Shown one piece after another: positions 1 to 64,000 of a DNA stretch of 64,000 bases (its first letter is position 1; every line of letters starts with the position of its first letter). Under the pieces are notes generated by a model. It searched no databases and had not been told where the DNA came from. It saw nothing but the letters and a program-made list of their open reading frames with translations. The translations under genes and the position numbers were made by a program. The stretch lies in contig NC_088872.1 in the NCBI RefSeq assembly GCF_032884065.1, positions 34,506,917 to 34,570,916 on the forward strand. The letters are read 5' to 3'. Source of the stretch: Artemia franciscana. Taxonomy: Eukaryota; Arthropoda; Branchiopoda; Anostraca; Artemiidae.

Positions 1-98
1 TGCATGTTCAAGAGTCGGTAAACCTGACAATCTATTTATATGCACAGACGATGGGACAGCAAAGAATGTTGTATATTCGCAAGTTTTACGTAGTTAAA

Positions 99-1803
<1,705 letters not shown>

Positions 1804-1974
1804 TGAAGAATCTAAGGCTTTTTAAAACTGGAATCTATTATTTTTGTTTTTAAGCAAAAAAGTTCAAAGAAATAACATTCGTAATGTTTGTACAATCAAC
1901 AGAAAACAAAATTGTCAATTAGAAAATGAACACAAATTAAAATTTAACAAGAAAAACATAAAAAGTGAACACAT

Positions 1975-2065
1975 CAAACGGGAGTGTAGATATATAGGAT
2001 GAGAAACGTGCACGATGTGGAAGTGCAGATAAACGAACCTCTTTAGATACTTGGAATTATATACT
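1975..2065. repeat. direct repeat copy 1 flanking a host exon
   Basis: About 90 bp that recurs, diverged, at about 2765-2852 (shared blocks include GCAGATAAAC and CCTCTTTAGATAC). The two copies bracket the exon at 2203-2723. Confidence 0.7.
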
Positions 2066-2202
2066 AAGTTATTTTGTAAGATAGAAGGATGCCATTTATA
2101 AGCACACTAAATAGGGTTGGACTGCACAGGAGTATAATAGAGCTGACCTTACAAAAATGCAGGCAAGGTTAAGCTATTATGAACAACAATATTAAGACTT
2201 AC

Positions 2203-2723
2203 CTGGAATTTATCACCCGTAGAACAGAAAGTACTGCAGTCACAGAATCAGGAAATGAAAGATCTGTGCTTTGGCGTACATAGTCAACTGCTTCAAATGC
2301 GATTAGCACTTTATTTGTTTGTCTGGTATCACACTGATCTTGAAGTGGTAGACGCTCGACGTTACTGAAATTGTTGGCAGCCGTTTCTTTCTTACTCTTC
2401 TCAGTTACTGTTTCCTGTAAACACCCGTTAGCCAATGATTCAATTGCATTCAACTCTTCTATTTCACCAAATGACGCTGTCGAGCATTCTTTTAATTGTA
2501 TTGTTCTTAAATCGTTGCCAGTATCGGTGTTTTCCCGGTTCCATTCATCTTGACAGAGGTGGTACTCGTTATCTTGGACTAGCTTTTTTGTCTTTTGCAA
2601 TTGAACACTATACAGAATGGACAAATAAGCACGAATTTTGTCTCCTTCTTCTGACTGTATATTCTGCTTAACAAAGGTGTTTAAAAGATTCCCAAGAAAG
2701 TGAAAGCAATCATCATCTGGCAT
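2203..2723 (-). CDS. internal exon of a minus-strand NCKIPSD/SPIN90-like gene
   Basis: On the minus strand a pyrimidine-rich acceptor ending in TTTTTTAG lies just before 2723, and a strong donor CCAG|GTAAGT follows 2203. The 521 nt between are open in one frame (about 173 codons, beginning Met-Pro-Asp-Asp-Asp). The exon starts in phase 0, which matches the phase-0 end of the SH3 exon at 6985-7191 upstream on the same strand. The product is mostly helical and ends with a VDYVRQSTDLS-like segment. From memory this resembles the start of the conserved C-terminal region of NCKIPSD (SPIN90/DIP1), an Arp2/3- and Nck-binding actin regulator. The middle is Ser/Thr/Glu-rich linker. The exon itself is well supported. 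The family name is moderate, resting on the SH3 plus this segment. The remaining exons would lie to the left, beyond the Helitron or outside the window. Confidence 0.6.
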
Positions 2724-2764
2724 CTAAAAAAGAAAAAGAAGAAAAATATATAAAGTTAAAATAT

Positions 2765-2852
2765 CAAAGGGGTGTGCCGACGTATGGGATGAGAAATGTG
2801 CACAAAGTGGGGTGCAGATAAACAAACCTCTTTAGATACCTGAATTATACAT
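2765..2852. repeat. direct repeat copy 2 flanking a host exon
   Basis: Diverged second copy of the repeat at 1975-2065, in the same orientation and inside the intron of the SH3 gene. Confidence 0.7.
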
Positions 2853-3099
2853 TGTAAAATCTTTATACTATATCTATTTTGGTACGGTTGGGACTAGACT
2901 TATCTTCGAGCTTATCTTTGCCGTTCTTAGATATCCCCAAGCATTCTGTTAATGTTCCGGGTCAAATTCAATCCCTTTGTGTTTCTCTAATATTACACAC
3001 CAGCAGGTGAAAAAACTATTTTGAAGCTTAAGCTAGTAACTCCTACTTTTGCTTCTCTGCTTAAGTATATTCTTATATTTTCCCTGATTTGGTGAAAAA

Positions 3100-3660
3100 A
3101 CATGTTATCTCACCGGATAAAACTGGACGTAAAAAATTATTCAAATTATAGAGGCACATTCCTATTGTCTGCAATTAGTAAAATTCTAGTAACCTCTGTT
3201 AAGCATCAATTTAAGGTATATTTACCAAATAACATTTTTTGTTCTACCCAATCTGAGTTCGTAAAAGGCAGATCCACAGTTATTTGATTCGCCTACTGAT
3301 GGTAGAGATCAATGATACCTTAGATAATGATTAGGAGATGAATGTAAAAACATGATTTTTTGCCAAATTCTGCAAGTTTATTTTGCATCTTTTATCGTAT
3401 AGAAAACTTGTACTACATGCAGATATAGTAGCAATACTGTTCACCTTGATAGGCATTCATTAAGTTGTAGGGCTCCTCAAAGCTCAGTCCCAGGAGTATC
3501 TATTTTTCTTCTGTTAATATATGACCTTCCTGAGTTAATACTACTTTGTAAAATCAAATTTTCGGATAAAATTATCGATTTGGCATTCCAAAATGATTTA
3601 TCCAAGCCCAAATTCATACTTTTCCTAACAAAATAAGAACTTAAATAAGGCTTTCCAGGA
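3100..3660 (+). pseudogene. degenerate non-LTR retrotransposon reverse transcriptase fragment
   Basis: The first ~180 nt translate to a recognisable LINE RT block (a NYRG-x-FLLSAISKIL stretch, then a QSEF-VKGRSTV stretch, the usual 'QFGFRKGRST' position). Further on, in other frames, 3468-3600 reads as a decayed GVPQGS-x-LGP / YINDLP / FADD region (GAPQSSVPG, then YDLPEL, then FSDK). Several frameshifts and the lost Asp-Asp show it is dead. It lies in the SH3-gene intron on the opposite strand to the gene. Clade not determined. Confidence 0.65.
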
Positions 3661-6600
3661 ATTATCTCACGGGTGTTATTTCAAGGGAGATCTGATATAT
3701 GTTTTCTAACTAGGATTAAAAGCTGCTTTTTATCCTCACCATTAAGGATAGTAAACGGCTCAAATTCTAAACTTTTGATCCAATAAGGTGCAAACGAGAC
3801 ACTGATAGTACAACCTGTACTAATTCAAAAGAGAAATTAAAATTGTGTGATGCTGGGTAATCATGGAATTGTGAATTCGTTGGAAATAACTATGGAAAAT
3901 TTGCTCGAAAACGATTTCCTAAGCCACTCCGCCTTTCTATTTACAGTTAAAGTAAAAAGAAAACATATTAAAATGGGAGCGACACTTTTTCACTAATTAC
4001 AATATAAAAAAAAACACACTTTTTCCACTCATAACAATAAAAGTCCGAATATACCAAATATTTCGAAGAAAACTGGAACAAAAGGGTCTTTTTCTTTTGT
4101 TTAATTGTTTTATTTTTTATAGCGATTGTGCTTTTCTTTTCCGCAATTCTGTATATGTATTGTTTATTTTAGATTAATTTGTTTTGTTATTTCGTTTTTT
4201 TCCTCGCTGATAAAGGCTTCCGGAAATATTACCAAAATTTTCGGACTTCGATTGTCACCAGCGAAAAAAATTTAGTTTTGTAATTTTTCCATTTTCTTAT
4301 TAAAAAAATGTATCTACTTTATCTATATTTTCAATTAATATTAAAACTAAAATTTACTTGAAATCAACACAAAACAGAGTCATGGCAAACATTCGGGATG
4401 GCACTGAAATGATATTGAAAACCGAAAAGAAGCCACGTGTATGATAAAACTGCATTGTAATATGCAAAAAAGGGGGGACTAAAGTAAAATTGATGGTTAC
4501 ACTCCACACCCTATATAAAACAGCCCGAGTTAAATTTATGGCTTGTACCGTTGTCCTAATAGCCTATCGAATCGTCTTTGGAAGGAGGGCGTGTCTCACT
4601 GAAAACAAAAATTTAGAAATTCAGTCGGAGTTTGTGGTTAATTCAGATTTGATGATGCTTTATTTTGCGTGGCTGAAAAATTGAACAAAAGTAAAAGAGA
4701 AAAAGAACTGCGAAAAAGAGAGATTACTTGAAAATTCAGTCGGCAAAGGTGGACAGCAATGTTTCTGGCAAATTCCGTTTGTTTGCTCCAAACTACAGGA
4801 GAAGAAAATAAATTAAGGGGGAGGTATAAGGCTCCTTTCTCTTGCGAAAAACTAGAATTGGAAGGACTACAACTGGTTTTAGAGAAGTCGAGCATTGAAG
4901 AAAAGACGAGCAGTGTTGAAGTAAGGAAAACCTGGTATGGACTTGGGTATTCGTCCAATCAAGTTCAAGAGGAATTCGGTCTGATTGTAAGGCCGTTTAT
5001 GATTAACCTACTAAGGCATAGCCTTTCCAAGCAAAGTTTCCCTCGGAAACACACATTACCAGTCATTACCTATTTACACAAACCTTTACCCTATGGCCAC
5101 ATATCCTATTCTTATGCTGTGTTGGCATCGACATATATCCCTTTCATGATTGTCCCATCGGGTTGGGCCCAGAAGAATTTATTCCATGTTTCACTGAGAC
5201 TTGTAGCCTTTTTTTCTGTACTAAAATAATCCCCGTGACACTTCAAGTCTTTTGCTACACGAATTGCCAGACGACGCCATTTCGTAAGTCTCGTTTTAAC
5301 CCAGATGTGGATTTTGTTCCATCGATGGCGATTCAGAGGCTAGCTGAGCCAGTACCTCAGGAAAAACCTTGATAAGCGCCTCAACCCCCCTGTCTCACAG
5401 ACATATTCAGACCAAATTAAAAAAAAACTTTGATTAACAAAACTTTCCATTTATATAGATCTGACTTCCCTTACTGAGAATGATTATGAAGATTTGCAAA
5501 AAAAATGAAAATATCGGATTCAATTTCCTTATGCTTAGACTACTGCCAACAGTGCCCTCTACTTTATTTTAATAAGAGTAAAATTTCAAAATTACAAAAT
5601 GATTATAATCGTTAGATTATTTGTTCATTTTGAATCCTTAAAAATTCTCTTCACAGAGTAAGTGCCCCATATACCCCCTCCCCTAAAACCGCCTCTGCAG
5701 AGCCCCATTTTTCGTTTCCCTCAAGTTTAGCAAGCGATAGCGAGAAAATTCCTCATTTAATCGCGCTACAACACCCTGACAAGTGATGGCCTACAACCCA
5801 TAAAAGGACATTTATCAATAATTACGGCCAGGGGCCCAATACCTTCCCTCTAAGATAAAAGGCCGCCACCTCGAATCATGTAGGGTGAAGAAACAAGAAA
5901 ACCAAAAAATGCACGAAACCCCAGCTTCAAAATCTAAATTAAAACATTCGACCTTGAATCTCTTGTTATGGTCCAAACTGCCACTTCCACTAGCTCAGCC
6001 CAGGATTCATTGCCAACCAACGTGCCTGTAGAAGGACATGTGTCATTAGCTGTAAAGCCATCACAACCAGGTTCGAGATTTTGAAGAAGAAAATCCGCAA
6101 GATTAGCGGAAAACAATCGTGCTGATATAGTGATGAAATTCTCGCAATTAGCCGTAGGGGAGTTCATACATCCAACAACCCACCAGCAAAATGGAAAAAG
6201 CACAGTGGGACAACAAGAAAAGAAAATAAAGTAGAAAGAAAATAAAAGACAGCGATCATAACGGATATTTCGCCTGCATAAAATTAGAAATCTTCAGCGT
6301 CAATAATAGAAATAACCTAAAACATAAACGTTGAAACCGAAAAAAGGATAAAAAAAAAAAATAAAAAAAATCAAATTAATATATATATATATATACGAAT
6401 GCTACTTCAGGATCAACTTGGCGTATATAGTATATAATTTAAAATATATCCATGTGAAAGCTCAAAAGCACCTACTTTTCGGTTGCTTTTGGGAGTTCAT
6501 AAGGGTATCTTCCAAATTTTATATAATCTACGACGTCTGGATCCTGGAGTAGCATTTGTCTATACATATTTTGCTTTAACATTTTTACTGCTTTTGATAT

Positions 6601-6984
6601 TAGATTTTATCCCTTTTGCTCTTTCAAATGATTATGTTTCATATCCTTTCTGTTCTTAACGCTTAAGACACATAGTTTTATAAAGCCGAAATGCCATCGC
6701 GATTGTTGTCTTTTCTTTTCTTTCTACTGCCTAAACCTACTGATTCGTTTTTTCTAACGATTTGTCTCTCAGTTTGGCTTAAGAACTTTTATTTATTATA
6801 AGGAATATCATTTAAATGAAAAACAACCATACTTTTCTACTGGGCTATTTTAGCATATTTACATAAGCTTCAAGAAAAACAAGACATGAGACTGGATAAA
6901 AAAAAGCAAATAAAAAACATTCACCCACGAAATTGCTTGCATCCAAGCCCAAAATACGAGAGAAAAAAAAACAATCAATCATAC
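3661..6984. other. intronic AT-rich DNA, no supported gene
   Basis: Remainder of the 4.3 kb intron between the two minus-strand exons. There are short open frames (for example 4759-5229 plus and 5934-6203 minus) that lack recognisable domains and good exon borders. A short (TA)n run lies at 6380-6395. I see nothing else that I can name. Confidence 0.5.
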
Positions 6985-7191
6985 CTGTAGCTGCTTCAGG
7001 TAGTTGAGTGGTACATAGCCCCAATTTCCCTTATCATTTAAAGCATTGATCCAGTGTTCGTCTTTATTCATCCCTTGTAAGCGCAGCAGCTTCATTCCTT
7101 TCTTAATCTCAAGAGTGTGTTCATATTTGGCACCATAGTCGTATTCAGCCTCAAATATCACCAGTTCAGGGCTGCTCGGACTTACTGTCAT
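6985..7191 (-). CDS. first coding exon with SH3 domain, NCKIPSD/SPIN90-like
   Basis: An ATG at 7191 opens 69 codons ending at a splice donor CTACAG|GTATGA. The frame is a clear SH3 domain: an EAEYDYGAKYEHTLEI block (the ALYDY-x-A position), the conserved Trp of the n-Src/RT side (EHWINAL), and GNWGYVPLNYLKQLQ at the end (the G-x-VP-x-NYV position). An SH3 domain starting within ~10 residues of the initiator Met and running into a YL-x-x-LQ segment is the layout of NCKIPSD (SPIN90/DIP1), which binds Nck partners and activates Arp2/3 for linear actin nucleation. The exon ends in phase 0 and so joins the exon at 2203-2723 without a shift. An acceptor-like CAATCAG upstream (about 7221) leaves a short 5' UTR. 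Any other SH3 adaptor is possible if the partner exon is wrongly assigned. Confidence 0.7.
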
Positions 7192-7445
7192 GATGGAGGC
7201 AAACCTTGGATTCTTCTGATTGAAAAACTGCTTCGCGTACAAAAAAAAATAAAAAATGTAATTATAATCCCACACTAGTAAAGGGTTGATAAGATATAAA
7301 ACGGTCATTTTTACAGTATGCAGAGAACACAAGATAAATAAAATAGCTTCTCAACTACATGAACAGACACTGACTGAAAGGCAGATACGCAGGTTAGTAG
7401 TTCTATTTTTTTTTAGAGTGACAATATATGAGATTACATCTCTTG

Positions 7446-8280
7446 TTGGTGAAAGCCTCTCCCTATCTTTCACGCCAAACAACATAATGAGGGCCTTAGA
7501 GAAGACAGGGATATGGCCTTACAACCTAGGCATCTTTACATAAAACGATTTTCTAACCTCTGCTGTAACTGACAGACCCAAACCTAATGCTTTAGATCCA
7601 ATTGAACCTGGAAACAACCTGGCTGAAACCCCAAGTACAAGTGGGCTTGAACAATCCTCTACGCCTGTTTCAGTTCCTATGACGCCAGAACAAGTTCGGC
7701 CATACTCAAAGCCAAGCCACGTGTACTGAGGGGCAGAGGCAGGAAGAACAGCTCTATAAAGATTCTTGTTGACACTCCTGTGAAAAGGCAGATTGAAGAA
7801 CAAGAAGCCAAAAGAAAAGATAAGAAAGCACAGGGTGACAGGGTTAGAGGGAAAGTTGGGACTGTTGGAAGAGCTGGAAAAGCAAAAAAAGACCAGACAA
7901 AAAAAAAGCTATTTGTGGATTCAGAACGAAGTGATGATGAAAAATGATTCTTAATGACAATAGTGATGATTCCATGAAACTAGGTGAATCAGAAGACGAA
8001 AGTGAGAAAGAGGAAGATCTTTGACTGTGTCCCTACAGGAGATTTGTTAAAGTTGTTTACAAAGGAGAGTATTTTCCTGGGTCCGTCCAAGAGAAAAACG
8101 AGAACAGTGTATGAGTGAGTGTAATGTGCATGGCCGGTCTAAGAAAGTAGAAGTTGCCGGACCGAGAAGACCCAATATTTTATACAAGGGAAGACATTTT
8201 GAAAAATATGTCACCTCCTACCCCAGCACCTAGTACAGCTTCCAGAGCAGCGTCACACTTTGTGTTTGCTGACTGGTAAT
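7446..8280 (+). pseudogene. pogo/Tigger-like transposase C-terminal remnant
   Basis: Reads, across several frames, as the C-terminal tail of a DDE_1 (pogo/Tigger/jerky type) transposase. An EKTGIWPYN block is followed by an IFT / TSAVTDRP stretch, then PSTSG and MTPEQVRPY, then a basic GRGRK / ILVDTPVKRQIEE / RKDKK tail and an acidic SDDE stretch. These are the usual post-catalytic features of that family, as I remember them. In-frame stops and frameshifts show it is dead. The catalytic core and the CENP-B-type DNA-binding domain are absent. Confidence 0.65.
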
Positions 8281-8800
8281 CTAGTCTTGTACCTAAGATA
8301 TGTTTACTTTTAAAGTCAAATTTTTAATGTAGTTTTTATACAAGTGAATAGTTGAAGTTTTCTACCAATACATGAATCTTTCTACTATGTCCTAGAGCAT
8401 ACCACCTTGTATCCCAAGATGCACCACCCCAGTGCTTAGTGGGACAAATTACATAGGCAGGGACAAGCCCCTTCTTTTCTTCTAGCTATACAAGAAAAAT
8501 CTGGAAAAATCATGGTTTATGCAGCAGTTCTGGGGCTTTCATTTGAACCATAAACCATTTTTCTATTCTAATGTCAACCATGCATTTTGGATGTTGTCCA
8601 AAATGCGTCCCTGTATACACCAATCTCAAATCAGTTGTAGTTTGGTCATGGAACTTGGTAAAGGGGGATCTGCTCCAGGATTTTTTTTTATTTTTTTATT
8701 GCCAGAACTTAATTGAAAATCCAATATAGATCCAAATTCTTTAATTTCTAATTGAAATGCCTAATAAGTGCTGATAACATCAGAATCCTTGCTTTTTCGG
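8281..8800. other. AT-rich spacer before the satellite
   Basis: No gene or named repeat seen. It ends at the first satellite monomer. Two short ATG frames here have no domain. Confidence 0.5.
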
Positions 8801-11800
8801 TTCACATACTAGCCCATAACCGTAGAAATGCCTCATGCACAACACTATGCTGAGTTCTTGCTATTTTTACTTTTTTAAATATTTTTTTCAACCAGCTCTA
8901 AAACAACATAAATATGCTAAGAATTATGATTGAAATGAATAGCATTTCGTACAACCCCTGTGTTACTTGTGGGAGTTCACATACTAGCCCATAACCGTAG
9001 AAATGCCTCATGCACAACACTATGCTGAGTTCTTGCTATTTTTGCTTTTTTAAATATTTTTTTCAACCAGCTCTAAAACAACATAAATATGCTAAGAATT
9101 ATGATTGAAATGAGTAGCATTTCGTACAACCCCTGTGTTACTTGTGGGAGTTCACATACTAGCCCATAACCGTAGAAATGCCTCATGCACAACACTATGC
9201 TGAGTTCTTGCTATTTTTGCTTTTTTAAATATTTCTTTCAACCAGCTCTAAAACAACATAAATATGCTAAGAATTATGATTGAAATGAGTAGCATTTCGT
9301 ACAACCCCTGTGTTACTTGTGGGAGTTCACATACTAGCCCATAACCGTAGAAATGCCTCATGCACGACACTATGCTGAGTTCTTGCTATTTTTGCTTTTT
9401 TAAATATTTCTTTCAACCAGCTCTAAAACAACATATAATATGCTAAGAATTATGATTGAAATGAATAGCATTTCGTACAACCCCTGTGTTACTTGTGGGA
9501 GTTCACATACTAGCCCATAACCGTAGAAATGCCTCATGCACAACACTATGCTGAGTTCTTGCTATTTTTGCTTTTTTAAATATTTCTTTCAACCAGCTCT
9601 AAAACAACATAAATATGCTAAGAATTATGATTGAAATGAGTAGCATTTCGTACAACCCCTGTGTTACTTGTGGGAGTTCACATACTAGCCCATAACCGTA
9701 GAAATGCCTCATGCACGACACTATGCTGAGTTCTTGCTATTTTTGCTTTTTTAAATATTTCTTTCAACCAGCTCTAAAACAACATAATTATGCTAAGAAT
9801 TATGATTGAAATGAGTAGCATTTCGTACAACCCCTGTGTTACTTGTGGGAGTTCACATACTAGCCCATAACCGTAGAAATGCCTCATGCACAACACTATG
9901 CTGAGTTCTTGCTATTTTTGCTTTTTTAAATATTTCTTTCAACCAGTTCTAAAACAACATAAATATGCTAAGAATTATGATTGAAATGAGTAGCATTTCG
10001 TACAACCCCTGTGTTACTTGTGGGAGTTCACATACTAGCCCATAACCGTAGAAATGCCTCATGCACGACACTATGCTGAGTTCTTGCTATTTTTGCTTTT
10101 TTAAATATTTCTTTTAACCAGCTCTAAAACAACATAAATATGCTAAGAATTATGATTGAAATGAGTAGCATTTCGTACAACCCCTGTGTTACTTGTGGGA
10201 GTTCACATACTAGCCCATAACCGTAGAAATGCCTCATGCACAACACTATGCTGAGTTCTTGCTATTTTTGCTGTTTTAAATATTTCTTTCAACCAGCTCT
10301 AAAACAACATAAATATGCTAAGAATTATGATTGAAATGAGTAGCATTTCGTACAACCCCTGTGTTACTTGTGGGAGTTCACATACTAGCCCATAACCGTA
10401 GAAATGCCTCATGCACAACACTATGCTGAGTTCTTGCTATTTTTGCTTTTTTAAATATTTCTTTCAACCAGCTCTAAAACAACATAAATATGCTAAGAAT
10501 TATGATTGAAATGAGTAGCATTTCGTACAACCCCTGTGTTACTTGTGGGAGTTCACATACTAGCCCATAACTGTAGAAATGCCTCATGCACGACACTATG
10601 CTGAGTTCTTGCTATTTTTGCTTTTTTAAATATTTCTTTCAACCAGCTCTAAAACAACATAAATATGCTAAGAATTATGATTGAAATGAGTAGCATTTCG
10701 TACAACCCCTGTGTTACTTGTGGGAGTTCACATACTAGCCCATAACCGTAGAAATGCCTCATGCTCAACACTATGCTAAGTTCTTGCTATTTTTGCTTTT
10801 TTAAATATTTCTTTCAACCAGCTCTAAAACAACATAAATATGCTAAGAATTATGATTGAAATGAGTAGCATTTCGTACAACCCCTGTGTTACTTGTGGGA
10901 GTTCACATACTAGCCCATAACCGTAGAAATGCCTCATGCACGACACTATGCTGAGTTCTTGCTATTTTTGCTTTTTTAAATGTTTCTTTCAACCAGCTCT
11001 AAAACAACATAAATATGCTAAGAATTATGATTGAAATGAGTAGCATTTCGTACAACCCCTGTGTTACTTGTGGGAGTTCACATACTAGCCCATAACCGTA
11101 GAAATGCCTCATGCACGACACTATGCTGAGTTCTTGCTATTTTTGCTTTTTTAAATATTTCTTTCAACCAGCTCTAAAACAACATAAATATGCTAAGAAT
11201 TATGATTGAAATGAGTAGCATTTCGTACAACCCCTGTGTTACTTGTGGGAGTTCACATACTAGCCCATAACCGTAGAAATGCCTCATGCACGACACTATG
11301 CTGAGTTCTTGCTATTTTTGCTTTTTTAAATATTTCTTTCAACCAGCTCTAAAACAACATAAATATGCTAAGAATTATGATTGAAATGAGTAGCATTTCG
11401 TACAACCCCTGTGTTACTTGTGGGAGTTCACATACTAGCCCATAACCGTAGAAATGCCTCATGCACAACACTATGCTGAGTTCTTGCTATTTTTGCTTTT
11501 TTAAATATTTCTTTCAACCAGCTCTAAAACAACATAAATATGCTAAGAATTATGATTGAAATGAGTAGCATTTCGTACAACCCCTGTGTTACTTGTGGGA
11601 GTTCACATACTAGCCCATAACCGTAGAAATGCCTCATGCACGACACTATGCTGAGTTCTTGCTATTTTTGCTTTTTTAAATATTTCTTTCAACCAGCTCT
11701 AAAACAACATAAATATGCTAAGAATTATGATTGAAATGAGTAGCATTTCGTACAACCCCTGTGTTACTTGTGGGAGTTCACATACTAGCCCATAACCGTA

Positions 11801-14800
11801 GAAATGCCTCATTGCCGACACTATGCTGAGTTCTTGCTATTTTTGCTTTTTTAAATATTTCTTTCAACCAGCTCTAAAACAACATAAATATGCTAAGAAT
11901 TATGATTGAAATGAGTAGCATTTCGTACAACCCCTGTGTTACTTGTGGGAGTTCACATACTAGCCCATAACCGTAGAAATGCCTCATGCACGACACTATG
12001 CTGAGTTCTTGCTATTTTTGCTTTTTTAAATATTTCTTTCAACCAGCTCTAAAACAAAATAAATATGCTAAGAATTATGATTGAAATGAGTAGCATTTCG
12101 TACAACCCCTGTGTTACTTGTGGGAGTTCACATACTAGCCCATAACCGTAGAAATGCCTCATGCACAACACTATGCTAAGTTCTTGCTATTTTTGCTTTT
12201 TTAAATATTTCTTTCAACCAGCTCTAAAACAACATAAATATGCTAAGAATTATGATTGAAATGAGTAGCATTTCGTACAACCCCTGTGTTACTTGTGGGA
12301 GTTCACATACTAGCCCATAACCGTAGAAATGCCTCATGCACGACACTATGCTGAGTTCTTGCTATTTTTGCTTTTTTAAATATTTCTTTCAACCAGCTCT
12401 AAAACAACATAAATATGCTAAGAATTATGATTGAAATGAGTAGCATTTCGTACAACCCCTGTGTTACTTGTGGGAGTTCACATACTAGCCCATAACCGTA
12501 GAAATGCCTCATGCACGACACTATGCTGAGTTCTTGCTATTTTTGCTTTTTTAAATATTTCTTTCAACCAGCTCTAAAACAACATAAATATACTAAGAAT
12601 TATGATTGAAATGAGTAGCATTTCGTACAACCCCTGTGTTACTTGTGGGAGTTCACATACTAGCCCATAACCGTAGAAATGCCTCATGCACAACACTATG
12701 CTGAGTTCTTGCTATTTTTGCTTTTTTAAATATTTCTTTCAACCAGCTCTAAAACAACATAAATATGCTAAGAATTATGATTGAAATGAGTAGCATTTCG
12801 TACAACCCCTGTGTTACTTGTGGGAGTTCACATACTAGCCCATAACTGTAGAAATGCCTCATGCACGACACTATGCTGAGTTCTTGCTATTTTTGCTTTT
12901 TTAAATATTTCTTTCAACCAGCTCTAAAACAACATAAATATGCTAAGAATTATGATTGAAATGAGTAGCATTTCGTACAACCCCTGTGTTACTTGTGGGA
13001 GTTCACATACTAGCCCATAACCGTAGAAATGCCTCATGCTCAACACTATGCTAAGTTCTTGCTATTTTTGCTTTTTTAAATATTTCTTTCAACCAGCTCT
13101 AAAACAACATAAATATGCTAAGAATTATGATTGAAATGAGTAGCATTTCGTACAACCCCTGTGTTACTTGTGGGAGTTCACATACTAGCCCATAACCGTA
13201 GAAATGCCTCATGCACGACACTATGCTGAGTTCTTGCTATTTTTGCTTTTTTAAATATTTCTTTCAACCAGCTCTAAAACAACATAAATATACTAAGAAT
13301 TATGATTGAAATGAGTAGCATTTCGTACAACCCCTGTGTTACTTGTGGGAGTTCACATACTAGCCCATAACCGTAGAAATGCCTCATGCACGACACTATG
13401 CTGAGTTCTTGCTATTTTTGCTTTTTTAAATATTTCTTTCAACCAGCTCTAAAACAACATAAATATGCTAAGAATTATGATTGAAATGAGTAGCATTTCG
13501 TACAACCCCTGTGTTACTTGTGGGAGTTCACATACTAGCCCATAACCGTAGAAATGCCTCATGCACGACACTATGCTGAGTTCTTGCTATTTTTGCTTTT
13601 TTAAATATTTCTTTCAACCAGCTCTAAAACAACATAAATATGCTAAGAATTATGATTGAAATGAGTAGCATTTCGTACAACCCCTGTGTTACTTGTGGGA
13701 GTTCACATACTAGCCCATAACCGTAGAAATGCCTCATGCACAACACTATGCTGAGTTCTTGCTATTTTTGCTTTTTTAAATATTTCTTTCAACCAGCTCT
13801 AAAACAACATAAATATGCTAAGAATTATGATTGAAATGAGTAGCATTTCGTACAACCCCTGTGTTACTTGTGGGAGTTCACATACTAGCCCATAACCGTA
13901 GAAATGCCTCATGCACGACACTATGCTGAGTTCTTGCTATTTTTGCTTTTTTAAATATTTCTTTCAACCAGCTCTAAAACAACATAAATATGCTAAGAAT
14001 TATGATTGAAATGAGTAGCATTTCGTACAACCCCTGTGTTACTTGTGGGAGTTCACATACTAGCCCATAACCGTAGAAATGCCTCATTGCCGACACTATG
14101 CTGAGTTCTTGCTATTTTTGCTTTTTTAAATATTTCTTTCAACCAGCTCTAAAACAACATAAATATGCTAAGAATTATGATTGAAATGAGTAGCATTTCG
14201 TACAACCCCTGTGTTACTTGTGGGAGTTCACATACTAGCCCATAACCGTAGAAATGCCTCATGCACGACACTATGCTGAGTTCTTGCTATTTTTGCTTTT
14301 TTAAATATTTCTTTCAACCAGCTCTAAAACAAAATAAATATGCTAAGAATTATGATTGAAATGAGTAGCATTTCGTACAACCCCTGTGTTACTTGTGGGA
14401 GTTCACATACTAGCCCATAACCGTAGAAATGCCTCATGCACAACACTATGCTAAGTTCTTGCTATTTTTGCTTTTTTAAATATTTCTTTCAACCAGCTCT
14501 AAAACAACATAAATATGCTAAGAATTATGATTGAAATGAGTAGCATTTCGTACAACCCCTGTGTTACTTGTGGGAGTTCACATACTAGCCCATAACCGTA
14601 GAAATGCCTCATGCACGACACTATGCTGAGTTCTTGCTATTTTTGCTTTTTTAAATATTTCTTTCAACCAGCTCTAAAACAACATAAATATGCTAAGAAT
14701 TATGATTGAAATGAGTAGCATTTCGTACAACCCCTGTGTTACTTGTGGGAGTTCACATACTAGCCCATAACCGTAGAAATGCCTCATGCACGACACTATG

Positions 14801-15101
14801 CTGAGTTCTTGCTATTTTTGCTTTTTTAAATATTTCTTTCAACCAGCTCTAAAACAACATAAATATACTAAGAATTATGATTGAAATGAGTAGCATTTCG
14901 TACAACCCCTGTGTTACTTGTGGGAGTTCACATACTAGCCCATAACCGTAGAAATGCCTCATGCACAACACTATGCTGAGTTCTTGCTATTTTTGCTTTT
15001 TTAAATATTTCTTTCAACCAGCTCTAAAACAACATAAATATGCTAAGAATTATGATTGAAATGAGTAGCATTTCGTACAACCCCTGTGTTACATGTGGGA
15101 G
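8801..15101. repeat. 175-bp satellite array, 36 tandem copies
   Basis: The block TTCACATACTAGCCCATAAC recurs every 175 bp from 8801 (8801, 8976, 9151, 9326 and so on) to the end at about 15101, giving 36 monomers that differ by only a few bases each. Variable positions include CAACAC/CGACAC after ATG, ATGCTC, ATTGCC, CATAACTG, ACAAAAT and TATACTA. No open frame spans monomers. The very low divergence implies recent homogenisation by unequal exchange or rolling-circle amplification. Confidence 0.97.
10551..15101. repeat. 13-monomer higher-order repeat (2275 bp), two copies
   Basis: Diagnostic variants recur at exactly 2275 bp (13 x 175). CATAACTG occurs at 10571 and 12846, ATGCTCAACA at 10761 and 13036, ATTGCCGACA at 11811 and 14086, ACAAAAT at 12051 and 14326, and TATACTA at 12591 and 14866. 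The first ten monomers do not fit this phase. One TATACTA at 13291 has no partner 2275 bp upstream. Confidence 0.9.
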
Positions 15102-16500
15102 TTTTATCTTAGCATCATCAAGCTGTACAAAATGCCTGCTGAGAATTGCGAATAAAATAAATAAATAAAATGGAATAAAGTGAATTAAAAAAAAAAACAT
15201 GGACAGTTTTTTCACAATTTAATTTGTGTGCATGTATAAGCGGTATTCTCTTTATCTATTGTTATCAGTTGTATCATGCAGCACTGAAAAACTGAGCTTT
15301 ACCTGTGAAGGGAATTATAGATATAAAAACGATGTTTTGTATTTCCCTCTGGAAATGCATACCCCCCCCCCCATACTATGATTCACACAAAAAGACTTTT
15401 GTGTAATTTTTATAGACTTTGTTTTTTTGTTTGTTTTTTTAAACAAAGATACAAAGGGGAAGGCAATTTTCAAACCCTAGGAGTCGATTTTCCCTTCAGT
15501 TGATATCCCTGGCACTCTTTAATTAATTTAAGATTTCTGCCACAATGATGCCACGGATTGTTCTGGTTTTCTGAATATTCTTTGTCAAACAATACCCAAC
15601 AGATAAGTTAATAACTCTAACTTTATTTTTCAAATACTTTCAAATTTGAAATACGGTCGCTATTTAAATGTGTGGAATATGTCACTATATTGATTCACTA
15701 TATATGACTTCTCTTGTATCTTTACTTATACAGCGCTATAGTGCTGCCAATGATTTTTGTTTTGGCTTTACATGACCTGCTAATACCAAAGCTATTTATT
15801 AATATAAATCAATGAACCCGCAAACTAATTAACTTAATAAAAATATAATAAATAGCATTTCAATAAATCATGTATTAAAAGTTTAGCACAACAAATTAAG
15901 TCTTGCAGAGTCAAAATCCATTAAAAATAACGAGCAAATGAATAGCCCAATACCCGGGGCTATTAGAACAAAGCTTGGTGGAGTTATGAGATTGAGCATC
16001 CTGTGCTGGGTGTGAGGGTTGGGGGAAGCGGAAGGGGGTATGTACAGCCACATTAGTGGTAAATCTGGCTGAAAAAAGCCGAGTGTATACAACATCCATC
16101 TTCACCAACAGAAAAGGCTTGTTTATACTATACTACTGTCGTCTACAGTAGCTTATTGATGACAATTTTAGTAAAAGCCAAGCACCATACTTATATTTAT
16201 GATTGTTTAATGTTTGTCTATTGTTAATAATGTATTGTGTAATATTTTTAAGTTCACCAAGAAGCATGCTTGCTAAATAGTTACTTTTCTCCCCTACTGC
16301 TTAAACAGTATCTACTTCAATAGCAACCCCTCTTGCCCCCCAAACGAAAACACTGTAGCTATGCCCCTGTGCTCTACTGACCAAAAGGCAATAGGTTAAT
16401 AGTACTGCTGCTAGAAGTACTACTGCTATTCAATACTATCACTAGTAATATCAATAGTAATATTATGAAATCTATTACAACTATCCCTAAGGGTATGAAG
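15102..16500. other. intergenic, no supported gene
   Basis: AT-rich sequence with a C homopolymer at about 15361-15373 and poly-T stretches. No domain or named repeat recognised. Confidence 0.5.
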
Positions 16501-19471
16501 CACGGTTGCCAACTGCTGACGTCAGAAAAGAGTGCAAATCAAGATCAAAAAAGAGCACAAGTTGTGCAAAAAAAAAGTCAAGAAATTTGCGCGCGGACAG
16601 CTTCCACCGTGCATACGACCCTTTCACTGTTTTGACCACTCTTACACCATTTACAAATAATTATCAATTATTGTACAATCAATAAATATATTACCTTTTA
16701 GTTTATTAAATGTAATTAAAATAAAGTTAGGAGGACTCCCTACTTAAATCAAACTCTAAATAAAGGGTTAGATAATGATTTTCATTTTTTTTTTTTTTAG
16801 CTGAAAAGGTGGCACTTTGCTTGAAATTTGCTGGTGTTTATTTTGATTGCTTGGAGCTTTAACTGAACTACAGTTGACTTCATCAAAAAGTTTTGTCTCC
16901 ATTTTATTCAAATGTTTTGAAAGGAACATAAGTGGTCCAAGTAACTAGTCATGAACTATTACTGATTTCACAGTAGTCAGGTCAAGGACCATACTCAAGC
17001 AGCAAAAAAAGTGAAAACATTCTTAGTCACACAAATAATTCTTCTTCTTCCTCTACTGGATTTTCTTCTTCTTTTCTTTTCTTATAAATTTATTTCCAAC
17101 TTTTATATGAAAGGATTAGTTTTCTGGGACATTCCAGAAAGTGGATAGCTGCTTGTTTGGTGAATGTACTGGGTTGCTTACAGTAGGCTACATTCAGTTT
17201 GAGCACATAAATGAATATGAATAAATGCAAACGAGACAAAACTTCTGCAAAAGGGGTATTATAGATATGAATCAGAGAAAAAGGTCTTTCTGGTTTGTTT
17301 ATCCCAACAACACAGAAGTGCAAATTTAATTTTCTACTATAGAAAAATCACATCAATAGCTTGCAAAAATTTACAATGATACATGTGACATAACATTTTA
17401 ATGCATTTGCAGCGTCGCTGGAGAAGTTGGAGCCCATCAATAGCTACATACAATTTCATAAATAATAATGAAGTTGATAAACCAAATTTGTTATTATTTC
17501 TTCAAGGAATAGTTCCAAGCGCATGAGCACAAATAAATTACAATTTACTCCCAGCTCTTTTTACAGCTACAAGGATTTTAATTATAAGCAACTACACTTT
17601 TTACAACTAAAATATATGCTACCTCAAAGGATTAAACAAACAACCTAGGAGGATACAACAACCTAAGACAACTCTTCATTTATGCAAATATAAGGATATA
17701 CAAGCAGAAGTACAACCTTGTCATGAGAAGTGTATGCAGAAATTGACTTTGGGGCAGTCCTAGATTTCACATAGAGCACAAATTGAGAAAAAGAGAACAC
17801 AGAAAACAAGAAACCATGGGAAAAATCACAAAAATCTTGCACTTTTAAAAGAAGGACAGGCATTAATATACCATGGTCCCAAACACTGTGCATGATTGCT
17901 TATGCTCATAACTATCAGTAGTGAAGTTTCTTTAAGGAAGTAGAAGCAAAACAGATTTGTCATCCTTCAAAACAGCATACAAAATTCCATGTAGGTTCTA
18001 ACTCATGTAGATAGATCAATAATTAAAACTAGCAAACAAGTTATAAAATATGCAAAATCACAAAATCTTGCACTTTTCAAAGAAGGACAGGCATTAATAT
18101 ACCATGGTCCCCAAACACTGTGCATGATTACTTAAGTTCATAACTATCAGTAGTGAAGTTTCTTTAAGGAAGTAGAAGCAAAACGGATTTGTCATCCTTC
18201 AAAACAGCATACAAAATTCCGTGTTCTAACTCATATAGATAAATTAATAACTAAAACTAGCAAACAAGTTACAAAATATGCAAGAAATGGAATATCTTAG
18301 TCTCTTGTAAGCACAGTGTTTAAACAATAAATTGCAGAGTCATAAGTTCCATAGCACCCTATAGAACAATAAAGGTTATAATAAATCTGACACACAAAGA
18401 CAGTATGCAAATATAAAAAATGGGCAAGGATTCAGGATGCGATTTTGACTGTAGAGGTAAGTTTGAACTTTAGCCTCCCCCCACCCCCACAGTACACATA
18501 TATACCCATAATTGGTATAAAGAGTTGGGGTGGTGAATTTGTTCCAAAAACGGATTCAATTTTTGGAAAGAGCATAAGAAAAGGCATCAAGTGGTATGTT
18601 CACTTTATTCATAGGCCAATAAAATGAAGTGCTCAATATTTACCCATTATTCATTGTCGTTTTCAATTGGCTCCAATATTTTTGCCTTGGATTCATTTAC
18701 AAAAGCATCATTCACCTAACTCAACTCCTTTCAAAGATAGCAAAAAGTATCCAAACTAAACCTATATGCTACCTCATATTTTCCAAAAGTACCCTTTTAA
18801 TTCATTTTGATAGGATGGGCTCCTTCCTAAGCAAGTTCTTGGACCCGTTACTGGTAAGATAAGATTTTTATTTCAGAAAAATTAGCTATCACAAGCAGAG
18901 ATGGGTAATTTGTGCTTCAAAATGGTGCATAGGCCTTCTTAAGTCTTTGGAGAATTTTATCAGTTTGAGAGTAGACTTTGAAAAGGTTTGTATTGGTTGT
19001 TGCTTCTCCATTGTGTTATTGCATGTTGCATAATCAATTTTCCATTTCCAAGAAGAGTAGTTGAGCTCAATAGCTTTTAACTTCCTTCAATAAAATTTGA
19101 TATTGAATCTAACACATTTTCACTTGTTGTTGTTGTTCTTTAGTTGAAGTTTAAGCAAATCAACGATTCACATATGTGTGGTCCTCTTTCAAATTTTCAC
19201 TTGTTATTTATACTTTGATCTATTTCATCATAAGTGGTTGAAAATACCAGAAAGACGCCTGGGGGACAGCCCAGGCAGAGATAACAGAGATACTATCAGC
19301 CAGCTGTAATAACTTTTGCATTTGTGCTTAATACTTTTTCTATCATCATTTCATAAAAGAATGCAAAGAACAAAAATGGACAAAAAGAGTGCAAATGCAG
19401 TCTATAGAGTGAAAGAGCATAATGAAAAAGAAGTACATTTCATGCAAGAAGTGTGCAAGTTGGCAACCCTG
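16501..19471. mobile_element. candidate non-autonomous hAT-like DNA transposon
   Basis: The left end CACGGTTGCCAACTGC and the inverted right end CAGGGTTGCCAACTTGC match at 13 of the first 14 positions. Flanking octamers GTATGAAG (16493-16500) and TCATGAAG (19472-19479) agree at six of eight, as expected of a slightly decayed 8-bp target duplication. CA-start short TIRs and 8-bp duplications are typical of hAT elements. No transposase frame is visible in the 3 kb interior, which is AT-rich and includes the tandem duplication at 17824-18283. Chance similarity of short ends cannot be excluded. Confidence 0.5.
17824..18283. repeat. tandem duplication of ~230 bp, two copies
   Basis: 17824-18055 and 18056-18283 are near-identical head-to-tail copies (shared ATACCATGGTCCC, ACTATCAGTAGTGAAG and others) with a few substitutions and small indels. 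Confidence 0.85.
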
Positions 19472-21300
19472 TCATGAAGGTAAAATTTTCATGAAATCTT
19501 GAGGGGAGAAGATGAACTGAATCAGAACATGCCCTCTGTATGCAGATTGTCAAAAGGGTGTAACATGAATATCTTATGAACAGTTTGGTATGTGAAGTTT
19601 GAAACACTAGGATGTTTGCATCCTAGTGCTACTCCTTCTACTCATAATACTTCTACTATCACTATTATTACTACTACTGCCACTAAAGCTTAGACTACTA
19701 CAATTAATTTTAATGCTACTACTACTACTACTATAAAAACTAAGGATATTAAGGCAAAAAATTGGGGATATATAGAAACTGTATGAAATTAATTTGAAAC
19801 ATGCTATGCCCACACAGATTGTCAAGTGATTGTCAAATGCTTCAGGGATGGCTGATGGTGTGTATTAAACTGAAACTTTAAGCGTGTACTACACAGGACA
19901 TTGAAGAAACCAAAGGTGATGTGTAGGTGTTGCTACTAAAAGGTGTGGATATTGTATATACTATATCAAGACTTACAAAAAAGACTTATCACAAAGTAAA
20001 ATCATGAGGACTACTCAAGTATATTCTGCTGGCCATAGAATACTGAAGGAGCATTTCAAACAGAAATTGACAGTTCTAGGGGCATTTCCATTAATTAGAA
20101 TGGTTTGGAGAATAACATGGCCCCTCTCTTCCTTTTTTGACATGGGCTTCTATCCAGCACTTAAACTCTTGACTTTAAATCCAGGAATTCCTCTTAAAAT
20201 CCATGAACAATTTTTCAAAGTCAGGAGAATTTTCAGGGGAAACAAAATGAAATAGAATTTGATACATAATCTGGGAGCCAATATTTGCTTTAGTCCTGTT
20301 TCAGGCTCAGGTGGCTCCAATACAAGTTGGATTTGTGTTGTGAACCAAGTGTTTATACAAAGTAGATTCTTGAGCCAAAACATGGGATTGGAACCCCAAG
20401 CTGAAAGTGCTTTGTGTTGATACTACAGCAGAAATTTCAAAATTGTTTATAAGTAAAAAAAAAGGGCTGAAATATGCTCTGATATGCCTTTGCTTTAGCT
20501 TCAACATTAGATTAACTTTGTTAATTTGTAATTTTAGCCTGAAAATAAAGTTTTTAATTTAAGTTATTTTTAGAAATATGGTGAAAATATAACATAAGAA
20601 GTCAATAATTAAATGTAAAACAAGAAACTATATGCAATAATTTCTCCAAACTAATGAATATTCTTTTGTAAATAGACAGAACTTACACCAGGAAAGACTC
20701 TCATATTTAGATAGAGCACTGAATGGTGAATGAAGTTATATATGCATTAGATCAAATAATTGGTAAAGTGTATGGTAAAGGCTATAATGATTTGACAGTG
20801 CAATTTTGGAACCACTGTCAAAATTTTCTTTCAAAACAGGATAACTCTTGCTTAGTCATGACTTGGAACACCATCTCTTGAAGCCATTGTTATATACTGA
20901 AAATGGAAAATGTGGACACTATATTCACTACACCCATACAAGAAAAGAATCTTCAATTCAATCAGTTTCCTGTTTTCAACACAAAATGAGCTCTAAACAA
21001 TTTTTTAGCTATATAATGTTCAAGCTGTCATTGATTTGTTATTTTTTTTTGCAAAAAATAAGTTGGTATCAGCACCAATACATCTGATCTTCTCTAAAAT
21101 GTAGCCACATTGGCTTTTTCTTTATAAAAGTAAATTAAAATGGCTGCAAATATTATATTGACAAAACAAAGTTCCAAGTGTTGAAAATTCTTGTCTAGAA
21201 TACCAAACCAACTAAAAATGTTCATTGAGCCAAATTCAAACTTAGATATTGTCTTCTATCATGAGATTCCTTTCTTTTGAGAATGTCTTGTAGTAACCTA
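19472..21300. other. intergenic, no supported gene
   Basis: A trinucleotide-rich patch (CTA/CTT repeats) lies at about 19625-19735. Short open frames (for example 20004-20255) have no recognisable domain. Confidence 0.5.
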
Positions 21301-22175
21301 GGCTAGTCAAAATTTTCAACAAACAGCATCAGGCCCTGTCGAAATATAGGTGATTCTGTCAAAACTTCACTGAACTCTAGAAGGAGAGGAGGTAGGCTAG
21401 TTGCTTCAAAATACCTTCCCAGGGCATACTTTAGTCTGTACATTTATCCCCAAAAGTTTCATTTTCCTAACCTAAACCCTTTCTGAGTAGCAAGAAGTCA
21501 ATTAACTAGAATTTTACCCTCCTTTCATAGCCTGAACATGTGTTGTTATGAACACCAATTAATCTTTTAAAGTGCTGCAGTGTGTTAGTTCCAACTAATA
21601 AGTGTAAATAATACATAATCAAGCCCTTTGAGTGCTCAAAAAGGCAATTTCCCCCAGGACCAATTATTGGGTGATGAAAGAGCAGGAAAACATACATTAA
21701 GTGATGTAGCCTAGGCAATTTACTTTCATTCTAGCTAAATTGTGTTAATTAAATACTCAAATTATATATTGTCTACTAATTGAATTCCCTAGAAGCTACC
21801 GAAGTTTATTTCTTTCTGTTATTTGTCCACTAGCAGACTATAAAGTAGGCCAATTAACTGGTTTCTTAACATGTTTCCTTCTCAATAACCTCTAGTTTAC
21901 ACATTCACATATAATACTAATTTGAAGAATAAGACAAAAAAACCTCACATTTCAAGGGCTATCATCAACTTGTAACCTAGGCTATTGAGGTAAATAATAG
22001 ATTTGTTATTGAAATAGATAGATTTTACATGGAAAACCTAGCGGGACAATGCTTATTCAAGTTTAAATAGTCCGCCCGCAAATTCATAAGCAGTGTTTTC
22101 ACTAACTCATTTTAGAACCGTTTAACCTATCGGAAGTTTTCTGAGTATCACTCCGGTAGAATTTTGCACAAGAAC
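21300..22175 (+). repeat. dispersed repeat, copy inverted relative to 51.2-52.1 kb
   Basis: About 0.85 kb matching the reverse complement of about 51,225-52,060 throughout, with scattered differences. Shared blocks include TTCAAAATACCTTCCCAG, AGTCAATTAACTAGAATTTT, AGTATCACTCCGGTA and the GCAATTTACTTTCAT side. Partial copies also occur at about 47.8-48.0 kb and 52.37-52.55 kb. The two long copies face each other across the gypsy element and a dead LINE. Confidence 0.8.
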
Positions 22176-22384
22176 TGGCTTTAGAAAGTGGATGAGCTCC
22201 TATACACCAAAAAGTGATTTGTTTTTGGAACCACTAATGTTCCGTTGCAAAAAATAGCTATTAAAGGCAAGAAGAAGATATCAGTAGTTTCTAAACCCAG
22301 AGAATTTTCTATTGTCTCAAAGAAAACATGCAGCTTTTAGCTGCCAAATAGTTGAAGCAAAAAAAATACTCGTACCGAGAGTCT

Positions 22385-22388
22385 CTAG
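22385..22388. repeat. target site duplication CTAG, left
   Basis: CTAG immediately precedes the 5' LTR and is repeated at 47161-47164 directly after the 3' LTR. A 4-bp duplication is usual for Ty3/gypsy integrases. Confidence 0.85.
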
Positions 22389-22419
22389 TGTAACATATAG
22401 ACCAGCCCCCCCCCTCTAT

Positions 22420-22822
22420 AAAATTCAGGACCAAATCCCTCATTCACATCCCCTTAGGAATCCTCAAATATAGGACCAAATCTCTCATCCATACTCTTCT
22501 AGGAACTCTTAAATTCAGGACTAAATTTCTCAGTCACACCCCTTTAGTAAATTTCAATTTGAAAAAGGTTTGGATAAAATCATTTAGAATTTAACAGATT
22601 GCTAAATTTAACAAGTCTGCATAATCCTACGCAGTTAGACTACATGCATTTAGATAAGTGAAAGGTTACTTAACAAGTCAAGTAACCAGTTATTCTGACC
22701 CCTGAGTTTTTCAACAGTCTGCATAGTCCAACGCGGTTGGGTTACGTGCATTTAGATAAAGTAAATGTTACTCAACAAGTTAAGTAACCAGTTATTCTGA
22801 CCTATGGGTTTTTCTCAAAACC
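22420..22822 (+). promoter_or_regulatory. U3 direct-repeat block
   Basis: Three tandem ~45-bp units, each with an A-x-GGAC-x-AAAT core and CTCA, are followed by two ~112-bp units, each with GTCTGCATA, CATTTAGATAA and AAGTAACCAGTTATTCTGAC. Repeated U3 modules are typical enhancer architecture in retroviruses and gypsy elements. The bound factors are unknown. Confidence 0.6.
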
Positions 22823-23085
22823 AAAAGAGAAATCCTTGCCATAAGAACAGCTTTTGGATGCGTGACTAGTCACATGATTAAATATTACCAATAGTAGTGG
22901 AGGTCAACTTCCGCAGGTCACCAAGCCTGTCCGGCAAGTGCGCGCGTTGGATATATGAGCCCAACACAAGGGCGAATAGTTAGTTTTATGGAGAGATTCG
23001 AATGCGTTAGATCAATTGCTCATGTTCGCCTTTTTATGCAATAAGACATTGAAGCTATTTTGTCAATAGTTGTATATTGTAAGTA

Positions 23086-23091
23086 AATAAA
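23086..23091 (+). promoter_or_regulatory. polyadenylation signal in 5' LTR
   Basis: AATAAA, conserved in the 3' LTR, where it would direct 3' end formation of the element's transcripts. It sits ~300 bp before the LTR end, leaving room for R and U5. Confidence 0.55.
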
Positions 23092-23389
23092 CCTTATTGT
23101 ATTTAATCATCTTCTGTCTATGTATTAGGGCATCAGGTACAGTTCCTCTAGCTTTCAGGCACGGTCCCAAGGAATCTATATTTGTTTCAAGAGACCTCGA
23201 ACAACACCGAGATGGTTCTGTCTCCCAGGTTACCGGGGATTCTATACGAAGCCTTTTTATTTTATTAATAATTTAGCTCCATATCCACATCAAACTATTA
23301 AGACTTAGAAGCGTCTCAAGCAACTCAACGCAAAACCCCCTTTAAAATAAACACTAACTAATTATTTAACAAAACCACCCCGTAACATA

Positions 23390-23407
23390 TGGCGCGGTCG
23401 GGTAAAG
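23390..23407 (+). promoter_or_regulatory. tRNA primer binding site
   Basis: TGGCGCGGTCGGGTAAAG begins two bases after the LTR. TGG pairs with a tRNA CCA end. The TGGCGC-GTCGG core is close to the serine-tRNA-type site of 17.6/297-like gypsy elements, but the exact tRNA needs a search of the host tRNA set. Confidence 0.7.
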
Positions 23408-23699
23408 AAAGTAGGAAAAGGAACTGAAAGTACCTACGCAATTAATGCCTACTAACATAGACAAATATGATTACTTACATTTTAATTTTGATTTTAAGTG
23501 CAGTGCAATTTTACCTAGCTTTTGAATTTTTAGGTGCAGTGCGATTTTATTTCTATTTTTGCATTTTTTCTATATAGGTATACCCCATTCAAAAAATATC
23601 AAAATCTTTAAGAAATTAAAATAAAACAGTAAAAATTAAAAAAAAATTTGAGATTATTTTAAACCGCATATTTAAAAAAAAAAAAAGACTACAATAAAT

Positions 23700-24880
23700 A
23701 TGGAACAAGAACAAGATGAAATATTAAAAGCGCAACAAATTATTGCAACTTCGGTAGAAATTGCAAAATCATTACCAGAATATGAAGGAGATACGGACGT
23801 TGATCAATTCAACATCCATTTAGGGCAATTTGTGGAAATGACAAAAATTGACCTAAAAGTATTAAAAAATATGTTACTTTTAAGACTGAAAGGACAGGCG
23901 CTAACATTTCTAAAACAAATCGAAAACTCAATAGGTACAGAAGCAACCTCAACCATTAACTCAATAAAATTATTGCAACAGGCCTTCAGAAAAGATTCAT
24001 CGACACAAGTTCGTTGAATAAACTAAAACATGGCCTAGTTACTTTCGAACAGACGCAAAACGTTCGTGAGTACTTGCATAAGGTTAGAATCGCAACAGAA
24101 GCGCGATACGGTCCAGGAGAAGGGGAATTATATGAAAAAATCATACTAAATGCATTTAAACAGGGACTAAACCCAAAGTTATACCGCCTTTTGATAGCTA
24201 AAAATATTGATAACCTAGAACTAGCAGTTCAGGAAATAGAAAGAGCCGTAGAAATTGATTCGATTGTCCTGCAGCATCAAAAAATGTCAATAAATGCTGT
24301 AGAAAGCAAAGCCCCTGTAAGATCAAGGGATTCCTCTCCGCGATTTTTCTCCCGAGAATCATCGCCCAAACCTGTTCGAAATCAAATTTGAACCACCACA
24401 CCACCAAGACAAGTACGTTTTGCCCCCAATAATCAATTAAGGGCACAAACTAACAATGAACCATTAAGGTGCTACATATGTAACCGATTAGGACATATCG
24501 CAAGAAATTGTTTTGCAAACAATAATTATCGCCCAAATATTAGGGGAACGGGTAACCGTTTGTCCAGGGGGACAAACTATAGTGGGTACGCCCCTAGAGG
24601 CAGTCGAGGGAACACCCTTGTAACAAGAAATAATTATCCCACCCAAAATCAAAATTTCCAACGCAATACGTATCAATATCGAGGAGGGTATCGTGGAAGG
24701 ACAAATCAACCCAATAATAGTTGGAACAGTAGTACAAGAGGAAATTACATCAGCCGACGGCAGCCATATAATAGCTCCATCTCAAATAATAATCAAGGAA
24801 CCCAAAATAGAACAAATGAAAGTTCTACATCTAACATCTGGGAATCCCAGGGAAACGATATAAGCCCCCAAAATTTGTAG
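23700..24880 (+). pseudogene. gag: gag polyprotein, interrupted by one frameshift and one stop
   Basis: Starts at ATG 23700 and would be ~390 residues. The first block (23700-24017) is a helical capsid-like region opening with an acidic/Gln-rich stretch and an LPEYEG segment. A one-base shift near 24010 moves the frame to 24014-24391. An in-frame TGA at 24389-24391 then separates it from the nucleocapsid, which continues in the same frame. The nucleocapsid holds one CCHC zinc knuckle (CYICNRLGHIARNC, 24470-24511) and an Arg/Gly/Asn/Gln-rich RNA-binding tail. The gag stop is TAG at 24878-24880, directly after a slippery heptamer. Gag packages the RNA and forms the particle. The two breaks may be mutations or consensus errors. 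Confidence 0.85.
24871..24877 (+). promoter_or_regulatory. candidate -1 ribosomal frameshift site
   Basis: AAATTTG is read as A AAT TTG in the gag frame, immediately before the gag TAG. It has the X XXY YYZ form, and the -1 frame is open from here into protease with no stop. Position and register are what a gag-pol -1 frameshift site needs. A downstream structure was not assessed. Confidence 0.7.
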
Positions 24881-25524
24881 GACCAAAATTTGGTGGCAAG
24901 ATAATTTATAGGTCCCCCCCAGTAATAATACCATTTTTAAGTGCAAATAATAATAAGATGTTACCAGTATTTGAAAATTTCAACGCAGGGAATATTTATT
25001 TCTCAGCCCTTATAGATTCAGGAGCAACAGTAAATGTGATAAATTCATCAGTATTTAATAAATTACCCAACTATATTAAACGACGAATGAGCAATATCTG
25101 TCCCAATTTATCAAGTGTAACCGGACACGACCTGGATGTGAAAGGCACTGTGTATCTAGCCTTGCGCAAGGATAACAGAAATTTTTATACTCGATTTATA
25201 GTTTGTAAAAATTTTCCATACGAAGCGATAATAGGCGCAAATTTTTTAAAATCAAATAAAATATTATTAGATGTAGCAAATTCAAAGTTTATCTACCCGA
25301 CGGAAAATATAGGTAACATGAAAGAGTATAGAAATAAACAAATTCAAGAAATTTGTTATTTATGGAAAAAACTTGAAAAAATAAAAATTCCAGAAAAAAA
25401 ACCAGCGGAGAATCTTCTAAATTCAATAAAGAAGAAAATAACGAAAAATATTATGGATTTGCAGTGCGTAAAACAAAAATTCCCCCTAAATCAATGCAGA
25501 GGGTCCAAATATCACAAAAGTTAG
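24871..25524 (+). CDS. pol: pol: aspartic protease domain
   Basis: In the -1 frame relative to gag, open from the slippery site. The protease active-site motif LIDSGATVNVI lies ~60 nt after the first Met (24958), and the second structural motif AIIGANFLK follows ~70 residues later, as in retropepsins. It would cut the Gag and Pol polyproteins as a homodimer. A single-base shift between about 25464 and 25524 takes the pol frame into the next block (25464-25667). At least two more shifts occur before the reverse transcriptase. Confidence 0.85.
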   Translation, partial: KFVGPKFGGKIIYRSPPVIIPFLSANNNKMLPVFENFNAGNIYFSALIDSGATVNVINSSVFNKLPNYIKRRMSNICPNLSSVTGHDLDVKGTVYLALRKDNRNFYTRFIVCKNFPYEAIIGANFLKSNKILLDVANSKFIYPTENIGNMKEYRNKQIQEICYLWKKLEKIKIPEKKPAENLLNSIKKKITKNIMDLQCVKQKFPLNQCRGSKYHKS

Positions 25525-25817
25525 AACCAGTTAATGATAAAAATGAAATTTGGGTAGCATCGCCTTGGGAAGATCTCCCGAAATATTTAGTGTGTGAAGA
25601 ACAAATTATAAATTACGAAAAGGGAGAAGGTTACATTTGGGTAACGAACACCACGAAAACGACCTAATTACCCTAAGTAAAGGTACATGTTTAGTAGAGA
25701 TACAAGTAGTATCGGAATCCGATATTAATAATTGGAAAAATTTGGAAAAAAACTACGTGAATAATATTAATGTTACGTTGACAGAGAATATCCACTGACG
25801 CGATCTCAATTCCTTGA
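25525..25817 (+). pseudogene. pol: pol: protease-RT connection, multiply frameshifted
   Basis: The coding sense can be followed through two further frame changes (one block ends at 25667, another at about 25797) before the RT frame opens at 25818. The blocks look like ordinary pol linker with no named domain. Whether the shifts are real or consensus errors is unresolved. Confidence 0.5.
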
Positions 25818-26669
25818 GAAATTCGAACTAAGTCACATAACCGACGTGTCATTAAACAAAAATTATGCGACTTATTATGGGAATATAAAGATGTCTTTTC
25901 GACATCTGAAGATGACATAGGACTTATCCCATTTTATGAACACGCAATACAAACCACGGGGCCACCAGTCGCAAAACAACCATACAGAATTCCTTATAAA
26001 CATAAGGAATGGCTAATAAACAAAATACATGAACTCGAAAAAAATCAAATCATAAGGCCAAGCATAAGCCCATACTCTGCCCCCGTTATTTTAGTCCCGA
26101 AAAAGAATAATGATCTTAGACTAGTGGTAGATTATAGAGCTTTAAATAAACAAGTAGTAAGTGACAAATTTCCCCTACCTAGAATAGACGAAATTCTAGA
26201 CTCAATATCAAATAAAAATAAAATATTTACTTCCCTAGATTTGACACAAGGATATCATCAAGTAAAAATAGCTGAGGGCGATGTTTTTAAAACAGCTTTT
26301 TCAACTTCAGAATGTGGTTCTTATGAATACTTAAGAGTACAATTTGGACTAAAAACTAGTTCGAGTGCATTGTGTAGACCCCTCCTTCATTTACTAAGAG
26401 GCCTAAATAACATAATTCATTTTGTTGATGACGTCATAGCTATGGACAAAGACGCGGAGGACCATTTAGAGACACTAGCAAAAGTGTTTGGGAAATTTAG
26501 AGAAGGCAATTTAAAATGTAGACCAGAAAAAGTAAATCTTTTTCAAACAAAACTAAAATTTTTAGGAGTAGTTGTAACGCAAGGACAAATTTCCCCAGAC
26601 CCTGAAAAAATAAAATCCGTTAAAAATATAAAGCCCCCCAAACAATTAAACAATTACGAGGAATCTTAG
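25818..26669 (+). CDS. pol: pol: reverse transcriptase domain
   Basis: Open in one frame from 25818 to 26669. Ty3/gypsy RT landmarks appear in order: LLWEYKDVFS at the N-terminus, PYRIPY, SPYSAPVILVPKKN, LRLVVDYRALNKQ, FPLPRIDEI, FTSLDLTQGYHQ (first catalytic Asp), and FVDDV at 26421-26432 (the YVDD position). It copies the RNA genome into DNA. The palm-thumb end is near PDPEKIKSV. The frame ends at 26669, a few bases before the RNase H frame opens at 26675, so one more single-base shift separates them. Confidence 0.9.
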   Translation, partial: EIRTKSHNRRVIKQKLCDLLWEYKDVFSTSEDDIGLIPFYEHAIQTTGPPVAKQPYRIPYKHKEWLINKIHELEKNQIIRPSISPYSAPVILVPKKNNDLRLVVDYRALNKQVVSDKFPLPRIDEILDSISNKNKIFTSLDLTQGYHQVKIAEGDVFKTAFSTSECGSYEYLRVQFGLKTSSSALCRPLLHLLRGLNNIIHFVDDVIAMDKDAEDHLETLAKVFGKFREGNLKCRPEKVNLFQTKLKFLGVVVTQGQISPDPEKIKSVKNIKPPKQLNNYEES

Positions 26670-26674
26670 GATTA

Positions 26675-28369
26675 ATGAGCTATTTCCGAAAATTTATAAG
26701 AAATTACGCACAAGTTGCAAAACCTTTAACGGACCTCACGAGAGGCAACCCACAAAAAATTGTGTGGTCTAATACAGCTCAGAATGCATTAGATCATTTA
26801 AAAAAGGCTCTAACCTCAGAACCTATTTTATCGCTACCTGACTTCCAAACAGGACAATTCGTTGTTACAACGGATGCCTCAAACAAGGGAATTGGGGCGA
26901 TCCTCTCCCAAATAATAAATGGGGAAGAAAGAGTGATAGCGTACGCTTCTCGCACCTTAACTTCTGGAGAAAGTAATTATTCTGCTACACAGCTTGAATT
27001 ATTATCAATTATCCACCATTTGGACAAGTTCCGACATTATTTGGTAGGCAGAAAATTTAAACTGCGTTCAGACCACAAAAGCTTGCAATATCTGCAAACT
27101 TTCAAAAAGCCAACGGGAATGCTCGCGAGATGGATTTTGAAAATCCAAGACTTAGATTATGAATTTGAACATCTTAAGGGAAAACAAAATGCCCCATGTG
27201 ATTATCTAAGTAGATTTCCAGATAATACCCCAGTAGAAAATGAAAATGAAGAAGTCAACACAATAAAAGCAAAGTATGTTCCAAGAAAGAAAGGTTTAAA
27301 AATGAAATCGGCTGAGAATAATTCGGTTGAGAAGGAACAGAAAGACAGCCCACTTTCCTTGAATTCTATAAAAATATATCAAAAGAAAGATAATACTTGT
27401 GCTGCTCTAATAGAATATTTCTTATATGATAAAGAGTTACCTGATGAAATGAAATCTTTTAAAAAAGAAATTGATAACTATTATTATGATTTCGACGAAA
27501 AAATACTATGTAGGATAATAACCGATACTGATAAAAGAAATCAAACTTCCGTTATACCAGTTTTACCCCAAATTCTGGAAAAACCCGCTTTTGAATTTTT
27601 TCATTCTGAAGTAGGTGGTCATTTGGGAATAGATAAGACATTCCATAGATTAAAACAATACTTTTTCGTTACTTCTGCCTTAACAAAGTTAAAGAATTAT
27701 GTTAATAATTGTGAAACCTGTAATTTAAGAAAAAATCCCCAAGTCTACCCGAATCCAACGATAGGAAAAACGCCTACGGCCCGGTTTCCATTTGACATAG
27801 TCTCTTTTGATTTATATGGTACAAGTGGAGGATTACCCACGTCTAATGAAGGACATACCTGTGTACTGTCAGTAATCGATCATTTTTCTGGTTTCACATT
27901 TGCTAAACCTTTAAAAAATCAAAGCGCTTATGCGACTTCGAAAGCTCTTGCCAAAATATTTCTTAACTTCGGTATTCCTAATACAGTATTAAGCGACAAT
28001 GGCCCTAATTTTGTATCGAAAGTAACCAAGGATTTAATGTCCTTCCTTCAAATAAATAAATTGGTATCGACCCCCTATCATCCACAGGCCAATGGGAAAA
28101 TCGAGAACAGACACAAACTATTTTCTAATATTTTAAGTATTTATACGAAAGAAAATCACAGGGATTGGCATGATACCTTGCCTTATTTAACAAATGTTAT
28201 AAATACAGCTTACTCCCAGGTCATTCGCGATAACCCATTTTATATATTATTCGGACGAGACTTTAGAATCCCTTATAATGAAATTATAGAGTCACGACAA
28301 TTTTATAATGATTCTCAAGATTATAAACAAGAATTTATCAATAGAATGAGGAAACTTATAAACTTGTAA
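26675..28369 (+). CDS. pol: pol: RNase H and integrase
   Basis: 564 codons. RNase H lies at about residues 60-185, with catalytic positions TTDAS (Asp67), LELL (Glu108) and RSDHK (Asp133). The integrase follows. Its HHCC zinc finger is at His310, His316, Cys346 and Cys349. The catalytic core has Asp379, Asp441 (SDNGPNF) and Glu477 (GKIENRH), with exactly 35 residues between the last two, the D,D35E pattern. The frame stops at 28369 because a poly-A run (GAGGAAACTT near 28350) is one base shorter than in the duplicate copy at 32274, where the frame reads on. The break is therefore either an error or private to this copy. Confidence 0.93.
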   Translation: MSYFRKFIRNYAQVAKPLTDLTRGNPQKIVWSNTAQNALDHLKKALTSEPILSLPDFQTGQFVVTTDASNKGIGAILSQIINGEERVIAYASRTLTSGESNYSATQLELLSIIHHLDKFRHYLVGRKFKLRSDHKSLQYLQTFKKPTGMLARWILKIQDLDYEFEHLKGKQNAPCDYLSRFPDNTPVENENEEVNTIKAKYVPRKKGLKMKSAENNSVEKEQKDSPLSLNSIKIYQKKDNTCAALIEYFLYDKELPDEMKSFKKEIDNYYYDFDEKILCRIITDTDKRNQTSVIPVLPQILEKPAFEFFHSEVGGHLGIDKTFHRLKQYFFVTSALTKLKNYVNNCETCNLRKNPQVYPNPTIGKTPTARFPFDIVSFDLYGTSGGLPTSNEGHTCVLSVIDHFSGFTFAKPLKNQSAYATSKALAKIFLNFGIPNTVLSDNGPNFVSKVTKDLMSFLQINKLVSTPYHPQANGKIENRHKLFSNILSIYTKENHRDWHDTLPYLTNVINTAYSQVIRDNPFYILFGRDFRIPYNEIIESRQFYNDSQDYKQEFINRMRKLINL

Positions 28370-29721
28370 AACAAGAAATAGAAAGATCAAAAAGAAAGCA
28401 AGAAGCAAAAAATATTCCTAACGTCAAGGGTAAACTCGATTTCCAAGTAGGAGATTGCGTTTACGTAAAAAACGAAAACAAATCGGACGGCAAGAAACTT
28501 TCGGACCGGTACCTAGGACCGTTAAGAATAATTAAGAGGTATGATAATAATGTTACATTTAAACTATTAAAACCAAAAACAGGAAAAATTTATAAAACCC
28601 ATGTTAGTCGTATAAAAAGGGCAAAATTCACAGAAACATGGACCCCTCAACCTTCAACATCAAATACCTCGGAGGACGAAAATCAACCTCCTCGCTCTAG
28701 ATTAAGTGAGCTTAAACCTTTTAATTTCAAACAAGGATATTATGAAAACAGTAGTGACGAAGAAAAATTTAATGAATTTCTAACCATGACAAATATGGTT
28801 ACCCCCCCAAAAAGTACCCCCGTTACGCGGAGACGGAGGAATAGCGATTCTTCCTCCAGTGAAGAATCAGAAGAATTGGACTATACAATTTCTCCACAAA
28901 CGCAATTTTTCCCGGATCGAATTTCGACACCTTTTCCACCAAAACGTTTCCCCGATGATTTGGTAAACCCTGTCACACCAATAGACAGACCCTTTTCATT
29001 ACAAGATGAATTAAATAAGGCTATACAGACCCCTGGTGACATGGAGTCAGAAAATGTCTACCAACCGCAACAAACATTGCGGGAGGCCATGGATCTTATT
29101 AATTACCCAATTAAAACTAGACAAAGTACACTTGATACTAATCCAGCTACAGATGAACAACAATATCACGATATAACCGTCTCAAAGGCAAAACCAAAAG
29201 ACTGGGTATCTTGGAAGGAAACCTTAATACAAACTCTTCTTCACCCCCCGGAAGACATGGCTTTCAAGCAGTGGAGGCACCCCAAGAAGACATTTGAATC
29301 CTCCTAAAGCTCCCAAGAATCGTTCAATTCTCCCGAACCCAGAGATCAACAGGACGAGTCAATCAATAAACCCTCCACTTCACGAAGTGAAGAAATTTAC
29401 GAAGGTCGAGCTGGATCTACACCTAAATCTCAAACTTCTACTTCAAGAGAACCAGATACTAAATCTACAACTAGTTCCTCAGATACTGAGAGTGAATCAG
29501 GTACAAATGAGCCCAAAGATGTGGAAGGAACAAGACCACAAAGTGCAACTGCCCAGGCTAAAAAGGCACAAATTAAAGGTCAAAAATTTCTTAAAAAACA
29601 ATATAAAAAGTTTGACTTGATATCGCTAGCGAAGCCAAAGAAAAAAACCGAGTCTACCGAAGAGAAGATAACAACAAGGTCAGGCCGAGTTGTCAAAAAA
29701 CCAGATAAATTAGATTATTAA
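28370..29721 (+). pseudogene. pol: pol: integrase C-terminal region and long tail (copy A), broken
   Basis: After the one-base shift the integrase continues through a GPY/F-like module (DRYLGPLRII) that helps DNA contact, then a ~370-residue low-complexity tail rich in Ser, Pro, Glu and Thr. The tail ends with TRSGRVVKKP-x-KLDY before the TAA at 29721; the SGR-x-V-x-KP-x-KLD ending is common in gypsy pol. A TAA at 29305-29307 interrupts the frame opened at 28786. The region is repeated at 32290-33644. Confidence 0.7.
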
Positions 29722-30762
29722 TAAAAGAAAAATAAAAATCTATCAGTCCTGGATAAAATAAAGGAAAAAAAAAATAAAAGTCATTTTTTTGTTAATTGTT
29801 AATTGGTTACGCTAAGAAACCATCCCATAATAAAAGTCATTAAGGGAAAGTCCTTTTCAGGAAGTCTTAAAGACTCCAAGTGAAAAATTGGCCTATCTTC
29901 AAAGAGTGCTCATTATTCTAAGTGAGTTCAAAATCACATTTTTGCTAAGATTAACCGCATGAGTGCAATTGCTTCATTAACATTTTTCTTAAAATAATTC
30001 CTTTAAGTTAAGGATTATCTTAAGGGTTAAAATTAAAACTGCCCCATCGACTAAACGTTTCGCCAGATAAGTAGACGAGACACTTCCTGATTCTTAAAAA
30101 ACTTTAATTTCTCTAATAATATAACCCGTAGCTTTGGTAAACTATCTTACCACAAGTACAACTCAGCTGTAACAAAACGTTGATTAGAAAGCTTATTAAT
30201 ATTGCTAAACCTTACGCATAGACAGACGATTTAGATTTCGAAACTAGAATTACATTCGAAATTACAAAAAGTCTACTATACACGAAACCTGAATAGAGAA
30301 AGCGAGGCGCCTTTGCGGGTTGTAGTGGCAAGGCTTGGCGTGTTTCAAATTGCTTTGCCGCGTACTACCTGAGGGGACTCCTTGAAAGCTACTTCTTCAT
30401 TGTTACAGCCAGCAGTAAAGTGAACAAACACAAGTAATTTGCAACAAACTGTAAATTGAATTTTAACAAAACCAAATTCACCGTAAGCCAATTGTCGGTA
30501 GTTGGTGTAGACTCGGCCTACGAACTTCGTACAATTCATACGCCGTATCTGTTCGAATTCCCAATTACTATTTCTTCATTGCTCCAACTCATGTTAGACC
30601 AACCAATTCAATCCGTAATATATAAAACTCACACATTGTTTGAACGAATTCGAATAAAAATCCCTATACGTTGTACTTATCTACTCGTTATTCAACATTT
30701 CCAATTTCTCCAAATTACTAAGTCCCTTTTAATTTAATTGATATCCCATTTACAACCAAAAT
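29722..30762. other. pol to accessory-gene spacer
   Basis: About 1 kb without a supported gene (repeated at 33645-34685). A short open frame at 30456-30737 has no domain. A pyrimidine-rich stretch ending at AG 30721-30722 could serve as a splice acceptor for the next ORF. Confidence 0.5.
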
Positions 30763-31362
30763 ATGTCCAAAGCCATTATAGATACAGAATTTATTTCAAT
30801 TATCCATGCTAAGGAAAACATTATATATGCGGCCGCGATCTTAGTTCAAGATGAGAATGGTAAAGAGGTGTATGCTGAAACATGGTACCTCAATTACGAT
30901 TTAACAAAATTTGAACCTCATACATATAGATTTGGCTTAAAATTAGCAAATACTCTTAAATATCGACCCGCGAGAGGAGAAGTAAAAATAAAATATTCAA
31001 ATAAAAATAAGAAAGGAAAAAACTTGACAAGCCTTCAACTATTAATAAGAAAACTACAACAAAAATTTAATATAAGCTATTGGTTTTGCAAGGGTCCGAA
31101 TCAAACCGATCTACTTTTAATTGATAAATGTAGACCACCGAAAATTTGTTATAAGATCGAGGAAAATGAAAATTGTATTAAGTACGAAGGAATTCACCGC
31201 CCCTTAGATGAAATCCGACATTACGCCAAATTTATGTATGATCCAACGTCCCAAAATTACGCAGTAAGGGGAAATAACATTTTCTTAAAGAGAAAAAAAT
31301 CGGTAGAAGCAAAAAAAGACGCATATAAAGGTAAATTAAAATCAAAAAAATTCAAACAATAA
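30763..31362 (+). CDS. accessory ORF 1: possible DEDDh-type 3'-5' exonuclease (copy A, intact)
   Basis: 199 codons. The N-terminus IIDTEF has the D-x-E exonuclease motif I (Asp7, Glu9), followed by the hydrophobic strand and the D-E-N-G-K turn usual in DnaQ/DEDDh folds. A candidate motif II Asp is in GPNQTD (about residue 116). A candidate motif III is GIHRPLDEIRHYAKF (His145, Asp149), although the His-Asp spacing is one shorter than the usual H-x-A-x-x-D. The C-terminus is very basic (about 30 residues of Lys/Arg). Lengths and motif order suit a small exonuclease of the RNase H fold, but the assignment is from motifs only. The role in the element is unknown; viral DEDDh enzymes elsewhere proofread or degrade immune-stimulating RNA. 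Copy B at 34686-35284 is frameshifted. Confidence 0.5.
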   Translation: MSKAIIDTEFISIIHAKENIIYAAAILVQDENGKEVYAETWYLNYDLTKFEPHTYRFGLKLANTLKYRPARGEVKIKYSNKNKKGKNLTSLQLLIRKLQQKFNISYWFCKGPNQTDLLLIDKCRPPKICYKIEENENCIKYEGIHRPLDEIRHYAKFMYDPTSQNYAVRGNNIFLKRKKSVEAKKDAYKGKLKSKKFKQ

Positions 31363-31477
31363 ACAAAATCTACATTTTTTTTTTAGACGAATCACCAAAA
31401 GGACTCAAGGCGGAAAAAGGTAATTACTCATTATATAATTAGCCTGCTTATACGTGTGACTAATACTAACCAGGAAA

Positions 31478-31611
31478 ATGCCGAGACAAAGAACCTTAAG
31501 TAATACCGACAACCTAGAACCCGACCAAGATCTGATGTTTGCGAGACCAGAATTTTGGATTTCAAATAAAACCCTAAGTTTACCAAACCTCTCAGTAATA
31601 GACTATGAACT
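31478..31611 (+). CDS. start of SOCS-box ORF 1 (copy A), truncated by the N gap
   Basis: The first 44 codons are the same as those at 35400, then the assembly gap. It is almost certainly the same gene seen twice, not a separate partial gene. Confidence 0.85.
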
Positions 31612-31711
31612 NNNNNNNNNNNNNNNNNNNNNNNNNNNNNNNNNNNNNNNNNNNNNNNNNNNNNNNNNNNNNNNNNNNNNNNNNNNNNNNNNNNNNNNNN
31701 NNNNNNNNNNN
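31612..31711. other. assembly gap, 100 N
   Basis: Exactly 100 N, the conventional placeholder for a gap of unknown size. Both flanks end in the same duplicated block. Confidence 0.99.
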
Positions 31712-33644
31712 CATTTGACATAGTCTCTTTTGATTTATATGGTACAAGTGGAGGATTACCCACGTCTAATGAAGGACATACCTGTGTACTGTCAGTAATC
31801 GATCATTTTTCTGGTTTCACATTTGCTAAACCTTTAAAAAATCAAAGCGCTTATGCGACTTCGAAAGCTCTTGCCAAAATATTTCTTAACTTCGGTATTC
31901 CTAATACAGTATTAAGCGACAATGGCCCTAATTTTGTATCGAAAGTAACCAAGGATTTAATGTCTTTCCTTCAAATAAATAAATTGGTATCGACCCCCTA
32001 TCATCCACAGGCCAATGGGAAAATCGAGAACAGACACAAACTATTTTCTAATATTTTAAGTATTTATACGAAAGAAAATCACAGGGATTGGCATGATACC
32101 TTGCCTTATTTAACAAATGTTATAAATACAGCTTACTCCCAGGTCATTCGCGATAACCCATTTTATATATTATTCGGACGAGACTTTAGAATCCCTTATA
32201 ATGAAATTATAGAGTCACGACAATTTTATAATGATTCTCAAGATTATAAACAAGAATTTATCAATAGAATGAGGAAAACTTATAAACTTGTAAAACAAGA
32301 AATAGAAAGATCAAAAAGAAAGCAAGAAGCAAAAAATATTCCTAACGTCAAGGGTAAACTCGATTTCCAAGTAGGAGATTGCGTTTACGTAAAAAACGAA
32401 AACAAATCGGACGGCAAGAAACTTTCGGACCGGTACCTAGGACCGTTAAGAATAATTAAGAGGTATGATAATAATGTTACATTTAAACTATTAAAACCAA
32501 AAACAGGAAAAATTTATAAAACCCATGTTAGTCGTATAAAAAGGGCAAAATTCACAGAAACATGGACCCCTCAACCTTCAACATCAAATACCTCGGAGGA
32601 CGAAAATCAACCTCCTCGCTCTAGATTAAGTGAGCTTAAACCTTTTAATTTCAAACAAGGATATTATGAAAACAGTAGTGACGAAGAAAAATTTAATGAA
32701 TTTCTAACCATGACAAATATGGTTACCCCCCCAAAAAGTACCCCCGTTACGCGGAGACGGAGGAATAGCGATTCTTCCTCCAGTGAAGAATCAGAAGAAT
32801 TGGACTATACAATTTCTCCACAAACGCAATTTTTCCCGGATCGAATTTCGACACCTTTTCCACCAAAACGTTTCCCCGATGATTTGGTAAACCCTGTCAC
32901 ACCAATAGACAGACCCTTTTCATTACAAGATGAATTAAATAAGGCTATACAGACCCCTGGTGACATGGAGTCAGAAAATGTCTACCAACCGCAACAAACA
33001 TTGCGGGAGGCCATGGATCTTATTAATTACCCAATTAAAACTAGACAAAGTACACTTGATACTAATCCAGCTACAGATGAACAACAATATCACGATATAA
33101 CCGTCTCAAAGGCAAAACCAAAAGACTGGGTATCTTGGAAGGAAACCTTAATACAAACTCTTCTCACCCCCCGGAAGACATGGCTTTCAAGCAGTGGAGG
33201 CACCCCAAGAAGACATTTGAATCCTCCTAAAGCTCCCAAGAATCGTTCAATTCTCCCGAACCCAGAGATCAACAGGACGAGTCAATCAATAAACCCTCCA
33301 CTTCACGAAGTGAAGAAATTTACGAAGGTCGAGCTGGATCTACACCTAAATCTCAAACTTCTACTTCAAGAGAACCAGATACTAAATCTACAACTAGTTC
33401 CTCAGATACTGAGAGTGAATCAGGTACAAATGAGCCCAAAGATGTGGAAGGAACAAGACCACAAAGTGCAACTGCCCAGGCTAAAAAGGCACAAATTAAA
33501 GGTCAAAAATTTCTTAAAAAACAATATAAAAAGTTTGACTTGATATCGCTAGCGAAGCCAAAGAAAAAAACCGAGTCTACCGAAGAGAAGATAACAACAA
33601 GGTCAGGCCGAGTTGTCAAAAAACCAGATAAATTAGATTATTAA
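31712..33644 (+). pseudogene. pol: pol: integrase core and tail (copy B)
   Basis: The same product as 27789-29721. Here the integrase frame reads through the poly-A run that breaks copy A and stays open to 33543, but a T missing near 33164 (relative to copy A) shifts the frame inside the tail. The natural C-terminus (SGRVVKKPDKLDY, ending 33644) is then out of frame. The two copies break at different places. Confidence 0.85.
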
Positions 33645-34685
33645 TAAAAGAAAAATAAAAATCTATCAGTCCTGGATAAAATAAAGGAAAAAAAAAATAA
33701 AAGTCATTTTTTTGTTAATTGTTAATTGGTTACGCTAAGAAACCATCCCATAATAAAAGTCATTAAGGGAAAGTCCTTTTCAGGAAGTCTTAAAGACTCC
33801 AAGTGAAAAATTGGCCTATCTTCAAAGAGTGCTCATTATTCTAAGTGAGTTCAAAATCACATTTTTGCTAAGATTAACCGCATGAGTGCAATTGCTTCAT
33901 TAACATTTTTCTTAAAATAATTCCTTTAAGTTAAGGATTATCTTAAGGGTTAAAATTAAAACTGCCCCATCGACTAAACGTTTCGCCAGATAAGTAGACG
34001 AGACACTTCCTGATTCTTAAAAAACTTTAATTTCTCTAATAATATAACCCGTAGCTTTGGTAAACTATCTTACCACAAGTACAACTCAGCTGTAACAAAA
34101 CGTTGATTAGAAAGCTTATTAATATTGCTAAACCTTACGCATAGACAGACGATTTAGATTTCGAAACTAGAATTACATTCGAAATTACAAAAAGTCTACT
34201 ATACACGAAACCTGAATAGAGAAAGCGAGGCGCCTTTGCGGGTTGTAGTGGCAAGGCTTGGCGTGTTTCAAATTGCTTTGCCGCGTACTACCTGAGGGGA
34301 CTCCTTGAAAGCTACTTCTTCATTGTTACAGCCAGCAGTAAAGTGAACAAACACAAGTAATTTGCAACAAACTGTAAATTGAATTTTAACAAAACCAAAT
34401 TCACCGTAAGCCAATTGTCGGTAGTTGGTGTAGACTCGGCCTACGAACTTCGTACAATTCATACGCCGTATCTGTTCGAATTCCCAATTACTATTTCTTC
34501 ATTGCTCCAACTCATGTTAGACCAACCAATTCAATCCGTAATATATAAAACTCACACATTGTTTGAACGAATTCGAATAAAAATCCCTATACGTTGTACT
34601 TATCTACTCGTTATTCAACATTTCCAATTTCTCCAAATTACTAAGTCCCTTTTAATTTAATTGATATCCCATTTACAACCAAAAT
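33645..34685. other. pol to accessory-gene spacer (copy B)
   Basis: Near-identical to 29722-30762. No supported gene. Confidence 0.5.
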
Positions 34686-35284
34686 ATGTCCAAAGCCATT
34701 ATAGATACAGAATTTATTTCAATTATCCATGCTAAGGAAAACATTATATATGCGGCCGCGATCTTAGTTCAAGATGAGAATGGTAAAGAGGTGTATGCTG
34801 AAACATGGTACCTCAATTACGATTTAACAAAATTTGAACCTCATACATATAGATTTGGCTTAAAATTAGCAAATACTCTTAAATATCGACCCGCGAGAGG
34901 AGAAGTAAAAATAAATATTCAAATAAAAATAAGAAAGGAAAAAACTTGACAAGCCTTCAACTATTAATAAGAAAACTACAACAAAAATTTAATATAAGCT
35001 ATTGGTTTTGCAAGGGTCCGAATCAAACCGATCTACTTTTAATTGATAAATGTAGACCACCGAAAATTTGTTATAAGATCGAGGAAAATGAAAATTGTAT
35101 TAAGTACGAAGGAATTCACCGCCCCTTAGATGAAATCCGACATTACGCCAAATTTATGTATGATCCAACGTCCCAAAATTACGCAGTAAGGGGAAATAAC
35201 ATTTTCTTAAAGAGAAAAAAATCGGTAGAAGCAAAAAAAGACGCATATAAAGGTAAATTAAAATCAAAAAAATTCAAACAATAA
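34686..35284 (+). pseudogene. accessory ORF 1, exonuclease-like (copy B), one-base frameshift
   Basis: Same gene as 30763-31362 but one A is missing in an A-rich run near 34912, splitting it into 34686-34949 and 34946-35284. The intact copy A suggests the break is a consensus error or a private mutation. Confidence 0.7.
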
Positions 35285-35306
35285 ACAAAATCTACATTTT
35301 TTTTTT

Positions 35307-35308
35307 AG
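35307..35308 (+). promoter_or_regulatory. candidate splice acceptor before SOCS-box ORF 1
   Basis: A run of ten T ends in AG, 92 bp before the ATG at 35400. The same feature is in copy A near 31385. Confidence 0.45.
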
Positions 35309-35399
35309 ACGAATCACCAAAAGGACTCAAGGCGGAAAAAGGTAATTACTCATTAGATAATTAGCCTGCTTATACGTGTGACTAATACTAACCAGGAAA

Positions 35400-36479
35400 A
35401 TGCCGAGACAAAGAACCTTAAGTAATACCGACAACCTAGAACCCGACCAAGATCTGATGTTTGCGAGACCAGAATTTTGGATTTCAAATAAAACCCTAAG
35501 TTTACCAAACCTCTCAGTAATAGACTATGAACTACGGGAAATAATCTTCGAATCCGCAATAACTAATGCAGTAAGGAACTTGGAATATAATACCTTATAT
35601 TCATTATTGCAAGTTCCCGTTATTTTTAACGAGGATCTCCTAATACACGGAATAATCATCCTATTATACGGATCATTTTCACTGGAAATATTGAGCAAAG
35701 ATTACGATTATAGGCACAAGAATGCTGCATACACCTTCGCAGCCCTACTCCGAGCGATGCCCCCCGTTGCGTATCCTTTAATAGCATCTTTAATACGCGA
35801 AAATTTTTGGCACATAGAACAAGAATCAGGTTTCAAAATAATATGGCCCTTAAAGTTTCTGGACTTACTACTAAATGTGAATTATAAAATTGTGGAAGAT
35901 GAAAATATATTGTTGGGAATATATGAGCACTATTTGAGATACAGTACTAATTTTGACCCAATAATTGTAAAAAATTCATCCCATTATATTTATGATGAAC
36001 AGTATATGGAGTTAATAAGTGTAACGAGAAAATTCTACAAGAATGATGAAAATTTTGGATCAAAAATTTTGCCAGATAAAGACATCATTGTGTATGAGAA
36101 ATTCCTAGACACAGCTAGCCCACTATGCTTTCGTAAGGAATTGACTTATAAAATAATTCACACGACCTCAGATGAACTCAGTCTAAAAGATCTATGCAGG
36201 AAGAAAATACGGCAAATATTAAGAAAAACGGACATTAATTATTCCATGCAAAGCCTCTATATTCCCACTTTCCTAAAGAAATACATAATGTACATGGAAA
36301 ACGGCCCTGGAATCAACGAAAAGGACTTCCAATTAACATTTAAAACCCCCTACCTTTTAAAGTCACAGTGCAATTTACTGGCCAATAGTGGGCCAATTTT
36401 AAGAATAACAGAAAATTATGAACTAGACGGTCCCTTTTTACCCTTTACCACCCTTATTTTTTCCTCCCCCCTTATGTAA
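35400..36479 (+). CDS. accessory ORF 2: SOCS-box protein 1
   Basis: 359 codons. Residues ~30-230 are predominantly helical, with no domain I can name, and are shared with the next ORF (matching SLPNLS, TLYSLLQVPV and ENFWHI...IIWPLKFL segments). Residues 261-300 (36180-36299) form a SOCS box. The BC-box SLKDLCRKKI fits [S/T/P]L-x-x-x-C-x-x-x-hydrophobic for Elongin C, and a Cullin-box-like LYIPTFLKKYIMY follows 15 residues later. In SOCS/ASB proteins this motif assembles an Elongin B/C-Cullin-Rbx ubiquitin ligase, and the upstream domain picks the substrate. Inference: the element uses host ubiquitin ligase to remove a host protein. The substrate is unknown. A tail of ~59 residues follows the box, which is unusual since SOCS boxes usually end the protein. 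Confidence 0.8.
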   Translation: MPRQRTLSNTDNLEPDQDLMFARPEFWISNKTLSLPNLSVIDYELREIIFESAITNAVRNLEYNTLYSLLQVPVIFNEDLLIHGIIILLYGSFSLEILSKDYDYRHKNAAYTFAALLRAMPPVAYPLIASLIRENFWHIEQESGFKIIWPLKFLDLLLNVNYKIVEDENILLGIYEHYLRYSTNFDPIIVKNSSHYIYDEQYMELISVTRKFYKNDENFGSKILPDKDIIVYEKFLDTASPLCFRKELTYKIIHTTSDELSLKDLCRKKIRQILRKTDINYSMQSLYIPTFLKKYIMYMENGPGINEKDFQLTFKTPYLLKSQCNLLANSGPILRITENYELDGPFLPFTTLIFSSPLM

Positions 36480-36493
36480 CTTTTCTAATTTGT

Positions 36494-36495
36494 AG
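36494..36495 (+). promoter_or_regulatory. candidate splice acceptor before SOCS-box ORF 2
   Basis: CTTTTCTAATTTGTAG ends 168 bp before the ATG at 36663. Confidence 0.4.
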
Positions 36496-36662
36496 ACAAG
36501 GAAGAACCGTGTAAAATAAATGAAAAATTTGGTTGGCAGAGAATAGAAACCAATACCTTAATAAACACGTCGTACGCGATTCTAGAAGAAACCAGTACCA
36601 AGGTAACCGCCAATTAACTTACTAACCTGCTTATAACTAACAAAAATTGAAAAAGAAATATC

Positions 36663-37769
36663 ATGCCATTAAATGGAACCTTAAGTTATCCCAACCTTAC
36701 TAGGTTGAGGAATGGGGACAGTTTTGATATAAAAACTAGAACCATAAAAACTCCCCCCAGATACCTCAAAAACCGAACAGCTTGGTTTCCATGTAAAACA
36801 CAAAGTTTGCCAAATTTGTCAAAAATTGAACACAATTTATTAGACCAAGATTTCGAAAATGCCGCTAAAAAAGCAACAAGAGAATTACAATACCGAACTC
36901 TCTATCTACTTCTAGAAATTCCTGTAAGCATCACTAATAAGTTGATAACAAGAATTTTGATCATCTTGTTATTTTGTTCATTTACACGCAAAATGAGAAA
37001 AGAAAACTTCCAGCACAAACAGCAACTTGCGTCTCGGACTTTTACGATCTTACTTAACAAAATCCCCCTCAAAAAATACCCTCTAGTTGCAATATTGATC
37101 AGCGAAAATTTCTGGAGAATCTATAATGACAAAGGCTATACAATCATATGGCCTCTCAGATTTTTGTCAATATTGATAAAAAGAAATACAAATGTCTTGT
37201 TGGAAAAACCAAGCATACTAAACAAAATTTATAAAGACTACAAGAACCATTATTCAGCTAGTAATTTGATAAGAAACGGCCGAAAATTCCATATTTATGA
37301 ACCAGATTACAATGAACTGAAACAAATAATCTTTACCTGTAGCGAATGCGATGACAACTTTGCGTCAAAAATAGCGCCTCAAACAGATATAATCGTATTT
37401 GAAAAATTAATGAACTGTAAGGACCCCCTATTTTTCCATAAAATATTAATTTTCAAAGTAATCCATAACGTGTCAGGACTCTTAACCTTAAAAGAACAGT
37501 GCAGAAGGCACGTCCGACTTCTTATGCGGAAAAGAAATATAAATTATACCCTGTGGAGCCTTCAAATACCTAAAAATGTACAAAAATATCTTATGTTCGC
37601 GGAAGACAATTCAGAAAATAAAGGTCAAATATCTGAATTAACCTTTTGGTCAGCTCCTATTCCTAGATCAAAAGATTTTTTAACATATATAGGCGGACCA
37701 ATTTTCAACGTGCAAAATAATTTCGACATCAACTGTGGAACAAAACTGTCTACTTTAAAAAAATTTTAA
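36663..37769 (+). CDS. accessory ORF 3: SOCS-box protein 2, paralogue of ORF 2
   Basis: 368 codons, a diverged tandem duplicate of the preceding ORF. The segments SLPNLSKIE, LQYRTLYLLLEIPV and ENFWRI...IIWPLRFLSIL align in order, and both leaders share CCTGCTTATA shortly before the ATG. The SOCS box is at residues 275-314 (37485-37604): BC-box TLKEQCRRHV and Cullin-box-like LQIPKNVQKYLMF. Keeping both halves of the box while the rest diverged suggests selection for ligase recruitment and different targets. The reading frame is intact. As in ORF 2, a ~54-residue tail follows the box. No membrane segment or signal peptide seen, so the protein is probably cytosolic or nuclear. Confidence 0.8.
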   Translation: MPLNGTLSYPNLTRLRNGDSFDIKTRTIKTPPRYLKNRTAWFPCKTQSLPNLSKIEHNLLDQDFENAAKKATRELQYRTLYLLLEIPVSITNKLITRILIILLFCSFTRKMRKENFQHKQQLASRTFTILLNKIPLKKYPLVAILISENFWRIYNDKGYTIIWPLRFLSILIKRNTNVLLEKPSILNKIYKDYKNHYSASNLIRNGRKFHIYEPDYNELKQIIFTCSECDDNFASKIAPQTDIIVFEKLMNCKDPLFFHKILIFKVIHNVSGLLTLKEQCRRHVRLLMRKRNINYTLWSLQIPKNVQKYLMFAEDNSENKGQISELTFWSAPIPRSKDFLTYIGGPIFNVQNNFDINCGTKLSTLKKF

Positions 37770-37868
37770 ACCTCTGAGTAACAAACAGCTAATCCCACGA
37801 AATTATCCATGAAAACATGCCTAACTCCACCCAATAATTATTAATATAACCCAATTTAATTTTTTTCT

Positions 37869-37870
37869 AG
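37869..37870 (+). promoter_or_regulatory. candidate splice acceptor before the 2H ORF
   Basis: TTTAATTTTTTTCTAG ends 29 bp before the ATG at 37900: a strong pyrimidine tract with AG. Confidence 0.5.
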
Positions 37871-37899
37871 AAATTGGACTTGTCTAAAGATATGAAGTA

Positions 37900-38535
37900 A
37901 TGGAATCTCAGCCGAATTACTTCCTCGCAATCCAAGTTAAAAACCCTCAGATAAGGATGAATGCTTCATTAATGCAAAAACACGTAATTGAAACAAACCC
38001 TAAGTCAACAAAAGCCTTAATCAAACAAAACTCCTTCCATCTAACGTTAAAAGTATTGCATCTGAAAAATAATACTGAAATTGAACATGTAAAAAGTGCT
38101 TTTGTCAAGACCGTAGAAAAATATAGACAAAATTTCATAAATGAAAAACTTTATCTTGATTTTCAAGGCATCGGGGATTTCTTTGAGCAAATTATATATG
38201 CGAAATTAGAGAACGAAGAGGTAGTTAAAACGCGCCTAAATCCAATCATAGAAGAAATCTCGAAAAAAATTACCAAAAGCGGAGTACGAAATGTAAATCA
38301 AGAAAACTGGAAGCCACATTTAACGTTAGTTGACCTAAGAAAAGTAAAAAAGCTAAGGAAAGAGGCACGAAAACTTCACCCCTCCTTAACTTCCAATTTT
38401 AAAAACATGAAATTTGGAAGAGAACTTGTAAACGGGTTACAATTACTATCAATTTTCGGACCCAAAAGCCAAGAAAACTATTACGAGATAATAGCAGAAG
38501 TAGAGTTTGAACAAAACACCCCTAAATACAACTAA
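37900..38535 (+). CDS. accessory ORF 4: 2H phosphoesterase, AKAP7-like
   Basis: 211 codons, intact. Two H-x-T motifs define the 2H fold: FHLTLKV (His47, Thr49) and KPHLTLV (His140, Thr142), about 90 residues apart. The N-terminal PNYFLAIQV, the central LDFQGIG and the C-terminal YYEIIAEVEF match, in order, the AKAP7/AKAP18 central (NLS) domain as I know it. That domain is a 2H enzyme able to cleave 2',5'-linked oligoadenylate. Viral relatives in some coronaviruses and rotaviruses blunt the OAS-RNase L pathway, and phage 2H enzymes such as Acb1 destroy cyclic nucleotide signals. Inference: here it may degrade a nucleotide second messenger (arthropods use cGAS-like receptors) or process RNA ends. 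It was probably captured from a host AKAP7-type gene. Confidence 0.85.
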   Translation: MESQPNYFLAIQVKNPQIRMNASLMQKHVIETNPKSTKALIKQNSFHLTLKVLHLKNNTEIEHVKSAFVKTVEKYRQNFINEKLYLDFQGIGDFFEQIIYAKLENEEVVKTRLNPIIEEISKKITKSGVRNVNQENWKPHLTLVDLRKVKKLRKEARKLHPSLTSNFKNMKFGRELVNGLQLLSIFGPKSQENYYEIIAEVEFEQNTPKYN

Positions 38536-39464
38536 AAGTAAAAAAAATAAAATCAAATCAAATAAAGTAAAAACGTTTCAGGAACAGAAAGGAGAACGAA
38601 ACAGGAAATATATGGCAATAAGGTAATGATTCTTCAAAATAAATTACGCTCACCAAAAACTAACATTAAAATAAAAAAAAATAAAAAATAATATATAACC
38701 TTCGTATAACTAACTTAATTCATATACTTATAGTAAGATAAATATGTTTAGAAATTACCAAAATCGCCGGACCTGTGAACTTCACAAACTATTATAAATA
38801 AGTATAATAGCATATAACACACGAAAAATCTAAACTTAACACTTAGCCTACTAACCTTTAGCCTACTACTTAAAAAAAAAAATTTTTCTCTTCGCGTAAT
38901 TTTAACAAAAAATGTCCCAAAGGCATTTAACAAAAATTCAATCTCTTACCTTATGCGATCTACATGGATTCATGACACGGTCCGAACTTTGAAAAATACT
39001 TCAAATGTCAAGCTTTGAAAATACAAGCTTTGAAAACATATCAAAACACAATAACTATATTTGATAAACATTTGTTCACAAAGTATACTTATGTATCTCG
39101 CTTAGATAACAGAATATAGTCTTCCCATCTAAACAACTGAACAATGTATGGTAAAACGAGACTTTTATATAATGATAAAAGAAAACAACTTTCTTTTTAA
39201 AAGAAAGTGTAAAGTTATACTTTATAATAACTAAAGTTAACTACTATATTTATTTAGTATAAAGCCAAAATAGTCGCATCATCCTATTGAAATATCGCTA
39301 CTTACAAAGTAATACATTGTTCTTAATTTGACTAGGTCTCATTCCAAATGCAAAGTGCTGTAATAAAACCCTCAATTATAATCTACTTACATCTACCTGA
39401 GGCAGTGAATACATCAAATCTAAAGGTTTTTCGAAAAGCCATAATTATACGGCACATCTTCAAC

Positions 39465-39711
39465 CGACAAGATAATTGGGATAAGAGAGTATTTCTGCAT
39501 AATGAGAAAATGCTTATTTTTTTAACGACAAGATAATTGGGATAAGAGAGTATTTCTGCATAATGAGAAAATGCTTATTTTTTTTTTACGACAAGATAAT
39601 TGGGATAAGAGAGTATTTCTGCATAATGAGAAAATGCTTATTTTTTTAACGACAAGATAATTGGGATAAGAGAGTATTTCTGCATAATGAGAAAATGTTT
39701 ATTTTTTTTTT
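39465..39711. repeat. four tandem copies of a ~61-bp repeat
   Basis: Copies start at 39465, 39526, 39589 and 39650, each with CGACAAGATAATTGGGATAA and TTTCTGCATAATGAGAAAAT, differing mainly in the length of the T run. Confidence 0.93.
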
Positions 39712-41198
39712 CCTTATTCAATCAAGTTGGAAATAACACACTTATCTATTTCATAAATAAACTGAAAAACAAGTTGTGAAACTTTTCAAATTCTTAATCT
39801 AAAGTTTAACTTATTTTAAATGAGTACAATATAGATTTATACTACAAAGGACTAGTAGCCTACAACTTATTAATTAAGTTAGGCTAAGATCCTACTAAAT
39901 TTAAAAACGATTTAAGTCATAAGTCAAAGGTTGTTCTTCTTTTGCAACTAAGCCAGGTAGTTTTAAGCTAGAATGAGTTTAAATGCGAAAGAACACTTAA
40001 TTTATCGAAAGTCAAACTATTATACATCAATAAGACACCCTCTCGAATTTGTGCGAGTTTTGCAAAGGCTATAATTGTTTCTCAAAGTGCATACAAAAAA
40101 ATGGCTGTAATGAGTTAAAAACATAGTTACTAGGTCTTACAATCTTATAATATAATAATTATCCCTACTTTTAAAACTCCAAACTACATTAACCCAACCA
40201 TAATTAGATCTTACCCAATTAATGCCATGAATCAAAACTTTAACAATAAAATAAGCCTATCCTTCTATTACATCTACTTAATTAGAAATTTAAGCCTCAA
40301 GCCGTATCAGATACACAAGTTGTTTCATACTATTTCATACATTTATCAGATAGGTGTTTTAAGCAAATTTTTCCTTGGTTAGCAAAATTTTAAACAATTT
40401 TAGTTTTTAACCATTTGGAGTTATAAAGAAGTTTAACGGCGATCCTCTCAAAATACAAGTGCTATTAATTTTTTTTATATCTAGGTATTTTTGTAACTAA
40501 ATAAAATAACTTTAATATAAATATTGCCAATGTCTATCCATCCCCCCCAATGAGAGTAGAGAACATCTAATAGGTCCTGAGTTAACTCCATCCTAGACCT
40601 AAAATAAAACTAAAAAAAAAAAAAAAATTCCCTAAGAGATATTTAGCGAGAATAAGCTAGTACTTTAATTTGCTAAATACCTAATGATTGCACCCTTGAA
40701 ATATTATTATTTTATCTTCCAAAAACACACACCAATTATTAATTTTCTGACAAAAATTCAACTTTTTGAGAAAGATACATGAGACTTTAGCTACTAGGTT
40801 CTCGGATACGCCGAATACGATTATATGATTTTCGTTAAGATTCTGTGATTTTTAGGGAGTGTTCCCCCCTATTTTCCAAAAAATCCTGGTTTTTTCTCTA
40901 TTTAAAATAGCCCCTTTTCTGAAATGGGCGGTGCCAAAGATCTTCCGTAATGACACTTTAGTCTATTCTAACACAAGTCTTCGTGGAAGCATCTTTAATA
41001 TTCTTTAATTCCCCAATTTAAAATTATTGATATTTTTTAAATTGATTTGTTTAACACTATATCGTAACGACAATAGTGTGTTAGCCCCTTAAATCTATAT
41101 TGAAAAACTCCATTAATAGTTAATAAATCTCAGCGTCACGCAATCCATTTTTCTTTCTGTCACACTTTGTCAGAAATAATTGATTAAATATTAATTAC

Positions 41199-41200
41199 AG
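41199..41200 (+). promoter_or_regulatory. candidate env splice acceptor
   Basis: TTAATTACAG ends 6 bp before the env ATG at 41207. Gypsy-type env genes are normally expressed from a spliced mRNA. The pyrimidine tract is weak. Confidence 0.4.
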
Positions 41201-41206
41201 ATAAGA

Positions 41207-44200
41207 ATGATGATCTTAACATTTTTGATGACCGTGTGTATAGGTGCCCATACACAAGATGTCGTAAAGCATGGGATAATATTCAAACACGAAAATTCAC
41301 TTCTAACTAGTAACAACGCTTGGAAAATTTTTATGAAGCTAGACCCTAAACCATTTGAAACATTATTCCAACAAGTTATAAGACTGGAGAAAAATACATT
41401 TGACCTAAAAGAATCAATTTTTCAATTTTTAAAATCAGACAAGGGACTACAAGCAAGCAAAAACAACCATAAGGAAAAGAAAGAAACATCCCCTAACTCT
41501 CCCAAGGTCAAAACAAAAAGAATAGTAGATGATTTTGATGCGAAAATGGCCGAAATCGATAAAGCTATAGGATTCGGAAAAACCATTGAAAAAAGAAAAC
41601 GAAGGTCAATTAACGAGGACCAAAACTCAGATATCGATAAAGAGACCCAAAATACAATTGAGCCAATCAAGACACAACTTAAACAAAGAAAATTATACGA
41701 TGGACAATATGCGTTATTGAACGAATTGCCCACAGTATGGAATTTCTTCAAAGAACTATGGAATGGACCAAAACAAATTAACAGGGCTAAGAACAAACCA
41801 ATACAAGAAAAAATAGATTTATCTGAAATAAAACCAACGAAGGTTGAAACGAGAGACATAACCAGTATTTCCCAATATACACAGCAAACCGCTACAATTG
41901 AAACCCAAGCAACAAGTATTGTATCTGACCTCGTAACGCGAACAAATAAAATACCAGAGATAATAAGAGGTATAGAAAATATTGAAGTGGGATTGAATTC
42001 CACTAATGGTACCAGCAAACCAAAATACAAGTTTAAATGTCAATATTTCTGTAGAATAATAAACGTCACAACGGAAGCTACCAAAATCAACACGACCGCC
42101 CATGTTCCACGTATTACGTCTTATACCGACGAAAGCACAAACGGATTAATGGAAATCCCCAGAAGCACCGAAAAGGAATACGAAACGACTACTTTTTGGA
42201 AATACGATACTCAGAACGAGGAAACCACAGCAGAAACTGATTTCACTCCAACAACAATCGAAACTGAACATACCCCAATAACAGAAGTGGAAGAAACATT
42301 CCCTCGTCAAACCCCACGACGACTGACCCACAACCAATAGAGTTAGATACCTCAATATCAGAAATTACTACAAGTACTATCCCTGGTGTACTAATGCCAA
42401 TTAAAAACGATGAAATTTTAATAACAGTAAGGCAACCATGGCAATCAACTAGCTGGATATGGACTTCTTCGAAAAAGGGAAGAATACAAGTTAGATGGCA
42501 AATCCCTTTTGTCGAGACAGACTATGGAAGAACACGATGTGTGGATGGAGACAAAAAATGTCAAGATGAAGGTCACTGGAGAGAATGTTGGACAATAGAT
42601 GGTAAAAAAACTTGCGCGCGACTGACCATGGCCGACGAACCAGCAAAGGATGAATTAGAACCCCTCCCGGAATTAACCATGGAAAATGCTCATAAAATCT
42701 CAACTCATCAGGCATTCCTTATCTTATATAGACAAAGGTTAGAGGCGTTATTTGAACTATTCAATACAGAAATACAAAAACTTAAACAAAGCACTACACG
42801 TATATTCGAAGTATTTTTCCGAAGAAGTAAATATAAACGATCAACAAGTCTAATCCCAATAGTAGGAGAACTTGCTTCCCGACTATTCGGTTTGTCAACC
42901 GAAGAAGATTTGAATATACTAAGAGATAATGTTAAAAGACTCAACACAGCCATGAATACAACACTACATGTCCAAAAAATACAAGCAAGCATAGCCAATT
43001 ACCAAAAAGACAAAATCGAGGCTATATCCAAAAAAATATCAAGAACAGTCAGCACAATGAACTATTTAAAAAATGAGGTAGACAGAGTAATCTCTGATTC
43101 CAGCCTAACGATGGTGTCACTAGACATTGTTATTATGTCTTTGTTGAACTTAGCCACTGATGTCAGTAAATTTGAATTCGCGTTATTTGAGTTAACAGGA
43201 GGTACTCTTTCTTACGACTTAGTGGATCCCTCGGATCTTAAGAACATCCTAAACGAAATAAAGACTCACTTAACATTTGGTCTCCACTTACCAGTAGAAC
43301 CAGAAGTAGCTAACTTGTTTTTATATTATACCAAACTAAAGGTGCATATTACCGAGATCAATGAGCAACTATTTGCTGTAGTCACAATTCCTTTGATTAA
43401 TCAACAATCCATATACGACCTATACAAAATATCTACATTTCCAATCAACATTAAGGAGACAAACTCCTTCATGAGCATCATCCCAGAAGCGGAATATATG
43501 TTAATTGATCAAGATAGAAGAAAATACGCGTTAGCAAATACCGAAGAATTAAAAGAATGCGTGTCATTTAAAAATTTGGTCTGCCAACTTACATTACCTA
43601 TATATAACGTAAAGATAGGATCATGCATGCTAGATCTATTCCTAAAGGAATCGCAGCAACAAAATATTCCTGATTCTTGTGAAGCCTTAATAGGAAATAC
43701 CAAAAGAGAAACTTTCATTAATTTACGAAACGACTTATGGTTATTTACAGTACCTAAAAAGACGGTAGGAACTCTATCCTGTTATAATAATACAGAAAAA
43801 ATTGACCCCAGCTATCGAACCGAAATATTATTACAAGATGTTGGGACTATTACAATCAAACAAGGTTGCAGACTTGTAACTAAAGAAACAACCGTCCAAA
43901 CACCTCTAATCACAACCAGCACTAACGTCATGAGCCCAAAAATAATAAATTTTCAAGGAATAAACTTGTCCTTCACGATTCCGAATATAAATGATGAAGA
44001 ATCTAAAACATCCATATGGCCAAAAATAGAAAAGATCAAAGGTACAATGCAATTAACAAAAATAAAGGAAGCGTTAGATATGCAAATACCCTTATTCACT
44101 AACGAAGACCAAAGATTGAAATACGTGGAGAGCCAGTACGGTTTGTTCTCACCAAACTCATGGTATAATATTATAATCACAATATTCATGGTATTTCTTA

Positions 44201-44331
44201 TTTCACTAACAATAAGAGCGCTACTAACAATTAACTATGGGAAAATACTGAAGAGAAAAAGGATAAACACTGATGCAATTGAGGCACAAGAGATGCATCA
44301 ATTGAACCCTACTGCTCCTGATGATATTTAA
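41207..44331 (+). pseudogene. env: env: F-type envelope fusion glycoprotein, split by one frameshift
   Basis: The upstream block (41207-42340) opens with a hydrophobic signal-peptide-like stretch, then a charged region with a basic RKRR site and a Thr/Glu-rich mucin-like stalk. The downstream block (first Met 42394, to 44331) has a Cys-rich segment, a KYKR furin-like site (residues 146-149 of that block), a fusion-peptide-like stretch ending in ASRLFGL, heptad-rich helices, scattered Cys, and a transmembrane segment near residues 590-613 followed by a short basic tail. The layout matches the baculovirus F/errantivirus Env family (Baculo_F). The downstream frame is open upstream past the stop of the first block, so a single-base indel within roughly 42.25-42.34 kb splits one gene. 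Env would let particles enter cells. Whether the break is real is unknown. Confidence 0.85.
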
Positions 44332-46155
44332 GCCATTTTAACAGGGAGGATGTAAAAATCCGGGGAAATTAAGAGGTCTTTCTCCGTACGTAACATCCTT
44401 TCCCTACTGTAGAAATATTGTTGGTGTATAACAGCTAGAAGGCTATGATACAACATACTGTATTACTTTTTGGCATATACATCAAAAATACTCTTGGCAG
44501 AAAATCTTTATGTAAATATAGACCTCTAACAAGAACGAAAAAATTCGTTCTATCTTTTTATGTACAAGAGATTTAAGAGGTCATCTCTTGTAATTTTGCT
44601 GAACTATTTCAAGAAAAGGGAAACAACGTTCCAAGGCGTGATAATTGAAAGGCTATGATGCAAAATGTATTACTTTTCGACTAATCACGCATTGGAGGTT
44701 CAATTTTTTTTTGATTAAAATATGATCTAAAACATTAAGACCTCTATATAATCTTACATATATATAACCCTCTTTAGTGCCGTGTTCTTATATTTACATG
44801 TAATCATAATAATATAGTAATAGTGTAGTACCAATAAAACTATTTTCAGTTGCTATATGACCAAATATACCTCACGTTACTTCAAATGTACCTGAAAATT
44901 ATTAGAATTTAAAACTTCTTTTAAGAAATCGTACATTCGATTTCACTTTGAGTGTTTGAAAAAAAAATATAATATTACTGTTATGCAATTATGTACTATT
45001 ATTATGCAATTTAAAATAATGCTTTATATTATCGTATCACTAGTACCATTTTATATGTTAACAACATGATTCTGCTTGGAAATTTTTATTACAGAATTTG
45101 GCATACTACAAAAATTGGCCAACAAACGTCATGGTCAAAGACTACAAAACACCTATCATGATTTATCAACCACCGAAGAATGCCCAAGACACGTCTGATT
45201 CAACCGGAAAACTATCACCCATCCTTCATTTCTGACTATACGATGTAGACTAGAGAAAACGAAACATCCAACCAGCGGTACGACAACGTACCCACGCAAT
45301 ACACCATTAGTGAACCCAATTCAATATGGAAACCCTCACACACCTAATGAAGTTTTAGAACAGGAGATCCTAAGTCCTAATTTTTTAAACTTAGGAATCA
45401 ACTAACAAGTAAGGTGTTAAATAGTACTCCAGTCTATTGTATTAAATTAAGATAACGCAAAAGACAATTAAGATAACGCTTAAATGCAGAAGAGAGCGGG
45501 AGCAGGACAGAAGAACTGTAGTACCGGCCGTACCTTTGTACTTAAACTGCTGGGGATAGGTGATTCTGAGTCCCGCGCTTCCCATTTTGTAAAAGCGTAA
45601 AAACAAAAAATCTTTACTTTTGCTAAATGGTGATAAATTAGAAAATAACAATATATTTGTTCAATCAGTGAATAGGGCAAGGACACGAAAATTGTGATTG
45701 GTGTGAAACTAATATCCAGAGCTAATAAGAGATGAACATTTAAAAAAGTGCCAAATAGTGAATTATAAATTTAAGTGAATGAAAGTGCCAGTGAATCTTT
45801 TTATATTACGTCGTGTATTTTATTTTTATTGTTAAAATACCTGGGATCAATTAAAAATCAGATTAACAGTTAAAACAGTTAAAAGATATAAAGTAAAAAT
45901 GAACAATTGGAACCAGGTATTCGATTGTAATAACAGTTAATGTCAAGTGTTGTGGTTAAATAATTTTTTTTAGTGCTAGGTGCAGGACATATATACATAA
46001 GGTGTAGGAAAATATTTCTGAAATTTTAATCATCATTTACAAGGTTATGGAATTATAATAAAATTTTTATAAACAATAAGGAATAAAATGCAATATTTAA
46101 AGAGAGAGATTAGACTGATTGATGGGGACATCAATCTACAATGGGAAAGGGGATA
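44332..46155. other. 3' non-coding region of the element
   Basis: AT-rich, with no supported gene. It holds two similar ~30-bp segments with GGCTATGAT and TATTACTTTT (about 44441 and 44649) and short inverted repeats such as AACGAA/TTCGTT near 44535 and TACAAGAGAT/ATCTCTTGTA near 44562-44593. Confidence 0.55.
46143..46153 (+). promoter_or_regulatory. polypurine tract
   Basis: GGGAAAGGGGA ends two bases before the 3' LTR, the position from which plus-strand DNA synthesis is primed. Confidence 0.8.
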
Positions 46156-47160
46156 TGTAACATATAGACCAGCCCCCCCCCCCCCCTCTATAAAATTCAG
46201 GACCAAATCCCTCATTCACATCCCCTTAGGAATCCTCAAATATAGGACCAAATCTCTCATCCATACTCTTCTAGGAACTCTTAAATTCAGGACTAAATTT
46301 CTCAGTCACACCCCTTTAGTAAATTTCAATTTGAAAAAGGTTTGGATAAAATCATTTAGAATTTAACAGATTGCTAAATTTAACAAGTCTGCATAATCCT
46401 ACGCAGTTAGACTACATGCATTTAGATAAGTGAAAGGTTACTTAACAAGTCAAGTAACCAGTTATTCTGACCCCTGAGTTTTTCAACAGTCTGCATAGTC
46501 CAACGCGGTTGGGTTACGTGCATTTAGATAAAGTAAATGTTACTCAACAAGTTAAGTAACCAGTTATTCTGACCTATGGGTTTTTCTCAAAACCAAAAGA
46601 GAAATCCTTGCCATAAGAACAGCTTTTGGATGCGTGACTAGTCACATGATTAAATATTACCAATAGTAGTGGAGGTCAACTTCCGCAGGTCACCAAGCCT
46701 GTCCGGCAAGTGCGCGCGTTGGATATATGAGCCCAACACAAGGGCGAATAGTTAGTTTTATGGAGAGATTCGAATGCGTTAGATCAATTGCTCATGTTCG
46801 CCTTTTTATGCAATAAGACATTGAAGCTATTTTGTCAATAGTTGTATATTGTAAGTAAATAAACCTTATTGTATTTAATCATCTTCTGTCTATGTATTAG
46901 GGCATCAGGTACAGTTCCTCTAGCTTTCAGGCACGGTCCCAAGGGAATCTATATTTGTTTCAAGAGACCTCGAACAACACCGAGATGGTTCTGTCTCCCA
47001 GGTTACCGGGGATTCTATACGAAGCCTTTTATTTTATTAATAATTTAGCTCCCATATCCACATCAAACTATTAAGACTTAGAAGCGTCTCAAGCAACTCA
47101 ACGCAAAACCCCCTTTAAAATAAACTCAAACTAATTATTTAACCAAACCACCCCGTAACA
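46156..47160 (+). repeat. 3' long terminal repeat
   Basis: 1005 bp, near-identical to the 5' LTR. Differences seen are the length of the C run near the start, single-base homopolymer indels, and about three substitutions near the end. Followed by CTAG at 47161-47164. Confidence 0.95.
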
Positions 47161-47192
47161 CTAGAGTAGTTGGATTTTAGACAGCCTGCAAG

Positions 47193-47513
47193 TTGAGTAT
47201 ATACAACAGTGAAAATTTGATTAAAGGGAAGAAAGAAGATTTTGATAACCCACCCTTGATAGTGATTGTAGAGGAGTTAGTGGAAGAACAAGAAAAAGTA
47301 AACAAAGTGACAAATTTTGTAGAATCAGTTATTGGAAGACCAGACGATTTTAAAGATTATGTACAATATACATTTGCCAAAGTCTTAAGACTCTCCAAAA
47401 TCGAAAATGATATAGATTATCATAGGAATTTTACATTAGAGCAGTTAAAAGAAAGTGATTCAAGAGCTACTATTAACAGTGCCGGGTTTGCGCATGATTT
47501 ACATACAGTATAA
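47193..47513 (+). CDS. unassigned 106-codon ORF
   Basis: Acidic, helical product with no motif I recognise. It lies just right of the gypsy insertion and 55 bp before the Harbinger-like MITE. It may be part of the LINE whose RT resumes after the MITE, or of another broken element. It is kept because the frame is long for this AT-rich stretch and the composition is protein-like. Confidence 0.3.
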   Translation: MSIYNSENLIKGKKEDFDNPPLIVIVEELVEEQEKVNKVTNFVESVIGRPDDFKDYVQYTFAKVLRLSKIENDIDYHRNFTLEQLKESDSRATINSAGFAHDLHTV

Positions 47514-47568
47514 AAAACATTTAAGTTACAAATGGATAAAAATATTGTTAAAATCGTTAATAAAGTAA

Positions 47569-48437
47569 TGCCTCGTTTACACGGAGAGGAAAACTTGACG
47601 GGAATCCTGTCTCGGAGACAGGATTTATGTTTACACACAGAGGGAAAAGTGGGAAAAGATTCTTGTCCTTTTGGCAGAAAATTTGAAATTTTGTAAGCAT
47701 GGATGAAACCAACAGGAATATTATGATAGCAGCCACAGCATCATTATTGATTGCTGCTGCTTTTAAAAGCACCGAAGCAGAAGATCTATTTTGCAAGGTT
47801 TCACTTTTATAACACACACATTTTTAAAGGTCAGGGCCCTCTAGAGGGAGAAGGAGTGGATGTAGTTGCTTCAAAATACCTTCCCAAGACATACTTTAGT
47901 CTTTAGATTCATCCCTGAAAGTTTCATTTTCTTAATCTGAACTATTTCTGAGATAGGAAGAAGTCAATTAACTAGAATTTTACCAATAGAACTATAGGGC
48001 ATACTTTAGCCTGTAGACCATCCCCAAAAGTTCCAATTTCCTAACCTGGTTCATTCAGCTGTTCTGAAATCTCAGCCCAAAGCAAGTCTTTTATCTTTGT
48101 TTTCTTGTAGTCTGTTTGGTGCAGGACATGCCTTGTATTTATGACACTGCTCACATAAATACAAGACTTGTCCTGCACCAAACAGATTAAATCAGTAATT
48201 TTGGGATGATTCTTTACTGACATGTTATTTGTTTGTCGGCCAAAATCAACAAAACTGTAAATATTCTCGTTCTTCTTGCCTACACATCAAGCAGAATTGG
48301 TCAAAAACGGTCTCGGTGAAAGGAATCCTTGCTGGTCGCTAGACTTTTTTTCTACCCGGATTCACGAACGGAATCCTTTCAAGTGGACCAGAATTCCTTT
48401 GTCCGCGACGGGAATTCTCGTCCGTGTAAACGCGCTA
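47569..48437. mobile_element. PIF/Harbinger-like MITE
   Basis: The left end TGCCTCGTTTACACGGA and the inverted right end TAGCGCGTTTACACGGA match at 14 of 17 positions. TAA flanks both sides (47566-47568, 48438-48440), the 3-bp duplication typical of PIF/Harbinger. No transposase or Myb/SANT frame is evident in 869 bp. It carries a fragment of the dispersed repeat (about 47.78-47.98 kb) and a long hairpin at 48112-48186. Confidence 0.65.
48112..48186. repeat. ~33-bp-arm hairpin inside the MITE
   Basis: TGTTTGGTGCAGGACA and its complement TGTCCTGCACCAAACA close a stem that continues with CTTGTATTTATG/CATAAATACAAG around a ~10-nt loop, with few mismatches. A transcript would form a pre-miRNA-sized hairpin. 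No evidence that it is processed. Confidence 0.8.
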
Positions 48438-48459
48438 TAAGGAAACATAGAACATCTCA

Positions 48460-50690
48460 AAAAAATATTGAAAAATGGCTTAGTGACTACCTCTATTAGG
48501 AAATGTCTATGAAAGAATTGTAAAGGAGAGGCTTACATGGAAAGTGGAAAAACAAACACCTTTAAAAATTTCCAATGTGGATTTAAAAAGAACAAATCAA
48601 CTATGAAAATACTACAAATGTTTGTGAATGATTGAGTATATTGCTTGAAAAACAGGAAAATCCTATTAGCAGTGTTCTTTGATGTAAGTAATGCTTTTGA
48701 TAAAATGTTCCAATGATAGATACTAGAAGGAGTGATTTCGGCAAAAGTTAAAGGATTTTTACTAAGATTGTCTTGTTATTATTTAAAAGAACGAGAATTG
48801 ACAGTAAAAGTGGGTAAAGCATATTCGGAAAGAAAGGTACCAAGGAAACGGGGCGTTCCACAAGGTTCTTCATTGGGGCCAGGTTATTACAGCGTTAGTG
48901 AATATCATATAACACTCGATGCCGGAGAGGACAAAGCTGGCATTTTTGCTGATGATAATGGGATGTGAATAGCATTTGCGATTATTAAGGAGGGACAACG
49001 AGTGGCCACGGAGAAAATAAAATTAGTGGAAACGTGGGCCAAGGAAAGTTGTGTGCAGTTTTCGGTCCAGAAAAGAAAAGCGATGGTAATCACATGAAGA
49101 AAAAGTATTTTGCTCTTCATCTGTTTCTAAATGGGGCACAAATTGAAATCGTGAATGAATTTTAATGGCTGGGAATTGCTATTGATAGAAATCCGTAATT
49201 TAAAGACCATAAAAGACAATTAAAAGAGAGCACACTCAAAAAGATTAAACGTTAAGAAGATGCTATGTGGAGCAAATTTTGGTCCAAATTCCACTTTTTG
49301 ATAGAATTTTACCCAAAATGCATCAGGCTGAAATTGCAATGTTGAGTAATTATTTATATGGTGGCATCTAGGTTGTTCTCAGCGAAACTAAAAACTATTT
49401 AATAAAATGCTATAAAAACAGCTTTAGGAGATAGAAAAAAACTCTATGAATTTTTCTTGAATCAGAAAGTAGAACTAAAAGTATAAGTAGCAGGAGAGAT
49501 ACAGCAACATTAAAGTTTTTTTTATGAAAGACATGGATATCTGACCAGTCGAATCCAATTTAATTAAGAATTTTATTGAAGGGAAGGCTATGGTGTTCTT
49601 GGAAAAAATTAAGCATAGTAAAGCCAAAGGAGATGATGGAACAGATTTTAATGGATTGCTTGCAGTTATCAATGTTGAGGATGCCCAATATGTGCATAGC
49701 CCTTCAGTGGGAATCCATTCCGTGCGATTGAGATACTGAATTTGAACAGTGGGATAATCTGGATTATGATCAATTAGTCAAGATGACAAGATAAATTTAT
49801 TTATCTTGACACAGTGGATAAATTCACAGATACATCGAAAGTTGATATTAAAATGGGATATGCTTTCGTAATTTCCTCCAAGAACATAGTTAAATTGATA
49901 AAATTAAGTGACATAACAACAGTGTTTCAAGCAGAAGTAGCAGCTATAGCCAAAACATTGAGATAACTAATAGATTCTGGATCAACAGGTGACAAATATA
50001 AAATCTGTTCAGATCCAAAAATTACTTGGAGGCAATGAAGAGCATCTGTCTAGAAAATAAAGCAAATCCCGGAGTAATTTTTTGCCATAAAGAAATGAAG
50101 TAACTACTTGGAAAAAGACTAACTATCACATTGGATTGAGCACCGGGATATGCGAACATTAGTAGAAATGAAATGGCTGACACTGCAGCAAAGCAAGCAT
50201 CTTTAGAAGACAAGCAAACCTTTGCAAGGGATACTTAACAGAATTGGTGAAGTTATAAAAAATTGAGAGTAAGGTCATTCGAAGATAGTCGTGCGTTCTA
50301 AACAAACTTATTACTAACCCAAAAGACTGAAAGGCAATTTAAAAGAAATTATTTGGGACGATAAGCAAATCAGAGACCATAGTGTTATTTAGCTTAAGGT
50401 CAGGTCATGCAGGAATTCAAATATACAAAGTTCCCTTTTAAAATGAAGATCTAAGATGTGCAATTTGTGGAAATGAGGAAACAGAAAACACGTATTATTT
50501 GAACTTTCCAAAACAGAAAGTAAAAAGAAGGATATCAGATAGTTCGTTAGAAAAAAAAGATTTTGAAGAATAGCGACATAGTGAGAGGAGTAGGATTTGA
50601 CAGTGAATGTACTGGCGGACTTCAGCTGATAGGCAAGTTTTTAAAGGATATTAATTGGACAATTTCTATATAAAGCAAAGTTCACCGTGA
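48460..50690 (+). pseudogene. degenerate I-type LINE: reverse transcriptase and RNase H
   Basis: RT landmarks survive across frames: FQCGFKKNKST near 48.57 kb, AVFFDVSNAFDK near 48.67 kb, RGVPQGSSLGP near 48.85 kb, and FADDNG near 48.95 kb (catalytic Asp-Asp). Further on, 49.8-50.2 kb reads as an RNase H domain (FTDTSKVD, GYAFVIS, FQAEVAAI, CSDPK). An RNase H downstream of RT in a non-LTR element is typical of the I superfamily. Many stops and shifts show it is dead. Its 5' part is cut by the MITE and possibly by the gypsy element. Confidence 0.75.
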
Positions 50691-51224
50691 TTATAGTGCA
50701 AGAAGCCTCCTGAGTCTTTGCAAGAATAAAGAAAGAATCATTCCTTTTAATTCAACATAGTTGTGAAATATACGGAATTAAGAACGTCATATTCACTCTT
50801 CCCATATAAAAGTTACCCAATTAACCAAAAGATTCACTAAAATTCCAATTTTTGTTTCAATTTCAACTGATCATCATACCAAAATTTTGATACGATCTTT
50901 TTGTGACTTTTTCCGTCTTTAGTATTCGGCATTAGTAGTTTTTATTTTAAGGGTAAGGGATTTGTATAAAATCCTTACAAAAAAGTTTACAGAGCCTTAC
51001 TAGCTAGCAAAACAGTAAAAAACTTTCAAATCTGGGTAAAATTCCAATTTGAAAACTTCCGACTGGTTAACAGGTTCTAAAAAGAAAAAAATCCAATGGA
51101 AAAAAGTTTGCAGAACCGTACTAGCCACCAAATGAGCAAAAGGTTTCAAATCAGGATGAAATTCCAATATTGTACCGGGTTTTCCGGACAACTTAAAGGG
51201 ACCACAAAACTTTTGTGGCATCTG

Positions 51225-52060
51225 AAAAATTTTACCGGAGTGATACTAAAAAAACTTCCCATTGGTTAAAAGATTCTAAAATGAGCTGGTGAAAACACTG
51301 CGGCCCGATTCACGGGCGAACTATTTAAACTTAACAAGCATTGTCCCGCTTTATTTGAAGAGGTTTTTCATGTAAAATCTATCTATTTCAAATCTTCAAA
51401 TCTATCAACAAATCTATTATTTACTTCAATAGCCTAGGTTACAAGTTAATGATAGCCCTTGAAGTGTGAGGGTTTTGTTGTTTTGTTCTTCAAATTAGTA
51501 TTATAGGTGAATGTGTAAACTAGAGGCTATTGAGAAGGAAACATGTTAAGAAACCAGTTAATTGGCCTACTTTATAGCATGCTAGTGGACAAATAACAGA
51601 AAGAAATAAGTTTCAGCAGCTTCTAGGGAATTCAATGAGTAGACCATACATAATTTGAGCATTTAATTAACACAATTTAGCTAGGATGAAAGTAAATTGC
51701 CTAGGCTACATCACTTAATGCATGTTTTTCTGCTTTTTCATCATCTAATAATTTGGTCTTGGGGGAAATTGTATTTTAGAGAACTCAAAGGGCTTAATTA
51801 TTTATTATTTACACTTATTAGTTGGAACTAACACACTGCAGCACTTTAAAAGATTAATTGGTTCATAACAACACATAGGCTATGAAATGAGGGTAAAATT
51901 CTAGTTAATTAACTTCTTGCTATCTCAGAAAGGGTTTAGGTTAGGAAAATGAAACTTTAAGGGATGAATCTACAGACTAAAGTATGTCCTGGGAAGGTAT
52001 TTTGAAGCAACTACCTCCACACCTTCTCCCTCTAGAGGACCCTGACCTTTAGTGACCTTT
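51225..52060 (-). repeat. dispersed repeat, inverted partner of 21.3-22.2 kb
   Basis: The reverse complement aligns with 21300-22175 from the ATCACTCCGGTA end to the CCTTCTCCCTCTAGAGG end, with scattered substitutions. Followed by another short plus-strand copy at 52.37-52.55 kb. Confidence 0.8.
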
Positions 52061-52639
52061 AAAAATACATGTGTTATAAAAGTGAAACCTTGCAAAATAG
52101 ATCTTCTGCTTAATTGAAGTACAACAAAATTGTTTTCAGTTTCATAACTTTGCTCAATTCCATTTTATAAGATTTTAAAGATATGCAAATACATTTCCAA
52201 AATTTTGAAAAAAAACATTGATATGGCTGAAAATTCTACCCAAATAACAGGAATTGCATTTTCAGAAATAAAGGTAGAGAAAAGCAACTAGCATACTGAA
52301 AATTAAGGTAAAATGTGTTTTTGTCAAAATTTCAATAGGTATAGACCTGTCATGTAGGCAAATTTCAGGGCCCTCTAGAGGGAGAAGGAGTGGAGGTGGG
52401 TACTTTAAAATACCTTCCCAGTACATACTTTAGCCTGTAGACCCATCCCTGAAAGTTTGATTTTCCTAACCTAAACCTTTCCAAGATAGCAAGAAGTCAA
52501 TTAACTAGAATGTTACCCTCCTTTTGTAGCCTGAATAGCCTATGTGTTGTTATTACCTTATCTTTATTACCTTAAATTGCAGCTTGGAGCAATATAAGGA
52601 TTGTCCATCCTTGTGATGCTCCATGAGAAAAAAGAATTC

Positions 52640-53200
52640 ATTTGGTGTAGATTGTGGCTGTTAGTTTAGACTCTTGTGGAGGACTCTGCAGCTTCCCAAT
52701 TGTAAAGGAACTCCTGGCAGAGCCATTCCCTATCAAGGTGGGACTTGAACATGTCAGTTGAAGTAGCAGAAACTGTTTTTTCAGAGAGCTGGTTCCACAT
52801 ATTGATGATTCTTTGGCCAGAGAAGTGGCTTCTATGTCTACTCATGGAATGCTGCATGGAGAGCTTCAAAGAATGTCCTCTAGTACCAGAATGCAAGGGC
52901 TATGCAAAGAGACTGGACAGGGTATTTTTAGAGAGGATTTTTTTGGTTAAAATAATGTCACCCTTTTTCCGTTGGTATGTCAGTGTTGGCAGCTTCAAAC
53001 AACATAGTCTTTCTTCATATGGAAATTTATTCATGTTGGTAACCATCTTAGTGGCACGATGATCAACATCCTCAAGCAACTTCCTATCTTTTTTTGAAGA
53101 AAGGGGCTGCCAATGACATTCCAACCTCCAGGCGTGGATGTACAAGCGTCTAAGTTCTCAGCCTGCTGAAAGAAAAGAACAATTTGATAATGAAGTCTTG
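52640..53200 (-). pseudogene. C-terminal remnant of a second LINE reverse transcriptase
   Basis: The minus-strand blocks at 53145-52900 (RLECHWQPL, LLEDVDHRATKMV, YEERLCCLKLPTL) and 52896-52666 (RGHSLKL, FSGQRIINMWNQL, VSATSTDMFKSHLD) match the usual post-catalytic tail of CR1/Jockey-like LINE proteins (a YEERL-x-x-L-x-LPTL block and a WN-x-LP...VNSFK-x-LD ending). They are in two frames, so at least one shift. The RT core is absent. Confidence 0.7.
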
Positions 53201-53282
53201 ATTCATGCTTTGACAACATGTCTTGCCCTTGACACCTTTCAAGGAAACTGCCTCAAGTTTTCAAATTATTGAATAAAAAAAC

Positions 53283-53548
53283 AAAGTTTTTTTACTCCAA
53301 GTAAGGAGCAACATTAAAACTTAAAACGAACAGACATTGTTCTGTAAATAAAAGGGGTTGACTCTTCCTCAACGCCTCACTTGTTATGGTAAAGTTTGAC
53401 TCTTATTCACAAATCTACTTTTTAAAACAATAAAAAACTTTAGTGTAAAGAGCAACAAGTTGAGGAGGGGTCAACCCCTTTTATATATGGAATAATTTTT
53501 GTTCGTTTAAGTTTTAATGTCTCTCCTTACTTGCAGTTAAAAAACTTG
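53283..53548. repeat. inverted repeat, ~95-bp arms
   Basis: AAGGAGCAACATTAAAACTT and GGGGTTGACTC on the left are complemented by AAGTTTTAATG...CTCCTT and GGGTCAACCCC on the right, with imperfect pairing and a ~75-bp loop. Looks like the end of a foldback or MITE-type element. Confidence 0.75.
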
Positions 53549-55379
53549 TTTTTTTTATTTAATTTCTGAACGTTTTTTAATTAATGCATATTTGAATTTG
53601 GCTCACTGCACATGAATAATTAAAACAAAATTTGCATGTTATTACATTTTTTTTTTGGCTAAATGACTTTCTCATAGTTTTGATCAAACGATTTTGATAA
53701 AAAACTGGGCTGGGCAAAGGGGCCTAGTTGCCCTCCAATTTTTGCCTACTTAAAAATACAACTAGACTTTTTATTTTTTCATGAATGTTTTTTGTTAGTA
53801 ACAAACATACATACCTTATGTATTAACTTATCTAACAAACTTCTATATTTGTTTATTTTCATTACGTATGTGAGGGGGGTTCGCCCCCTTGTCAATACCT
53901 TATTCTTTACATTAATGCTTGAATTTTGTCCCAAATCTTCAAGAATGACCCCTGGATCACAAAGGCCTTAGAATAAATAGTTGAAATTACTAAAAATACT
54001 TTATTGTCAAGAGCTAGGTATTGTGGAGGAGACGAATCCCTTTGTACACATAATATCTTATGTTCGTTTTAATTTCTAATTCTGCTCATGGCTTCCAGGT
54101 GAAAAAAAATATTTATTTTCTCATTGTTCTTTTTAATAATGCTAGAAATCCTGTGCCCCCTTCATGGGAATTCTCTTCGCTTGTGAAAATTCCTCCATGG
54201 AAAGACCCTCCCACGTAACTTCCTACTCGCAACCCCCCCCCCCCCCTAACGCAAAAAGTCCCCCTGAAAACGTCTGTACACTTCATAATTAACAATTACT
54301 ATATGTAAACAATGGTCAAAGTTTGTAACTTGCAGCCCCTCCCCTAGGGACAGTGGGGGATTAAGTTGTCCCCAAAGACATAGTTATTGGGTTTTCAACT
54401 AAGCTGAACAGAATGGCTGTCTCAAAATTTTTATCCAGTGACTTTGGGGGAAAATGTGCGTGGGAGGGGGCCTAGATGCCCTCTAATCTTTTGGTTCACT
54501 TAGAAAGGACACTAGAAATTTCAATTTCCATCAGAATGAGCCGTCTCGCGACATTCTAGGACTACTAGGTTGATACAATCACCCCTGAAAAAAAAAACAA
54601 AAAAACACACATCTGTGATCTATCTTCTGGCAAAAATACAAAATTCCACATTTTTGTTAATAGGAGCTTGAAACTTCTACGTTGAGGTTCTTGGAAACGC
54701 TGAATCTGATGGTGTGATTTTCGTTAAGGTTTCAAGACTTTTAGGGGTTTTTTACCCATATTTTCTAAAATAAGACAAATTTTCCCAGGCTTGTAACTTT
54801 TGATGGGTAAGACTAAACTTGATCAAACTTATATACTTAAAATCAGCATTGAAATGCAATTCTTTTGATGTAACTATTGGTATCACAACTCAGTTTTTTA
54901 GAGTTTTGGTTACTATTGAGCCAGGTTGCTCCTTACTACAGTTTGTTACCAGGAACTATTTGAAATTTCAGACGCGCTATGAAAGTGTATGGCATCTAGA
55001 TCCATTGGCTGGTTTTCACTCAAGCAAGCCACATGCTTTGTTATCAATTCAGATGGTCGGTAAAACTCCCTACACATGTATATTATAAAATCACGGGCCT
55101 GCAGCAAGCCTGCTGATTCAGATGCATTCCATACAGTTGGTTAAACAGCCAAAGTTTTCAGAAGTTACCACTTATCTATTTCTAGCAGCAATTTTCACAC
55201 CATGAAGTGGCAAAAACCATGAGACTAAGTTGGAAATCTCCCAGGAAAAAAAGGAATAAAAAAAGTAATTTTTTTCTGGGGATGGAATATTTGGTTGAAG
55301 GTTGGCCTCAGTATGGCTCATTTTGGAAAAGGATTATTTCCAGGCCTTGGGCAAGCCACGGGTGGAATTAGTTATAGGC
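53549..55379. other. repeat-rich spacer, no supported gene
   Basis: Contains a C homopolymer near 54232-54246 and, at about 54,640-54,780, a dispersed segment also found inside the gypsy element (40.74-40.92 kb). The open frame at 54819-55088 has no domain. Confidence 0.5.
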
Positions 55380-56600
55380 CCTACTAAATTGAAGAAAAAC
55401 TCAACTTTCTTAAAACTTGATACCCCCTCCCCCTCAATGTATTTGAGATAGGGTTTGTGATACCAGAGCTTGATATGAGCCCTGATCCTAGGCATCTTTG
55501 ATCTAGCTTTCATTTGGATCTGTTACTCCATTCGCAAGTTCAACAAAAAGCTCAGCTTTTTTCAGTGCTTAAAACCCACTCCCCCTTGTTCTATTTGAGT
55601 CTCTTTTGTTCTATTTTGGCTCTCTTTTGGCATCTTTGGTTCAATTTTCATTGAGATCCATCACTCCACTCACAAGTTACACTGAATTAAATGAAAAACT
55701 CAACTTTTTCTTAGCACTTAAAGCCCTCTCCCCTCACCCTAATTAAGCTAGGGTCTTCATCTCCAAACATCATGTGTCTTATGGTTTTTGGTATCTTTGG
55801 CGTAATTTTCATTGAAATCCATTACTTCATTCACAAGTTAAACTGAGTTAGACAAAAAAGTTAACTTTTTCAGCACTTAAAGCCACCTCCCCCTCAACCT
55901 AATTAAGCTAGGGCCTCCTTCCCAGAACTCAATACATATCATACTCTTAGGCATCTTAATTCAATTTTCATTGAAATTCGTCTCTTCATTCACAAGTTAC
56001 ACTGAATTAAATGAAAAACTCATTTTTTTTTCAAACTTAAAGTCCCCTCCCCATCACCCTAATTAAGCTCAATTTTAATCCAAATCTGACCGGCTGTTCT
56101 CCCACTATACTCGATCGCACAGATGGGCAGACGGACAGACATATCCCCAAAACCTATCTTGAAGGATTTTTTCCACCATCCAAATAGGTGATGATGCCTG
56201 GATGATGATCTACTATCCTTTCCTTTTTTGGGATCCAAAGAGCCAACATGGCTCCCTTAGACACCGCAAAACCTTTCCGTCCGTCTGTGTAATTGAGTAT
56301 AGCGGGAGAACCGCTGGCCGGATTTGCATGAAAACTGAACCATAGGTGCCAAGAACCATGAGACACATAAGATGAAGACCCTAGCTCAAATAGAACAAGA
56401 GGGAAGGGGCTTTACCTGCTAAAGAAAAGTTTTTCGTTTAATTCAGAGTAACTTGTGACTGGAGTGATGGATCTGAATGAAAATTGAACCAAAGAGGCCT
56501 AAGACTATGACCCATATCAAGTCTTAGAATGAAGACCCTAGCTCAAATATAACAAGGGGGAGTGGTTTTAATTGCTGGTCCTATAACTTAGGGGGAGTGG
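55380..56600. repeat. ~160-bp degenerate tandem repeats with an inverted second half
   Basis: An AATTAAGCTAGGG-type anchor recurs at about 55741, 55901 and 56061 with CATTGAAATCCAT and CACAAGTTA blocks between. The reverse complement of these blocks follows at 56.33-56.58 kb (AACTTGTGAC, AATGAAGACCCTAGCTC). The centre (about 56095-56330) is itself an imperfect palindrome with GTTCTCCCACTATACTC and GAGTATAGCGGGAGAAC. Confidence 0.75.
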
Positions 56601-56619
56601 TTTTAATTTAGTTGGTCCT

Positions 56620-56675
56620 NNNNNNNNNNNNNNNNNNNNNNNNNNNNNNNNNNNNNNNNNNNNNNNNNNNNNNNN
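56620..56675. other. assembly gap, 56 N
   Basis: Run of 56 N. The left flank repeats GGGGGAGTGGTTTTAATT twice within 60 bp. Confidence 0.99.
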
Positions 56676-59370
56676 CATAGCTTCAGTAGTCTTACCAATA
56701 ATATGGTCCTGAAGATGATGAAATGGTAGAAATCTGGATAATTTGACAAGATGACAAAACTTAAACGCAAATGTCAGAAACATAAGCCCAAATGGACTAC
56801 AGTATGCAACATTTAGCACAAAACAAAGGATGTTAGCTCACTGTCGACCAGTGAACTGTGAAATAATTTCAATTTTTTATTATATAACTTTTAAACAAAA
56901 TTAAACCAAGTGATAATCATACTATAATTTTTTTCGTCATAAGCAAATATCTTATTTCACATCCAAAAATAGGACATGGAGCTATATCTGAGTTTACTCT
57001 AAATCCAAAGGCAATGTTTTTTTGCACATTTCCAAAGCTCATGCACAAAAAATTTTCATGTCAAAGGTAAAGTATTTGAAAAACAAGTACATTGTCAGTA
57101 TCTTAAGTAATAAGTATTTTGTAATGTTACTTAAGTATCAAGTAATAAGTACACCCTAGAGTTTTTACTTAAGTACAAATACAAGTAATGGAAAAATTTA
57201 CTTAAGTAGTACTTCCAGTAAAAGTACTTAAAGTAAGGGACAGTACTGGCCATGACCTTCAAAAATATGTGTGTTATAAAAGTGAAATCTTGCAAAATAG
57301 ATCTTCCGCTTGAATGAAGTACTGAATGAAATCATTCAGTGCTGTCTAATCATTGTCAGCCAACTAGAAGATGGGTTCACAAATGTAATTATTTTGTGAT
57401 ACTACTGTAAAAAAGGGAAAGATCATATATGTACCAAATTAAAGCTGTATTAAATGAACCAGGACTATTCTCTATAAACTGAAGGGTTAGTACCATCAAA
57501 GAGGGATGCCTCACTTGTCAGTTGGCTTAAGAGTAGAATGGAAATCCAGATCTGAACCATGCAGTAAGGAGGTCAGAGATGTTGATGATCTATATTTAGG
57601 TTGAAAAGGAATGAGTATTTGTACTAAATCAGGTTTACCATCCAAGTTGTTAGGGACCTGGTTTTGTATTAAAGCAAATTATCTACCATTAAATATAAAA
57701 GGACTGGTGTCAGAGGCAGATTATTCTTGCCTAAGTTAATTTAGGAGTAGCAGACATGGCCAAGAGCATATCCAGGATTTCAGTTTGGGGCAAGGAGTTA
57801 TAAAAGAAAAATGTTTAAAAAATGCATCCAAAATTTGTTTCCATGGAGTTTTACCAGTCTGGTAAAAATATATTAAAAAAAATCCAGGGGGGGCAACCCC
57901 TGAACCCCCCTCACTCCCCGGATACTTCCTTGTATATAGCACACATTCTAAGAGGGTGCCAAAAGCTTCATCTTTATGAAAATTTTTTTAGGGTGAACCC
58001 CCTAGGCTTCCTAGATCCAGCAGACAACTTTAATAAACATGTTCTTTTAGGTTTGGAAATCTATGGATGAAGGGGTAAAGAAAATCAGTAATTAAATTTT
58101 TTTCCTGGTTTTCTTCCGTGTTCTTGTTCTTTTGTATAGGTGAAAGATGGTTACTTTTTATGTTTTGATATTATGGGGTGTAGCCTACTGTAGAATGCTG
58201 TGTTTTATGGCCTTATTTGGCTCATAATAAATTTATATGTTATATTCTGATTCCTCTGGGAGACATGATCCTGACTTTTGTAAGGGCTATAAATAACAGT
58301 TTTGATGGTTTACTCAGATGTATTATTGAGAAGAACAAGCTTAAGACTGATCACTATAGTTTATCAAGAACAGATGACCAAGAAATTTACACCTCTATTA
58401 AGAAATACCTTCATCAATTTTAAGAAAGGCTAAAAACCATACTTCAATTAAAAACTAGCTGAAAGCATTAAGGATAGATAAGTGCTTAAGTCTGCTCTGT
58501 TCTATTTTACTTCAGAAGGTTAGTTTTTTCTTCCCCTTTTTTTTAGCAGTGAAGACAGCTTAGCAGAGCATAATGCAGAAATGTATGCCTTTGTTCTTTT
58601 TGCTTCTTTCCTGTCCATTGGCATATATTACCCTTGTTTTCTTAGTTATTTAATCATTTTTTTTTTGCTTGTCATGTGTCATATGTAGACATTGTGGTCT
58701 TATAATATATTTGAGGATAGATGAAAAGTTCTAAATATGATTATTTCATTGTTACAATCCAGTGAATAAAAACGCCTTTACATCAGAATTATTGTCAATA
58801 CTCAAAGTCTGCTTACTATAGCATAGTTTTTAGCACTACAAGGACCTGAAATCTGGGTTCAGAATATTACAGTAAGTTAGGATATTATTAAAGTTCGGAT
58901 TTCTATATCTTTATAATGTATGCAATAGGCTGGCATCTAATATTACCCCAATGTTGGGCTTCAGGTTGCAACTGTAGGCTTGTTTTGGAAGCTTGTTAAA
59001 ACTAACATCTATTTAGCTATGAAGTAAGCATGTTAAGTCTTTTAAATCATGTCTATTGCTCTTAAAAGTTCTTTTTACATCCAGGCATGTGTTTAGGTGA
59101 GGGGGAGGGCATCAGGCCTGCATCCCACCCCCTTCATACACAGACAACTCATATCTACGTTAAAAAAACTTCAATCTGTAACGTTAATTTTTTTATTTTC
59201 TTTAAAATATACACCTTGAGTAAAATCTTGAGCTCACATCTGGGTCTTCATTTTGGGTTTTAATCTCCTGATTTTGAATGTAAAAATAATATCAGTAGAT
59301 CAATTGTAATTGTTTAATTCAGTTATTTCTTTCATAGTTTTATAAGCCCTAGAGGGAACAGTAGCATAAA
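56676..59370. other. intergenic or intronic, no supported gene
   Basis: Contains another fragment of the dispersed repeat (about 57,262-57,318: TGTGTTATAAAAGTGAAA, CTTGCAAAATAGATCTTC). Short open frames lack domains. Confidence 0.5.
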
Positions 59371-59483
59371 ATGGAGAAGAGAAGAAACAATGCATTTTCT
59401 GGACAGCCACCTTTGAAAAAGAAGCCAAATTTTGCCAATAAATCTTCATCTGGGATTGCTTCATTTGGCAGCCAAGCAAAGAG
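59371..59483 (+). CDS. candidate first coding exon of a host gene
   Basis: The ATG at 59371 opens 37 codons plus two bases, ending at AAGAG|GTATTT. Upstream, TTATTTCTTTCATAG at 59324-59338 is a good acceptor, so this would be the second exon with a short stretch of 5' UTR. The peptide is basic and Pro/Ser-rich (for example PPLKKKPNF), like the disordered N-terminus of a nuclear protein. Possible continuations in the same phase begin at 59895 (after GTGGTTTCAG) or 60155; neither gives a recognisable domain. Gene identity unknown. Confidence 0.4.
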
Positions 59484-60154
59484 GTATTTTACTTTTTCTT
59501 TGTTAGTTTATAGCTTTTCTCTGGAAAAATATGGCAAGTAACTAGTGTTTCAAGATTTTTTTTTCTTTTTACTAGGACTCTATGCATTATATTTCATGCT
59601 TGTCCCAAGCAGTTGTGACGTTTGACATAAATGTAGTCAAGAAAGTGACTCAGCTATTGACTGTTGTTTTGACCTAAGGTGACTTGTACTTTGGAGAGTT
59701 ATTATAGTTACAGCAATATTTTATGTTTCTTTGTAAGGAGTGAATTAAAACTAAATTGCTTCAAAAGTTTGTCAAAGGAAACTAAAGGAAAATATTAAAA
59801 TAAAATGTCAATATTATAGCTATTTTTCAACGTTGTTACACGCCAAGTTGCAATTTTATATATCTTAAATCATTGAAATTATTGTGGTTTCAGGAAAAGC
59901 AATGGTCCCAGAACCAGTGCAGGGTGGGGACTAACACCTCTTCTCAAGTCTACATGAAGCATTTAAGTGCAACCCTTAGTGCAACCCTAGTACAACAACA
60001 AGGATTTCTGTGCTTGGTGATACTCTTCTATCATCAAGAGTCAAAATCCTGCATTGACAATTTCAAGGCTATTATCTCCAAATTATTATGTATTCATGCC
60101 TACACATATTATTCTACTACAAGGAGGTGACCCATAGTAGATAATGTAGCTCAG

Positions 60155-60260
60155 AAGAAGTTTTTCTGCTCCAAAAATTCCACCAAAGCAGACCAAACCT
60201 CAAAGAATCATCCGTGAATCAGAACCCAGTGCAAATACTGTACCGTTTACAAGACAATAA
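60155..60260 (+). CDS. possible terminal exon, phase-compatible with 59371-59483
   Basis: After GTAGCTCAG the frame, completed by the two bases left from the upstream exon, stays open for 35 codons (SAPKIPPKQ, RIIRESEP) to TAA at 60258. The composition resembles the upstream exon. The acceptor lacks a good pyrimidine tract, so it may be chance. Confidence 0.25.
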
Positions 60261-62196
60261 TTTCCTTGAGGGTGCTGCTCCTCAAGGTCACCCTGCAGTA
60301 CTGTTAGCAGTCAGAGTTTTGGTTCGGAAAACAAATGAAAGGTCCACCCTGATGCCACTATGAGGCTATACAAGTAAGGTTTTCCCTGTGGGGATTAGGG
60401 ATAGAGAAAAAAAGTTATGACAGAACAGAGACCCCAAACCATCTCACAGCATTAGAATAGCTCTAACCTTTTGTACCCACCCAGTCCTTGACAGGGTATT
60501 CATAATAGTGAAATAAATATTGGATTTTGTAAGTGTACCATCTTAAGAAATTTTGCTACTGGTTCTTGTAAGCTTGCTAGTTGCTTTTTTTTTTTTTTTT
60601 TTTTTTACAGATATTTGATGTGTGTAAAGTTTTAAGTTTAGTTCAATCTCCTCTATTGAAAACTATCTTCATAAAGTATCTGCTAATGCCAAATTTAAAA
60701 ATAGTAAGTCTAACTAAAAACAAACTTCAAAAGAATAATTCATAGGTAATTGAAATAGGAATTAAAATGTATACTCAAGTCAATTTCTAAACCAACACAT
60801 TATCACTACAGGGCTTTTACCCCATAAGACCCTCTAAAGACTAGGGCTAGAGTGTCATGTGTGCTGCCTTACTGAAACAATGTACATTTACAAGAACCTT
60901 TGTCCTTTTTCATTATGACATTGAGAATTAAAATAATTATACTTCTAATAGTTCATTTTGAGCAACCAATTTAAATAATGATTAAGGCTTTGAAATCAAT
61001 AACAATTCGAACTTATAACAAACATAAATTATCACAGATAATAGCTGGTCTACTAACCTTCTAATCCATGGGTGTTGTTTGTGCTCTTCTGAAAACTTAA
61101 CATATTACTCCCTAAAATTAAAAATTGATGATTTCAAAGCTCTATTTAGGTATCAATGAAATAGAATCAGAACAAAAACAGTAAAAAAGCAATTGATGAA
61201 AATGAATATGTTTCTTGCAATTAGTTTATTCTAAGAAATTTGTTGTTCCCTGTAAACTGGATTAGTCCTTTTATGGAACTGTTTTGATGATTGTGATAAA
61301 ACAAATAACTGCTGAGTATATAAAACTGCTGAGAATATAAAACTGCGGAGAATCCCTCTGCTGCCACCAGTTCCCATAATTTTATTTGTGTGGCTACAGT
61401 CTTTTTATGGATGATCCCATTGACCCAAGATTAGCTGTGAAATCTTTTTCTCAAAAGTTAGTGCCCAGAATAGATGTGTACCTAACTGGTGCTAATTAAC
61501 TCTACAATCTTGACTGACAATATTGAGAGCATGTAGCTTGCTGATTTTGTATACCTGATCAAGAGAGAGGTAAATTTAGATAGTTACATTTTGGTGAAGA
61601 TTTTGCTGGGTCTTGAACAAGGAAAATCTAGGTTATCTCTTGATTATATATGTGTCGATTTGCTTTAGGATTTCAATAAGGATACCGTTTGACCAATGAT
61701 TTTCAGGTGAAAACACATCAATGACTAATACTTGTAGTCAAAGTAATCTGATCTGTTCCAAAGTCTCAGGTAAAAGTGAAGTTCAACTATTATCTGAGGC
61801 TTATATAGTATATTCTCAACCACAATTCTTTGGTTTTTCATTAATATCTTATCCCACAAGCTCTTCTACACAAAGTAAGGAAGCATCCCACAAAGGGTGC
61901 CAATTAATATTTTAAAATGGTCTTTAAACATCAAATATTTAATTGGTTGTAAGTAAAATGTTCTTAAGTTTAAACATAGAATCGGAAAAAGTGATTTTTT
62001 ACAATATTATTAATGCTGAAATATTTTAAAGTACTGAAACTTGGTAGCCAAACTCTTCTCTTTGGATAACTAATGTTTGTTGTAGGTTTGACTTAATCAT
62101 TTATTTATGTACATCAAGTTAAAACTCATCCCGTTTCGGTACTAATCAACAGGAACCAGTTCAGATAAGTAGTAAAATCCGTTGGATGTTGCTACT
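60261..62196. other. AT-rich, no firmly supported gene
   Basis: A T homopolymer lies at about 60586-60606. A short stretch 61707-61769 is bounded by ATTTTCAG and CAG|GTAAAA and could be a small exon, but it does not continue the frame of the exon at 59371. Confidence 0.4.
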
Positions 62197-62254
62197 TGTA
62201 ACATCCTTTTTTGTCACCGTTCTTATTTAGGACGGTGACAAAAAAGGAGTTACA
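62197..62254. repeat. short perfect-type hairpin
   Basis: TGTAACATCCTTTTTTGTCACCGT and ACGGTGACAAAAAAGGAGTTACA pair over ~23 bp around an 11-nt loop, with one bulge. Looks like two transposon inverted ends joined with almost no interior, or a tiny foldback element. Confidence 0.85.
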
Positions 62255-62459
62255 ATCAACTTGCATTGCCAAAGGTTTGCTTATACACTTGTAAAATAAC
62301 AATGTACAAATATATAGACAGAGGTAAAAACTTCTCGAAATTTAAATTTTTCAAAAATTGTTGGCGTCTTTTCCCTTCTGTACTAATTCTTACTTTGCTT
62401 CTTAATTAACTTAATTATCAATTTCTATTAAAATCTATTTTCACTGTCATAGTATTTTT

Positions 62460-64000
62460 ATGGCACTTGGTATTAACCAAGTGACATATAGCAATCGCAA
62501 ATTCTGTCGGTCTGTCAGTCTGTCGGTATGTCAGTCCTGGTTTTGCTACTTTAGGCACTTCCAGGTAAGCTAGGACGATGAAATTTGGCAGGCGTATCAG
62601 GGACCGGACTAGATTAAATTAAAAATAGTCGTTTTCCCGATTTGACCATCTGGGGGGGGGGAGTGGGGGGCCTGTTAATTCGAAAAAATAGAAAAATTGA
62701 AGTATTTTTAACTTACGAACGGTTGATCAGATCTTAATGAAATTTGATGTTTGGAAGAATATCGTGTCTCATAGCTGTTTTTTAATTTTCGACCGGATCT
62801 GGTGACATTGGGGGGATTTGGGAGGGGGAAACCTAAAATCTTGGAAAACACTTAGAGTGGAGGGATCAGGATGAAACTTGGTGGGAAAAATAAGCACAAG
62901 TCCTAGATACATGATTGACATAACCGGAACAGATCCGCTCTCTTTGGGGTAGTTGGAGGCGGGGGGTTGGGGATGTTGGGGGGGGGGTTAATTCTGAAAA
63001 ATTAGAAAAAATGAGGTACTTTTAACTTATGAACGGGTGATTGGATCTCAATGAAATTTGATGTTTAGAAGGATATCGTGTCTCAAAGCTCTTATTTTAA
63101 ATCCCGACAGGATCCGGTGACATTGGGGGGAGTTTGGGGTGGGGGGGCCCTAAAATCATGGAAAACGCTTAGATTGGAGGGATCGGGATGAAACTTGGTG
63201 GGAAAAATAATTAGAAGTCTTAGATACGTGATTTACATAATTGGAACAGATCTGCTCTATTGGGGGGGGGGGGTTAATTCGGAAAAATTAGAAAAAATGA
63301 CGTATTTTGAACTTACGAAGGAGTAATCGGATCTTCATGAAACTTCATATTTAGAAGGACCTCGTTACTCAGATCTATTATTTTGAATCTCAACCGGATC
63401 CAGTGTCATTGGGGGGGCAGTTGGTGGGGGGCCGGAAATATTAGAAAATACTTAAAGCGGAGAGATCAGGATGTAACTGGATGGGAAGAATAAAACCTGT
63501 CTAAGATACGTGACTGACATAACCGGACCAGATCTGCTCTCTTTGGTGGAGTTGGGGGGGGGGGGTTGTAATTTTGAAAATTGAGGTATTTGTAACGTAC
63601 GAAAGGGTGACCAGATCTTAATGAAATTTGATACTTAGAAGGATCTTGTGCTTTAAAGCTCTAATTTTAAATTCCAACCAGATCCTGTGACATTGGGGGA
63701 AGTATGAGGGGGAAACCGGGATTCTTGGAAAACGTGAAAATTGGGGTATTTTTATCTTACGAATAGGTGATCGGATCTTAATGAAATTTGATATTTAGAA
63801 GGAATTCATGTCTCAGAGCTCTTATTTCAAATCCCGACCAGATCTTTCGACTTTGGGGGGGGGAGTTGAAGGGGGAAATCTTGGAAAACACTTGGAGTGG
63901 AGGAATCGGGATGAAGCTTGGTGGATAGATTAAGCAAATGTCCTTGATACGTGATTGACGTAACCGTACTGGATTCGCTCTCTTTGGGGGAGTTGGGGGG
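62460..64000. repeat. G-run-rich degenerate tandem repeats, continuing past the window
   Basis: Starts with a CTGTCGGT/CTGTCAGT run, then units anchored on GATCTTAATGAAATTTGAT at about 62730, 63043, 63329, 63613 and 63773 (spacing about 313, 286, 284 and 160 bp). Each has GGATGAAACTTGGTGG and a G homopolymer of 6-10. No coding frame. Confidence 0.85.

What the first reader, a model, noticed from the sequence alone, without database searches (positions are those of the whole stretch)
22389..47160. A ~20.8-kb retrovirus-like Ty3/gypsy element carrying a four-gene accessory module between pol and env
Seen: complete LTRs, PBS, PPT, target duplication, gag, pol and F-type env, plus four extra ORFs and long non-coding stretches. 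Gypsy/errantiviruses normally have gag, pol and env in well under 12 kb. The module pairs ubiquitin-ligase adaptors with a 2H phosphoesterase and a possible exonuclease. Each type is known in other viruses as a counter-defence tool. Inference: this represents a complex-retrovirus-like lineage in invertebrates.
Basis: partly seen in the sequence, partly recalled or inferred. Interest (0 to 1): 0.95.

Follow-up and report, generated by a model that had tools for sequence, protein, structure and literature searches.

The report
Brine-shrimp retrovirus-like element with accessory genes
A brine-shrimp genome carries many copies of a 20.8-kb virus-like jumping element that, besides the usual three retroviral genes, has kept a set of extra genes resembling tools that other viruses use against host defences, suggesting that invertebrates have their own complex retroviruses.

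Summary
The window (Artemia franciscana) carries a Ty3/gypsy provirus with 1-kb LTRs, a 4-bp target duplication, gag, pol and baculovirus-F-type env. Between pol and env lie four extra ORFs: EXO (nuclease-like), two paralogous SOCS-box proteins, and an AKAP7-like 2H phosphoesterase. It spans 24.8 kb only because a 3.8-kb stretch is assembled twice around a 100-N gap; the unit is about 20.85 kb. In this copy gag, pol and env frames are broken; the four accessory ORFs are open.

The module is a family trait: EXO lies downstream of 60 of 76 other scored pol copies, and 26 of 39 fetched intervals match all four genes in one order. A second subfamily (pol ~89%) carries EXO, one SOCS, 2H and a further SOCS paralogue before env. 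Between subfamilies EXO dN/dS is 0.08 (pol 0.09); SOCS1 and 2H are below 1 too, with synonymous sites near saturation.

Counter-defence (Vif-like ubiquitin-ligase adaptors, messenger-degrading phosphoesterase) is the likeliest role but inferred; EXO as a DEDDh-type exonuclease is only suggested. No pol tree was built, and spread beyond Artemia is unknown.

The parts
22389..23387 (+). 5' LTR (999 bp, TGT..ACA)
22385..22388 (.). target-site duplication CTAG, left (right copy 47161-47164)
23390..23407 (+). primer-binding-site-like stretch starting TGGCGCGGTCGGG; primer tRNA not identified
   Evidence: reading of flank
23676..24880 (+). gag region (zinc knuckle near the end), frame broken in this copy
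24835..29721 (+). pol region: protease, RT, RNase H, integrase; frame broken in several places here; the pol match lies in an open frame of 1640 aa or more in 24 of 77 scored genome places
30763..31362 (+). EXO, 199 aa; D-x-E, T-D and H-x2-L-x-E motifs like DEDDh exonucleases; no Pfam family
31612..31711 (.). 100-N assembly gap
31712..35533 (+). second image of 27789-31611 (assembly overlap); holds a frame-broken EXO image
35400..36479 (+). SOCS1, 359 aa: predicted helical N-terminal region (low confidence) plus SOCS box (BC box SLKDLCRKKI, cullin-box-like IPTFLKKY)
36663..37769 (+). SOCS2, 368 aa, paralogue of SOCS1 (38% identity); SOCS box below Pfam cut-off but motifs present
37900..38535 (+). 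2H: AKAP7-like 2H phosphoesterase, 211 aa, both HxT motifs
39465..39711 (+). 61-bp unit repeated four times, in the 2.7-kb stretch without long ORFs between 2H and env
41207..44331 (+). env, F type; two overlapping frames here (41207-42340 and 42268-44331), one open frame of 903-1036 aa in 4 of 7 fetched copies
46143..46153 (+). polypurine tract
46156..47160 (+). 3' LTR (1005 bp)

Best explanation
It is one copy of a young, multi-copy, env-bearing Ty3/gypsy (Metaviridae, errantivirus-like) endogenous retrovirus of Artemia franciscana that has become a 'complex' retrovirus. Gag, Pol and a baculovirus-F-type Env do replication and cell-to-cell spread, and a conserved module between pol and env makes accessory proteins. 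Most likely mechanism: the SOCS-box proteins hold Elongin B/C and a cullin RING ligase and present a host restriction factor to it through their variable N-terminal region, as lentiviral Vif does; the 2H phosphoesterase destroys a 2'-5'-linked nucleotide alarm (in an arthropod, more likely a cGAS-like-receptor cyclic dinucleotide than 2-5A); EXO, probably a DEDDh-type 3' exonuclease, trims RNA, perhaps small RNAs aimed at the element. Shown: anatomy, gene order, retention across copies and subfamilies, motif conservation, purifying selection. Inferred: activities, targets, infectivity, expression.
For: Anatomy. EXO within 12 kb downstream on the same strand in 60 of 76 other scored pol copies, 57 of them at 2.08-2.81 kb. 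Of 39 module intervals fetched (the copies nearest to the window's pol, so mostly its own subfamily), 26 match all four genes in one order, some of them broken or partial, and 2 more have a SOCS2 stub. A diverged subfamily keeps EXO-SOCS-2H (2 copies looked at) and adds a SOCS paralogue before env (1 copy looked at). dN/dS window against one subfamily-B copy: EXO 0.078 (bootstrap 0.040-0.127), pol 0.093 (0.065-0.124), 2H 0.16 (0.08-0.29), SOCS1 0.24 (0.12-0.36). Motifs kept in open ORFs of the 39 loci: both HxT 24 of 24; BC box 25 of 26 (SOCS1) and 20 of 20 (SOCS2); cullin-box-like 26 of 26 and 20 of 20. Viral AKAP7-like and LigT-like PDEs are known immune antagonists (PMC10835031, PMC11410667, passages read).
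Against: No activity, expression or target tested. EXO: no family, model pLDDT 44, no significant fold match, VIA Z no higher than models without true matches usually reach. SOCS2 box below Pfam cut-off. Within the window's subfamily the ratio for 2H against the window copy is weak (pN/pS 0.70; 0.42 over all pairs). Many copies have broken accessory frames (EXO 11 of 32 full-length, SOCS1 15 of 30, SOCS2 5 of 25, 2H 5 of 28); 4 of 39 intervals hold no module, four have lost all or most of SOCS2, and 16 of 76 pol copies have no scored EXO nearby. SOCS1 and 2H synonymous sites are near saturation and SOCS2 against the B SOCS is saturated, so no point ratio. One of 12 relatives that cover the first HxT motif of 2H has lost its His (P0030). 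Some small contigs may be alleles of the same insertion.
Confidence: 0.6

Rival explanations
1. The accessory genes help replication rather than fight defence: EXO trims the ends of element RNA or cDNA, 2H repairs or trims RNA ends, and the SOCS proteins adjust cell state or virion assembly.
For: EXO is the slowest-evolving accessory gene, as constrained as pol, which fits a core enzymatic step; the authors of PMC5408684 (passages) suggested that DEDDy exonuclease ORFs in rotifer LTR elements might process element RNA 3' ends.
Against: SOCS and 2H differ far more between subfamilies (45% and 51% identity) than pol (about 89%), EXO (81%) and env (80% and 94% for its two parts), and SOCS paralogues multiply, more like host-facing genes in an arms race; module and pol may however have different histories.
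Confidence: 0.25
2. The extra ORFs are host sequences picked up by chance or nested transposons and have no function for the element.
For: Extra ORFs are known in other LTR elements (PMC5408684, passages); broken copies exist.
Against: Same order in 26 of 39 intervals, open ORFs in a subfamily with ~89% pol identity, dN/dS well below 1, motif retention.
Confidence: 0.03
3. The length and the accessory block are an assembly chimera.
For: A 3.8-kb stretch is present twice around a 100-N gap.
Against: Only the duplicate looks artefactual: env starts 9.9-10.6 kb after the pol match in 7 of 7 other copies checked (arithmetic), against 10.1 kb here once the duplicate and gap are taken off the distance.
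Confidence: 0.02
4. It is an ordinary errantivirus in which the 'accessory' proteins are recent host-gene copies of no lasting importance, peculiar to one young burst.
For: All named relatives are from Artemia franciscana; LTRs are nearly identical.
Against: Synonymous divergence from subfamily B of 0.6 (pol) to 1.5 (EXO) means that the module is much older than the burst.
Confidence: 0.1

Closest known systems
Errantiviruses / insect endogenous retroviruses (gypsy, ZAM; Metaviridae)
   Same: Ty3/gypsy-type pol, 4-bp target duplication, gag-pol-env order, env related to baculovirus F (PMC12992720 passages, PMC12440569 first of five parts)
Complex retroviruses (lentiviruses: Vif and other accessory proteins)
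   Same: Accessory genes between pol and env; ubiquitin-ligase adaptor with a BC box (Vif comparison recalled)
   Different: Carried by a Ty3/gypsy-type element; no sequence relation shown; SOCS box with cullin-box-like motif instead of Vif's zinc-binding site (recalled), plus enzymes
Bdelloid rotifer LTR elements with extra ORF3 (DEDDy exonuclease, GDSL esterase) (PMC5408684, passages)
   Same: LTR elements with extra enzyme ORFs, one exonuclease-like
   Different: There most Vesta and Juno members lack bona fide env and the ORF is DEDDy; here several genes coexist with env and EXO resembles DEDDh
AKAP7-like phosphodiesterases of nidoviruses and rotaviruses (PMC10835031, passages); LigT-like PDEs of phage and avian poxviruses (PMC11410667, passages)
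   Same: AKAP7_NLS/2H family with two HxT motifs
   Different: Carrier is a retroelement; substrate unknown; host is a crustacean

Membership tests
Metaviridae (Ty3/gypsy) | protease-RT-RNase H-integrase order between LTRs | tested here: met
   PDB sequence match Ty3 Gag-Pol 7.2e-49 for the RNase H-integrase piece
Errantivirus-like | F-type envelope related to baculovirus F | tested here: met
   Baculo_F 2.9e-6 and 8.6e-18 on two parts, 9w4d 7.3e-14
Errantivirus-like | pol clusters with errantiviruses in a tree | not tested
   no reference pol sequences were fetched
Errantivirus-like | 4-bp target-site duplication | tested here: met
   CTAG on both sides
Troyka | CG..CG termini and 3-bp duplication | tested here: not met
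   TGT..ACA and 4 bp (definition from PMC12440569)
SOCS-box (Elongin-cullin ligase adaptor) | SOCS_box profile with BC and cullin boxes | tested here: met
   SOCS1 29.1 bits over cut-off 23.5, 6 of 10 alignment members match at E 0.1, motifs. SOCS2 (18.1 bits) and the extra subfamily-B paralogue (19.4 bits) are below the cut-off
SOCS-box (Elongin-cullin ligase adaptor) | binds Elongin C and a cullin | not testable with these tools
   needs protein
2H phosphoesterase, AKAP7-like | AKAP7_NLS domain and two HxT/S motifs | tested here: met
   9.1e-37; motifs 24 of 24 open ORFs
2H phosphoesterase, AKAP7-like | cleaves 2'-5' phosphodiester | not testable with these tools
   needs protein
DEDDh exonuclease | D-x-E, D, H and a further acid in an RNase H-like fold | tested here: inconclusive
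Retroviridae (complex retrovirus) | retroviral pol (tether plus second RNase H) | not tested
   no tree or structure made

The most novel reading that the evidence does not exclude
An old, independently evolved lineage of complex retroviruses exists in crustaceans: errantivirus-like viruses that carry an expandable counter-defence module of SOCS-box ligase adaptors, an AKAP7-derived nucleotide-messenger phosphodiesterase and a small-RNA exonuclease, the invertebrate counterpart of lentiviral accessory genes.
Probability: 0.42. Interest if true: 0.87.

Novelty: new variant of a known kind. Interest (0 to 1): 0.74.

Why it matters
Accessory genes aimed at host restriction are treated as a hallmark of vertebrate retroviruses. 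A metavirus with several ligase adaptors and a possibly messenger-cleaving enzyme would show the same strategy arising separately, point to unknown restriction factors and nucleotide signalling in crustaceans, and supply natural probes to find them. Dozens of copies in one genome make the evolution directly testable.

Tried and rejected
Nested-transposon or chance-capture reading: rejected. Genuine tandem duplication 27789-35533: rejected as assembly overlap (and distances in 7 other copies). EXO fold: Pfam, PHROGs, PDB sequence and Foldseek searches gave nothing significant; VIA and hhalign only suggestive. SOCS1 N-terminal fold: model pLDDT 56.5, Foldseek hits all above E 0.04, helical-repeat proteins among many others. 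Relatives in viral contigs: none confirmed for pol or SOCS (the tool says records of the window's own genome may be left out); the EXO alignment was not searchable. Primer tRNA: by eye the tRNA-like stretch in the window does not fit the PBS. A Maelstrom-like origin of EXO was considered because of its Cys/His cluster; no Pfam support, dropped. Host STING and genome-wide counts of SOCS, 2H and env could not be had (genome search did not complete). Literature searches for precedent; the rows listed (8 to 20 each at most, of match sets up to 5,532; titles and abstract starts) named no LTR element with SOCS-box or 2H genes and no description of this Artemia family; the library lacks most subscription journals, and PMC10309623 (Cer1 CERV protein) was seen in a listing only.
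Full report
Host and setting. Five protein hits are named Artemia franciscana (one, four), and two source contig lengths equal those of contigs of the window's own genome (64,441,807 for P0001 and C7; 49,921,436 for P0028 and C13). The genome held is 1.27 Gb in 6,468 contigs; the window is C10:34506917-34570916. Artemia is a branchiopod crustacean.

Anatomy. The 24,772-bp span includes a 100-N gap with 3.8 kb repeated on both sides at 99.87% identity. Three of the five differences between the two images are one-base indels, which looks like two overlapping contig ends. Without the duplicate and the gap the element is about 20.85 kb. Distances in other copies agree: EXO starts 2.40 kb after the pol match here and 2.08-2.81 kb after it in 57 of the 60 copies that have one within 12 kb; env (its 42394-44328 part) starts 9.9, 10.4, 10.0, 10.6, 10.5, 10.1 and 10.3 kb after the pol match in the 7 of 7 copies checked, against 10.1 kb here after correction (my arithmetic).

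Coding state. In this copy gag, pol and env are each spread over several frames. In the genome the pol match lies in an open frame of 1,640 aa or more in 24 of the 77 places scored, out of 2,373 first-look candidates. Env, seen here as two overlapping frames, is one open frame of 903 to 1,036 aa in 4 of 7 pieces fetched from other copies (pieces cut by their ends, frames counted stop to stop). The four accessory ORFs are open in the window. LTR divergence is small (3 substitutions in about 1 kb), so the insertion is young; no rate was applied.

SOCS1 and SOCS2 are paralogues (38% identity). SOCS1 has a SOCS box above the Pfam cut-off, SOCS2 below it; both have a BC box and a cullin-box-like motif, kept in 25 of 26 and 26 of 26 open SOCS1 ORFs and 20 of 20 and 20 of 20 SOCS2 ORFs. 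The N-terminal region is predicted helical, without a significant match. 2H is an AKAP7-like 2H phosphoesterase (9.1e-37; 7.5e-26 to AKAP7 gamma structure 5jj2) with both HxT motifs in 24 of 24 open ORFs; among the 12 relatives of the protein search one has lost the first His (P0030) and one does not cover it (P0031).

Is the module part of the element? Of 76 other scored pol copies, 60 have a scored EXO downstream on the same strand within 12 kb (the EXO list is the best 150 of 490 candidates, so this is a lower bound, and some pol copies lie at contig ends). I fetched the module interval for 39 of the 76 (19, 20). Of the 39: 26 match all four genes in order, some broken or partial; 2 (L018, L019) have a SOCS2 stub running into a truncated 2H with similar breakpoints; 2 lack SOCS2; 2 end at the contig edge after SOCS1; 1 has SOCS2 and 2H only; 1 has 2H only; 1 has weak 2H fragments; 4 have nothing (my count, where SOCS hits of 55% identity or less were left out). 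Some short contigs may be alleles, so these are not 39 independent insertions.

A second subfamily with pol about 88-90% identical was sampled in two copies. Both have EXO (81%) and 2H (51%). In the one whose ORFs were listed a SOCS ORF (45% to SOCS1) lies between them, all three open, and a second SOCS paralogue (31-36% to the others; SOCS box 19.4 bits, below cut-off) lies just before env. The module is therefore older than the present burst, and SOCS genes duplicate.

Selection. Window against one subfamily-B copy: EXO dN/dS 0.078 (bootstrap 0.040-0.127), pol 0.093 (0.065-0.124), 2H 0.16 (0.08-0.29), SOCS1 0.24 (0.12-0.36); dS is 0.61 for pol, 1.46 for EXO and about 2 for SOCS1 and 2H, so the last two ratios are rough; SOCS2 against the B SOCS and SOCS1 against SOCS2 are saturated. 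The unequal dS suggests that pol and module have partly different histories, for example recombination. Within the 39 loci, pN/pS of intact copies against the window is 0.135 (EXO), 0.322 (SOCS1), 0.555 (SOCS2), 0.699 (2H); over all pairs of intact copies 0.127, 0.349, 0.441, 0.423. By the DNA criterion, 21 of 32 full-length EXO, 15 of 30 SOCS1, 20 of 25 SOCS2 and 23 of 28 2H copies are intact; one search counts ORFs by a looser criterion (27, 26, 20 and 24 of 39 loci).

Mechanism. Viral AKAP7-like PDEs antagonise OAS-RNase L, and LigT-like PDEs of phage and avian poxviruses cleave cGAMP (PMC10835031 and PMC11410667, passages read). Arthropods are not known to have the vertebrate OAS-RNase L pathway but have cGAS-like receptors (recalled), so a cyclic dinucleotide is the likelier target; whether Artemia has STING could not be searched. 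SOCS boxes recruit Elongin B/C and a cullin, and Vif does so with a BC box (recalled). SOCS and 2H diverge much faster than pol, env and EXO between subfamilies, as expected of host-facing genes. Rotifer LTR elements with a DEDDy exonuclease ORF are a precedent for enzyme capture (PMC5408684, passages). None of these functions was tested here.

Novelty. Extra ORFs in LTR elements are known; this combination with an F-type env was not seen in the listings of ten literature searches of an incomplete library, nor in the passages read of PMC5408684, PMC10835031, PMC11410667 and PMC12992720 or the first of five parts of PMC12440569. All named homologues are from A. franciscana; the other ENA and JGI hits carry no organism, so spread beyond Artemia is open.

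Noticed in passing
8625 to about 15200: Tandem satellite of 175-bp units (37 register copies reported, 30 of them shown, most of those 97-99% alike to the reference).
   Followed up: no
21375-22168 and 51223-52037: An about 800-bp repeat in inverted orientation on both sides of the element, 88% identical, with further pieces near 47.8 and 52.4 kb.
   Followed up: no
62652-64000: Diverged tandem repeats of roughly 300 bp at the window end, with positive GC skew.
   Followed up: no
39465-39711: A 61-bp unit repeated four times inside the element; an exact 30-base part occurs 1-3 times in 8 of 61 loci held, most of which do not reach this place, so its number seems to vary between copies.
   Followed up: partly
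1197-1277: tRNA-like stretch (Rfam RF00005, 39.2 bits) not reported by ARAGORN, perhaps a tRNA-derived repeat.
   Followed up: partly
L018, L019: Two copies at different sites share a deletion joining the SOCS2 start to the 2H interior, so a deleted form seems to have spread.
   Followed up: partly
G000:C3608:251181-303026: Six EXO-like places about 7-16 kb apart on one contig, all with stops, perhaps a local array of old copies.
   Followed up: no
56620-56675: A second run of N, 56 bases.
   Followed up: no
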